NCBI GenBank assembly: GCA_947646735.1
Contig: CANTFK010000412.1
Coordinates: 1 to 64,000 of the forward strand
Length of the DNA stretch: 64,000 nt
Origin: Peronospora farinosa
Lineage: Eukaryota > Oomycota > Peronosporomycetes > Peronosporales > Peronosporaceae
Reading direction: 5' to 3'
The first letter of the stretch is position 1. Each line of letters opens with the position of its first letter. The notes under the pieces were generated by a model that had not been told where the DNA came from, ran no database searches, and saw nothing but the letters and a program-made list of their open reading frames with translations. The position numbers and the translations under genes are program-made. Of this stretch, positions 1 through 64,000 are shown piece after piece.

Positions 1-305
1 CATTAACACTGTAGTAAAAAGGATTCTGACATTATGTTTTCGCTTACCTTCAGCCCGGTCACTTGCGTGCCCCAAGCTGCGCTCACCCCGTGAGTTTCCT
101 GTCCACTCAATCGGTTTGTTGCTGCACTAACACCGTGTCTACTCTATCTACATGCTAGGAGAACAGTGTCGCCAGCCGCCTCTCGTACCTTCTCGTGTCC
201 AGGTGCAAATCTTTATTTTAACATATCTCACTGCATGTTTCAAAACAGAGACATTAGCTGTGCAATAGCTGTGAAAGATTAATTAACCAATTCAAGACGT
301 ACAAG

Positions 306-1512
306 ATGATCAAAGTGCCCCGTGGTATTGTGAATCTCCTATCCGATACGGTAACCCGCCCCAATGCCTCTATGCGGCAGGTAATTGCGTCTGCAGAGGT
401 GGGCGACGACGTGTTTGGTGCAGACCCATCCGTCAAGCGACTCGAAGGTGGCAGCTGAGCGTCTTGGGAAGCAGGCAGCGCTCTACGTGCCTTCGTACGT
501 TCACTGGCTGTAAGCGGCTGATAGTATTTGGCATGAATGACGTTTGTAATTCAATTAGTGGCACCATGTCGAATCTTATCGCCATCGGTGTGCATTGCCG
601 CCGTGGGGACGAGGTCATTTGTGGCAACCAAGCACACATTTTTCCTGTATGAAGGCGGCGGAGCTAATGGTAAAATACGTCACGCTGCTGTTCTACATCG
701 ATATTTATGATGCTAATTTGCTGCTATCTCTCTTGTTTGAATCGAAACTCGTAGCATACATGGGGGTGAGCTTACATACATTACCCAACCAACTGGACGG
801 AACTCTTGATATCAAGGACATCACTAATGCCATTCGAAGCAATGACCCACATTATCCACGTTCGAGACTTGTCGCGATTGAGAATACGCAGAATTCGTGT
901 GGCGGTCGTGTCTTGCCTCTCTCCTATATTCACGAAGTCAAGCAGTTTTGTACCGAGCACAACCTACGCCTTCATGTTGACGGTGCACGACTGGCAAACG
1001 CAAGCGTGGCGTCGAAGACATCAATGGACGAATTCGTTAGAGGTGCCGATTCGGTCTCACTCTGTCTGAGTAAAGGGTTGGGTGCTCCCGTCGGCTCCAT
1101 CCTGGCAGGCTCAGACGAGTTTATTCATTACGCCACGCGACTTCGAAAGTCACTTGGTGGAGGCATGCGGCAGGCCGGCGTCATTGCGTCAGCGGGGCTT
1201 TACGCATTGGAGAACCAGTTTGACCGCCTCGCTGAAGATCATATTAATGCGCAGGCCTTTGCTTACGTCATCTCCTCTATTCCGGGTATCGAGATCGACC
1301 CCAACGCTGTAAAGACAAACATCGTCTTTTTCAGGTTGACTTTGGATGCCAAGCTGGACGCAACGACGCTGGCACAGAAGCTTGAAGCCGAGAAAGGTTT
1401 GCTCGTCGGTGCATATGCAGACGAAAACCGCGTGCGCGCAGTGACCAATCTACACATTTCTAGTCGCGATGTTGGCTACGCCGTATCGTCAATCCGCGCG
1501 CCGCTCAGCTGA
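306..1512 (+). pseudogene. L-threonine aldolase, left copy, frameshifted
   Basis: Copy of the PLP-dependent aldolase that is intact at 27704-28911. Three exons can be traced: 306-494, 559-669 and 755-1512, with GT..AG introns at the same places as in the right copy. Exon 3 is fully open and keeps the PLP-lysine motif SKGLGAPVG and the HVDGAR motif. Against the right copy, exon 1 has lost two bases near 447 (a run of four A became two) and exon 2 has gained one T near 641. The net change is -1, so the reading frame cannot be restored by splicing at the known sites. The product would be truncated soon after the N-terminal segment. Either the copy is dead or these are homopolymer sequencing errors; both lesions lie in A or T runs. 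Confidence 0.85.
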
Positions 1513-1951
1513 GACCGTGGCGACTGAATGTCGAAGCTGCATGATTGAAATAACGAGCTTTGGGTACTGACACTTGACTAGGTATGTCCTGCCCGTCTAC
1601 TTGAGGTGAGGCGATGTAAGTTTGTTTAAAGGACAGCAGTGATAACATGTTCATAGTAAAGAGTAACTACATTTCAAATAGGTTCGATCAAGACAATGGA
1701 AAACACTTAACGACAACTCAAACAATCGTAGAAAAAAAGCTATTGAAAAACAAAAACTTTACACCTGAAAATACCTCATTGGTCTGTCAATAACATCACC
1801 GACGCTTGTATCAGGTTCAAATTTCACTTTTCAGCCCGTGACTTGAAACCTCCCGCACTTTGAAAATCTCGTCGTCCAGTTCGTACTTCGACGCACGTTC
1901 GTACTGATAAGCTTGTTGTCAGCCTCGTCCAATACTGGCTTGTAGTCCCTC
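1513..1951. other. Intergenic region between convergent aldolase and effector remnants
   Basis: AT-rich 3' flanks of two convergent genes, matching 27267-27703 in the right arm. I see no open frame with coding character. The part nearest the effector (about 1831-1951) continues in frame-like sequence downstream of the effector stop and was probably transcribed as its 3' end. Confidence 0.6.
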
Positions 1952-3343
1952 CTACTGATCGTCATCGATTCGTTGGCCCTTTGTCGGCACGGATGCTTCA
2001 CCGTCGTTTCGTTGGCGCTTTCCCAGCACTGGTACTTCACCGTCTTTTCGTCTGGGCGGTCCAAGCACAAGTACATTACCCTTGACTTCAAATACCCATA
2101 CTAAGTTTTCTTTGTTTCGTAACTTATTTAGCGACGTACGAAATTTGCTGGCATGTTCAACGCCAAAAACATTGAAGAACTTGAAAAGGTGATCGTCATC
2201 ATAGTATTTCCTCAGCATTTCAGTTGGTAGTTGATATCTATAATCATAAGAACTTACTTTGCCGTCGTGCATTACCATATAAGAAATCAGCGTGTCAAAC
2301 AATGGGCTGTCGATGCTTGCAATTTCTAACCAAAGAAGCTTAAAGACATCTTCACCACTATACTTATACTTATGAATCCACTTCATCATTTGATAATCCG
2401 CCAACATGTTTGCCGTTTCCTTCACACTCTCCTTGACACTCTTCTTGTCTTGAACCAGAACTAGCTGTATTGCTAGCTCTCGTTCTGTAAAGTGCTTCGA
2501 TAACTTATCAAACAATAGCGGAATTGGGAATCCAAGCCCACTTTCTTGGTTCCACTTTTTCACTTCCAACAATATTTGGGTTACATCCTTCTTGCCAGTA
2601 AGTAACATTTTTCCAAGCGAACTATCATTTTATCACTCCACTTCAACGCCAGAGATTTTTCTAATCCTTTGGCAGCTGCAATAGTACCTGTCTCTATCAT
2701 TGCAGCCGCTATAATGCTGGCGCCCTCGTCCAAAATTTTCTTAATCTCTCCAACTCCATCGCTAGTTGTCAATGCAGCACTTTTAGGCAAGTTGTTCGCG
2801 TTCTTGTCAGCTTTAGCGCCAGTTGTCAATGTTGCGATCGTCTTTTCGGACGAAGGGGCAAGACTTAATTCCAGATTCATGTCAACTCCATTACCAGGTG
2901 TCAGTTCTTCGACCGTATTTTCGGACAAGACTTAATTTAAGGTTCTTGTCAACTCCATCGCCACTTGTCAATGCAGCACTCTTAGGCAAGTTGTTCGCGT
3001 TCTTGTCAGCTTTAGCGCCACTTGTCAATGTATCGAGCGTATGTTCGGACGGAAGTGCAAGCACGAAGTCAAGGTCCATGTCAGCCATAGCGCCACTTGT
3101 CAATGCTTCAAACATTTTTTCGAAAGGAGTCATCCTTTCTTCGTCACCGCCGTTAGTTTCCTCCGTTATCGATGAGCTTGGCCTCAATTGTCGTTTTTCT
3201 TGCGCGTTTGTCGGTGCATGCTGCGAAGCGACGATCATCTTTACCATAGTCTGTGGACTATTTGAAGCCAATATCACCACACCGACCGTTGCTAGCACCA
3301 TGCACCAGAACAGATGCTTAACTTTGTAGATCGTGCAGGCCAT
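1952..3343 (-). pseudogene. RXLR-dEER effector, left copy, frameshifted
   Basis: Secreted host-targeted effector of the oomycete RXLR class, broken. Reading starts at 3343. Residues 1-30 or so form a signal peptide with a hydrophobic core (about 11-26), followed by RQLR at 51-54 and DEER at 67-70, the correct spacing for RXLR-dEER translocation motifs. A linker follows with imperfect repeats built on TLTSGAKADKNANNLP, then a C-terminal domain (from about 2608) with W/Y-type helical signature (ADYQMMKWI, GEDVFKLL), and a basic tail. Relative to the right copy, about eight bases are missing near 2933 and one A near 2606, each shifting the frame. The N-terminal 150 codons, including signal and RXLR, stay open. 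No function is assigned beyond effector class. Confidence 0.82.
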
Positions 3344-3615
3344 TTTCAATAGCAGTGAAGAGCTGGAAGCGAACAAAGTGAGAAGGAACGACTCTTATCG
3401 GTCTGGAATGAGCGACGATAACAATACGACCACGGGAAAGCCAGTTGGATAAGTCTAGCTGGATGGAATTGTGCAAGCGAGAGTCCAGCAGAGAAAGTGC
3501 CTGGTACGGATTGCAGACGACCTCCTGGTACAAGTCGTGGACGATCTAAAAATCAATCTTTACGAGCTTGAATCACACGTAGCTATTGAGAGTTACAGGA
3601 GCATAAAGGCTGGGA
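3344..3615. other. 5' flank of the left effector copy
   Basis: Upstream of the minus-strand effector start. It is conserved in the right arm (about 25595-25866), so it was duplicated with the gene. No separate gene is visible. An open frame continues 33 bases upstream of the chosen start; the ATG at 3343 is preferred because it places the hydrophobic core at the right distance for a signal peptide. Confidence 0.5.
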
Positions 3616-5790
3616 CTACCAAGGACACTGCACAATAAAGTTGTTCACGATGTACCTACGCCTGGTGTCGACAGAGCACAAGGATAACGCTGCGTCGTCT
3701 ATGTGATGCTGGGCCGTACTGTGTCCCGGCACCGCAATCTTAGACATGAAGCGGAAATTGTGAATGCTGTGACAACTCATGGATATTGTGAGCTCAACAG
3801 CTTTAACTGCTAATTCATTCGAGCTTGTCTTGTTAAGTGCATGCCGCACTCGGAGACTTTGCCATCCATTCCTCTGTCAATGCACTGCATTATCAGGCAG
3901 GATCAAAACGACACTGCAATTCAATCCTGATGGATTACAACAGATGCGAATCGACACAGACGTTCTTCGCACTGTTTCTGCTGAAGTAGGGAAGACCTGT
4001 TCCGCTCTGTTGAACTCCACGACTTCCAGCACGGAGGTAGTTCAAGCATTTGAACTAGAGGTTGGAAACACCCTCTACGAACTTTATTCATTGATGTGAA
4101 GCAACCCGTTCTATTGCTACTGCCTTCAAGTACGTGAAAGAAAACTTGTGCATGGCGTAAGCAGTTTCACGAGATCGATTGGTAAATGCAATTGCGAGCC
4201 CCGACACGCTCACTCCAAGCAGCACCTACATTGACCGGTGGTTGCGTTCTGACCTTCTGCGAGTTGCCGTCCAGCGGTCTATGTCGTCGCGCTCGTCCTT
4301 GTCTCTCCAAATGGCCAGAAATGCGTCGAAGAACGACGATGTGTTGTCGCACAGATAAAAACATTTGGAGATTGAGAAACAGCGCTAGACACTGACAGAG
4401 AGGCCTCATTCGAGTGAAGCCAACACAAATCAACAGAACACGCGTGCGCTCGTCCTTCGACAGCGCCGCAACAGTAGCAGCATCCTCGAGTTCGCACCCA
4501 CGGACTTGCTCTCGACTACTTCCATCCTGATGTCATTGCTCAGAGAGCCGCGTTGACGGTTGGCTATAGCTTTTGATGCTGACGAACCATCTGCTAGAGG
4601 AGCTTGCAGCATGCTTTCACTCATCTCGAGGGTATGTTTGACTCAATCAACGCTTTCATGGGAGCGGATGGAGAGCAAGGAGCGTGCTCTGTGCGCCACT
4701 GAGAAGACTTCGCTTGCAAATGAGTCGCAAGTGCGCGGTTCGGAGGCTGACCTAATCGAGCAACGTGCGCGTACGCTGATCGAAAGCTACAAGCAGATGC
4801 CAGGCTGAGCACCTAAAATACCCCGCTGAGCTGGGTAAGATCAGGAACTACCGATCTGAGCGTGAAAAGCTGATTTTGCTACGAGAGGCTGAACTTGTGG
4901 CCGCCAAGAAGCTCATCAAGAATTGCAACTACTACGACCGCAGAGCGTGTGCTGATTTCGTGAAGCAGTTTAAGGTTGACGAAAGAAACGAAGGAGGTGC
5001 GTGACGTATCGACTGGCTGAAAATTGTCATTGAGCGTGACATCAAGCACATGAAGAAGTGGCTTGACTCGAGCCGCAAAGAGCGAAAGGAAACTGAGAAC
5101 CTAAAGGATAAAGGGCCAGGAGATCAACTGGGATGAAGACATGCTGGAGCGCATTTCTGCTGTCAAGAAGATTCAAAAGAAGATCGCTTGCCAGACTGGT
5201 TTCGGCCACGAGGTTGGCAACAGCGAAGCTAAGCTGGCTGACGCTGTGCACCTCTCGGAACAGTGGATTGTGGAGTTTCTTAAGTTCACAAAGAACATCT
5301 TGGAGATTGAAGTGAAGCTACTGAAGGAACATTGGCGTGACTATTGACGCGGCTGTGATCGAGGAGGATGTGGTAAACTTGAACTTGAAGAAGATGAAGA
5401 CGGACAAGGCGTGCGTGCTTAACATCATCCACTTCATGGACCAGGAAGAGGCCAAAGCAATTCGCAGTACAGGTGCCTGGTCGCCACAGCACTCGTGGCT
5501 GTTTCGCGAACGGCGACGAGCAGCCGACACCAAAAGCCCACACTCCTTTGTCAAAGCCAGCCCGCACCACGTCGCCGAAGTCGGCACGCACCGCGTCGCC
5601 GAAGATGGCCCGCACGATATCGCCGGCCCCGTCAAAGCATGTATCACCGTCCAAGTTTTCACCAACACCACGCCTTTCTCGGCACCGGCATCTAAGCCGC
5701 GTCCTGCTCAGGCGACGCTTCGGTCAGAGGAGTTCTAGGTTGACGACTATGAAGTCAGCGATTTATGAGCGGCTTGATGTTTTCCTGTGA
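3616..5790 (+). pseudogene. Decayed coiled-coil protein gene, left copy
   Basis: Fragments with coding character run on the plus strand but switch frame many times. A segment around 3930-4000 contains FNPDGLQQMRIDTDVLRTV, faintly like the helical C-terminal regions of vesicle-tethering subunits (weak). Segments at 4560-4806, 4810-5030 and 5041-5345 are strongly charged and helical with coiled-coil character. The end (about 5473-5790) carries a repeated ARTxSPK motif, a serine/proline/lysine-rich tail. The right arm has the same pieces on its minus strand (23445-25570). I do not recognise the family. The many breaks suggest a pseudogene rather than introns, since I could not place consistent GT..AG pairs. 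Confidence 0.6.
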
Positions 5791-6560
5791 CGTCGGCATC
5801 TATGCGAAGATCAAGCTGCTCGCGTATTCTGTTTTATTCCCGTTTCATCCCATGTGCTCTTTCGAAAGATGAACTACTTTTTCTTCTTTAGCCTTGCCAG
5901 CTTCTTGTGAATAAATAGTTGAGCTGTGATCGGTCGAAGTTTGTAGTTGTTTCCGCACAAGAATGGTAATCTATTGCCGTCTTCCATACAGCAATGCTCG
6001 TTGATCATATTCTTCTTTAGCACGACCCAAGCGCAAGTGTACATTTCACATGGTCAAAGGGATGCAAACGTGTAAACGTGCAAACGTGTTCATGAGCATC
6101 TCTTCACTTGACGCCCAAATTACACTGTGGAAAGCGACCGAAAAGACACTTGTCGAGATAGAGAAAGAGGATGCTCGTGCCTTGCTGATATCGTTCATCT
6201 TGGGCACAGCTGGTAGTCATCACCCAAGGCTAGGCACAGGAAGGAAAGCCGATTCCTCATCCTGTTCGCAGAATAGTTGACAGTATCCTCATCCCGCACA
6301 AATTGCGAACGCGTTGCTGCAGCTTGACAGCATGGCTGATTGAGTAATTTTAGTTCTTGTTTTGAACAGGGGAGTAAGTGGGCTCGTAGATGATGGCTCC
6401 GAGGGAAGCCAAGTTTGTCTGCTGTCCATGGGACAATCGGATAATGGAGACAAGCAATCGTTTGGTCTTGCAGTACTCAGCAGTTGACATGAAGCTGCTG
6501 ATTGTTCTACTTCCAGGTTAAGATGGGCCCCACGCCCCATGGCTCAAAAGTGTTACTCGT
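5791..6560. other. Flank of the decayed gene with one short open frame
   Basis: Contains AT-rich sequence that looks like a 3' untranslated region (5790-6030). A short plus-strand open frame at about 6092-6277 includes SLDAQITLWK and a helical stretch, and is also present in the right arm (22924-23115, minus strand) with a changed C-terminus. From 6290 to 6560 I see no convincing coding signal. In the right arm this zone is interrupted by a block of about 0.64 kb. Confidence 0.4.
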
Positions 6561-6759
6561 GTTATAAAGAGAAGCTAGTCGCAAATTCTCTGATAACCTC
6601 ATCGCACTCATTACGGTGACAGGGACCATCTGATCGAAGATCTCCTCGAATATCGTCTGGGCGTTGATTTGCATAACTACGCTGCGAAGCTTGAGCACTG
6701 AGAAGAAGCAGCAGCAGCGGACGGTAGATCATCCAAAAGTCTGCGAGCTTAAAAACATT

Positions 6760-7050
6760 CTCAGAGAATCGGTACCAATACGTTACTGGCCACGCCACAG
6801 ACTTTGGTAAGAAGGTCCTGAAGATCCTTGAAGCTGGTCGCAATGAGCGCCGTGACGATGTGAAAGAGTCTTCGCAGCTGCAGAAGGACGATGAATCTGG
6901 CATTGAGAGCGTCGTGAAGGAGCTATCCGCAAGCCACAGTTGCTCTAAGGAGAAGGTGGAAAAGCGCGAGGTTTGGATAGAGGTTGAGGATGTGTATAGC
7001 GTTCAAAGCCACAGGAGAAGGATGAGGATATGATGATGACCTCGCAAATC
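6760..7050 (+). pseudogene. Charged helical gene fragment, left copy
   Basis: A plus-strand open stretch with coding character. It begins near GHATDFGKKVLKIL, continues through lysine- and glutamate-rich sequence ending EVWIEVEDVYS, then shifts frame. The right arm has the same fragment on its minus strand (about 21530-21820), where the frame stays open a little further. It overlaps, tail to tail, the end of the opposing minus-strand remnant. It may be the 3' end of the plus-strand gene at 3616-5790 or a separate gene. No family recognised. Confidence 0.45.
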
Positions 7051-7059
7051 CGTAGTCTG

Positions 7060-9150
7060 CTCCAGCAGTTCCACCTTGTGCTCACCGTTCAGGATGCGCT
7101 GCTTCTAGCGCACGCACGATACGCTCCTCCTGGTCGATCACACGGTGAGTAAAGTGCTGCAATAGCTTCTGCAGGTCAGCAGCAACGAACAGCCTGTTTC
7201 ACAAGACGGTTCACCTCAACCTCCTTGCGGTTCAAGTGTTGTACAAGAAGCCCAGCACCCAGTTGCCAGCATTGTTCATCAGCTCAGTGGTGAGGCGTTT
7301 CTTTAGATTCCTCGTCTGCCAAAAGCTTTGTTTCGGTATCGGTCAGCTTGTTGAACTGGATAACCATTTCTTCCTTCAGAGTAGCGTTCTTCACCTTCTC
7401 GAGGGTCTTGATGTGCTGGTTCATGCGCTCCAGAAGAGATATGCTTGTTTTCGTTCTCAAGCTGAACAGCCTGGTCGTCAAGCTCCTTTTGGAACTGAAC
7501 ACGGCGACGGTAGACGTCGTTCATGAACTCATCACGCTCGTCCATCTCGGCATCACCACCCTCTTGCGGGATGCACTTATTGCTGTCCTTCACAGCGTGC
7601 AGTTCGCTAGCACGAACCTTCATGTCCGCCTCTAGACGAGCAACATACTCGGCCGTGATGATCAGAGCATTATACTAGCTTCATCTAGGGTCCTCACAGT
7701 GTTCCTTGAACAACTTGCAGTCTGCCTTGCGCTCTTCTGTGAGGGCAGCACGCTTAAATAGCAGCATGGCTGCGACTTGATTTGGCGAGCGAGCTGATCT
7801 GAAGACATCCGTGCGCTTCGTGCCCGCGTAATACGGGCCATGTGTTCATCCCGAATCGCCTCGGTGGTGTTGATGCGCTCATTTTGCACAACACGCCACT
7901 TCTTCTCATATGCTTTATCAAGAGCCTGGTGGCGCGAGCGCCGCTGAGCGATTGAGCGTGTACGGGCATTAATTTCCGTCTAGAGTGCCAGCAGTCAGCC
8001 TTTACAGCATTGGCATTCTTCTGTCGAGCTTCGGCCTCCAGACGCACATACTCGTGCTCCTGCTTGTAGCGAGCATCGTCGTCACAACATAGTTTGTCCT
8101 CGCGCTTCATGTTCGCACGGTTGCTGGTCCAGTGCTCACATTCCATGGCAAGCTTCATCCACTCATCATCGACGATGTCACCTTCCTCCTCCAAAAGCTC
8201 AGGCTCCTGAATTTTCACAAAGTCTGCGTGCAAGTTAACGAGCTCGCGCGGTAACTTGTTCTTCTGGTCTTGGAAGATACCATACGAGTGCACAATAAAG
8301 TCGTTGGCAATCTCGTTCGATACGAAGGAGTTGTGAGCCTCAGACCAGTCAGCACAGTGCTTTGACCACTGAGGCCTCGCTATTACGCACTGACTGATCG
8401 CGCACGACATCAAAGAACAGAATGAGAGTGGTGCTAAGCTGCTTCTCGTAGCGCTCTTTTTCGCGCTCATTCTTTGCAAGCTTCGAGAGCCTTGAAACAG
8501 AAGGCAGCTTGCTTATGATGGATGTTCTGAGCGGCTTCACGCTTCCTCTGCTCCTCCGCACCGGTAGCCTACGTTGTTTTTGCTTCTTCTGACGGTCGTG
8601 CAAGCCGTTCACCTTGGTACGAATCTGGGCCTTCTCCATCTCCAGGCGTAGACTCTTGATCAGCGTATTGTACTGGTCCGTGTTGTACAGCAAATATCTT
8701 GTCACTCTTCTTGAACTAATGTAGCTTCTCCGTTGGTAGCGCCAAGAAAACCTCCAGGCAGTCAGCACCACGTAGAAGCGGGTGCAGCATCCAGCCATAC
8801 AGGAAGTCAGCAGCACCTTCTTGCGTTCATTACGCGTTGTTCGTTTGCCGGAAAGTTCGGCAGAGCCTTTCGGTTCCGAAGATCACCAAGCTTGGCAAAC
8901 AACCACTCGAAGGCATCCATATTGCGCTCCTCGCGAATCTGGTATTCGTGCATGACCGCACGATCCGAATCAGTCACCGTATAGTTGGCAGCCCTGGCAG
9001 CATCTCATATCGGCTCGCAGTATGTCTTTAACATGTACGTCTCAGTTTCCGGAGTGCTATCGTTCGATTTGGCAGTACTTTTCACGAGAATGTCAAGCTT
9101 GGTCAGGTACTCGAAGCCGGTAGGCGATTCGAGACAGGATTCATGACCGA
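7060..9150 (-). pseudogene. Decayed coiled-coil gene, left copy, truncated by the arm boundary
   Basis: Coding-like pieces run on the minus strand in changing frames from about 9130 to 7060. They include a stretch near 9110-8830 (FEYLTKLDILV and NMDAFEWLFAKLGDLRNR), long glutamate/lysine-rich helices at 8479-7754 (HADFVKIQEPELL, KQEHEYVRLEAEAR), and DERDEFMNDVYRRRVQF around 7550. Frameshifts are frequent, and one at about 7430 (within the stretch reading ENKHIS) is also present at the equivalent place in the right arm (about 21120). That breakage predates the duplication. In the right arm the same remnant is preceded by a FYVE/J-domain remnant, absent here because the arm ends at 9261. The family is not recognised; a long cytoskeletal or trafficking coiled-coil protein is one possibility. 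Confidence 0.6.
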
Positions 9151-9261
9151 CGCAATGAAATTTGGCGGGGATTCGTTACACGACGTACAGATGAGTGACG
9201 CACCGGCACAAGAAAACCCAGGTCCGGGATGAGCTTCGACTCAACATTACACACTGCGTGT

Positions 9262-9701
9262 AATAAAGGAGCCAACACTTATAGGGTCGTTAAAGAGTCA
9301 CCTTATCTATTTTAGTTAAAATGCCTTTGAACAGGTTCATAAAAGTCTAAGGACGCTTGCTAAGTTGTTTAGAATTGACTTGGTAATTTATTTACTTACC
9401 TAAAGATATTCCGACAGGAAGAATTGTCGAGTAAGTTTAACAACTTGATCATTTTTGCTTTATTTTTTGGTCTTGTAGATATTTAAACATGTAATTTATA
9501 AGCAATTTTACTTGCTGGGTGCACAACGTGTGATGGTAAACAAAAATTCCTGTAAAACACAAAAATACATAAAGGATCATTTTTTACTTCAGCAGTATAT
9601 TATTATACGATCAAAAGTAGCGCCATGGTAATTAATATACAGGGCACTACTAAATTTAATCGCTGGACCCACAATACTTAGTACTATTCATTAACAAAAT
9701 C
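9262..9701. other. AT-rich intergenic sequence, first part of the spacer
   Basis: Single-copy sequence beginning exactly at the inner end of the left arm. It is AT-rich with no open frame of note. It should include the promoter of the spliced gene that starts at 9702. No clear oomycete initiator could be fixed. Confidence 0.6.
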
Positions 9702-12491
9702 ATGAGTGGAACACACGAGAGCGAGCGGCTGCACTCGACGGTGCGGCTTAACCAGTTTACTCTGCAATTTGAAGACCTCGTGCTAGAGAAGACATACCAA
9801 GCGGAGCTTCACCCACGCAAGAAAGCGTTGTGGCTGCGCTCGCTGCTGCCAGCTGCAGCCTCTCAAATTTTATTCGCATTGGCCGATGGTCTCGATTTTC
9901 CTATTGAAAATTTGCTGCTTACTGTCCCAACTCGAGTTTTTCTTGCAGTAAGTTATTTTTTTACAATAATAACATAAACTATTAAATATTCTAACAAATG
10001 TTTACTGTAGATGCTCCAAGTTGCAATGTGGCTGCTAGTTCGCTGGGATCTGGTACAAGTGAAGGAACAGACAATATTAATGGTATCAGTAGCTAGTGGT
10101 TTTCCCACGTTGTTACTGTATACTTTGCAACGAACCTGTCTTTGTCAATGGGTACCTCATCTATTATACTGCTTGTGTATATCTTAATTTATATCTTAAT
10201 GGTGACATTACTTATTGTGTCTCTAGGATGCGTTATTTGTGACGTTTGGACTGTCATTCTATACAATTCCCAAGGTGACACCATTGGGTTATGTGTCATC
10301 TTTTTACGGCAGTTGGGCGACGACTGCATTGTATACTATGCTCACATTTGTGATTCGACCTTCACCAAGACAAGGAGAAAGTGTACTGGGTATTTTCTTC
10401 TTAGTGCCCATGGTCTGGGTCTTCAACACTATTGCTTACTATTCCGAGTGCAATTCTCGGGAACGGTTCGCTTTGCGTCGACGTTTACACCGTGAAAGTA
10501 TTACTTTAGCGGTCGCGTGTACGTCTGCAAGAGGTGAAGCTATGCAACAAGGTGGAGAGGACGATGGGGGATGGCTCTTGTTGCATACTGTGTCTCTGCG
10601 TGGAATGTTAGCCGCCAATACCGATAGTACTGCGTCTTTTATCGTCGCTGTGATACTATGGGGAGCTTTTACGCTAGGTAGTTGGACATCGCTCCCCGAC
10701 ACGTTAAAATTTGTTGATGAGGCCACTGGTTGGGCGTGGTTTAGTCACTGTGCGGGTGTGACGGTGTTTCTTCTGGTGATGACAAGGCGGCTTCGGTGGC
10801 TGCTGGTGGTGCCAGTTTTTGGTGCGTTCTTGTTGTGGGTAATGTCGCTGGCTATGCCGGCATCCTGGATTATTATCTCGGCTCATAGTATGGGATACGG
10901 TCTGTTGCTGGCTTCCGTGGTTATTGCCATGGGCGTATTTGGCTGGTTCGTATGTGCATGGAAAGAGCTTGTGTCTTTCCTGACACGATCTTGCTTCTTG
11001 TATCCTCAACTTCAGGCTGGTATGGAAAGGGAATATCCGCTGCTTGTGCGGATTGTATCCGAGCACACGGCTGGATTTGATCCTGAAATTTTGTCGGCAC
11101 GGGTCCCGACAATGATTGCAATTAATTCAATGGGCAAGCAAGCATCGGAAACTACTGTAATTTCGTCACAAAGAGTGGAACAGAAAGAACCCACGCGAAG
11201 TGCTCTAAATATGAAGCAGCAAAAAGTAAAAACGGAAAACATGCAACTCCAGAAAGCAAGTGAGAATCAAAATCCATCTACGGCTAGCAAATGCCAGGGA
11301 CCTAACTCTGTTCTGGAAAGGACCGCAATTTTGGCAGATTCATCATCAGAACGCCAAGATACGATGGTAACCACTGACACATGCTCCGATTACAAAATGA
11401 TTTCGGTCTTGCCTTCTTCTAAGCCGGGAAAGTGCTTCTTCTGCTCTAAAAACGATGCAGAGCATTTTGTGCCTGCTTGCGGAATGTGGGGAAAATGGAC
11501 CTATTGGCGAATGAATCAGCAGCACAACGTTTCAACATCTTCAAAAAGAGCGGTCATCTCGAAAGGCACAATTGCTGTTTCGATGTGCACGTCCTACTGC
11601 GATCTTCAAAATGCCAAGTCCCAGCTTGAGACTCGTGTTCAAGATGAGAAAAAGAAGAGCGCTGATCTCATGAAAAAGCTTGCAGCATGCGAAGGATCCG
11701 AACAGATACTGTCGCTGGAAAACGTCAGTTTAAAGGCAGAGCTTTGTGCAATGGAGGAGAAACACGCGGCAGATCTACGGCGACAGGAGGCGCATCTCCA
11801 AGAGAAAATGGAGGCTGTACAGAAAGAGGCGAATCGGCTAGCCCACGAGCATAAACTGCAGGTCAAAACTAGTGCAGCAGCCCACGCTGCTACATTGCAA
11901 AAGCGACTTGCGATTAGCGAGCTTCTCATTCAGGAGGCTGATAATGGTGTCCAAATTGCCAATGAAGAAGCAGCAGAGTTGCGCTTGAGTCTTAAGCGGA
12001 GGGAAACGGACATAGCTGAATGGAGAACCAAAGCTAATGAACTTACGAAACAGCTATCGAGCATGGAACTTCAGCTACAGCATCAGTCACAGAGCAGACC
12101 ATCTCTACTTGTCGGTTCCTCAGCGTTGGATTCCTTGCTCGCCTTTACGGCAAGTGAAGGGTCAGTGAATGTTTCACCTCTGGCATCGCTTCATACGCTT
12201 CAGCCGATTGGACGTCTACCATATGCACAATCGCTGGAAATTGAAGGCCTACGGGAGTCTAGCAGACAGTTGCATGAAGACGTGGACTATTCGAAACGAT
12301 GGCGACTTCTTCAGAGTTCTGATCCGAGCAGAAGAGGCGGTACACAGTAAAATTGATTGGGTCACTAGCAAAGATAGCTTTGGCGTACCAGGAAACTTGA
12401 ATCAATGCAGCTTGCTGAGGAATGGATGAAACTTGTCAAAGATACACTAGAATCATCATCCGTCCAGTTCAACCACTATAGTCACGACTGA
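9702..12491 (+). CDS. Multi-pass membrane protein with C-terminal coiled coil (four exons)
   Basis: Exons 9702-9947, 10011-10151, 10227-12346 and 12392-12491 join in frame to about 868 residues. Introns 1 and 2 (63 and 75 nt) have good GTAAGT/GTACCT donors, and intron 1 has a CTAAC branch site. The 45-nt last intron is short, but splicing it restores an open frame (KLESMQLAEEW) after what would otherwise be a stop at 12348. Residues 50-420 hold roughly eight to ten hydrophobic segments, including PVFGAFLLWVMSLAM. A polar region with a cysteine cluster (KCFFCSKNDAEHFVPAC) follows, then a coiled coil of about 200 residues (from around 11600) rich in E, K, Q and A. I do not recognise a family; a membrane-anchored scaffold is a guess. 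It is the main intact gene of the left half of the spacer. Confidence 0.8.
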
Positions 12492-12705
12492 GCAGCCTCT
12501 TGAGTGCATTTTTTTCGATCGGGTTCGTAGCAGAATACGTCTAGGCGACGCGGTTCATTCAACATTGGAAACCACCATACTATTGCCGGTGCTGGGCTTA
12601 ACGCCGATGGTACTTTCCGACGTAGTTGATCGATCTCGTGTTGAAGTTTGCCATTATGGAAGCCCCTCGCTTCACACTTGTCATCACTGCTGCGCTTTGA
12701 GTCTT
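12492..12705. other. 3' flank of the membrane/coiled-coil gene
   Basis: Short non-coding-looking stretch between the last exon and the mitochondrial-like insertion. No feature seen. Confidence 0.5.
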
Positions 12706-12978
12706 TTGTGGTTTAGGATTAATTGGTGCTGGTATTGGTATCGGTAACGTTTTTGGTTCTTTAATTATAGAGTTAAATAATTTTTATTTCTTTTGTACGA
12801 ATTAATTTTTGTACAAAAAATTACTAATTTAGTAAATTATGAACAATTTTTACGAAATAATTCTAATTTAAAAATTAGGACTTAGTCATAATATAATTAT
12901 ATCAATTCCGAGTAAGTTTAGATTCAAAATAAACTGTTAATAGATAAAAATTTGAAAAATTTAACTTTAAAAAAAACT
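12706..12978 (+). other. Nuclear insertion of mitochondrial DNA (atp9 fragment plus AT-rich tail)
   Basis: 12715-12768 reads GLIGAGIGIGNVFGSLII, the central glycine-rich helix of mitochondrial ATP synthase subunit c (atp9). In oomycetes this gene is mitochondrially encoded. The frame closes soon afterwards, and the next 200 bases are over 80 percent A+T by eye, unlike the neighbouring nuclear genes. Only part of the subunit is present: the N-terminal helix and the loop carrying the conserved arginine are missing. I infer a short NUMT, with its exact ends uncertain because AT-rich mitochondrial and intergenic sequence look alike. Confidence 0.65.
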
Positions 12979-13467
12979 CCACGGGTGTGGTCCAACGTTT
13001 GGCAAGCAGCGCATACGTGCAAGCTAAGCTACCAACTGTTATTTTGAGCTTGCGGGTCCGTAGGTTTCACTTGAATGCACAAAGCGCATATCGGTCGCAA
13101 ATATCCGCCCTTTGCACTCAAATCCCGCTCCCACGCCGATGCTCGTGCAAAGTTTCAAGAAGGGTTTATTCGTGTAATTTATAAAAAGGCGAATAAATGA
13201 AATTAGAGACGATACAAAACAATCTGTCTGGGATGCGACTTTGGACACAACCTATGACAATCATAAGTTAAATACATCCACTTATTTCGAGCTAGTCGTT
13301 TGATTGGTACTAAATAGATACCAGTCATTTTTCATTGATCAGAATTTTCGAAGAAAATTTAAGACGAGGATATAATAGTTCGGATAACCTTTTTGTGCAA
13401 AAAGACCTATTTATTAGTACATGTTTACAATAGTAGCACCAACCAAACCAATCGTTTCCACGTGGTA
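12979..13467. other. Upstream region of the BED/hAT-derived gene
   Basis: Non-coding sequence. Short open frames on both strands (for example 12987-13184) have no coding character. It should contain the promoter for the gene starting at 13468. Confidence 0.5.
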
Positions 13468-15594
13468 ATGGAGACCAATCGTACCTTTCCTCCACCGCTA
13501 TTAAACGCACCTCGACGTCCTCGTGGCCGTCCTCCAAGTCGTTCTTGGGCCTTCTTTACGACCATCGTAGAGCCTCAGAAGCAGCCGTCGGCTGTCTGTC
13601 GCCACTGCAATCAATTAGTGTACCACCGTCAAAAATGGGGTCAGGCACGTTCCCATTTGATGAAATGTCCCCAATTTCTACGCTTAATGGAAACGATACC
13701 ATCCACTGAGGTGCCAGAGTGGTACTTCGCTGAGACATGTCGACGTCAAAATGTGGGAAATCGAAACAAGACCATGGCTATTCCAAGTTTTCAGAATCAG
13801 ATTTCGACTCAGTCTGTATTAGCTTTTGACATGACAATGGTAAATGGGGACCATATGGCAATGGAAACTGGGGACCATATGGCAATAAATAATGGGTATT
13901 CAATTAATTTGGTAGAATTGGAAAAAAACGTGGCAATGCATTTGTTTACGACGATAGCAATGGAAAAATTATTTGTAGAAAAAATGGAGTTTCCATTTTT
14001 ATTGCAAGCTGTCCAAGCTTGTAATCGGGATTTTGTACTACCAACCCAAGAAAAAATAATGACGGAGCTACTGGATCGCTGTTTTGAAAGCGTGAAAGAA
14101 AGAGTGGACGATTTTTTCAAAACCGGGTTGGTGCCAGTGACACTGTCGTTAGAGGCTGTGGCAACATCAAGCTCGAAGAAAGATTGGGTGGTGCGTTACA
14201 TGGCCAGTTTGGAAAAGTGTCCCATGTATTTGGAGTCTGTCAATGTTCTATGTAGTGAAGAGCAACGAGTTGACGTGGAATGGAGTGTCAGAGATGTGGC
14301 ACGGGTGGTCGAGAAGTTGTCATGTCCCGTTGCAGGGTGCGTCATACCCTGTTCATCGCTAGCAAGCCAGCGGACGCGAGAACTGCTAGAAAAGCAATTT
14401 CCAGCCATGTACTTTTACGGATGTATGCGAGATGCCTTGTGGTCGCTTGTTCAAGACATTTTTACAGATAATGATGCAACAGATAAAGAGTGTAGTATCT
14501 CGGTGCCATTTACTCAGGATTTTCAACAATTTGCACTGGAGTGCAAAGATTTGGAATTTTTCCTGCCGATCCAAGCAAACAAAATCAACCTAGGCGAGAC
14601 CATCGGGAGCAGCATCAACGTCATGCATGTAACTGCGCGGCGGCGCTTAAGTATTAAAGAGGCCTTTACCGCTATTCTCCAAGCTGAACCCTTTCTGGAT
14701 GCTGACAATGTCTTGAACCAGCTCTTCCTTTCAGGTTCAAATGAAGCTAGCTATGATGAGTCGCGATACCCGACCGAAATTGAGCATTTACAGAACCAGC
14801 TTGCCAAAATTTTGCGCAATCCACAATTTGAAGTGAAGCTACGCAAGTTCTTAGACGTGCTGCGACCTATTTACAGGCTACTGGAATTATTGGGCGATGG
14901 CACTGATGCGACTTCACTGCTCATCTCGGAGGTACATTCTTCTTTCTCGAGGCTTGCGCAGCAGTTTGCATCAAGTACACTACTGCAATCAGAAGAGAAG
15001 GAGACTTTGCAACAGCTTGTCCGACATCACCAGGAGAACGTTTTGGGTTCGGCTCACGTTTTGGCCAACCTTTTAGACCCCGTGCTGCTGGGCGAAAATT
15101 TACCAGTGGACACGATGGAAAATGCAGAACAAAAGCTGATGTCTTCGCTCCGTGTCGATGGCACTTGTCTCTCCGAGACTGACAAAGAAGCATTGTATGC
15201 TCAATATATGGATTTCAAGAAATTCGCCTTGAACCAGAAGACCAACAAGGCAGAGACTCGCGATTTTCGCACACTGAAAGAGCGGAAGAAATCCCCCTTA
15301 CAATTTTGGTTTGCCGATGGTGCCAAGTGGCCTGTGTTGCAGGCTATCGCTTGCCATATCTTTGTTATGCCTGTGTGTGCGGCTAGTTCAACACGTGTCA
15401 TTTCTGATGCAGGTGTAGCACTACACCCCATTTGTCAAAAGACAAGTTTTTCAGCTGATAAACTAGTGTATGTGCGAGTCAACACACATCAACTGCATGT
15501 GGCTGAGGTGGCTGGGAGCTCATTAGTGACGGAGGCGCAGAAACCTCAAAGGAAAAGTATTGCTAACGACATTACGGCTTCAATGGTTGTATGA
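13468..15594 (+). CDS. BED zinc finger / hAT transposase-derived protein with AT-hook
   Basis: An uninterrupted 708-residue frame. The ATG at 13468 is used because the open frame upstream of it contains no ATG. Residues 16-23 (RRPRGRPP) are an AT-hook. Residues 27-68 form a BED-type zinc finger with ligands near C44, C47, H63 and C67. The long middle region is helical with no motif I recognise. Residues 607-676 (SPLQFWFADGAKWPVL, then ASSTRVISDAG) resemble the C-terminal dimerisation domain of hAT transposases. I did not find terminal inverted repeats or an 8-bp target duplication around it. An intact frame without transposon ends, among decayed neighbours, suggests a domesticated transposase acting as a DNA-binding protein, but an element with unseen ends remains possible. 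Confidence 0.8.
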   Translation: METNRTFPPPLLNAPRRPRGRPPSRSWAFFTTIVEPQKQPSAVCRHCNQLVYHRQKWGQARSHLMKCPQFLRLMETIPSTEVPEWYFAETCRRQNVGNRNKTMAIPSFQNQISTQSVLAFDMTMVNGDHMAMETGDHMAINNGYSINLVELEKNVAMHLFTTIAMEKLFVEKMEFPFLLQAVQACNRDFVLPTQEKIMTELLDRCFESVKERVDDFFKTGLVPVTLSLEAVATSSSKKDWVVRYMASLEKCPMYLESVNVLCSEEQRVDVEWSVRDVARVVEKLSCPVAGCVIPCSSLASQRTRELLEKQFPAMYFYGCMRDALWSLVQDIFTDNDATDKECSISVPFTQDFQQFALECKDLEFFLPIQANKINLGETIGSSINVMHVTARRRLSIKEAFTAILQAEPFLDADNVLNQLFLSGSNEASYDESRYPTEIEHLQNQLAKILRNPQFEVKLRKFLDVLRPIYRLLELLGDGTDATSLLISEVHSSFSRLAQQFASSTLLQSEEKETLQQLVRHHQENVLGSAHVLANLLDPVLLGENLPVDTMENAEQKLMSSLRVDGTCLSETDKEALYAQYMDFKKFALNQKTNKAETRDFRTLKERKKSPLQFWFADGAKWPVLQAIACHIFVMPVCAASSTRVISDAGVALHPICQKTSFSADKLVYVRVNTHQLHVAEVAGSSLVTEAQKPQRKSIANDITASMVV

Positions 15595-15738
15595 ATCCTG
15601 TTTGTTAGGGTGATAATAAACTGCTGTGGAAAAACCGAAAGTATTTGAAGATTTTTTCAACTCAAGCTCAATGTTGTCGAATAACTGCAGTCGAGTGGAA
15701 TGTTTTTCAAAAGACGTTACAATGGCTTCGACGTATAA

Positions 15739-15954
15739 CGTACCACTTTAAGTCTTAGAACATGTAGAATTCTACACCAGTGGCTGCAGGCTAATGAAAC
15801 AAAAACGTTATTGCCAGAGAAACGGTACGTTTTTCTCATTGAACGTAAAGGTTGGGTGAGTTCATTCAGACGACAATACTTTTTGAATGAAGTGGGTGGT
15901 ATCAAGAAATCTGCCAAGGACAAGAAACTTTTTTGTTCTATAGCCGTCGTCTAA
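15739..15954 (+). other. Open fragment of a lost gene (no start codon)
   Basis: Seventy-one open codons follow a TAA at 15736, with balanced composition and a stretch such as FLIERKGWVSSFRRQYF. There is no ATG at its head, and upstream sequence in this frame is closed. It could be an exon or a relic. Not recognised. Confidence 0.35.
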
Positions 15955-16060
15955 CTCGTTCATAGCCCATGAGTTTATCATGTTGAGGTGGTTTCAAATT
16001 GAATTCGGTAGTACAGATCGAAGATAAAAGGGAGAGGCCTTTTTCAGGAGGCAGCGCAGC

Positions 16061-16285
16061 ATGCGACTAGAAGAAGAGCAGTCTACCGGATATCCCCGGG
16101 TGCTTGGGGCATCGAAAAAGTTTCGAATTTTCCTGCACCAGAGTCAGTTCTTACCTTCAAGATTGCTAGAAGAGCAGAACGACGATCAGATCAGGTACTT
16201 GTTGCTGCAGATCACACAGCTCAAGCAGGTTGGTAGCTCAATTAGAGTACGCAGGAACTTTTTGCTACTTTTTGCTGTCAGGTAG
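16061..16285 (+). other. Short open frame, uncertain
   Basis: An ATG-initiated frame of 74 codons starting MRLEEEQSTGYPRVLG with a helical middle (LLEEQNDDQIRYLLLQ) ending at a possible splice donor (CAG/GTTGGT, about 16227). It might be the first exon of a lost gene or a relic related to the fragment at 15739-15954. No downstream exon could be matched. Confidence 0.25.
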
Positions 16286-17456
16286 TATCCATTCGGAAAT
16301 CGTAGAGTGAAACTGATTCCATGGTCTAATTAAATAAATTTCTACGGCCCTACATTGAATCTTATTGAAATTATTAGAATGTAAATAACGAGATTTGCTA
16401 ACTAGAAACAGAAATGTTAGGGGTTATTAACCGAAATGTGATGCATGATGGGACGACTTAATGTAAATTGTCACAATAAAATGGAGCTTTTTATAGCTTT
16501 CTTTTCGTAGTACATTTGTTATATTATTTGTAATGATGTTTTGTATAGTCAAACCCGAAAAGTAAAGTATAGTAGAATTAATGTCAATAATATGTAAAGT
16601 ACTGATACTAAGTAACAACATGCTCATAAATAAAATGTATTTGTAGCTACATGCCATACGTATAGTATACACCTATGTATATAATTTATATTGTGGCACC
16701 CATTTTAATTTTTCAATGAAGTGGTCTTTTGTTATAATTCTAATCTTGCGGTATATTCCTTTTATTTTCGGCATTACTGGTTCATATTAGCTTTTATCTT
16801 TATATAGTAAATGGACAGAGCTACATTTACAGTTTTATTGTGGGTCAAAGCCATTGATCGATCACCAGTCCTTACCTCCTACACCACCGGCCTTTGATGA
16901 GATTAAACAGAGCAACAAACTGGTGGGTAAAAAGCTTCTAGAATCAGGAGTATACAAAGTAGTCGAATGTCGTCACGCGGTCGTTCATGTTGAGGTTGTT
17001 CCTGATGGTGAGGAATCAACATTGAGACCATGCCATATCCCGAATCCCTCTTCGAAGCAAAGATCTGGCATAGCAGCGCGTAGATCACCGCCAAGCTCTG
17101 CACAAATTCAGTCGTCACACCAGTTGTTAGACTCTCCTCTAAGTTGACAGACAACGCTTCTCCGCGTACCCGTGATCTAAGAGTAGTCAGTCTTTTTTGA
17201 TCTCAACTTTCTACCTGCATACACGAAACACTCTCCGTCAGACGGACAGCGTATTCAACAACCTTTCGACCTGAAAACATCATACATTAGCCATTAGCCA
17301 TTGTCCATGCGAAAAGAACCAAAGCGTACACGGAGCAGAAAAAAGAAAGGCGGAGTACTTGAGCTGTACGCAAGCATCGCAAATTCTAGAGAACGCCTGG
17401 TCGTACTCGTCTCCGCCCATCAGCGGAAGTAGAAGTACAATCTCGATAATGGAGGC
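16286..17456. other. AT-rich intergenic region with relic frames
   Basis: From 16286 to 16850 the sequence is strongly AT-rich with no coding signal. A plus-strand frame at 16854-17147 has ordinary composition but no recognisable domain and may be a relic. The remainder up to 17456 shows nothing I can support. Confidence 0.45.
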
Positions 17457-17705
17457 GTGCAATGCTCTGACAGCGCTGCGTGGAGAGATCTTAAGGGCGG
17501 TAATGTTCTTCTTGACGTCACGCTCGTGAGTACGGATTTGGAAATGGTTTTGAATCTGGATTTAGGATCGTCGTCAGAAGAAAAAGTTGATTTGGAGTGT
17601 CCTTGCCCGACATGCAGAGATCGATTCAGATGTCCTGGTGCTATAATCGCCCACGCTGAATGGCACCGTGCCGAACTTGCTTGTCAAAGGAATAGAGCGA
17701 ATTAG
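17457..17705 (+). CDS. Small ORF with kinase-loop-like and C2H2 zinc finger motifs
   Basis: Eighty-two codons. Residues 10-20 (RDLKGGNVLLD) look like the catalytic loop of a protein kinase, and residues around 48-70 (CPTC, then F, then HAEWH) form a C-x2-C-x12-H-x3-H zinc finger. The kinase part has no DFG segment after it, so this is not a functional kinase. Possible readings are a chimera of two relics, or chance similarity of the first motif plus a genuine C2H2 finger. The upstream sequence offers no matching kinase N-lobe. Confidence 0.35.
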   Translation: MQCSDSAAWRDLKGGNVLLDVTLVSTDLEMVLNLDLGSSSEEKVDLECPCPTCRDRFRCPGAIIAHAEWHRAELACQRNRAN

Positions 17706-17773
17706 ATGTAAACACTACCGTTTGCGCTTCCGTGTAATACTCCCCCAGAGTTGCCTCATTTTGTATCGGCGAC

Positions 17774-18061
17774 TTACAAGAAGACATACTCGCTTTCTAA
17801 GTGAATCACTGCTTCTCCTAGTATGGTAACATCAATGCAAACAATACTGGAGCTCACGACAAAGTCGCGAAGAATATCTTTCTGGAGAAACAATCCATTC
17901 ACGACCAACGGAAGCGAGATCAAGATGACCGGCAAAATCCCAAACTCGTCATATCTATCGTCAAACTGTAGATTGCACCCTGCGCGAGCAGTGCAATAAA
18001 GAACGCATTCAAGACCGTCAGGAACATGACTGCAACATGCCACGCATTGCATGAAAACCAA
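17774..18061 (-). other. Open frame with hydrophobic middle, uncertain
   Basis: Minus-strand frame of 95 codons with a cysteine-rich start and a hydrophobic stretch (LPVILISLPLVVNGLFL). It could be part of a membrane protein relic. Nothing nearby supports it and the opposite strand is closed. Confidence 0.2.
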
Positions 18062-18292
18062 GGTAGATGAATCTCGAGCGATTCAGGCAACACACCACTT
18101 CATCGTGGTGCCGGGTGCTTCTTGGAGCTCAAGACACGCATGACAATGCGGAAGCTGATCGTAAGTAATTCAAGTCCTGCATCACTTTTCAGCATTCCTT
18201 CATTATATGCCTCCCGTTCGTGTTCCACTTCTTCATGTTGCGTATCAAATCGGTTTATAACATTTATCTAACGCGTTGTCGACAGCTTCAGT

Positions 18293-19265
18293 TTGTCAAG
18301 TACCTGCCTTGTCTTTAGGCGCCTCCGGCTCCGGCTGCAGCGGCCAACCTCGCTCCGGCCACCAAGAAGCCAGAGCCCATGCCGACATCCCCCAAGCCTT
18401 TCGTTAAGCAGGCGGCTTCTACACCGGTCCTCTTGTAGCCCAAGTCACGACAGCGTGGGCCCAAGCAGCTTGTGTCTCCCAAGTCTACTACTCGCCCGCC
18501 ACCAAGTGACCAGACGACGGTCCCGTCCAATGCTAGCTCAGCTGTCTACTAACCGGCTTGGGTGCCGTCGGTACCATCCCTGTCCCGCAGCACCGCCCTC
18601 AGCCGGTTGCTCACCTTCGCCTTGCGGACGCAGAGCGACGGACGCATGAATGAAAGTCACGGCCGCGGTACATTGGATAGTATGCCGTCTGATGTGTCGC
18701 CGCTCTGGAAAGCTCTGGGTACCCGATAACTTCAGCAACGAGTGTATGGACGGTAAGATGCCATAACGTTTCCCCAAGCCGAGTCGCCACCATTGTCGTG
18801 ATTGCGTTCTGTTGTCCTGCCGCCCGTATGTGAACCACAAGATTCAGGTGCTGGCCTCATTCGGCTACGGCAACGCGCAGCAGTGATGCTACCGTAATTG
18901 TATCACGGCCCTACAGATGAAAGCCAACACGACGCTCGCTGACGTGTTTGCGCAACGTCGAGGCCCCGTCAACCGCTCCTTGTCTGGTCAGGAGAGCTAC
19001 GATGTGCTTGGTGTGTCTAAGGACGCTTCCCTTGTGGTGATCGTTGCTCAGTACAAGAAGAAGTCGCGAGTGTTGGATCCCACGAAACTTGAGGATCAAA
19101 AGACTTGAAAAGATTAACGACGGATACCGCAACTTTCAGGATCCTAAGGCTCGCGGTCGCGACGAGTCAGGTCGCTCTCGTGATTCGAGTCTGCTGGGCA
19201 ATGACCCGTCCAGCCACTTCGTGTTGGACATGATCAGCGGAGTGGCAGGTCTGCTTCCGCCTTTT
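18293..19265 (+). pseudogene. Decayed FYVE zinc finger / J-domain gene
   Basis: Three consecutive pieces on the plus strand. At 18320-18540 there is a low-complexity proline/lysine/serine linker (PMPTSPKPFVKQAAS). At about 18715-18910 there is a FYVE-type zinc finger with the entry WVPDNFSNEC and the signature RHHCRDC, interrupted by a stop near 18765 and another near 18886. At 18917-19165 there is a J-domain with SYDVLGVSKDAS and later EKINDGYRNFQDP. The catalytic HPD is replaced by DPT, and the frame shifts near 19100. FYVE fingers bind phosphatidylinositol 3-phosphate on endosomes and J-domains stimulate Hsp70; here both are damaged. The coiled-coil remnant of the right arm follows in the same orientation, so they may have been one long gene. 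Confidence 0.7.
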
Positions 19266-19429
19266 TAAGCTAGGTCGTCGTCAAAACTGTCGTCGCTGCA
19301 CACGCAGTGTGTAATGTTGAGTCGAAGCTCATCCCGGACCTGGGTTTTCTTGTGCCTGTGCGTCACTCACTGTACGTCGTGTAACGAATCCCCGCCAAAT
19401 TTCATTGCGTCGGTCATGAATCCTGTCTC

Positions 19430-21530
19430 GAATCGCCTGCCGGCTTCGAGTACCTGACCAAGCTTGACATTCTCGTGAAAAGTACTGCCAAATCGAACGA
19501 TAGCACTCCGGAAACTGAGACGTACATGTTAAAGACATACTGCGAGCCATATGAGATGCTGCCAGGGCTGCCAACTATACGGTGACTGATTCGGATCGTG
19601 CGGTCATGCACGAATACCAGATTCTTGAGGAGCGCAATATGGATGCCTTCGAGTGGTTGTTTGCCAAGCTTGGTGATCTTCGGAACCGAAAGGCTCTGCC
19701 GAACTTTCCGGCAAACGAACAACGCGTAATGACCGCAAGAAGGTGCTGCTGACTTCCTGTATGGCTGGATTCTGCACCCGCTTCTACATGGTGCTGACTG
19801 CCTGGAGGTTTTCTTGGCGCTACCAACGGAGAAGCTACATTAGTTCAAGAAGAGCGACAAGAAATTTGCTGTACAACACGGACCAGTACAATACGCTGAT
19901 CAAGAGTCTACGCCTGGAGCTGGAGAAGGCCCAGATTCGTACCAAGATGAACGGCTTGCACGACCGTCAGAAGAAGCAAAAACAACGTAGGCTACCGGTG
20001 CGGAGGAGCAGAGGAAGCGTGAAGCCGCTCAGAACATCCATCATAAGCAAGCTGCCTTCTGTTTCAAGGCTCTCGAAGCTTGCAAAGAATGAGCGCGAAA
20101 AAGAGCGCTACGAGAAGCAGCTTAGCACCACTCTCATTCTGTTCTTTGATGTCGTGCGCGATCAGTCTGTGCGTAATAGCGAGGCCTCAGTGGTCAAAGC
20201 ACTGTGCTGACTGGTCTGAGGCTCACAACTCCGTCGTATCGAACGAGATTGCCAACGACTTTATTGTGCACTCGTATGGTATCTTCCAAGACCAGAAGAA
20301 CAAGATACCGCGCGAGCTCGTTGACTTGCACGCAGACTTTGTGAAGATTCAAGAGCCTGAGCTTTTGGAGGGGGAAGGTGACATCGTCAATGATGAGTGG
20401 ATGAAGCTTGCCAAGGAATGTGAGCACTGGACCAGCAACCGTGCGAACATGAAGCGCGAGGACAAACTATGTTGTGACGACGATGCTCGCTACAAGCAGG
20501 AGCACGAGTATGTGCGTCTGGAGGCCGAAGCTCGATAGAAGAAGGTCAATGCTGTAAAGGCTGACTGCTGGCACTCTAGACGGAAATTAATGCCCGTACA
20601 CGCTCAATCGCTCAGCGGCGCTCGCGCCACCAGGCTCTTGATAAAGCATATGAGAAGGAGTGGCGTGTTGTGCAAAATGAGCGCATCAACACCACCGAGG
20701 CGATTCGGGATGAACACATGGCCCGTATTACGCGTGGCACGAAGCGCACGGATGTCTTCAGATCAGCTCGCTCGCCAAATCAAGTCGCAGCGCATGCTGC
20801 TATTTAAGCGTGCTGCCCTCACAGAAGAGCGCAAGGCAGACTGCAAGTTGTTCAAGGAACACTGTGAGGACCCAAGATGAAGCTCGTAAAACGCTCTGAT
20901 CATCACGCTCGAGTATGTTGCTCGTCTAGAGGCGGACATGAAGGTTCGTGCTAGCGAACTGCACGCTGTGAAGGACAGCAATAAGTGCATCCCGCAAGAG
21001 GGTGGTGATGCCGAGATGGACGAGCGTGATGAGTTCATGAACGACGTCTACCGTCGCCGTGTTCAGTTCTAAAAGGAGCTTGACGACCAAGCTGCGCAGC
21101 TTGAGAATGAAAACAAGCATATCTCTTCTGGAGCGCATGAACCAGCACATCAAGACCTTCGAGAAGGTGAAGAACGCTACTCTGAAGGAAGAAATGGTTA
21201 TTCAGTTCAACAAGCTGACCGATACCGAAACAAAGCTTTTGGCAGACGAGGAATCTAAAGAAACGCCTCACCACTGAGCTGATGAACAACGCTGGCAACT
21301 GGGTGCTGGGCTTCTTGTACAACACTTGAACCGCAAGGAGGTTGAGGTGAACCGTCTTGTGAAACAGGCTGTTCGTTGCTGCTGACCTGCAGAAGCTATT
21401 GCAGCACTTTACTTATCGTGTGGTCGACCAAGAGGAGCGTATCGTGCGTGGGCTAGAAGCAGCGCATCCTGAACGGTGAGCACAAGGTGGAACTGTTGGA
21501 GCAGACTACGGATTTGCGAGGTCATCATCA
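19430..21530 (+). pseudogene. Decayed coiled-coil gene, right copy
   Basis: Counterpart of 7060-9150 in the left arm, here on the plus strand. Same order of pieces: FEYLTKLDILV, FEWLFAKLGDLRNR, long charged helices, DEFMNDVYRRRVQF, and a C-terminal piece GEHKVELLEQTTDLR near 21477-21520. It shares a frameshift with the left copy at about 21120 and has at least one private stop at 21069 (CAA in the left arm became TAA). It follows the FYVE/J-domain remnant with the same orientation. No family recognised. Confidence 0.6.
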
Positions 21531-21820
21531 TATCCTCATCCTTCTCCTGTGGCTTTGACACGCTATACACATCCTCAACCTCTATCCAAACCTCGCGCTT
21601 TTCCACCTTCTCCTTAGAACAACTGTGGCTTGCGGACAGCTCCTTCACGACGCTCTCAATGCCAGATTCATCGTACCTTCTACAGCTGCGAAGACTCTTT
21701 CACATCGTCACGGCGCTCATTGCGACCAGCTTCAAGGATCTTCAGGACCTTCTTACCAAAGTCTGTGGCGTGGCCAGTTACGTATTGGTACCAATTCTCT
21801 GAGAATGTTCTTACGTTCGC
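21530..21820 (-). pseudogene. Charged helical gene fragment, right copy
   Basis: Counterpart of 6760-7050. The minus-strand frame from about 21648 to 21409 stays open longer here (SKPQEKDEDMMMTSQIRSLLQQF), because the left copy has lost a base in the VYSV region. It overlaps the end of the plus-strand coiled-coil remnant. Confidence 0.45.
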
Positions 21821-22146
21821 AGCCTTTTGGATGATCTACCGTCCGCTGCTGCTGCTTCTTCTCAGTGCTCAAGCTTCGCAGCGTAGTTGTGCAAATCAAC
21901 GCCCAGACGATATTCGAGGAGATCTTCGATCAGATGGTCCCTGTCACCGTAATGAGTGCGATGAGGTTATCAGAGAATTTGCGACTAGCTTCTCTTTGTA
22001 ACACGAGTAACACTTTTGAACCATGGGGCGTGGGGCCCATCTTAACCTGGAAGTAGAACAATCAGCGCTTCTTCAACTGCTGAGTACTGCAAAACCAAAC
22101 GTTGTTGTCTCCATTTTCCGGTTTTCCCATGGACAGCAGACAATCG

Positions 22147-22782
22147 GGGCCCTCACGAGAAAAATTTTTTGGATTATTTAGCACTCAAGTAATTGCCGTC
22201 CTTTGGGGTAGCACACTGCTTTGGTGAACAAACCCCCCCCCCTTTTTCCCCTTTTTTTTTAAAAAAAACTCGCCCTTTTTTGGGTTTTATTTAAAAAGAG
22301 GGGAAAAAATTTTGAAATGCGCCCTTGGGGTTTTTTTTTTGGGGGGGGGGTTTTTTTGGGGGGGGGGGGGGCTACACACAAAAAATTGTCACACACAAGT
22401 CTTCCGACACTTTCTTTGGCAAAATCCTCGGGGTGGAGACTGAAGGGAAGAAAGCTAGAGACGACTTGTGAGCAGTTTGATTGATTCGAGATAAGGTGGC
22501 GTTGATTCTACGGTCGGCTCATTGACCACTTTGCTTCCAACTTTTCTCTTCCAGCCACTTTTTCCTACGTCTAGTCTGCTACTTTATTCTGCGCTATGGG
22601 CATATGGATGTGACGAGCTTACTCACGGACTGGTGTGGAATCCGATATTTATGCAAAATCACGAGCATGGCGACATTCACCCTATTGTCAATCCTTTGTC
22701 GCTGCTTTCGATCGGATCTACTTGTCATTCCAACTTTCGTTAACTCGGTGCTTTGCTACAGACTTGATGCAAAACAAAAACA
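22147..22782. other. Insert present only in the right arm, with homopolymer junk
   Basis: The left arm runs continuously where this block interrupts the right arm (left junction near 6410-6420). Between about 22238 and 22370 the sequence is runs of C, T, A and G of 6 to 14 bases, unlike any other part of the window. From 22380 to 22780 it is ordinary sequence with no recognised gene. The homopolymer part looks like a low-quality consensus or assembly patch. The rest could be true inserted DNA. Confidence 0.7.
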
Positions 22783-23444
22783 AGCACTTGGCTTTCCCCG
22801 GAGCCATCATCTACGAGCCCACTCACTCCCCTGATCACAACAAGAACTAAAATTACTCAATCAGCCATGCTGTCAAGCTGCAACAACGCGTTTGCAATTT
22901 GTGCGGGATGAGGGTATTGTCAACTATTTTGCGAACAGGATGAGGAATCGGCTTTCCTTCCTGTGCCTAGCCTTGGGGTAACGACTACCAGCTGTGCCCA
23001 AGATGAACGATATCAGCAAGGCACAAGCATCCACTTTCTCTATCTCGACAAGTGTCTTCCCGGTCTCTTTCCACAGTGTAATTTGGGCGTCAAGTGAATA
23101 AATGCTCATGCACACGTTTGCATCTCTTTTGACCTTGTGAAATGTACACTTGCGCTTAAGTCGTGCTAAAGAAGAATATGATCAACGAGCATTACTGTAA
23201 AGAAGACGGCAATAGATTACCATTCTTGTGCGGAAACAACTACAAACTTCGACCGATCACAGCTCAACTATTTATTCACAAGAAGCTGGCAAGGCTAAAG
23301 AAGAAAAAGTAGTTCATCTTTCGAAAGAGCACATGGGATGAAACGGGAATAAAACAGAATACGCGAGCAGCTTGATCTTCGCATAGATGCCGACGTCACA
23401 GGGAAAACATCAAGCCGCTTACAAATCGCTGCCTTCATAGTCGT

Positions 23445-25570
23445 CTACTTAGAACTCCTCTGACCGAAGCGTCGCCCGAGCAGGACGCGGCTTAGATGCC
23501 GGTGCTGGGAAAGGCGTGGTGTTGGTGAAAACTTGGACGGTGATACATGCTTTGACGGGGCCGGCGGTATCCTGCGGGCCATCTTCGACGACGCAGTGCG
23601 TGCCGACTTTGGCGACGTGGTGCGGGCTGGCTTTGAAGAAAGAGTGTGGGCTTTTGGTGTCGGCTGCTCGTCGCCGTTCGCGAAACAGCCACGAGTGCTG
23701 TGGCGACCAGGCACGCCACCCATACCTGTACTGCGAATTGCTTTGGCCTCTTCCTGGTCCATGAAGTGGATGATGTTAAGCACGTACGCCTTGTCCGTCT
23801 TCATCTTCTTCAAGTTCAAATTTACCACATCCTCCTCGGTCACAGCCGCGTCAATAGTCACGCCAATGTTCCTTCAGTAGCTTCACTTCAATCTCCAAGA
23901 TGTTCTTTGTGGACTTAAGAAACTCCACAATCCACTGTTCCGAGAGGTGCACAGCGTCAGCCAGCTTAGCTTCGCTGTTGCCAACCTCGTGGCCGAAACC
24001 ATTCTGGCAAGCGATCTTCTTTTGAATCTTCTTGAGAGCAGAAATGCGCTCCAGCATGTCTTCATCCCAGTTGATCTCCTTGCCTTTGTCCTTCAGGTTC
24101 TCAGTTTCCTTTCGCTCTTTGCGGCTCGAGTCAAGCCACTTCTTCATGCGCTTGATGTCACGCTCAATGACAATTTTCAGCTAGTCGATACGTCACGCAC
24201 CTCCTTCGTTTCTTTCGTCAACCTTAAACTGCTTCACGAAATCAGCACACGCTCTGCGGTCGTAGAAGTTGCAATTCTTGATGAGCTTCTTGGCGGCCAC
24301 AAGTTCAGCCTCTCGTAGCCAAAATCAGCTTTTCACGCTCAGCTCGGTAGTTCCTGATCTTACCCAGCTCAGCGGGGTATTTTAGGTGCTCAGCCTGGCA
24401 TCTGCTTGTAGCTTTCAATCAGCGTACGCGCACGGTGCTCGATTAGATCAGCCTCCGAACCGCGCACTTGCGACTCCTTTGCAAGCGAAGTCTTCTCAGT
24501 GGCGCACAGAGCACTCTCCTTGCTCTCCATCCGCTCCATGAAAGCGTTGATGGAGTCAAACTTATCCTCGAGATGAGTGGAAGCATGCTGCAAGCTCCTC
24601 TAGCAGATGGTTCGTCAGCATCAAAAGCTATAGCCAACCGTCAACGCGGCTCTCTGAGCAATGACATCAGGATGGAAGTAGTCGAGTGCAAGTCCGTGGG
24701 TGCAAGTCCGTGGGTGCGAGCTCGAGGATGTTGCTGCTGTTGCGGCGCTGTCGAAGAACAAGCGCACGCGTGTTCTGTTGATTTGTGTTGGCTTCACTCG
24801 AATTGAGGCCTCTCTGTCAGTGTCTAGCGCTGTTTCTCATTCTCCAAATGTTTTTTATCTGTGCGACAACAAATCGTCGTTCTTCGACGCATTTCTGGCC
24901 ATTTGGAGAGACAAGGAACGAGCGCGACGACATAGACCGCTGGACGGCAACTCGCAGAAGGTCAGAACGCAACCACCGGTCAATGTAGGTGCTGCTTGGA
25001 GTGAGCGTGTCGGGGCTCGCAATTGCATTTACCAATCGATCTCGTGAAACTGCTTACGCCATGCACAAGTTTTCTTTCACGTACTTGATGGCAGTAGCAA
25101 TAGAACGGGTTGCTTCACATCAATGAATAAAGTTCGTAGACGGTGTTTCCTCGAAGGCTTGAACTACCTCCGTGCTGGAAGTCGTGGAGTTCAACAGAGC
25201 GGAACAGGTCTTCCCTACTTCAGCAGAAACAGTGCGAAGAACGTCTGTGTCGATCCGCATCTGTTGTAATCCATCAGGATTGAATTGCAGTGTCGTTTTG
25301 ATCCTGCCTGACAATGCAGTGCATTGACAGAGGAATGGATGGCAAAGTCTCCGAGTGCGGCATGCACTTAACAAGAACAAGCTCGAATGATTTAGCAGTT
25401 AAAGCTGTTGAGCTCACAATATCCATGAGTTGTCACAGCATTCACAATTTCCGCTTCATGTCTAAGATTGCGGTGCCGGGACACAGTACGGCCCAGCATC
25501 ACATAGACGACGCAGCGTTATCCTTGTGCTCTGTCGACACCAGGCGTAGGTACATCGTGAACAACTTTAT
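23445..25570 (-). pseudogene. Decayed coiled-coil protein gene, right copy
   Basis: Counterpart of 3616-5790. Pieces on the minus strand: the FNPDGLQQM segment (25380-25120), the TYIDRWLRSDLL segment (25035-24817), coiled coils at 24593-24390 and 24147-23851, and the S-P-K tail (23861-23445). Here several pieces are longer than in the left arm; for example 24147-23851 stays open over 98 codons where the left copy has an extra base. It is still broken by multiple shifts, so it is not functional as read. Confidence 0.6.
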
Positions 25571-25866
25571 TGTGCAGTGTCCTTGGTAGTCCCAGCCTTT
25601 ATGCTTCTGTAACTCTCAATAGCTACGTGGGATTCAAGCTCGCAAAAATTGATTTTTAGATCGTCCACGACTTGTACCGGAAGCTCGTCCGCAATCCGTG
25701 CCAACCACTTTCTCTGCTGGACTCTCGCTTGCACAATTCCATCCAGCTAGACTTATCCAACTGGCTTTCCCGTGGTCTTATTGTTATCGTCGCTCATTCC
25801 AGAGAACGATAAGAGTCGTTCCTTCTCACTTTGTTATTTGCTTCCAGCTCTTCACTGCTATTGAGA

Positions 25867-27266
25867 ATGGCGTGCACGATCTACAAAGTTAAGAATCTGT
25901 TTTGGTACATGGTGCTAGCAACGGTCGGTGTGGTGATATTGGCTTCAAATAGTCCACAAACTATGGTAAAGATGATCGTCGCCCCAGATGATCATGCACC
26001 GACAAGCGCGCAAGAAAAACGACACTTGAGGCCAAGCTCATCTATAATGGAGAAAACTACGGCGGTGACGAAGAAAGGATGACTCCTTTCGAAAAAATGT
26101 TTGAGGCATTGACAAGTGGCGCTAAGGCTGACATGGACCTTGACTTCAAGCTTGCACTTCCGTGGCCGGACATACGACCGAAACATTGACAAGTGGCGCT
26201 AAAGCTGACAAGAACGCGAACAAATTGCCTGAGAGTGCTGCATTGACAAGTGGCGATGGAGTTGACAAGAACCTTAAATTAGGTCTTGCGCCTCCGTCCG
26301 AAAATACGGTCGAAGAACTGACACCTGGTAATGGAGTTGACATGAACCTGGAATTAGGTCTTGCCCCTCCGTCCGGAAATGCGCTCGAAGAATTCACAAC
26401 TGGTGCTAGAGCTGGCAAGAACGCGAACAATTTGCCTATAAGTGCTGCATTGGCAACTAACGATGGAGTTGGAGAGATTGAGAAAATTTTGGACGAGGGC
26501 GCCAGTATTATTAAGGCTGCAAAGATAAAGACAAGTACTTGATGCAGCTGCCACAGAATTAGAAAAATCTCTGGCGTTGGAGTGGAGTGATGAAATGATG
26601 GTTCGCTTGGAAAAAATGTTACTTGCTGGCAAGAAGGATGTAACCCAAATATTGACGGAAGTGAAAGAGTGGAACCAAGAAAGTGGGCTTGGATTCCCAA
26701 TTCCACTGTTGTTTGATAAGTTATCGAAGCACTTTACAGAACGAGAGCTAGCAGGACAGCTAGTTCTGGCGCAAGACAAGGAGAATGTGAAGGAAACGGC
26801 AAACATGTTGGCGGATTATCAAATGATGAGGTGGATTCATAAGGATAAGTATAGTGGTGAAGATGTCTTCAAGCTTCTTTGGTTTGAAATTGCAAGCATC
26901 GACAGCCCATTGTTTGACACGCTGATTTCTTATATGGCAATGCTCGACGGAAAAGTATATTCATACAAAACTAAGATGAAACCACTACTTGATATGCTGA
27001 AGCAATACTTTTCGGAACAAATTCTTTTCGAGTGGTTCAATGCTTTGGCTGAAACTCCCCAAGGCAAGATACGTGCCAGTTCTTTGAAACAGTTGCTCCA
27101 AAGCAATATGGGCAATGATTGGGTATCTAAAGTCAAGGGTAAAGTATTTCTGCTTGGACCGCTCAAACGAAAAGACGGTGAAGTACCAGTGCTGGGAAAG
27201 CGCCAACGAAACGACGGTGAAGCATCCGTGCCGACAAAGGGCCAACGAATCGACAATGATCAGTAG
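25867..27266 (+). pseudogene. RXLR effector, right copy, frameshifted
   Basis: Counterpart of 1952-3343. The start at 25867 gives the same signal peptide, followed by RHLR, so the first RXLR position is kept. A one-base loss near 26051 throws the dEER motif out of frame and ends the product at 26082. Further downstream there is a two-base gain near 26163 and a one-base gain near 26543. The repeated linker (TLTSGAKADKN, AALTSGDGVDKN, LTPGNGVDMN) is readable at 26162-26542. The C-terminal W/Y-like domain and basic tail are open at 26577-27266. None of these lesions is shared with the left copy, so each copy broke separately. Confidence 0.82.
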
Positions 27267-27703
27267 GAGGGACTACAAGCCAGTATTGGACGAGGCTGAC
27301 AACAAGCTTATCAGTACGAACGTGCGTCGAAGTACGAACTGGACGACGAGCTTTTCAAAGTGCGGGAGGTTTCAAGTCACGGGCTGAAAACTGAAATTTG
27401 AACCTGATATAAGCGTCGGTGATGTTATTGACAGACCAATGAGGTATTTCAGGTGTAAAGTTTTTGTTTTTTCAATAGCTTTTTTCTACGATTGTTTGAG
27501 TTGTCGTTAAGTGTTTTCCATTGTCTTGATCGAACCTATTTGAAATGTAGTTACTCTTACTATGAACTTGCTATCACCGCTGTCCTTTAAACAAACTTAC
27601 ATCGCCTCACCTCAAGTAGACGGGCAGGACATACCTAGTCAAGTGTCGGTACCCAAAACTCGTTATTTCAATCATGCAGCTTCGACATTCAGTCGCCACG
27701 GTC
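27267..27703. other. Intergenic region between convergent effector and aldolase
   Basis: AT-rich 3' flanks, counterpart of 1513-1951. No gene seen. Confidence 0.6.
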
Positions 27704-28911
27704 TCAGCTGAGCAGCGCGCGGATTGACGATACGGCGTAGTCAACATCTCGACTAGAAATGTGTAGATTGGTAACTGCGCGCACGCGGTTTTCGTCTGCA
27801 TATGCACCGACGAGCAAACCTTTCTCGGCTTCAAGCTTCTGTGCCAGCGTCGTTGCGTCCAGCTTGGCATCCAAAGTCAACCTGAAAAAGACGATGTTCG
27901 TCTCCACAGCGTTGGGGTCGATCTCGATACCCGGAATAGAGGAGATGCCGTAAGCAAAGGCCTGCGCATTAATATGATCTTCAGCGAGGCGGTCAAACTG
28001 GTTCTCCAATGCGTAAAGCCCCGCTGACGCAATGACGCCGGCCTGCCGCATGCCTCCACCAAGTGACTTTCGAAGTCGCGTGGCGTAATGAATAAACTCG
28101 TCTGAGCCTGCCAGGATGGAGCCGACGGGAGCACCCAACCCTTTACTCAGACAGAGTGAGACCGAATCGGCACCTCTAACGAATTCGTCCATTGACGTCT
28201 TCGACGCCACGCTTGCGTTTGCCAGTCGTGCACCGTCAACATGAAGGCGCAGATTGTGCTCGGTACAGAACTGCTCGACTTCGTGAATGTAGGAGAGAGG
28301 CAAGACACGGCCACCACATGAATTCTGTGTATTCTCAATCGCGACAAGTCTTGAGCGTGGGTAATGTGGGTCATTGCCTCGAATGGCATCAGTGATGTCC
28401 TTGATATCAAGAGTTCCGTCCAGTTGGTTGGGTACTGTATGTAAGCTCACCCCCATGTATGCTACGAGTTTCGATTCAAACAAGAGAGATAGCAGCAAAT
28501 TAGCATCATAAATATCGATGTAGAACAGCAGCGTGACGTATTTTACCATTAGCTCCGCCGCCTTCATACAGGAAAATGTGTGCTTGATTGCCACAAATGA
28601 CCTCGTCCCCACGGCGGCAATGCACACCGATGGCGATAAGATTCGACATGGTGCCACTAATTGAATCACAAACGTCAGTCATGCCAAATACTATCGGCCG
28701 CTTACAGTCAGTGAACGTACGAAGGCACGTAGAGCGCTGCCTGCTTCCCAAGACGCTCAGCTGCCACCTTTTCGAGTCGCTTGACGGATGGGTCTGCACC
28801 AAACACGTCGTCGCCCACCTCTGCAGACGCAATTACCTGCCGCATAGAGGCATTGGGGCGGGTTACCGTATCGGATAGGAGATTCACAATACCACGGGGC
28901 ACTTTGATCAT
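27704..28911 (-). CDS. L-threonine aldolase (low-specificity type), three exons
   Basis: PLP enzyme cleaving L-threonine or L-allo-threonine to glycine and acetaldehyde. Exons 28721-28911, 28547-28656 and 27704-28461 join in frame to 352 residues, the usual family length. The first intron is 64 nt (donor GTACGT, acceptor AATTAG), the second 85 nt (donor GTAAAA, acceptor CGTAG). The start MIKVPRGIVNLLSDTVTRP matches the family's conserved N-terminal SDTVT. Also seen are EVGDDVFGADP, HVDGAR with Asp176, and SKGLGAPVG with the Schiff-base lysine at 207. Threonine breakdown feeds glycine and acetyl-CoA metabolism. This is the only intact copy in the window; the left arm copy is frameshifted. Confidence 0.92.
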
Positions 28912-29340
28912 CTTGTACGTCTTGAATTGGTTAATTAATCTCACAGCTATTGCACAGCTGATGTCTCTGTTTTGAAACATGTAGTGAGATTTTCCAGTAT
29001 GCTGGCAGCATAGCTATTCACTTAAGGCAGAAGATCGTTGTCTTGATTGAGGGAAGATGGTATATTTTCTAAGAAGAAATGCTGCCTTATAATACACGAT
29101 AGCAAAATGGTCATCAAGTATCCTAATATCCCGACTCGCAGCGCCCACACACAAGGGGCAGCAGCAGGCAAGGCTTGGGAGGAGACCTGACGTTACTTGT
29201 ACATCGAAGGAAGCTTTCTTCCGACTCTCCGCGCGACGAATAGTAGAGAAACTTTACGGGTCTTTTTGACCGTCTACGAAAGACACGCTCGCTCCTTGCT
29301 CCAAATCTTCAAATGCTTGCCATCTCGTGTCACCTGTAAT
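28912..29340. other. Region between aldolase 5' end and helicase 3' end
   Basis: Contains the aldolase promoter (next to 28911) and the right arm's outer boundary near 28996, beyond which the sequence is single-copy. The part from about 29200 is the helicase's 3' untranslated region. No further gene. Confidence 0.6.
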
Positions 29341-31439
29341 TTACCATGCGCTGTTGTCGTCGCTAAAGCCTCCACCACGAGCGCCATTACTACGACTGCC
29401 GCCGCCGCCACTGTAGCCGCCACTGCCACCGCCGTAGCCGCCACCACCCCCACCTCCGTAGCCACCGCCACCACCACCATAGCCGCCACGACTGCCGCCG
29501 CCGCCACCACGCTCTTCATTACGGAAGTCTTTCGCACCGAATCGAGAGCTACCGCGACCGCCACGGCCACCGCGACCACGACCGCCACTACCACCACGGA
29601 AGCCGCTGTTTGCCATTTGATCCAGGAATGCTGGAATTTCCTGCTCGTTTTCAGACATCAGTTCGTACATCTCCCGAGCGATGTTGCGGTTCTTCTCGTT
29701 CATCATGGAGAGTGCGTAACCAATATTGCCCACACGACCTGTACGACCGATACGGTGAACGTAGTCATCAATGTTGTTCGGCAGGTCGAAGTTAATAACT
29801 TGCGTCACACCATCAATATCAAGACCACGGGCAGCCACATCCGTAGCTACCAGAACGGGCGTGCGTCCCGACTTAAAACTTGCCAGAGCCTGCTCACGTT
29901 CACGCTGTGAGCGGTCACCGTGGATCGATGTGGCTGGGAACCCTTCGCGGCAAAGCATGTCCTCCAGGAAGTCAGCGCCACGCTTTGTTTCCACAAAAAC
30001 CAGAATAAGGCCGTCCTGTACCTGATTCAAGAAACGCACAAGAAAGTCCTCCTTGTCGTACTGCTCAATATACTCCACCGTTTGCTTTACATCCTTCGAG
30101 GCGGAACCCACACGGCCGACCGTCAAGAAAATGTATTCACGCAAAAAGTCCGATGCAAGGCGTTGAATCTCACGTGGAAATGTAGCACTAAACATGAACG
30201 TCTGGCGCTCACGGGGCATATCCTCCTGCTCAACAATACGACGAATCTGGGGCTCGAAACCCATATCCAACATGCGATCGGCCTCATCCAAAATCAGGAA
30301 CCGAATACAAGACAACGAAATACGGCCACGCTCCATTAAGTCAACAAGACGACCAGGGGTAGCCACCAACAGGTCACAACCACGCTCCAGCTCACGGAGC
30401 TGACGACCAACCTCGGCACCACCATAAATCACTACTGGGGCGATACCAGTGCAATAGCAAAACTTCTTAGCTTCATCGTGAATCTGCGACGCCAGCTCCC
30501 GCGTGGGCGAGAGAATCAAAGCAGCAGGAAAAATCTTGCGAGAGCGACCATGGCCGACATCAGGTGGAGGTGTGCCTCCTACACGCAGCATTGCTGCAAG
30601 TGTCGGAAACAGAAATCCACCTGTCTTGCCGGAACCCGTCTGAGCACAAGCCATCATGTCCCGACCAGCAAGACCAATTGGAATGGAATATTTCTGCACA
30701 GGAGTAGGCTTTGCATACTTGCATAGCTCCAAGTTACGGATAACTTCAGCACCCAATTGTTCAGCTGAAAACTCCGTGACCGGGTCCGGAACATTTTCAC
30801 CACTTGTTTCAACTGGGATATCATCATACTTGTCAAAGTTAATACCAGATGATTTTGCATCACCAAATAGTTCGTGTTCCAGACGTTCATTCGGTCGAAC
30901 ATCACCGTGATAACCCATTTCATTCACACGGACACCACCCCCACCGCGGCTATAACCCCCACCTCCACTACCTCCTCCACTATAACCACCACGACGATCA
31001 TCTCCATAATTTCCACGACGATCGTCACGACGGTCTGACTCAAAGCCAGACCACCGAGAATTAGTAGCACGTGGTGGACCATCACCACGTTCACTAGAGC
31101 CACTACAAGGAGCATATCCACGCTCACGAGAGCCGCCACGACGGTCAAAGCCTCCTCCTCCTCCTCGACGTTCTTCAAAACCTCGTTCTCCACGACGATC
31201 GTCACCTCCTCCACGACGATCTTCATTCCCTCCTCCTCCACCGCGCATATGCGGTGGTACATAAGTAGATCTTCCTGTAAAAAATAATATTATAAATAAG
31301 AGATGATCAGTGAGAGATTTCATCTTAAGGAGACGAATATTGCACGAATAGACCCAATAAATAGTGGCGAATCGATTGAAAAGGTTTATTACATGAATTT
31401 TGGAATAAAAAGTGGAAACTACGCACCTCCTTCCACCAT
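29341..31439 (-). CDS. DED1: DEAD-box RNA helicase, DED1/DDX3 type
   Basis: ATP-dependent RNA helicase needed for translation initiation. Two exons: a tiny first exon at 31427-31439 (ATG plus ten bases) and 29341-31274, with a 152-nt intron (donor GTGCGT, acceptor TTACAG), giving 648 residues. The N-terminus carries YVPPHMRG, the eIF4E-binding-like motif typical of DDX3, and long RGG/glycine tracts. Helicase motifs in order: Q motif near 193, AQTGSGKT 215-222, PTRELA 261, TPGR 310, DEAD 334-337, SAT 367, HRIGRTGR 511-518. The C-terminal 70 residues are glycine-rich. Without the small exon, the frame would start inside the intron at 31323, which does not fit the family. A TTC-rich run lies just upstream of the start. 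Confidence 0.93.
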
Positions 31440-32435
31440 ATTTATTGCTCTTTTCCTTCTTCTTCTTCTTCGTCTTCTTCTTCTTCTTACGGCTTTTAGC
31501 TCACAAAAGAGAATGAGGGGTCGGGCGTCTGAGCCATTCAATTCTATAAAAGGCTCAGTGGCGAGTAGACATTGGTTGATAATAACGACATGTAGTCAAT
31601 CGTTTTGACAAATCATCAAGCTTAAAAGCTGCATGTCGCATGCTATGATGACAATGGGTTCAAAAACACGACCAGTCAGGTACTGGTACTCTATGGAGAT
31701 ATCTTCGCACAACTTTGCTGACAGATGACTATTGACACTACATTAACCCCATATATAGCTCCAAAGTGTTATAATAATGATCGAAAGCAATGAGAACAGC
31801 TTCATATGTAAAGTGTTCACAGGATAGCGCCTTCTCGAATTTTTTGACAGTCGTTTGACATGGCTACATTGGCGTTGATGAAGCTGTTGGAAAGCTACGC
31901 TTCCAAGCAAACGTAATATTGAGCTGAAAAGGAGAAAGCTCAATGAGTTTGACTGCTTGTTTAGGTAACTTGAATGTGCCAGCTGAACTCAACTTGTCGT
32001 TTGAAGAGGAAAGATGCCGGTCTTGGCGGCGAACTTGTCGTAAAAGATGATTCTTGATATTGTCAGCCTAAAAAATGGCTTCCGTTCTTGTGTTGTGTTT
32101 ACAGTATTGATGCACATTTATCTGCGTATACTTGAATTTTCGTGCTGCATCCATAAAGGTGCTGACTACAAACACAGCTTGGGGCAGTGGTCTATAGCGG
32201 TTCTTGCAGGAAGCATGCTTGCATATTTCTTTCTAGTTCGTCGTCAAACGACAGCAGATGGGTAATCTGAGCGGTGCATGGAATTAAGTGCGACCATGTC
32301 GGCCGTAGCTTTAGTACTAGTAAGATTGCACTAATGAAAACTTCAAACCATAACAGCAAGCATAAGGATTATACAAATAGGTCATACTTCAAAAGAAGTA
32401 GAAGAGAAATGGATTACGAAGTGTCTTCAATCAAC
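31440..32435. other. Intergenic region upstream of the helicase
   Basis: About 1 kb between the helicase start and the dehydrogenase stop, both on the minus strand. 31451-31489 is a pyrimidine tract of CTT/TTC repeats, likely in the helicase promoter or 5' leader. Short open frames at 31743-31943 and 32047-32265 encode possible membrane segments but have no support. I see no other gene. Confidence 0.5.
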
Positions 32436-33611
32436 TTAGTTCTTCTTAAAATGACTAAATGCCAGCAAAGAGGCAACGCTTACAGCTACACCCGCCGTGA
32501 GGCCAATCAGAGTCTGTTGTTGGTTTTTCGAAAGTGTGCATGTAGTCGGCTTCTTGGAAAATTGCGGGGTTGCGCGTGGGTTCTCGAGGAACTCGGCGAT
32601 TAGTACGGCATTCAGTGCCGCACCGCGCAGAAGCTGGTCGCCACACACAAACAACTCGAGGCCGTGGTCACCGAAGACCAAGCTCTTACGCAGCCGACCA
32701 GCTTCAATGTTGAACTTTTTCGTAGCGTTCTTAGGCATGGGGTACAAAAGCTCTTCCGGTACATCAACGAGATCCACACCATCCGCCTTGGCCAACATTT
32801 CACGGGCAAGGGCAAGGTTCACAGGCCTAACCGTTTCAATGGTGAGCGCCTCCGAGTGCGCACGCATGATGGGGATACGAGCGGCAGTGCAGCTCACAGC
32901 AAGGCTGGGTTCATCGAAGATCTTGCGTGTCTCCCACGCAACTTTCATCTCCTCTTTCGTGTAGCCATTTTCCTGGAACTTGTCAATGTGCGGGATGAGA
33001 TTAAAGGGAAGCGGGTACGAAAAGACCTTGTATGTGACGGGTTCGTTGGCCAAAAAGGCCTTGGCGCCATCGCTCAGTTCCTGCATTCCAGCGGCACCGG
33101 CACCACTGGCAGCCTGGTAGGTGGAAACTATAAGTTTCTTAATACCAAACTCGCAGTGAAGTGGCCAGAGAGCCATGGCAGCGATAGCCGTGGTGCAATT
33201 AGGATTGGCAATGAGTTTGGGCTGCGGCTTGCCGTCTTTTGACTTAAGCACGTGGCCATTAATCTCCGGGATCACGAGCGGAATCTTGGGATCACGACGA
33301 AAGGCCGAGGAGTTGTCAATGATTACGGGACCATTTGGCATGGCAGCCAATTCCTTGGCATATTGCAGTGAAAATTCACCCGATACGGCCAAAAACACGT
33401 AATCCAGCTTAGCTGCTTTCTCCACCGAAAAAAGCGAGATGGTCACTTCGCCAAAAGGTGTCGACACCTTTTTGCCAGCAGAGCGTGATGATGCAAAGAG
33501 TACGATCTCTTGGACAGGAAAATTGCGAGCAGCTAGCACGCAAATGATCTCGATACCTACAGCACCGGTAGCACCACAGATGCCAACTTTTTTGCCGTTA
33601 GATGTAGCCAT
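32436..33611 (-). CDS. asd: Aspartate-semialdehyde dehydrogenase with C-terminal membrane anchor
   Basis: Reduces aspartyl phosphate to aspartate semialdehyde with NADPH, on the path to threonine, methionine and lysine. The 391-residue product starts at 33611; the in-frame upstream extension to 33677 is not conserved-looking, and an initiator-like CCATTTT lies at 33631-33637. Residues 8-20 form the NADP-binding GATGAVG, Cys139 in NPNCTT is the catalytic cysteine, and His252 in RIPIMRAH is the acid/base. The last 28 residues are unlike standard family members: polar QQQ, then a hydrophobic run (about 367-385, LIGLTAGVAVSVASLLAF), then SHFKKN. This is the pattern of a tail-anchored membrane protein. 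The gene is divergent from the enoyl-CoA isomerase gene. Confidence 0.93.
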   Translation of the reverse strand: MATSNGKKVGICGATGAVGIEIICVLAARNFPVQEIVLFASSRSAGKKVSTPFGEVTISLFSVEKAAKLDYVFLAVSGEFSLQYAKELAAMPNGPVIIDNSSAFRRDPKIPLVIPEINGHVLKSKDGKPQPKLIANPNCTTAIAAMALWPLHCEFGIKKLIVSTYQAASGAGAAGMQELSDGAKAFLANEPVTYKVFSYPLPFNLIPHIDKFQENGYTKEEMKVAWETRKIFDEPSLAVSCTAARIPIMRAHSEALTIETVRPVNLALAREMLAKADGVDLVDVPEELLYPMPKNATKKFNIEAGRLRKSLVFGDHGLELFVCGDQLLRGAALNAVLIAEFLENPRATPQFSKKPTTCTLSKNQQQTLIGLTAGVAVSVASLLAFSHFKKN

Positions 33612-33844
33612 TTTAGAAAATCTATGGACGAAAATGGGCAAATGCAATGGGTGGCACCAAAATCCTATTGATACCAACTCTGAACGGTAATGATAGCTTC
33701 ATTTCTATTAAATACGATATATATATTTGATAAGTTGAAGTGAAATTGAAGTTGCGTAATTCTCGTCATCACGTCAGAATTTCAGATATCGGATTGCGCG
33801 ATCCTTCATAACAACAAACCCCCTTCTTATCAATAACGATAAAA
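33612..33844. promoter_or_regulatory. Shared divergent promoter region (asd / enoyl-CoA isomerase)
   Basis: 233 bp separate two start codons on opposite strands. On the minus strand CCATTTT at 33631-33637 fits the oomycete initiator YCAYTYY, 20 bases before the asd start. Both genes must draw promoters from this short segment. Confidence 0.5.
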
Positions 33845-35000
33845 ATGTTAAGTGGTACAATGAGATCCACAGTACTACGAGCGTCACGTCGAAGCCCTTT
33901 AACGTCCCGTACCTTCACCTCATCAAGTGAGCAGCTTGTGCTTGTGGAGAAGAAGGACAAGTACGCAATCGTGCGTTTGAACCGTCCACCCGTCAACTCA
34001 CTTAACACAACAGTAAGTGGAATAGATATTTATTGGGTGCATCGGATTGCGCAATCATTCCAACTTGATTGTGTACGGTACATATTTCTAGTTGATTCAA
34101 GAATTGGATGCAACTATTACGAAGCTTGAAGACGACAAGAGCGTGCGGTAAGATCCTCGTCTCTTGACACTGGAATCGTTTTACTGATTCAATTTTCTGA
34201 TTTGTAAACAAAGGGGTCTTATCTTGGCATCATCAAACCAAAAGGTCTTTTCTGCTGGTCTGGATATCATGGAAATGTATCAACCAGAGGTATCCCAATA
34301 ATAACCTTTGGCTTTGTTGCCTTCCAGCTGCAACTTTCAAGCAATATTCTAATGCATCACTCTTTTCAGCCAGCGAAACTTACTAAATTCTGGACGTCGC
34401 TTCAAGATCTGTACCTGCGTCTGTACACGACGCCTTTAGCTGCAGTTGCGGCAATTGAAGGCCACAGTCCAGCTGGAGGCTGTTTACTTGCCATGTGCTG
34501 TGACTATCGCGTCATGACGAGTGGGAAACCCATGATTGGTCTCAATGAGACACAACTAGGGATTGTGGCCCCTACGTGGTTCCGTGATACTTTTGTCAAT
34601 ACAATTGGTCACCGGGAGGCTGAAAAGATGCTCGGGCTTGGACTGCAAGTGGATGCAAACAAGGCAAAAGCTATCGGACTGGTAGATGAAGCCGTTGCAC
34701 TCGAGGAAGTTTTTCCACGTGCGGAGGCTGTTATGGCCAAGTGGTTGGCGATTCCGGGTATGAATGGCTTCTGTTAAGTTCTTTCTATGGGGGATACGAA
34801 GAAGCTGACACTTGATTTCTTGTTGATGACGGCACTCAGATATGGCTCGCGTGAGAACCAAACTGCTGATGCGTCAGGAAACGGCGGACCGACTGCTGGC
34901 TATCCGTGAAAAAGATCTTGAAGCTTTTACTCTCTTTGCGCAAGCAAGCAAGGTGCAAGAATCACTGGGAATGTACCTTGCTTCTTTAAAGAAGAAGTAA
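33845..35000 (+). CDS. ECI1: Mitochondrial delta3,delta2-enoyl-CoA isomerase (ECI1/DCI type), five exons
   Basis: Moves the cis/trans-3 double bond of unsaturated enoyl-CoAs to trans-2 so beta-oxidation can continue. Exons 33845-34012, 34092-34147, 34214-34289, 34370-34757 and 34840-35000 join in frame to 282 residues, a normal length. All four introns are 66-82 nt with GT..AG ends (first donor GTAAGT). The N-terminus is rich in Arg, Ser and Thr with no acids until residue 29, a mitochondrial presequence. Crotonase-fold motifs are visible: FSAGLDIMEM, EGHSPAGGCLLAMCCDYR, and GLNETQLGI, whose Glu is the catalytic base in the animal enzyme. IGHREAEKMLGLG follows. The end KKK is basic, not a clear peroxisomal tripeptide. 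Confidence 0.92.
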
Positions 35001-35325
35001 TCGCTTTTTTTGAGCAGCATTATGTGGACTGGTTACCACATTTTTGCGTTACAACAATCGTCACACCCGCCACATGTTGGGATACGGTTGTTTATACGCC
35101 AAAGGAACAACTTTGGTGCCGTACAAGGCGACCATCTTGACGCTCAAAATTGTTTTTACATTGGCATTACAAAAATGTTGCCTTCACTGATACTGCCTTA
35201 ACTGATAAGTTCTCTTTAACTGCTTAATAAATTTGGTGCCCCGACCACATATGCTGATAAACATCTCTTTACGAGAACACCCTTTTTTAACCCATCTCTC
35301 TACTAGAACAGCTGACTCATTTTCA
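35001..35325. other. Intergenic region
   Basis: 3' flank of the isomerase and promoter region of the next gene. A TCATTTT element at 35317-35323, directly before the ATG at 35326, fits the oomycete initiator but would leave almost no leader. No gene seen. Confidence 0.45.
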
Positions 35326-36794
35326 ATGGAGGATACTCGTCGAGCAATACGTGAAGGCCGCATTTTGGCTGCTAAAGGGCTCTATGAGCACGCCAAGACA
35401 TTGTGGAAGACCACATTAAGTGCATCATACTCTATGCAAGACTATGCTGGCATGTTTGTGCTGTCTGTCAATATCGGTGAAGCTTGTATATGGATTGCAA
35501 CGCAATCAAACACGACATCTCAAGCGTTGTCACAGTTGCAAGAAGCGAATGAGAATTTGGAATACGCGCTGCAATTGGTGGAAAAATGTTTTCTTTGGAA
35601 TAGTTTGGCAGGACATAGAGCTTTGCATCATGGGGTACAGCGTGCGAAGACGTTGAGGAGGAAGGCGCTAGACAAGTGGCAAGAGATTGAGAGGAAACAG
35701 AAGACAATAATACAGAACAAACTAGTGCACGTGTGTACGACGTGTGGAGTGGGTAATGGGAGTATTCTGCTGGATGAGAATGATGGCTGCTATTACTGTA
35801 GAAAGTGCTATAAGGAGTACTATGCTACAGTGAGAAAAGAGGCTAGCATGGAGACTGCAAAGGAGGTGCTTGCTGTACAAGCTGTGGATGGGTTGGAAGA
35901 AGAAGAGAAGAACGGGTTAATTGCAGAGTTGTGTCTGAATGAGAACAAAGAAGATGATAGTGCTGCTCTTGTTGTGAGTGAGTCGACTGCGCCAGCCAAA
36001 CCGGTTGAAAATATGTGTGTTCAGAGCGAGAGCAAACAGGCAGAGGAGAATGATAAAGAAAATACGGAGAAGGCGATGCCGGATCGCACTAGATCTGAGC
36101 GAGTGGAGCTGGGATCGCTTGCCGATGTTTTGGCTGGAACGCTTATGGTAGGGGACACCGTAGAGCAACCTCAGATTCAGCACAACGACATCCAGAATGA
36201 TAGACTCGTGTTAGTAGCAGCGGATCCTGCTGAAGAAGAAGAGTGCACTGAAAAGTCTATTGCTACTACTGGTGATCTCCAGGAGGTGCTAGATGATGCC
36301 AGCTCAGCTACGTCGAGTAAGGGCGTTCCGTGCGAAGAAGAAATATGGCTGCTGAATGAGGATACAACAGATAAAGCTCGCGAAAAATGCCAGTACTCTA
36401 TTGCCCAGCTGCTGGAATTTCGAAAGCTTTCGTCTTGCGATTGTCCAGAGCCTTTAATGGCCTCTCCTGTGCGAGATGATGGATGTACCCCGACTCGAAC
36501 TAAAGTCAACAACTCCCGTAAAAAAATGAATCCCAAGAAGCCAATGAGGTGAGTAGGTCCTGCATGTTGTGCATGATATTACTCGACTGACTGCCTGTTA
36601 CCAGATCAGCAGCTTCATATCAGCATAACAATACAGATGTCGCTGGAGCCAGTCAAGCAAAGGTGCCAGTGGAATTTGGTGCCACGCGCTCCGTCTCACC
36701 ACTACCGACGATGGACTTGTGCGATACGCTGCGTATGGCCCTCCAAGAAGAGTGGCAGAAGGATGGTGATACACTACGATGGCCTCTTGGTTAA
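35326..36794 (+). CDS. Helical repeat protein with a cysteine-rich zinc-binding segment (two exons)
   Basis: Exons 35326-36548 and 36605-36794 (intron 56 nt, donor GTGAGT, acceptor ACCAG) join to 470 residues. The ATG at 35326 is chosen because the ATG-less upstream frame has no coding character. Residues 1-130 are helical and TPR-like (REGRILAAKGLYEHAK, NENLEYALQLVEKC). Residues 137-161 hold C137-x2-C140, C155-x2-C158-x2-C161, a possible zinc site. From 180 the protein is acidic and disordered-looking. The C-terminal exon ends with a conserved-looking helix (MALQEEWQKDGDTLRW). Not a family I recognise; an adaptor binding other proteins by its N-terminal helices is a guess. Confidence 0.8.
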
Positions 36795-37326
36795 TAAAAA
36801 AGTGCTGTCCGAATCCACTCTGCAATGTTTTGTCCAGTATTTCCATTGCCATCTCACAAAGTTGGCAATGATAACATAACATGTAATGATACCACCGAAA
36901 TCACCGCACTGACCGCATGGATAAATGTAATTTATGCGGTCAGTGGATCAATGTTTACAAGATAATGATTGCATAATAACTGTTCAACGGTGCATCAGGA
37001 TTTAATAATCAATCGATACTCCTCATATTACAAATTGCGATTATTATGTAATTAGCGTGTACTGATTAATTTTAATACGGTACCTAACGTGACATATCCG
37101 CATCTTATCTTTAATATTCAGCAATGTTTGTAAGATTTAATATACTTTTATTACAATTGACAAATTTGTGACTTTTCTACCATTTATTAGGAGTACTACT
37201 GCCAAGAGTGATGGTCTCTCCAATTACCACTTTAATACAAAGGCGGCAAGAGAGACAGAGACAGAGAGCGAGGGAGACAGACAGACAGACAGAGAGAGAG
37301 AGGGAGACATCGACTTGTACAAAGCT
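36795..37326. other. AT-rich intergenic region with a GA/GACA microsatellite
   Basis: AT-rich to 37200. 37243-37309 is a purine microsatellite of GAGA and GACA units, just upstream of the ATG at 37327 and probably in the 5' leader of the polyglutamine gene. The frame is open through it but has no ATG, so I do not treat it as coding. Confidence 0.6.
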
Positions 37327-39571
37327 ATGGAGGACCAAGAGGCCAAGATTGATGCAGAGCTCACACGCACGTTTCTGTCCTTCCGCATGTTGAAGGAAGT
37401 GCTGCAATCTACTAACATCAAGGACGACGAGGAAGTTCGTACTTTTTTTTCCCACCAAGTGATGGTGTCACGTAAAACAGATGGTTCACTCCGAGCATTA
37501 CACTGACCCTAAATGGTCTTTTTCTGTACTATCGTATTTTAGACAGTAATGGTTACGCGCATGTGCGTAGATCCACGTCACGTTGAAGAGTTTGAGCGTC
37601 TGCTGCGTATGATTCTCAAGAGCACACATACAGTGGACCACGTGTCTACGTGCGTCGTACGTCCGCCGCCAGGTGAATATACCTATACGTCGATTGTACG
37701 TATTGCTGGCTTTTTAGTTTGTTTGAATTGAGGTACGCCACATTAACAAAATGGGTCGTATTTTAGGTTAAATACTCGAATTTACACGCAATGCGACACA
37801 TTTATCCATCTACAATGGAAAATGGTGTGGAATTACACAAATTACTGGCAGCACGAGATTCGCTGCTATTGGAACCACCGACGTATCAGATTGAAGCAGG
37901 TTTTGGCACATGGATCGAGTCTGATGGAAATACAAAGCCAATGCGAGGCGATGACTCGGAAGATGACAATAATCTTGTGTATCAGACTGTTCCTGGTCCG
38001 TGCTGCAATGATTCGTGTGAAAACCCACACGGATTGAACGTTCGGGCGTCTTTTGTAGCGCCTACGAAGAATTTTCAGCTTTTCCGACCGAGATATCAGC
38101 GAAATAATAAGAAAGGAGGACAGAAGAATTTACGCTGTTTTCCATGCTGTCGTAATGGACGTCATGTGAGCTCAGGGTTTTGTGGAGATTCAATCCGAGT
38201 GCACGTGGCAATTAGTCGTATGACTGAGTCGGGAGGTGTCAAGATTTGCCCCATCCAAACGACCCACCCGGCCGTACTGGCGTTTGCTCGTTTTGTGAAC
38301 CTCGATGGTACTTTTGATCCTACCGTTTCGGGACCGGAGGTTTCACCTGGACACACGATCGAGAAGGCCGATGTGCTGGCGTGGGTGCGCGACAAGCATC
38401 ACCCAATGAACCCGCTCTTTCCGGGGATCCTGCGTGGTGCCGCCATGGAGACATCATCCCAGTCGGCAATTTTTCAGTTTAATGCTGAGTGTAAGGCATG
38501 GCATTATGGTTGGACTGCCCCGCGTGGTCAGGGGCTATCTGGAAGCGATGTGCAACATGTGCTAGAAGTGCTTTTCATGAAACCGATGGGCTCTTATATG
38601 TACTGCCTTGAGTGTCTACGCTCGGACGGCTTTTCGATCTACTCGAGCCGTAGAGCTAGTCATGCTGCAATCAAATCTGATACAGAGAGTTTCGAGAACC
38701 AGGAGATTGCTGACGATAGACACCTAAAGCGAAAGCGTGTTATCCACGCAATAGCGCCTACAATGGGTGCTATGATGCGTCAGCCTCCAGCCTCACCTTC
38801 GACTACAGAAGTGTCTAGCGATTCCCCGATTTTTTCTCCCTCAAAGGAAGGTATGACAAATGGACGTTGCCCAAGCGTTGTCGCTGCGATGCGGGCAACT
38901 GCACCTCAGACGTTTACAGGTTTTGTTGACATCACGTCACCGATGACACCTATACCGCCGTTTAAGGCGAGAAATCATTATGGGTCGACGCCATCTCCCA
39001 TGGCTGCATGTCCTCCTCCCGTCCTGGTGGACAGTGTATCGTCAGATTTTCACTGCCGTGGTTATGACAGCATGACTAGTGGTGACATGCTGCAGAATGA
39101 TAACCAGCCGCAGCAACAAAAGCAACAACAGCTTACTTGGCAACAGCAACAGTTGGTGATCGAAGAGCAAAACCAACAGCTTCAGCGACACCAACGCGAA
39201 CAGCAAGATTTGTTATTGCAGCAGCAGCAGCGACTCATCGAGCAGCTTGCAGAGCAAATGATGATCAGCCAACAGCACCGCAGCAGCAGCAGCAGCAGCT
39301 ACACGTCAATCATCTGCAAGGGCTCCAGAGCCACTCGCTGTTCCAAGAAGAGCTACCCGCTCGCCGAGTAGTTTCGACGGACGAGCTGCCGTGGTCAGAG
39401 CTGTACAATTTGTTTGACCCCACCCCGCTTTCTCCAGGTAGTACCGACGATGATCCTGACCGCGACGACGAGATGCTGTCAAGTCCTGGAAATAGTCCGG
39501 CACCTTTTTTGGCTCCTAGCTCGGGCGTGGTGTCGCCCTCTCTGACACCAGTACACCAAAGACTATTCTGA
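37327..39571 (+). CDS. Polyglutamine-rich nuclear-type protein of unknown function, three exons, frame slip in the CAG tract
   Basis: Exon 1 starts at 37327. The best-fitting introns are 37472-37546 (donor GTAAAA; alternatives exist) and 37696-37766 (donor GTACGT, acceptor TTTTAG), giving exon 3 from 37767. The middle region holds a cysteine/histidine-rich domain (GPCCNDSCENPHGLNV, CFPCCRNGRH) and a conserved-looking block (FNAECKAWHYGW). After residue 500 or so come glutamine-rich stretches. At the CAG repeat near 39270-39300 the open frame runs into an early stop at 39371, while the adjacent frame continues to 39571 with a clear C-terminus (ELPWSELYNLFDPTPLSP, DDPDRDDEMLSSPGNSP). The simplest view is one protein with an indel in the repeat, either a sequencing slip or a real allele. 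A transcription-related role is a guess from composition. Confidence 0.7.
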
Positions 39572-40081
39572 GTTACTTGTCGTATAGCTCACGAGATATC
39601 TTGTGCTTCGATGGTCCAGAGTGGGAATTGTGCGAGCAGAGGAGGCCGAAAGGCTCGAAGACATCAGAGAGATGAAGCAAAATGTCAGGAAGATCAGAGC
39701 GGTACTTACTAGTAGTATCCGATGTGTGGGTTTTTCTTTTTAATGAATGTTACGGGAATATGTACAAAGAGAACCGCTGTAACCAACACAAAAATCTGAA
39801 CATTGGAGCACTGCTGAACGAGTGAGCTCATAGAAACTGGCAATAGAAAAACGCACTCGATACGTCAAAATCCGCTATATGATAGTCGAGCGGGTGCCCT
39901 CTGTAATATCCTGTCCATAATAGATCCTTCATTCACCTCCAATAAAAATTCAGCTGAAACGAGCCTCCTTCTAGCAAGCAAAAAGCTCACAGGCTACAAC
40001 ACCCGTGTGGTGCCGCGCTACTTCTGCAATAGCTCACTGATAAAGAGGTCGCTTCAGATAATAAACGGGTCTCCTCCTTCA
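39572..40081. other. Intergenic region between convergent genes
   Basis: 3' flanks of the polyglutamine gene (plus) and the zinc-repeat gene (minus). No gene seen. Confidence 0.6.
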
Positions 40082-41773
40082 TCATGGCGCTGCAAATTCT
40101 TTCGCGTGTGCCATGCACCAGCCTTTGCGTTGTGCCCACTTCGAACATTTCTCAAGCTTACAGCGCACGCCACCACCGTGTGTCCGACACAAGTGCTTCA
40201 AATGAGCTTTCTTGTTACATCCGTCCACGGCACAGTACTCTCCGCCACCATGTGATTTGCACAAGCCTTTCGACTGAGCAGCACGAACACAACCCTCCTT
40301 CTTGCACCGAGAGCCACCGCCGTGCGCGATGCACAACCCGCGGCTCTGACTGTTTTTCGTGCATCCTTCAAATACACACTGATGCGCACCTCCATGTTTC
40401 TTGCATTTTTGATGCGACCGTGCTCGGTTCTGGCAGCCTGGAAATTCACACTGTCGACTTCTTGGACGCTTTCCATTTTTCACATCAGAAGTGCTTGAAG
40501 ATGGTGACGTGACTATTGTTGTTAAAGTTACAGTCCCAATTGAACTTCCTTCCATCTGACTTTTCGATGAGTTTGACATCGGTCCACTCTGATACGAGGC
40601 CAAAGACGGCATCACTGTCACTCGTTGTTTTGTTTCCATCGTTGAATTCCTAGATATAGTCCGTAAAGAATTTGTAATCCCGCTCGAGACTGCTTCAACC
40701 ATAGTGTCAGTGGTATTTGCTAAAGTGTACGCCTTATTGTGCCCTCCACGAAATCTATTTGTCGAGCGTCCAGTCCAACTTTCCAGTCCTAATGTAGCTC
40801 TCTCTCTCTTCACAAGAGATTCTGCTGTAGTTGTAGGTGCTAGCAACATCTCTAGCTGTGACTCCCGACTGTTCAGTCTCCTGTCTGTTGTCACTAACTG
40901 GTCCATTTTTATCCCACTATTTGCAATAGACGTACCAAGTGGCGTCGTAGGTGATGGTCCACCTGATTCAATTGTATCATTTAAATACGAATCCAAATCC
41001 TGATTAAATTCAGGCAATTGAGGATAAGAAGAATCCATCTTTAACTCATCATCGGACACCAAATATAGTGGCGGTTGGACCGGTTGTTGTTGACTTGGAG
41101 CTGCTTCAGTGTCTGTCTCGTAACCCATCACACTACTGCCTCCAGGAGCGCTCCAGAGTGAATAGAGGGTCGAGTCATAATCAGGTAGAAAAGAGTCCAT
41201 AATTGTTGAGGTACCATTTGGTGACCCAATGCCTGTTCCATTTGACGTAGTGCTGTTTATATTGGGTATAAGAGCATTCGATGACGTCCAATTGGTATTG
41301 TTTCTTGTACCATTTCGACTGATTAAACCCCAATTGGCGTTATAATCTGGCAAAAAACGGTCCGGCTCGAATGGAGGTGGTGGATATACGACAAAAGGGG
41401 ATAAAAAACTGCTATTGTTGGTGGTCGTTGCACGTGGTCTCTTGGTTGTTGTATAGGTTGATGATGACATAATCTCTGGGTTCAAAAGCAACGAATTTGT
41501 CGCATTATTATTGCTGTTGCGGTCCAAAAAATGGTGAAAATAAGGCGTGGATATGGCGTTATTTCCATTCGTTAAAGAATTTTTCATTCGATTTGGCAAA
41601 TGATGCGATGCCCCTGTCGCTTGTGGCATTTGCACTATATTGCCACGACATTTGCCACTGCGCGGGTTGTGGTTACCACCACCACGAGTGAAATCTCCTG
41701 TGACGCTAAACCAGTTGGAAGCTGCTGGATCGGATGCACCCCACGGGGTGCCACTAGTCGAGGATAGTCCCAT
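40082..41773 (-). CDS. WRKY19-like zinc-repeat protein 1
   Basis: 563 residues from the ATG at 41773. The first 430 residues are polar, rich in N, S and T, and look disordered. Residues 442-557 are five tandem units of 24 residues with spacing C-x4-C-x9-C-x2-H followed by GGG (for example CVFEGCTKNSQSRGLCIAH). Oomycete annotations call such proteins WRKY transcription factor 19-like, but I see no WRKYGQK core; the repeats are small zinc-binding modules, probably DNA- or protein-binding. Upstream of 41773 the same frame stays open for about 50 more codons without an ATG and with coding character (ALEIAANEALFGQTGSG). The true start is therefore likely in an upstream exon that I could not fix. 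Confidence 0.8.
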   Translation of the reverse strand: MGLSSTSGTPWGASDPAASNWFSVTGDFTRGGGNHNPRSGKCRGNIVQMPQATGASHHLPNRMKNSLTNGNNAISTPYFHHFLDRNSNNNATNSLLLNPEIMSSSTYTTTKRPRATTTNNSSFLSPFVVYPPPPFEPDRFLPDYNANWGLISRNGTRNNTNWTSSNALIPNINSTTSNGTGIGSPNGTSTIMDSFLPDYDSTLYSLWSAPGGSSVMGYETDTEAAPSQQQPVQPPLYLVSDDELKMDSSYPQLPEFNQDLDSYLNDTIESGGPSPTTPLGTSIANSGIKMDQLVTTDRRLNSRESQLEMLLAPTTTAESLVKRERATLGLESWTGRSTNRFRGGHNKAYTLANTTDTMVEAVSSGITNSLRTISRNSTMETKQRVTVMPSLASYQSGPMSNSSKSQMEGSSIGTVTLTTIVTSPSSSTSDVKNGKRPRSRQCEFPGCQNRARSHQKCKKHGGAHQCVFEGCTKNSQSRGLCIAHGGGSRCKKEGCVRAAQSKGLCKSHGGGEYCAVDGCNKKAHLKHLCRTHGGGVRCKLEKCSKWAQRKGWCMAHAKEFAAP

Positions 41774-42217
41774 TACCCACGGGTCGTCGGCGCCACTTCC
41801 TGTCTGGCCAAACAGCGCCTCGTTGGCTGCAATCTCGAGCGCCGTCGTGTCCTTCTGTTGGTTCTGCGCTGTCGTGTTGCCGAGCCCCTGTCGCTTTAGG
41901 TGTTTCCTTTCTTCGTTTTTGTGCTCTGGGTTTTAAATTGTGGGGAAGAAGAGCTGTTTTGAGAAAAAAACACCCGCTTACAAATTTGTATAGGACTTTG
42001 TATGTACGACAGAGACGGTACGAAAGTAGACATGCAAAATCTGTATCAGCAACGCATTGCCTCGATCAGATTGGAAAGGCCTTGGTACAAAAAGTATTTA
42101 ACGATGGAGGACGATGAAAGTCTTCTCGTGGTATCTTTTCAAATGTAAACGCATATATTCAAAGATAAGTGTTATCACTATCGTTTATTCTAAGCAATGT
42201 ACAACGTCGTACGTCTG
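41774..42217. other. 5' region of zinc-repeat gene 1, probably containing an unresolved exon
   Basis: 41774-41935 on the minus strand reads in frame with the gene downstream and looks coding. Beyond that the frame closes at a stop near 41936. A start such as the ATG near 42034 (MSTFVPSLSYIQ) could supply an upstream exon, but no splice pair keeps the frame convincingly. No other gene seen. Confidence 0.4.
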
Positions 42218-42457
42218 TCATTCCTCCTCGCTGTCTGTATCGAGAAATCCCTGATCTTTATATCTATGGAACGGCACAAACCGAGTTGCCTTGTTATTAC
42301 AGTATAGAAGTGCGTACTTCACCGTCAACTGCAAAAGTACTTTTTCTGACATTGTCACTTTAGGCAAAAAAGCGCATTGTTGGTACAGCGCACTGTAATC
42401 AGGTTCGAAACTGAAGTTTAGGGTCACTTTAACGCAGTTTTTAATACGAAAATACCG
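42218..42457 (-). other. Open frame with acidic end, no start codon
   Basis: About 80 codons on the minus strand reading KVTLNFSFEPDYSALYQQC and ending TDSEEE. Composition looks coding. It lacks a good ATG at its head (an internal Met lies after 27 residues), so it may be the last exon of a spliced gene. No family recognised. Confidence 0.35.
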
Positions 42458-42580
42458 ACGTTTTTATTCACACCAATATATCTATAACAAAAATACGATG
42501 GTTTAGAAGGAGAACGTTTACCTGAGTTTGGTATGTAGTTAATAATCAGTGTCGTAGTAGAATACTCCGTGACAAGCAGT

Positions 42581-43212
42581 TCACACCAATGAAACGGCGA
42601 TACTCGGAGTGCTTGGTACGCTACTGTCAGTGACTAAGTGTCTCAAGATGTGCATAAGAGGGATGCCTTGGACGTGGAAGCGGGCAAGATACTGTTGTTT
42701 CTTGGTGCGCTGCTCGACATTCCATCTGCAGTCATACCCGCAAAAAGCATTGGATTAAACAAAATTCGTTGACGCAGATCGATGCATTTACCGTGACAAA
42801 AACATTATTTACTCACCGTCGACGGACGCGACGAAAGCGAACGCGATGTTCCTTCAGAAGCTCCAAGTGTGAAATATCGCAACGCGAATTGATGATGTCC
42901 TGTCCGAACCAAACACAAAAGTTTAGACGACCTCGTTGAACACTCTTGACATCAAGAAGACATGGATGTACTTGTGATTCAGTGGACGCTACTTGTGATT
43001 CAACGGGTACTTTTACCACCTCTTTCTTGATAACGTCTTGAAGTTTGCTCTTATGTGCAGATTTACGAGACATCCGTGTCTTTGTCTTGACCTTTGCAAC
43101 ATCAGCATTCAATATCTAAGAACTTACAGTCTCATTCTTTCACGCAGAATGCAACATTCATTACAATACTAAAAGTACCTGATTCACAAGTGCCTTCGAT
43201 GTGCGATGAGTT
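42581..43212 (-). CDS. Uncharacterised spliced gene, 3' exons
   Basis: Three exons join in frame on the minus strand: 43179-43212, 42817-43115 and 42581-42725, with introns of 63 and 91 nt (donors GTACTT and GTGAGT, acceptors TCTTAG and CTGCAG). The product is very basic: SRKSAHKSKLQDVIKKEVV, a valine/serine repeat (VESQVASTESQV), then LLKEHRVRFRRVRR and WNVEQRTKKQQYLARF. Both splices preserve an open frame, which supports the call. The 5' exons are unresolved. It lies between the two zinc-repeat genes. No family recognised; the basic composition suggests a nucleic-acid-binding or ribosome-associated role, as a guess. Confidence 0.6.
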
Positions 43213-43377
43213 CTACAAAAAACACGATCAAATTTCCCATTAGTTTGTCAAATACTTCCACGCTCTTCGAATATGGTGCATCCATTCAGCACCTTTGCAA
43301 AAGTGCTCTCTTTACAATTACATTCTTCGACACTCGTTTCGCTCTCTAATCGAATAAAACACCCACTCGAAATTTCA

Positions 43378-43611
43378 TTAGCGACAGCAAAACGTCAATA
43401 GTTTTTCTACTGTCCGTACATGTTTAAAAAAGTCAGAAATAGTGGAGGGCGAGTTATTATTCATTGTAATGTTCATCACGTTGTCCGATGACGGTCGATG
43501 GCTTAGCAAGATGAGCTCTTTTGCGACTTGGAATGTCTCTGCGTCGTGTTGTAGGGGCTTTGAGCCATAGCTAGTAGTGTCTAGCATACTCTTGCTGTTA
43601 TCACGCGACAC
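43378..43611 (-). other. Possible 5' exon of the preceding minus-strand gene
   Basis: Seventy-seven codons starting MSRDNSKSMLDTTSYG with balanced composition (FQVAKELILLSHRPSSDNV). It lies 165 bases upstream of the first resolved exon of the gene at 42581-43212. I could not find a donor giving the right phase, so the connection is only suggested by orientation and distance. Confidence 0.35.
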
Positions 43612-43941
43612 AAGGTATTTGCAATTATTGTGAGGTCTTCTAAGTGTCAGAAGTTCCGGGAAGTTAGGAGCTGATACCGGTTTCCGTTCACTTTTTGCCT
43701 GTTGCCGCTAACGCAATAGGCGAGTTTTTGAATTTAGAGAGGGAAAAAAGACGTACTCGCAATGACCTCGCTTTAGTATACATCTATCTATCCTCGGTAA
43801 GCAAGTTTGCAAGTACATTTTAAACAGGCACGTTTTACCCGCGGTTTTTGGCAGTTTTACCCGGCAAACCCGGCAATGTCATTTTGTGACTACTTAAATT
43901 CAAAAAGTATGCAACTTCAAGCAAAAGATTACAAGGCTCCG
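43612..43941. other. Intergenic region
   Basis: 3' flank of zinc-repeat gene 2 and the region upstream of the uncharacterised minus-strand gene. No gene seen. Confidence 0.5.
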
Positions 43942-45476
43942 TTACACCTCCTCAGTAAACATTTCCAATGAAGGTGGCGGAGACAAGTCCGGACTTGATG
44001 ATGGGGATGGCTTTTGATCAAATAGAATTGAGTCGCCATCTATATCACTCGGTTGCGATCCAACCACCTTCGAGTGCGTCATGCACATACCTTGACGTTG
44101 CGACCACTTTTTGCAGCCAGCCACACAGCATTTCGTGCCACCACCATGTTTGCGGCACAAACGCTTCAAATGAGCCTTCTTCTCGCATCCTTCTACGATG
44201 CATGGACGCCCACCACCGTGCAATTTGCATCGACCATGACTCTGTGATGCACGAGTACAGCCACTCTCCTGGCATCGTGATCCACCGCCGTGACGGATAC
44301 ACAGCCCGCGACTCTGAACGCTCTTCGTGCATCCTGGACTTGAACAGCGCTTCGATCCGCCGTGCCGTTTACACCGATTAAAGGCTCGAGCTTGACTCGT
44401 GCAGCCTTCTACACAGCACAACTTGCGTTTGTCTGGTGAAAACTTGGGCTCGTGAGTGGTAGCCATTTCCGTAAAAGGTTCTCTTAGCCCACCTTCTCGC
44501 TTAGGTCTTCCAAGCGGGGCAACCACGGGTGAATAATCGGGAGGTGTGCTGCCAACACTAGATTGAGTTGCATAACTGTCGACCGAAAGTGTTCGCATTG
44601 TCCGTGACGAGTTGTACGACTCAGTAGGAGCCATTGACGAGCGAAACATACTCGACGACATATCGTGCGTCATGTTGCTGTCAAAATTCCCGTGCTGATC
44701 TTCGAATCCGGGTGGTAGCAGCAACTGTTGCTGTTGCTGTTGCTCCAGCGACCCAAAACTTGTTGGTAGTGTCGGCATTGGAGTGTGTGCACTATGAAGA
44801 GCTGGAATGCCTACAGCGAAGCATGAACATATATGAATTAGATTTGCATGTACAAAGTATCTCTACCTCTCTTACGCCTCAACTGGACGTCATATTTACC
44901 GTCAGGAAAGTAGTCCATCGATGTCCTCGAAGCTGCCTGGGGCATTGGTGCTGGCGGAAAAGAAACTGGGCGTAGATAGTAACTAGCCGAATCTTCTGGG
45001 AAGTCCGAGTACTGCGAATTGAACTGCATCGCTAGTTGTCCATCAAACTGCTGCTGAGGTGGTGGTTGTAGTTCTTGCTGATTAGACGGAGGTGATGGTA
45101 GCGATGGCAAACTTTGTGGCAGCGTGGCAGCATTGTAAGCACCTTGAGACGAATAGAAGGACGGAAATTCCGTTGCCTCTTGCAGTTGTGGCATACTCAG
45201 CGAGTTTAGAGACTGGAACGTCATGCCACCACCCCTTTCGTTGCCAAGTGTGTTGAAAAATTCCATCTTCGGTGGCGACGTCCGTCGAGGTGGCGCAACG
45301 TCACTATCACCAGCAAGTGAATTCTGTAGCGACGACTGCCACATTTCTTGCTCATGTTCTTTATCTTCATGATCGTCGGGTTCCTGTTCATTCTGAAATT
45401 GACGACAAAAGGCTTGGTAACGAGGGTTGTTCCACTCCATCGCAGCAACGGCGCTAGAGGCTGTTCCCAGATGCAA
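43942..45476 (-). CDS. WRKY19-like zinc-repeat protein 2 (two exons)
   Basis: Exons 44867-45476 and 43942-44810, intron 56 nt (donor GTAGAG, acceptor CTGTAG), joining to 492 residues; a second in-frame ATG at 45440 would give 480. The N-terminal 300 residues are polar with glutamine runs (EQQQQQQLL) and acidic patches. Residues about 335-455 are five 24-residue zinc units of spacing C-x4-C-x9-C-x2-H plus GGG, in the same order and length as in zinc-repeat protein 1. The last unit of both proteins contains KW(A/S)QR. The two genes are tandem on the same strand, 2.2 kb apart, so they are likely old duplicates with diverged N-terminal regions. The start is divergent from COQ2. Confidence 0.85.
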
Positions 45477-45732
45477 GACGTGACGGAGCTAGAACCTTCG
45501 CACGCTTTACTTCTGCTAATTCGACACTAAGAAAACAATAGAAAGGGAGTAAGAGAATTCTAAGACCATAGCTCTCAACGAGGTCAAGTTCCTGTCCCAC
45601 ATGACCCGGGGTCCATTCAAGTCACTTCAACATCATCAATATTCAAGTTTCACCCGTTTGTAAGCCAATCCAATCCATCCGTTTCGATTCCTAACGTTAT
45701 AATCGAATTGTGCGAACAGGCCGTCGAACAGC
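45477..45732. promoter_or_regulatory. Shared divergent promoter region (zinc-repeat gene 2 / COQ2)
   Basis: 256 bp between two start codons facing away from each other. Pyrimidine-rich stretches resembling oomycete initiators occur (for example TTTCACCC near 45650), but none can be fixed. Confidence 0.45.
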
Positions 45733-46920
45733 ATGGTTGCCCGGCTCCTGCATACGTGCGTTACACGTCGTCCCCGCTTCGTCGTCCGGGCTCATGATGT
45801 CTCATTTTCATATGCAATGCAATCAATCATCCCACGCTTTGCTAAGTCTTCGTTAATTTGTCTTCATTCGTCACCCGGATGTCCTGTACCATCCGTGTCC
45901 ACCCAGTTCTCTGGAATTCCGACCTCATGCTTTAGTTCATCCTCGTCCCCCCAATTGCCTACCACTAAGCTAGTCAATGCAACAAAACAACTGGACATTG
46001 TACAGGTCAAGAACGATGCATTCAGTATTGAAAAAGATACGTGGGCAGAGCGTCATAGCCCCGAGTGGATGCTGCCGTATATTCAGATATCCCGCATCAA
46101 CCGACCGGCAGGGACGTTTATGCTGCTGTGGCCATGCTTTTGGAGCATATCCATGGCTGCTCCAAGTGGTTGCTTGCCTGATCTGAAGCTGCTAGTGCTG
46201 TTTGGTACGGGTGCGTTCATCATGCGGAGTGCAGGTTGTACTATTAACGACATGTGGGACAAGAACTTTGACAGAATGGTAGAACGCACTAACAAGCGTC
46301 CATTGGTTACTGGTAAGCTCACGTATCCACAGGCATGGGCTTTCCTTGCGGCGCAATTGTCGGCGGGATTATCTGTGTTATTGCAGCTCAATTGGTTTAG
46401 TGTTGCCATGGGTGCATCCTCCCTCGTACTTGTTGGCGTGTACCCAACGATGAAACGATTTACCTATTGGCCACAAGCTTTTTTAGGATTGACTTTCAAC
46501 TACGGTGCTTTGCTGGGTTGGGCTGCAGTGCATGGGTCGTGTGAATGGCCAGTGGTGCTGCCGCTGTATGCGGGTGGTGTGGCCTGGACAATGGTGTACG
46601 ATACTTTATATGCCCACCAGGACAAGAAGGACGATATCAAGATCGGTGTACACTCTACTGCGTTGCTCTTCGGCGACAAAACGAAGCCGTTGCTAAATTT
46701 CTTTTCAGCTGCAGCCATTGCTGGCTTTGGGTCTGCAGGGTACATGGCCGGCCTAGACTGGCCGTTCTTCGTGGGTCTTACTGGCGGAGCGACGCAATTA
46801 GCCTGGCAGGTAAACACTGCCAAGCTTGACGATCCGATCAATTTGCAAGTGCGTTTTGCTTCGAACAAATGGTTTGGTGCGCTTATGTTTGCGTCAATTG
46901 TTGCCGGTAACGTCGTGTAG
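45733..46920 (+). CDS. COQ2: 4-hydroxybenzoate polyprenyltransferase (COQ2), mitochondrial
   Basis: Attaches the polyprenyl chain to 4-hydroxybenzoate in ubiquinone synthesis, in the inner mitochondrial membrane. One exon of 395 residues. The first 100 residues are rich in Arg, Ser and His with few acids, a mitochondrial presequence. The UbiA family's first aspartate motif is NDMWDKNFD at 172-180, followed by TNKRPLVTG; the second is YDTLYAHQDKKDD at 289-301, followed by IGVHSTALLFG. Six to eight hydrophobic helices fill the rest. Length and motifs are normal for eukaryotic COQ2. Its start is divergent from zinc-repeat gene 2. Confidence 0.94.
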   Translation: MVARLLHTCVTRRPRFVVRAHDVSFSYAMQSIIPRFAKSSLICLHSSPGCPVPSVSTQFSGIPTSCFSSSSSPQLPTTKLVNATKQLDIVQVKNDAFSIEKDTWAERHSPEWMLPYIQISRINRPAGTFMLLWPCFWSISMAAPSGCLPDLKLLVLFGTGAFIMRSAGCTINDMWDKNFDRMVERTNKRPLVTGKLTYPQAWAFLAAQLSAGLSVLLQLNWFSVAMGASSLVLVGVYPTMKRFTYWPQAFLGLTFNYGALLGWAAVHGSCEWPVVLPLYAGGVAWTMVYDTLYAHQDKKDDIKIGVHSTALLFGDKTKPLLNFFSAAAIAGFGSAGYMAGLDWPFFVGLTGGATQLAWQVNTAKLDDPINLQVRFASNKWFGALMFASIVAGNVV

Positions 46921-47510
46921 AAAAATTCACTTGTATAGATGTTGACTCGCTTGTACCCGCAGCTTTTTAGAGTCAATTTACCAGTTCAGCATGAGAAATA
47001 AAAGTGCTATTTTCATCTTGGCAATGCCGTATCTCATGGACACAAAACAAAGTTGTAGATTTTATAACAGGCACTCCTCCGTAAGTTTAGGCCAGCGAGG
47101 TCAATAATAAATTATTAATACAGCTTGATTAATTATTGAGCTTGCTGCACAAAGGAGAAATAGAAATTTTATATTATATAATAGGAGCTAGAAATATATA
47201 TACCTCGACGTATACTATACGTATGGCATGACAAAAATTAATTTCCAAGTGATCGTTGTGTAGTGTTCGCATTCTTTTTGCTGAAGCTGGCTCAAGAATG
47301 TAGTCATGTCTATGGTTTCAATACGAGCAAGCATTCATCGGACGGCTGCAGTGCTAATATCTTCTAAACCGTAAGAAACAGAAATAGAGTGATCATTTTG
47401 CTCAAATAAATTTCACTTCGTGACTTGATTGATCAAGTTGCTTAGTATATTGACAACTCTTTGTCAATGTACTTGTGGAAATCAACACAGCCATGTGATA
47501 AAGAGACTGT
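46921..47510. other. AT-rich intergenic region at the edge of the repeat block
   Basis: 3' flank of COQ2 and AT-rich sequence. No open frame of note. Repetitive DNA starts near 47511. Confidence 0.6.
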
Positions 47511-48120
47511 GTTGTAGAGTGGATTTTCACACGACGTAAGAAAACCACAAACACACACAGCGCCGAGCTGCCGACTTACGGAGAAGGTACCCGATACCGT
47601 GTCGCGTTAACGTTGCACCTCACCTTGTGTACCCGTCGGCTTGGCTGTTCTTGCTCCTCACTTGACGCAGAAGACTTAGAGACTTGGTCTTTGTATAGAC
47701 CGGGGCTTGGTGGTCCTCGAGTGGATATGCTTCACTCGAGGCCGGATTTCTTGTGCTCGATCGACTGAGTCAAGAGCAATGCACCTGGTAGCATGTACCC
47801 CTTCGGTGTCTATCGGTTTCTTGGTGCTTGGACCTTCCGTCTTCTTCCCCGTAGGGATCCCGCTTCCTGTAGCGGGTCTTGAGGTGGTGCTACTCGAGAC
47901 AAACCCACAGGCCAAAGAATTTCCTGGGGTTCTGTTTGCAGGTGAATATTGCCACACGACTGTCTCAACTGGAGGGGGAAACAATATCCCTTCCCCGAAA
48001 CAGGTGGGTAGATCGAATCAAGTTCGAGCTCGAGTCTTGACACCTCAGGCTAACTATCCTGAGGTTCAACTTACGTTGCTTGTGCCGTCATCGCACCTGA
48101 CGTCGGGGGGGGTGGGTTAA
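47511..48120 (+). repeat. LTR-like repeat, copy 1
   Basis: Shares many blocks with 53452-54135 in the same orientation and order. Examples are CACCTTGTGTACCCGTCGG, CTCGAGTGGATATGCTTCAC and TATCCCTTCCCC. Both begin with TGTT and are rich in G/C runs. They are too diverged to be recent LTRs of one element. I read them as two separate insertions, or solo LTRs, of one family. No open frame with retroviral motifs lies within. Confidence 0.65.
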
Positions 48121-48320
48121 AGGGTGTTCCGCCCAGAACAGGTGAGGTGACGTCAAAGCTAAAAGGGGGCGCTTAGAGCTGCCACGTGTAAAGCAAATTC
48201 GAGTGTGTTTATTTATCTTAGCCTTTGTATGCTTTTCGTGCCTTACCCCAACCCTTCGCTCTGAATGATGCCACGTGTGAGCTCCTGAACGAACAGCTGG
48301 CTCTTTAGGGACTAGGGACC

Positions 48321-48500
48321 TGTACCGGTTCTGCACTGTAGGTATTCCTTGTACCTTCTATGACCTTCGAGGCCCTGAATGCTCGGGGCACTAGACCTTC
48401 AAAGGCCCTGGATTTGTACCGGATCTGCACCGAAGGAAACCTTGTACCTTCCATGATCTCGGGGCCCTGGATCCTTGATGCACTAAACCTTCGAGGTTCT
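48321..48500 (+). repeat. Two-unit imperfect tandem repeat of about 90 bp
   Basis: The segment starting near 48327 (TGTACCGGTTCTGCAC, later CTTGTACCTTCTATGA, GGCCCTG) is repeated with changes from about 48415 (TGTACCGGATCTGCAC, later CTTGTACCTTCCATGA). It lies downstream of LTR-like copy 1 and may be part of the same repeat family. Confidence 0.6.
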
Positions 48501-48729
48501 GGACCTTTTCTTTCCCTCGAGGGAGTGACCTGAACCTCTCACGGCAGTTATTATAATAATTGTGAAGGACCACGATTTCTCTGGCACTTCTCCACAACTG
48601 ATTGAGATCACAGCACTCCTTCCGGAATAACCTTGTTGTTATGATGCTGCGTCGATAGCACTGACAGGGAACCTAGGATCACGGCGGCGTTTAAAGATCC
48701 GTTTATAGTTCACTCAAAATACGGCTCAC

Positions 48730-49480
48730 GATGTCGAGTTCTGACATCAAGGAACCGATGGTCAGACGTAATTCGCCGACCTTGTCCCTCGAAGAGATTC
48801 TTCGGGGGCACGTCCACCCGTTTACAAGTTGAGCGAATTCTTAGCAGTAGTCGAGTTCGCTATCAACAACTCGGACCATATATCCACGACGCATGCGCCA
48901 CTCTACGTAAATAGTCTGTGCCATCCATGGGTCTAGTTAAAAGTGACTCTAGTTTTTAGGGGAACACGTTGGAGCAAGAACCAATCTGGATCTCGCTCGT
49001 CTCGCGTCAACGATAAGTCGACGCGAAGCCAATTGATACTAATCCTATCGTCTTCGTAGAGGAAAAAAATAGTAAGAGCGATGACGCTCTTACTGGTGAC
49101 GGTATCGTTCAGGATATCGCCAAAGTGAACATCAGTATTCTCGCTGAAGAAATAACAGATATCTCTACAGTGCATTCACTATGAACTGCAGCCAAAGCAG
49201 CGAGTTAGCAGAAGACATCCTACTGACTCGAGAAGCGGTAATCCGTTTCGCGCCAAAATTCATTGCCGAAACGGTGGATTAGCAGAACTGAACGCTCACA
49301 AAAATGGAAGGGCAAATGCTTAATTCATATATCAAAGGCAATGTAGTTTTACTATCAACAGCAAATCTACCTTTACAGCCAGTGACCAACGTGGGCAGCA
49401 ATTTATTGCTGCCTATGTATATTGTGCCGGGATACGGACCCGTTACCGTCTTACACTAAAGGGCGTTGAGGAAGCGCTCT
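48730..49480 (+). pseudogene. Ty3/Gypsy integrase C-terminal remnant, plus strand
   Basis: Fragments on the plus strand match the end of a Gypsy integrase: VEFAINNSDHISTTHAPLYV (about 48861-48920) and, 400 bases on, VVLLSTANLPLQPVTNVGS (about 49357-49413), then LLLPMYI. Stops and shifts lie between them. The orientation is opposite to the 49993-61379 element, so this is a different, older insertion that has lost its other domains. Confidence 0.7.
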
Positions 49481-49992
49481 TAATTAACTCGTAAACATAA
49501 CTCTGTTTTAGTTTTGTTTTAGTTTTAATTTGCGTTAAATGCGAATATGTTCCCTAGCTCATGGAAACTACTCAATATGGAAGTCAATTTATTATTGGCT
49601 AATTATTGGGTGTGGCCCCCCAATAATAAACCAATAATAAAAATGACGCGCAGTATCCGCTAATCGGATACTTCCCTATGCCTACTTATGTAATTATGTA
49701 TTATCCCTATAATTACTTATGTAACAGGTTGTTTCATTACAGCACAGGCTTCTCTCCAAACAAAGTGAAAGATTCTTAGCGGTGTTACGCCATACTCGAA
49801 TAGCTTTTCCGACGTACAATCATTCCATCAAGCTATGGACATGTACTTCATTTTCTATATTAACGTGCACGTAAGCACTCGGCGCGTCCAAACGCCTGGT
49901 TGGTGTACGCCAAACTTACGCAATAGCCAATATAGCCTTTGCAATTGTCATATCTAACATCGCGCCAAAGGCACCAAAATTTTTACAACGAG
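49481..49992. other. AT-rich repeat flank, possible LTR
   Basis: Lies directly after the plus-strand integrase remnant, where a 3' LTR would be. It contains TGTGGCCCCCCAATAATAAA near 49609, but no second copy is visible in the window. No gene. Confidence 0.35.
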
Positions 49993-50330
49993 TGTAACTG
50001 GGCTCGAACGTCTCGTTACTAGCTTCCACGTACGATTAAGGAAGGCGCAAGCTAAAGTATTAGGTCTATAGAGAATATAACTCTAATTTTTTTGTTTTAA
50101 TTCGTACGAATTGGGCAAAAAATTGGTATTAAGTACGACCGTATTCACGCCTTTCGGGAACCACTCATTTTCAGGTTTATATTATTATTGATCCAACTGA
50201 GTCTTTAGGTCCTAATAATGAACCGATAACAAATTGCCACGCTGTGCCCACATTCGGGCGCAATACCTGCCTACAAACAAAATTGTTCATTTCTGTTTGT
50301 GTTAAAATTGTAATGTTGCCCCTTACATCA
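49993..50330 (-). repeat. 3' LTR of the Gypsy element
   Basis: 338 bp matching 61044-61379. On the minus strand it begins TGATGTAAGGGG and ends GTTACA, the TG..CA ends of LTRs. A shared internal block is the TTCAGGTTTATATTATTATT region. Confidence 0.85.
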
Positions 50331-50341
50331 CTCCCTTTTCA
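50331..50341 (-). promoter_or_regulatory. Polypurine tract
   Basis: On the minus strand GAAAAGGGAG directly precedes the LTR start TGATG, the position where plus-strand DNA synthesis is primed in LTR retrotransposons. Confidence 0.7.
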
Positions 50342-51190
50342 ACACATCACTTAGCAACCGTGAGTGCTCAACTGCCAGATCCCAACGATCACAACGGAAC
50401 CAAAAGATGACTGAGCACACGACTTTTAACCCCAAAGCACTTTCATTGGGAGTGCAATCATTCGCGTGTGGTGGACCAGCAACTCGTATCTTAGATATTG
50501 TTACGACTTATCCGAAGCTCGCGCTTCGAACTCACTTAGGACTACTTTTTGCGTTTCCGCGGATTGCGAGAAAATAGTCTCGAAGGCATTGCATACAACG
50601 CTTTGCAAAGTTTCTGGTGCACATTCATTTAGCGTTGAAGCCGGATGCCGAGTATGGAAGGAGCGTCTCACAGAAGCTTTACAATCGAGAAGATCTTTGC
50701 GCCGATCACTCAATCGGTGCGTCACGCGAAAAATTGTGTGAGAACGCTTGGACGAGGAACGACTCTGCTATGTCCACTCTTACGGAGGATGTCGCTTTGC
50801 GACATGATGCCACGTCCATCTCGCGACGCATAGCAACGACACATCGCTAAGTGTTTACTCAGCAAAAGCGAACGAGCCTGGATCGAGAAGTACGAGCGGA
50901 GTCTTTACGAGCGTACAACTGTAGTTGTTCGTGGTGCGCCTCGCTAGTGTCACCACTCTCGGTAATGGAGTCAATCGCCGCTTTATACTCAACGCAGAAC
51001 GGCGACAACTTTGCCTGCTCATCGTGTTGCGCGGATCTCGTCGAGGTCTCGTTCTAGTGATTATGGTGATTCGACGTTCTCGTTCTCGTCATCGTCCTCA
51101 TTCTCGTTCTTGACGCCGCGATCACGACACAGTACCCGTTCTCTTTCACCACAAGAACATATACGTCTGCGGTCGCATCGGGGTAACCCA
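50342..51190. other. Region between chromodomain and polypurine tract
   Basis: Downstream of pol on the element's strand. Short open frames on both strands (for example 50501-50725 minus, 50466-50741 plus) have no recognised domain. It may be an untranslated tail or a lost extra frame of the element. Confidence 0.4.
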
Positions 51191-53234
51191 TCTCCATGGA
51201 CTCATATGCTTGAACAACGTCTGGAACCTCCCGAAAAGCGAGCAACGCGGCTTCTACGTATTTTACTTGGGTGAAAATCCAAGCCCAGCATATATGGTAC
51301 TTGCGCGCGGGTGAAATCGCGTGCATCGCATGAGCCTACGATTTTACATCACGGAGAGGGTATTCGTGACCCGCAATACGATCTACGATCCAGCGCATCT
51401 GAACCTTTGCATCCACAAGCGGTGGTGGGCCCTCGCGAAGGTAACGCTAGCGTCCTGGTTTCCCAGTACGATGTTGATGGGGCTGTAAATAAGGCTGCCG
51501 ACGCTCAGTCGGAAGATGAAGCTACTCCCGAGCGATATGCACAGGCGGAGAGGACTGCGAGCGAGGTCCGGCAGTCGAATAACGAATGCTCGAGCGGATG
51601 AAAAACCTGTAATTTCAGGCTCTCGGTCATAAACAGACAAAAACGCAGCCGCGTCTGATGTGGAAAGGCAGTCAAACTACGAGCCCCTGAATCAGACATC
51701 GGAACCAACCCATGAAGCGTAGCCGGGCGATAGTTCTTTAGTCTCCCGACGTAGAACGTCTGGTAAAGTCGCAAAGGTAAGAGAATGTCCAGCATGTAGG
51801 CGTCACCGATCGCCTTAAGAACCTTGAATGGACTGATGAAGCGTGTCGCGAGTTTTAATTGATTATAATTTTGAAGGACATTCCTTACGTAAAGATTTCC
51901 CTCTTACACGCGACTAGGTTAGTATCCGCTGAATTCCTTAGGTCTTCTGTAAATAATATTACATGATACAAAACCACCTTTCTTAAATTTGCTCATGTTT
52001 TCTGTCATTTTTGTCAGCATTCTCTTTCTGTTTGTCCACTTTAAACTGAATTGCATCACGCAAAAGCCGATGATGGCTTAAGGTTGCAGTATAATTTTCG
52101 ATCATTACTTGCACGCGCCGACTCAATCGGCGCGCAATTGGAAGAATGGGAAAACATTTCCGAAGACGATTCCGTCAGAGTTTGTGCAATTCATCGAGCT
52201 AGCGGGAACGCCACGCGACGTGGCGTCAAACGGTCAGATTTTGCCTTGGATCGGGTGACTACATTACGCTCAAAATACCGTGAGCTGCACTCGATCGTTG
52301 TTTTTCACCTTCCCCCCCCAGAGTGGATTCACTAGGTGATCTGAGTCGATCCAAGGCAAGAATATATAGGAACTTGAGGGTGACAAGCCGAATGCACAAA
52401 AATGGCGTAAACCTATTGACGCGTGTACAGAATTACTGAGTGTAAACTCAGCAAATGGTAAGATTAAGTCTAACCCGTAAAGAAGTAGCATAGCTTCCTA
52501 TAAAGCTCGAACAGTGACGTCCAAAATGCAGATGTGAATCGAGGATGACGGTCCAAAACATTATACCCGGCAATCCTTAATGGCGAAACTCAGCGTCAAC
52601 GAAGTGTATTACGGTTTCTATTGCCGTGATCGTAGCGTGAACAGGCACTAGATGTGTCATCTTGCTAAATTTGTCGACAAAACTCAGGATACCCGTAGGA
52701 TCTTGACTATCGGGCGCGAGCCCGAAAAGGAAGTCTGTCAAAACTGAACACCAAGTCTTAGCTGCAATCGGCAGCGGTCGCAGGGGTGCCTGTGACGATA
52801 TAAATGACTTTACTTGTTTGTAAATTTTGCGTGTTCGAATCCAGTTGCGCACCCACTTGTCCAGGTGTGGGGTCAAAAAGTCACGATACACAGCTGCGAA
52901 AGGCCTTTTGCAGCCTGAGTGACCACCAGCTGGGGCATCGTTGGTGTTCCTAGTGAATGATCCTTGCACGCAAAGCCATGTCATTGGCGATCACCGTGCG
53001 AGGAGCATCGCACTGATTTTTTCTATACACAAGCAAGTCTCCGTCCAAATTATATAGCTGAATATGATCACGCTTGGTTCGTGATTGAAATCTCAGTGCA
53101 ACATCACTGGGAACACTCAGATAAGCGATATTGTCCGCATAATCTGAATAATCTTGTAAGCTGCGATGATCTCGTCGAATAAGCACAGATTGGGGGTGAT
53201 CCGAGTTTATTTCAGCGATACACACATCGCACAA
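51190..53234 (-). pseudogene. Gypsy integrase and chromodomain remnant
   Basis: Pieces in order on the minus strand: pre-integrase sequence (53234-52950, DDLLVYRKN-like); the zinc-binding and catalytic start (52984-52577: PAGGHSGCKR, then PLPIAAKTWCSVLTDFLFGL and FVDKFSKMTHLVPVHA); the integrase end (52491-52270: LPFAEFTLSNSVHAS); LYQTFYVGRLKNYRPA near 51760-51710; and a chromodomain around 51420-51190 (MRWIVDRIAGHEYPLRD, EVPDVVQAYE). The first catalytic Asp lies at TDFLFG, where the family has MDF. Frames change repeatedly. Chromodomains direct integration toward modified chromatin in chromoviruses. Confidence 0.8.
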
Positions 53235-53451
53235 TGGCAGGGCACTTTAATTGTGATAATCTCCACTATTACCAGTATTCAGCTAATGGTGGCGCATGAT
53301 GAAGTCTTAATAGTGGTTAATTGTGGTGCCGGCATGAATGTAACTAAAATGGACAAAAAATTAGTTTATTTTGCTAAAATAGCCTCAGAGCGATATTGAC
53401 GACATTATTCTAAACTGTTTGGCCCGTAGTATGCCTTCCAGAAAGAAGTAT

Positions 53452-54135
53452 GTTATTGTGGTGGAGTGGGTTCTCAAAATTGTATGATGAGACCCCAAAA
53501 CACTCACTGTGCCGGACTGCCGACTGTCGGAGGGGGTACCCCGATGTCGCGTATGGACCTTTTCTCACCTTGTGTACCCGTCGGCTGGCGGGTTGCACTC
53601 TTCGGAAGACTCGATGAAGATGTAGACGTCTTCTTTGAGAGAGGTAGACCTGGGGGGCCTCGAGTGGATATGCTTCACTCGGTGGGTCGGTACGTGGCCA
53701 CTCGATCGACCTTGTCGAGAGTGGACTTAGAGCCAAATTCTTCAGGTCGCTTGTCGTCCCTGGCCTTTTCCTTCTTGTTTCAGGGGTATTAACCACCTGA
53801 CCTTTACTTTGCTCCCGGACCGTGAGGTGAAGGAGACCGCTTCCGATAGCGGGTCTTGGGGGGTGTTGCTACTCGAACGAGCTCACAGGCCAAATATATC
53901 CTGGAGCTCTATTCGCACTTGAACTTCGCTACACAACTGTCTTCGACGGGGGGCCAAAATATATCCCTTCCCGTAGAAGTGAGTAATTTAGAGCAAGTTC
54001 TTCTTGGGTGACGGAGTCGTGCCACGTGGGGTATAGCTCGCACTTGTGTCTGACCACACGCCTGTCTTCAAGGGGGGGGGGGGTGCAAATATATCCCTTC
54101 CCCGGAACAAGCGTTTGGCTAGACTCGAGTGCCTT
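53452..54135 (+). repeat. LTR-like repeat, copy 2, nested in the Gypsy element
   Basis: Same family and orientation as 47511-48120. Its end contains a duplicated block: G-run plus CAAAATATATCCCTTCCC at about 53950 and again near 54085, the second after a run of twelve or more G. It interrupts the Gypsy element between integrase and RNase H. Confidence 0.65.
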
Positions 54136-54299
54136 AACAGCACGACGAAGATTTGCCAAGTAGATCGCAAATTGAGTAGTATTTAATATAGTCCTATCCT
54201 TTTGACTCTTTTACTCTATCCTTGCCTGAAGCTCTGATTTCTTGCGTCAACTGGTCTGATTCTTGTGTTAATTAATCAGGAGTGGCTGAACCCCGAGGG

Positions 54300-54472
54300 G
54301 TAGAGGTCGACCGACGAGTGACCCAGGTCTACCAACGAGGAACCGGGCCGACCAACATGGGACCGGGCCGACCAATGAGGGACTAAGTCTACCGAAGAGG
54401 GACCGGGTCGACCAATGAGGGATCCAGGTCTACCGACGAGGGACCGGGTCGCCCAATGAGGTACCGGGCCTT
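54300..54472 (+). repeat. Minisatellite, about eight units of 20 bp
   Basis: Imperfect units of the form GACCGGGTCGACCAATGAGG repeat from about 54305 to 54470. Both strands are open through it because the unit carries few stops. It lies between LTR-like copy 2 and the hAT-like remnant. Confidence 0.8.
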
Positions 54473-54734
54473 CCAAAGGAGGCCATGGTCGACTCCCTTC
54501 GGTACTGGTTAAACAGTACCTTGGTAATGACCTCTCCTTTGTTTGTCTTTCATATTCTCAGCCAACGGTCGCTCTACTCCGAGGTTACCTTTATCTCCGG
54601 TCCCATATCTCTGGTGCGTGGTACCTTCTCCTGGTCCACGGCCCCTTGCCCCTTCAATCCAACTGGCCCCTGGGTTCTTCACAATCTAAGAAAGCACTTC
54701 ACCACATTAGTCTAATTCGGCAATCATCCTTATC

Positions 54735-56890
54735 TCATTTGACAATGAAAAAAACACTCTCTACAGTAGACGTGCCAGGAAATAAAGTGGCCAGACCCCC
54801 ATAGAACTCCTTCAGGTGCTTGAAGCACTCTTGCACGTATTTGCTGACAACTACAAACGTAGTCTTGACGTCGCACTGATCCAGGACCTTCTTTAACGAC
54901 AGCTTGCGCTTATTATCAATTTGAAAATATCGAAAATTCTGCTCAATAAGCGCTATATTCTGCAGGGTCCAGCGGGAGGACAATCGATCCTTCTGCTTGC
55001 GGATAATGTCGGTGAACTCTCGACTGCGCAGTCTCACAAGCTGATGGGACTGAACAGGAGGCATGGTCTCAGCAGCATCGTTTTTAAGGCTCGTTCTGAC
55101 GCAATGTTATCTAGGCCAGAAATCATTTCGACGCAAAAATGGCGACGGCTGCAATTTCAGCGGCCCCGATTTTTTATAACCGCTTGAACAAAGTCGCCCA
55201 AATCAATCAATACATCTTTGAAAGTTCTTAGCTCAATGGAATACTTCTCATCCTGCGACAGGACAAACTATTCAAGGTCGTCAGCGTCGACATCTTCTTG
55301 GCCCACAATTTCGGAAGCGCTGACCCAAGACATGTAAGATTCCTTCAATCTCAAGATGTCTTCGCGTTGCTGAGAAACGAATGTCGTCAAGCCTTCAAGA
55401 CTTTAAAACGTGATGGTCGCCTCGCTCGAAATCTTTGCGACAAAGATGATGACCACTCACCAGGTGAGTGGTGGTGCGCAAGGAGAATTTTTCTAAAATA
55501 AGGTACGCTCGTACTGCCACTCGATGTTTCCGGAACTAACCATCAACCTACATCAGAATTAAGAACATTGATAGCCAACACGAATACAAAGGATGCTGTA
55601 CCTTGGACATTGACTATCAACGAGTGCTAGCAACTTTATAGGCCTTTGTTTTCATTTCATTGATGAGGTTATGCTGCCTTCGTAAACACGAGATGAGGCT
55701 GTTGATTGCAGAATAGTACTGCTTATACGATAAACTCTTGAAAAACCGCTGTAGAAATATATCCAGTTGGTGCAGATCACAACAAAGACACAAGAAATCA
55801 GGCTCCTTCGACTTGATTAAAGCGAGTGGCGACGCCTTGATTTCTGCCGGTCATCTTTCGTTCACCTTCTGTCAAGATGGAAGCAATAAGATCTCGTGTA
55901 TTAGGAAATGTGGTTTGTGTCGTTTACCGTGCGACACACGTTCCCATGAATTATCGTTGGGTCTTGTGGGTATATGACGTCTAATATCCACAGCATGCAT
56001 AAAAAACTTGTCTACAGTGTAACTGCTGAATTGGGATGGCTAGGAAATCGAAGTTAAGATTCTCAGAGCGGAAGAATAGCCGAATGCGGATGTCCATGTA
56101 CGACTTAGACATGTGAGTGGACATGTGTATGGCACGCGAGAATGTCCAGCATGAGGCCAGGATTTTCAGAAATTTCTGCAGATTCGAGGCGCAAACATAT
56201 CGAATATAACTTGTGACCTTGCCTTTACTTGCACTCCCAAGCGACGCCAAATCCGTTTGCTTCTTCGTCATATGCAGAAACCGAAAAGCCATACGAATTG
56301 ATGCCCCTACTCCGACGAATTCGACGATCATGTGAAACTGTATGGGGTTCTTGATGACGATTCGATAGCGATCCGTCTGGAGATCAGAGTCATGTGCGTT
56401 CTCATCGGGTCCAACAACGTCCTCGAAAATGGCTAGAGCTCGCTCCCTCATTTTTTCTCGTTCGTGTCATCAGGATGGAATAACCTTTTGCTCAGGATAA
56501 TATCGGCGATTTCCTTGTTCACAAATTAATGCACATGTGCTTGGGATTGGCCAAAGTGGGACCGTATGGTGTTTTGATGCACCACAGGAGCGTTCTCTTC
56601 AAAGAATTTCTCCTTATGCGCATTCGTTAGGACACAATAATCCTTCCAGTAGTAACCATGCTGTCCCTTCATGTGCCTGTCGTAGACATCAGTGCGAAAA
56701 GTTCGTTTGAAGTATTGGATATTGTTTGTAAATTTGCGTTTGGCGCCAGCTTTTTGTTTTCGACCAAAGGGTACAGAGAAGCGGCATGATACCGACACGA
56801 CTTCCACCGTCTATGGATCGCGCTCGCAGACTTTCAATCCATATGCGAGTATATGCGCCTCAATGTTTTACGCGCCGGAGGCATAGTTTG
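54735..56890 (-). pseudogene. hAT-like transposase remnant, nested in the Gypsy element
   Basis: Minus-strand fragments in transposase order: a BED-like start with paired histidine/cysteine and RHMKGQHGYYW (56807-56526); the central region (56451-55981: WTFSRAIHMSTHMSKSYMDI, FDFLAIP); LINEMKTKAYKVASTR near 55670-55620, where two stops follow; and the C-terminal dimerisation piece (55064-54735: SRWTLQNIALIEQNFR, ATLFPGTSTVESVF). Stops and shifts occur throughout. Terminal repeats could not be identified. It belongs to a group of hAT-related elements common in oomycetes and unlike the intact protein at 13468-15594. Confidence 0.7.
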
Positions 56891-56992
56891 GGCAAATGAT
56901 GCTTTGAACGAGTCCGAAACGCAGTTTTTTACGCAATTAAAATGGTGACGCCTGGCAAAACTTAATAAGTGGCTAAAAGTGGCTTTTGGGGT

Positions 56993-58025
56993 TCAAACTA
57001 CACTATTAAAGTGGCCTGCACATCGTCCGTCATCCTCGTCGACATCAGTTGCCTGACGACTCAACGCGGTTCGAGGATCGTAGTCGGTACTTCGTGACAG
57101 ATCATCGGCAAGAATGTTAGTCTTGCCCGGCTTGTAGTGCACGAAGAAATTGTACTCGGAAAAGAAGGAAAAGCAACGTGCCATCCGTTGAGACAGGTGC
57201 GGGATTTTCAACGCTTTGCGCAGTGATGCATATCAGTATACAAAGCAAACGTGCATTCGCCAACAGGTGCACGCGGAACTTGATGAGCGCGTGGCGTATT
57301 GCTCCTTGTCGCGAACCAGATAGTTCTTTTCTACCGGCTTCATCTGTCGCGACTGATAGCTCACGACTCGTTCACGGCCCTCGTCGTCAATTTGTATGAG
57401 GGCACAACCAATTGCGAAATCAATGGCATCGCATACCACGTAAATGTCTTGGAGTCGTTCGGCAGGACCAGCGTTGGTGCTGACTCCACGCTCCTCTTCA
57501 CTGCATTGGAGTTCGCTTAATGCTTGGGAACACACGACCGCGTTACGTCTTTCTTTGAAATTGACAACAAAGGGTGTATAGAACCCTCCGTAGGGTTCTT
57601 GGTCGTTGTCCAACAACAGAGTAACGACACCTTCCCTGTACCAGCTCAAACTCCCAATTTGCTCACATATTAAATCAGCACTGGAATCTCCGGTGCAGGT
57701 GCAGTAAAACACACTTCTTGAGATTCGCATACAACTTGTTGTCTCGCATGACTTATTACACATGTTATAAGTGCTGGAGATGATCTTGAATGTCGCTGAG
57801 GTTTCCCTCATCGCGAATGTGAAAAAATATTCTCAAAGTAAATAGAGCGAAGTACTGAAGTGGTCTCAACACTTGAGACACCATGCGATTGAAAGCGGCC
57901 GGTGCATTTTTCAGTTTTTGTTGAATCACTAGACACTCCCATAGCATGACACGTGGGGACTTAGGGATTTCATTGTTGTGAAAGGTTTGTCGCTCGGTCG
58001 TAACAGAATTAGATAATGCCATCAA
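56993..58025 (-). pseudogene. Gypsy reverse transcriptase and RNase H remnant
   Basis: The reverse transcriptase palm survives as LKNAPAAFNRMVSQVLRPLQ (near 57930-57870); the catalytic YFDD region just after it is mutated (YFALFTLRIFFHIRDEG). RNase H follows with VVCDAIDFAIGCALIQIDDEG, VVSYQSRQMKPVEKNYLV, and the end HLSQRMARCFSFFSEYNFF and HYKPGKTNILADDLSR (57211-56993). Frames change between these. The order on the minus strand fits the enclosing element. Confidence 0.8.
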
Positions 58026-58029
58026 CTAG

Positions 58030-59155
58030 ATCGATTACGCTTCCTGACATTGATCTTAACACCATGTCCTTTATGAGGTAGGCATTCGCGCAGGAATTGT
58101 GGCACTAGCTAATCAAACGTATAGCCTCCAGTAGTCTTCTTCATGCAGAAGGGTGGGCTCGAATATCTCACGCACATAGCCCGCCTTGCGGTGGACTTCG
58201 AAGAATGCGTCAATAGCCATCTCGAGGCAACGGCCACTGCCGTGTCACACAGTACTTGGCACGAGATCAATCTCGTGCCAGAAAACCACGATCAGCAGGA
58301 AGTATAGCCGATATCTTATTCGGGACACGTCTGCATACTCACAAGGAATTTCGTAAGCAGGGTACCATACGCTAGCAGAGCTTAGCAAGATTGCGACGCA
58401 AATCTTTTTTCACGCGCTGAAGTTTGTTTAGCTCTTTGAAAACGAGTCGTATGCGCCTCGTTTGTTCAATAACCATATCTTTTGTGATCAGACACACCTG
58501 AACTACAGTGCCTTCTTTAAGGTCAAGCAGAAAATGTTTCCAGGAGAGTTCTAGAAGCTTGTAATCAAAGACGCGTCGCGAAGTGGACTCAAGACTTCAA
58601 TACATTGGCTCCGTTGTGGAATCCCTTCCTCGTACACGATAGCGTGGATACATTCCAATGCTAAATAGTCGATGATTGTTCCCCTATCTTGATTCAAGCC
58701 GATACAAGAAGCTGGCAAGCCGCAGCCAGGTGATAAACCATCTCGTCCACTATAGGCACTGGATGTACTCATCTATTGTTCCGCAAACACATGACGGGAG
58801 CAGCCCATACTTAACTGTCGACGCTTAATGCGGGAGCACCTGTTCGGCCGCCGTAAACTCGTGTGGGAGACCCTGCTCGAACACAAATTGACCATGTATG
58901 AAACTCGGTTCGGCCACAGTGGGTGATGATGGGAACTCCGATTCGACTATCATGTTCTCGCGTGTGGACTCGTGTCCGTCCACGTTGTACTCGTGCAAGA
59001 TCCCCTGCTATTCCACTTATTGCTCATGCAAAATCTCTGCTCGACCACAGTGATTATTGATTGAAAACTCATTTGATCATCATACTCACACGTAGGGACT
59101 CCTGCCCATCCACGTCACACTTGTTGGCGAGCCCTTGCTCGACTTCAAATTCTCC
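58030..59155 (-). pseudogene. Gypsy linker between protease and reverse transcriptase, decayed
   Basis: On the minus strand this zone shows imperfect repeats of the type VEQGLP and AEQVLPH (58800-59155), a spacer seen in oomycete Gypsy polyproteins between protease and reverse transcriptase. From 58030 to 58800 the sequence keeps only short open pieces. No intact domain. Confidence 0.5.
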
Positions 59156-59159
59156 TTGT

Positions 59160-59520
59160 TAGTTGCCAAATTCGTTCGACGGTTTTCTCAGTAATGATGA
59201 TTTATTGGTGATCGCGACGAATGATGCATTCGATTGCATCCTGGTCATGCCATGGTTGGCACGTTATAAGCTTCAGATCGACTGGTTAGCCAGATCAGTG
59301 AGACGTCGACGCAAGTTCGATGTCAGTGAAGTATACACCCATCTCTTGGTATCTCCAAGTGACTGGCCGAACGTCACAGTCGTGGATCGTGACTTCACGA
59401 CGCAAGTGGTGCACAGAGCGAGCGATGTACCTCTTTGTACTGCTTTTGCTGCTCTTCGGGACACAAGAGACAGAAATTCCTAGCTTTACAGCGAAAAAGA
59501 ACGAAGTGAACGAGTAGTCG
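59160..59520 (+). pseudogene. Gypsy protease C-terminal half, inverted relative to its element
   Basis: The plus strand reads NSFDGFLSNDDLLVIATNDA, then FDCILVMPWLARYKLQIDWL and SDWPNVTVVD. This is the second half of the retroviral-type aspartic protease and its downstream part. The first half lies on the minus strand just to the right (59972-59715). Together they fit a flip in place of about 0.4-0.5 kb rather than a separate element. Confidence 0.65.
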
Positions 59521-59639
59521 CTCCCGCATTATTACAACGCGGGTGAGCAGTGGCTTTCGCACGAAGGTGACGGTTCCTGCACGTTTACAATGCGGTTGAA
59601 TAGGGGTACCCGCACGTGAATGCAGTGCTTAAACCGTGA

Positions 59640-60746
59640 CTTTCATCTGCTCCCCTTGTCGTTTGAGCTGGGCCTCCCGAAGTTTCGTGCCGCGATAAGC
59701 GGTGAGGTTTCCCGTTAGCAAGCTTGAGGACGACTTGGCCAGGTCCTCTCGTGGACCTGAATGCTGAGAGTTAGCATAGATAAACTAGATCCACGAAAGA
59801 CATTGTTCGTCGGTCCAGAGTCCAAGAGCGCTTGTAAAGGTCGCCAGACAACTGCGACATGCATACCGACAATAATCAGACGTGAATCAACACTCGTCGT
59901 GGTGGCATGTAACGGTGCGCACAGTGCAGGAACTCTAGAAGGCTGGGCTGCCTCCTGGGGACCGACCTTCATTTCTAGTCAGTAGGGAGCCCTGCACCTA
60001 CTGGTCTTGACCATGTTTTGGACGTACGGACGGTACAGCGTCCTCTTGATGAGCGTCCACTACATGCGCCGATATCGGTGCTGGCGCGCGGCACTCATTT
60101 GCGCGATGTCCTGGATTTCTACAGCGAAAGGAGATCATATGACGCCCAATGAGAGTGTCACCCTTATATGTAGCCACACGTCGATCTCCATAGGTTCCGG
60201 ACCAGAAGGCCGGGGAACTGTGACGACCGAGGGTTTGGAATAGGCCTTTGTGACCCTAAAGTCCTCACGGAGGGCAATAGCAATTGCCTCGTCCAATGTG
60301 ACAGGCTCCGCGCGCTCCAGGAATAAGCGGGTATACCATTCACGCATACCATCCACAAAGACATTCACCTGCGTGTACATGTCCATGGGGTGCGTGATAA
60401 TACACGACGCCAGATGCCTAGCCATCTGCACGTAGTCGCGCATCGCCAATTTACCCTGTCGCATCGACAGGAATCTTGATCGCACCAGTTTCTCCTCTTG
60501 TGGTGGCTCGAAAGCAAGACGAAGATCGTCCTGGATGGTATCCAAGGTGGGGAATGCGTGCTCGTCCACAACGAGCTTACCAAGGGCCCACTCCTTGGCC
60601 TTCCCGGTGAGGTGGGAAAGAAGAAAGTTGACCTTCGCCTGGGGCGACTCATGAAGTCTCGAGGCGATGGCGATATCAACTTCTCGGAACCACCGATTTA
60701 GCGACAATCGGTCCTTACCTTCTCCAGAGTAGGAGATGGTTTCCAT
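59640..60746 (-). pseudogene. Gypsy gag, zinc knuckle and protease N-terminal half
   Basis: The gag frame starts at 60746 ([20 protein letters not shown]) and runs 203 residues with the retrotransposon gag signature [13 protein letters not shown] and [15 protein letters not shown]. After a stop near 60135, a degenerate zinc knuckle (RCRNPGHRANEC, first cysteine lost) appears in another frame. The protease start is at 59972-59715 (LQALLDSGPTNNVFRGSSLSML), keeping the catalytic DSG with Pro in place of the usual Ala. It stops matching near 59680, where the inverted piece begins. Confidence 0.8.
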
Positions 60747-61043
60747 CTTTACGGCCTTATTACGTAAAGGTCGCGAGGGAGTTTAACCTCGCTAATTGAA
60801 TTTGGTGAGCTCGCGAGCATAAACTCGTGTATGGGGAGGCGTTGCCATCAGGAACCGCTGATCTCATCAGACACGCGACGAACGTCTCTTCCGATAACTC
60901 TGCGAAGCGGTTAAGGGCTTTCCAATTAACACTAGTGAGATGAGGGAGAGTCGCTTGCTCGAGAAACAAATCTGGAGCGTTATAATACGACGATTCGCTC
61001 ATTCCAAAGTCGAGCATGGGAATGACTACAAAGTGTTACCAGG

Positions 61044-61379
61044 TGTAACGGGAATAGAACGTCCCGCTATTAGCTCACATGTACGCTTAAAGAAGGCGCA
61101 AGCTAAAGTATTAGGTTTATAGAGAATATAACTCTAATTTTTTTGTTCTAATTCATACGAGTTGGGCAAAAATTGTATTAAGTACGAACGTGGTCACGCC
61201 TTTCGGGAAGCACTCATTTTCAGGTTTATATTATTATTGGTCCATACTGAGTCTTTAGGTCCTAATAACGAACCATAACAAATTACCACGCTGTGCCCAC
61301 ATTTGGGCACATCACCTGCCAACAAACAAAATTGTTTATTTCTGTGATGTTAATACTGTAATATAGCCCATTTAAATCG
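61044..61379 (-). repeat. 5' LTR of the Gypsy element
   Basis: 336 bp matching 49993-50330 with many substitutions. On the minus strand it ends CCCGTTACA; two bases later TGGTAACACTTTG (61029-61041) sits where the primer-binding site should be, though I cannot assign a tRNA. Confidence 0.8.
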
Positions 61380-61879
61380 AGCACTTGTTCATTATTAAAC
61401 GCACAAAGTCTTGCTTTGTAAATTTAGATTTGTCCGTCACTTGTGCGTTTCTTCTTGTATACCCACTTAGTATGAAAACGTAGATCTCAGGTTCGGCTTT
61501 GACTATTACCCATGTATGTTTCGCACGCAAGGTTTAAAGCTATTCATACTTAGCGAACTGTATAAATACTTGTTGGACTGCGCATCACCTCGCGATAGTT
61601 CTTCGGATCAAGTAAATGCGCAAAAGTTAGCTTGACAAACTTGCGAGACGGCAGCAGCCATTGCGCTCACCACATCACCAGATGCTGGCGAGTGGTCTAT
61701 ATCAACGGCATTTGTGACTAAGTTTACAAGCTCGCGCGATGGCTAGAAAACATTTGAATTATCCATGTTCGCCTTCGCTTTTCGCAAAGACTTTTTCGAA
61801 GTACGCTCGGACCGTCGTATCTCATTTTCAATCGGTTTATCATGCATTTATATATGCACATTACAGCTTTACTTCCCAG
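61380..61879. other. Non-coding stretch between Gypsy and Copia remnants
   Basis: No supported gene. Short open frames on the plus strand have no domain. Confidence 0.5.
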
Positions 61880-63938
61880 CTATCTTCTTTGAGTCGCCAC
61901 AGTCACTTGACAATCTGCACTAGCGTGCTGATCTTGGCGAATGCGCGCTAGCGCTTCTAACTCATTTTTGGTCTCGTTAAGCAAGACCTCTTCCAATTGT
62001 TTATTGTTCTCGTCAGTGAGCGTCTTGACTTGGCGGAGGTGGCGTATAGTGATGACAATGCGATCACGCGGTAGCCACACACGAAATCCTTTTGTCTCAT
62101 CACTTTTTACACAGTCACACCACGCTCGGAGCGCTGCTTTAGAGAATTTTTATTGGAATCACAATACACTTCACATTGCGACCAAAACACGACAATGTCT
62201 ACAAGACTTGGCGACTTTACGGTCACCATTTCGAATGGAGACGTCCGCTATGGGATGGAGCATGTTGACATTCTGTTAATATCTATTTGGATGCATCACA
62301 TTAAAAGAAAGTGGTAAATCTCACTAAAAAATTTAAAGCGAACCATAATCATCACCGTCCATTGCATGCGATCAGACTTTCCATTAACATCCTGGTTTCC
62401 AGCTTCCGTAATTTTCCGTGCAACTACTGCGTCACGACAAAAAATAAAGCAACGTTATTGTATTCCCGCCAACATCCGTACAAAGCACATGCACGCGGCA
62501 AGGTTAACTTTCTCGCAATATACTAAAACTGCTCAAATCTTTCTCATCTTGATCCTTCGTTAAGCAATGAAGACACGACAATAGTTGGTACAATGCTTAC
62601 CATATACTTGTTGCCTATACGGCCTCGAGGTGTAATCGGACCCTTGAGGTCGCTACAAATTTCTGTTCCAGCGCAATTCGTCGGTGCAATCTCACTAGTA
62701 TCTTTTTTGGGCTGTGCGCCCCGTGTCTGCTTTCCTTGTGCAGACGCTAAACAGTGCGTTTTGTATCATCCATTGACTCAATTCCTAAGCATGAAGTACG
62801 CGCTAGACGCTCAATCTTGACCAAGTTCAGATGACCAAAACGCCTGTGGAGTACATAAGCGCACCCTTCTCCATCAATTGTTCGGATGAAACGGTAGCTA
62901 CCACGCTCATCACAATATCGTCGAAGCCACATCGCTTCTTGATGTCCACAGCTCGATCCAAAACCATCACGTAAATCTTTATCTTTACGTAAAAAAACAC
63001 AGTTCAATACTTGGAATTAGCATGTCGTATATTGAACTGTTCTAGTAAACACCTATGGTCTGCCAGGCGGCCGTAGGACACCAACGTTCGTGTCAGTTGC
63101 GGTGAAATCATAAACACACGACAATTCAATCTCGATGCCTAAATTATTAACAGATGTGTGCAAGCGCGCCTTTTCACTTTTGGTAACTTGCAATTGTGTA
63201 CCATCGGGTTGTCGAACCACGTCACTTATTGCACAGCGTTCAACCTTGGTCAACATTGACACATCACGAACCAAATGACAGCTTGCATGGGCGTCAAGAA
63301 TCCAATCATCGTCATTCGAATTATCGAAATCGGTTGCAGCAAATGCCCACTTGTTTTCATCACTTGGTGCAACGCTATTCTTTGGGTCAGTCTCTATTCT
63401 TCTCTCTTTCTTTCTCAAATAAAGCGCATGATGGCCAACTTGATTGCACTTGTGACATCGTCCGTATACGTAGCTGCATTCACCAGCTCACGACCAATTT
63501 GTCTATCACGCACTTTAGTCCTTGTATGAACAAAACAATCTCTTCAACATGAGTCAAGTAGTTTGTGCGATACCGGTTGTATTGCCCGATAATCAGTGCT
63601 TATTATTCTTACTTAACAATGTTCTTCAAAATTAGATTTTTGCCAAAATTGTCGCCTCCTGCAGGGCTACTAAGGAAAGCAAGTGGTCGTTCCATGACCG
63701 GCCTTTATATTTGTTTCTGCAAACAACTTGATAGTATGTTGCTTGAAAACGACAATGCGATTTCCTTCCACCATCTTGACCATAACATATTTAATAGTCG
63801 GAAACATATCCAGCAGCTGTGTACACGTTGATTGAAGTATCTCGCAGCTTTTCCTCGAAGAAATATTTTAAATCTAGACAACTTCTCTGGCCAGCGAAAA
63901 TTACACGCTCGCTGAGTCAAGTCAATCTTCACTAGCAA
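61880..63938 (-). pseudogene. Ty1/Copia gag-protease-integrase remnant
   Basis: Minus-strand fragments in Copia order: gag-like pieces (63938-63560); a zinc knuckle near 63470 (CHKCNQVGHHALY) lacking its last cysteine; the protease WILDAHASCHLVRD near 63305, where the family has LDSGAS; a pre-integrase zinc region VLHRRFGHLNLVKIERLAR (62870-62800) with C-x2-C remnants; and an integrase-end segment WLPRDRIVITIRHLRQVKTL at 62080-61990. The catalytic serine/glycine of the protease has become Ala-His, so the protease is dead. No LTRs are visible; the 5' part would lie beyond the window. Confidence 0.7.
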
Positions 63939-64000
63939 CAGCTGATCCTATTGAGCAAATACAGCTACTAGCCCCTTGTATACTTCGGACCCATTAAAAG

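Follow-up and report, generated by a model that had tools for sequence, protein, structure and literature searches.

Two long arms in opposite orientation at the start of a contig of Peronospora farinosa, a downy mildew that parasitizes plants, probably represent an old inverted segmental duplication, in which the right arm was copied and the copy was set inverted to its left. The window, i.e., the whole stretch of DNA analyzed, corresponds to positions 1-64,000 of contig C116 (231,772 bp), which belongs to a 46.85-Mb assembly with 274 contigs. Self-BLAST of the window aligned the outer parts of the arms (225-6414 with 28990-22786) at 93.7% identity over 6258 columns (~6.2 kb) and the inner parts (6415-9261 with 22143-19300) at 97.5% over 2851 columns (~2.8 kb). 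Both matches are inverted, collinear, and far beyond chance, and the two long arms thus lie in opposite orientation on one assembled contig, as is characteristic of an inverted segmental duplication. The basic layout is as follows.

225..9261 (+): left arm (copy A), with an inverted self-BLAST match to 19300-28990
9262..19299 (+): spacer, delimited by self-BLAST; a probe from 11200-12400 has a single match, and relatives elsewhere exist for 18317-19299 and for some short stretches
19300..28990 (+): right arm (copy B), judged to be the source copy; self-BLAST match, colinear with part of a paralog on contig C28 and, in two blocks, with a paralog on contig C55

An earlier reading, made from the sequence alone, had described ~9-kb arms with sharp inner ends around a ~10-kb single-copy spacer. 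Self-BLAST confirms this layout: arm homology ends sharply at 9261 and 19300, the spacer measures 10,038 bp, and it is single copy where probed. The single-copy status of the spacer and the right flank is based on two short probes, one in the spacer (11200-12400) and one in the right flank, each of which matched a single genomic place; the long genome-wide queries were non-exhaustive (their own place or the right arm was missing among the matches), and absence there was not relied on.

The outer end of the left arm is less clear-cut. The match starts at 225, and base 223, the previously proposed outer end, is the end of a repeat.

1..223 (+): most of an LTR-like terminal repeat (~228 bp) that ends TTTTAACA; paired copies on contigs C17, C237, and C261

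The paired copies of this repeat lie 4.77-4.79 kb apart on the three contigs, and both copies on C17 start with TGATACG and finish with TTTAACA. The contig starts about 5 bases inside the repeat, with which the left arm ends on its outer side. Because of this start within the LTR-like repeat, the duplication does not necessarily end here and may once have extended further. At the left inner junction no mobile element was seen in a non-exhaustive search, the nearest listed repeat being 9310-9477 (73% to C124).

The arms carry a metabolic gene and a candidate effector region, and the spacer holds genes of its own.

559..1509 (+): threonine-aldolase open stretch of the left arm, main exon (Pfam PF01212, E 6.3e-63)
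27707..28678 (-): threonine-aldolase open stretch of the right arm (PF01212, E 5.9e-63; 98.5% to P. effusa P0063 over 206 aa)
10227..12347 (+): conserved oomycete gene in the spacer (97% to P. effusa P0001, 835 aa, over 707 columns)
13363..15591 (+): 743-codon open stretch of the spacer, resembling hAT transposases (PF05699, E 4.5e-6; PF04937, E 5.3e-5, under the cut-off)

The left and right aldolase stretches are 97.2% identical over 290 aa. No relative of the hAT-like stretch was listed in the non-exhaustive spacer search, and it is possibly a domesticated gene. Ten further open stretches in the arms and the spacer showed no protein family above the cut-off. Elsewhere in the window, two open frames on the minus strand (40082-41773 and 43942-44778) encode WRKY19-type zinc-finger repeats, and the stretch 44056-45294 has a further copy at C116:72663-73905 (94.5% alike). 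Direct repeats at 49992-50324 and 61043-61372 (87% alike) flank retroelement pieces, i.e., gag at 60135-60746 and RNase H at 57233-57811, and together they are probably an old, broken Ty3-like element.

Outside one block treated below, the arms differ in 291 of 8771 ungapped columns (192 transitions and 99 transversions), and this 3.3% figure leaves out the left-arm positions 2060-2275. The earlier description of small scattered differences holds for most of the arms, but a ~165-bp effector block is strongly divergent and 642 bp are missing on the left. With the block set aside, the differences are clumped (variance/mean of 3.9 per 200 columns). The longest identical tract spans 249 columns, and the maximum in shuffled data had a median of 179 and a 95% limit of 255. 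Recent conversion between the arms is therefore unsupported, as the longest tract lies inside the shuffle limit. Heterozygosity across 19 P. effusa isolates is given as 0.46-1.94% in the relevant parts of a published report (PMC12844528), and the divergence of the arms is 1.7 times the highest of these values, a benchmark from another species.

Over 251 codons of the aldolase exon, the arms show 16 silent and 8 replacement differences (dS 0.092, dN 0.014, dN/dS 0.16); with 24 differences from a single exon as its basis, this dS is not a genome-wide measure of heterozygosity. Among 206 aldolase residues compared with P. effusa at the protein level, the right arm differs from P0063 in 3 and the left arm in 8, and the arms differ from each other in 5, so that the distance between the arms at the aldolase is similar to that between the two species.

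The direction of copying can be read from paralogs in the same genome. Both arms are members of a segment family whose numerous partial relatives were placed mostly on C28 by a non-exhaustive search.

18317..19299 (+): right end of the spacer, ancestral neighbor of the right arm; C28:178862-180790 aligns in one piece

The C28 segment aligns with 18317-20184 at 84.9% identity in a single alignment that runs across the right inner junction at 19300. Because of this colinearity the right inner junction is regarded as ancestral, and the C55 paralog keeps the order of the right arm in two blocks. Colinearity with both paralogs thus indicates that the right arm and the right end of the spacer belong together and that the left arm was added, unless the spacer has flipped since. 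A neighboring part of C28 (180880-183939) is internally inverted when compared with positions 21491-24638 of the right arm, which implies that segments of the arm family were rearranged repeatedly.

With C55 or C28 as the outgroup, nine pieces yielded 141 changes polarised to the left arm (A), 134 to the right arm (B), and 19 ambiguous ones; since two pieces share 4559-5964, the C28 piece was also left out, which gave 120, 122, and 17, respectively. On these counts, the arms appear to have changed at about equal rates. A faster decay of the left arm is unsupported at the DNA level, the polarised counts being nearly equal; the eight amino acid differences in the aldolase exon look left-biased by eye in comparison with relatives, and they are too few to carry weight.

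The same paralogs bear on the 642-bp difference between the arms.

6415..6415 (no strand): point at which the left arm lost 642 bp; the C55 paralog contains 387 of these, and C28 paralogs contain parts
22144..22785 (+): the 642 bp retained in the right arm and missing on the left, from the arm comparison; C55:306269-309449 aligns from 22399 on

Since 387 of the 642 bp are common to the C55 paralog, and parts to C28 paralogs, at least that portion was lost on the left.

Both arms contain a region related to RXLR effectors.

1955..3394 (-): RXLR-like candidate effector region of the left arm, with open stretches 2894-3394, 2584-2931, and 1955-2629
25867..27263 (+): RXLR-like candidate effector region of the right arm, with an N-terminal match at 25867-25974 and open stretches 26144-26539 and 26529-27263

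By eye, the N-terminal stretch of the left region shows a hydrophobic start, RQLR, and DEER; we take the latter two to be RXLR-like and EER motifs. None of the three effector pieces matched a Pfam family (0/3). A single open frame is absent in both arms, each of which has several open stretches, and introns or sequence errors are possible reasons. The C55 effector paralog is stop-free over the entire match (338 codons). Database searches yielded five matches, one of them from P. effusa with 39% identity over 11% of the query. The relative P0173 (357 aa), named 'RxLR effector candidate protein', is encoded on a contig of 231,772 bp, and its gene model spans the right-arm pieces. P0172 represents the left type, being identical to the left-arm stretch in 218 of 218 residues and carrying the left version of the divergent block, and is located on a contig of 162,845 bp; P. 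farinosa P0175 (contig of 137,914 bp) represents the right type, with 98.4% identity over 125 and 98.7% over 77 residues. Neither P0172 nor P0175 was found as an extra copy in the present genome. Their two contigs, which possibly come from separate assemblies and possibly from the same isolate as the window, are distinct from C116 and do not reproduce the inverted layout. Judging from these database sequences, the left and the right effector types both exist outside C116.

The sequence-only reading had further suggested a change in effector copy number. An effector-family gene is present in both arms and the copy number of the locus has changed, but the gain of a working copy is unsupported given the split frames. 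Further relatives of the effector form a tandem array at C16:36080-53515, where nine short copies with frames of 99-107 codons are spaced at 2.10-2.20 kb; three of the nine contain an internal stop.

Within the candidate effector, divergence is concentrated in a short C-terminal block.

2087..2248 (-): exchanged C-terminal block of the effector, left version (dS 1.20, dN 0.74 versus the right arm)
26964..27131 (+): exchanged C-terminal block of the effector, right version (codon comparison with the left arm)

In this block of ~165 bp (54 codons), dS is 1.20 and dN 0.74, compared with a dS of 0.11 in the 119 codons before and 0.06 in the 44 codons after it. At 2093-2268, 78 of 176 columns differ, and the edges are sharp. 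Saturated silent sites together with sharp edges lead us to infer that the block of one arm was replaced, presumably by exchange with another member of the effector family. Positive selection was rejected as the sole cause, since the silent sites are saturated too. DNA and protein searches of the genome itself found no donor. Besides the other arm, the listed matches to the block reach 36-38% (E 3e-5 to 0.9) and lie on C116:171640-171843, C28, and C55; for the left version, a single match (37%) was listed besides the right arm. C116:171640-172179, 150 kb away on the same contig, is a stop-ridden effector relative with seven stops in the match, and it is the nearest listed match of both block versions besides each other.

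The inverted duplication can be envisaged as follows. Template switching or ectopic repair would probably have produced a copy of the right arm, with the aldolase, the candidate effector, and family modules that are also present on C28 and C55, and this copy would have been placed in reverse at 9261/9262, ~10 kb further left. An LTR-like element may then have inserted at or near the outer end of the left copy. After the duplication the left arm would have lost 642 bp, and the effector of one arm may have gained its ~165-bp C-terminal block by conversion from another family member. No function is evident for the duplication itself, which would be a single step in the birth and death of segments that carry effectors.

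Two assembly artefacts compete with the duplication. According to the alternative already named in the sequence-only reading, the two arms are two haplotypes of one locus, the left one having been attached head to head at the contig end. Such a join would agree with the position of the left arm at a contig end beside a repeat, with the separate contigs on which the two effector types are found elsewhere, and with P. effusa being a heterozygous diploid according to the relevant parts of the published account (PMC12844528). It is nevertheless disfavored and unlikely, given an arm divergence of 3.3% and an aldolase dS of 0.092, short spacer and right-flank probes that match single places and find no second copy, a right inner junction that is ancestral according to the C28 paralog, and the presence of both effector types on contigs outside the assembly; moreover, an allelic bubble would not be expected to yield an inverted join over 10 kb of other DNA. 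Divergence, spacer and flank probes, paralog polarity, and the occurrence of both types outside the assembly together favor the arms being paralogous loci rather than alleles. In the other artefact, a fold-back (hairpin) read was built into the contig end, where the inverted copy is indeed located. Fold-back copies are, however, nearly identical and have little or no spacer. The 3.3% divergence with 192 transitions to 99 transversions, the aldolase dN/dS of 0.16, the 10-kb spacer, and the occurrence of P0172 on another contig make this origin hardly conceivable.

A stronger form of the preferred duplication is a real inverted pair that still recombines, so that the spacer would flip and occur in either orientation within the population. 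It is favored by the length of the arms (9 kb) and the 97.5% identity of their inner 2.8 kb, since such arms are long enough for homologous exchange. On the other hand, the longest identical tract (249 columns) is within the shuffled range, and the right end of the spacer currently lies in the orientation seen in the C28 paralog; ongoing flipping is thus quite improbable. A similarly far-fetched proposal is that the locus acts as a diversifying device, in which the inverted arms would hold two versions of one effector locus together, the spacer would flip by recombination between the arms, and C-terminal blocks of distant family members would be swapped into one arm while the other retains the earlier version.

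A published account of this locus was not found in the literature, including searches on inverted copies (mostly titles and the beginnings of abstracts). Read as an old inverted segmental duplication, the locus leaves established knowledge unchanged; it adds one polarised example of the copying of candidate-effector segments in downy mildews, suggests slow divergence of 9 kb around a short C-terminal block that can itself be replaced, and illustrates how the case for a haplotype join can be judged without reads when an inverted copy lies at the end of a contig.

Comparable processes are described in the relevant sections of three studies on related oomycetes. In the closely related P. effusa, RXLR clusters with copy-number variation contain duplicated effector-bearing segments beside LTR elements, as in the window, and ten frame-broken effector copies are reported (PMC11540230). 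Those clusters consist of near-identical copies with >96% protein identity within a cluster, whereas the two copies of the present study are older, inverted, and accompanied by a metabolic gene (PMC11540230). RXLR paralogs of Phytophthora ramorum have undergone recombination or gene conversion, including the C-terminal region, with discordant divergence along the gene that resembles the present case (PMC3820680). There, exchange was shown by trees of gene segments from several paralogs, whereas here two arms are compared and searches of the assembly found no donor (PMC3820680). The copying of segments and the exchange of fragments 40-303 bp long, again as seen here, are reported for P. sojae, but for a different effector family, and inverted copies are not a topic of the relevant parts of that work (PMC3726527). 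The copying of effector segments beside LTRs and exchange between paralogs are accordingly already known from P. effusa, P. ramorum, and P. sojae, as far as the relevant sections of these reports extend (PMC11540230, PMC3820680, PMC3726527).
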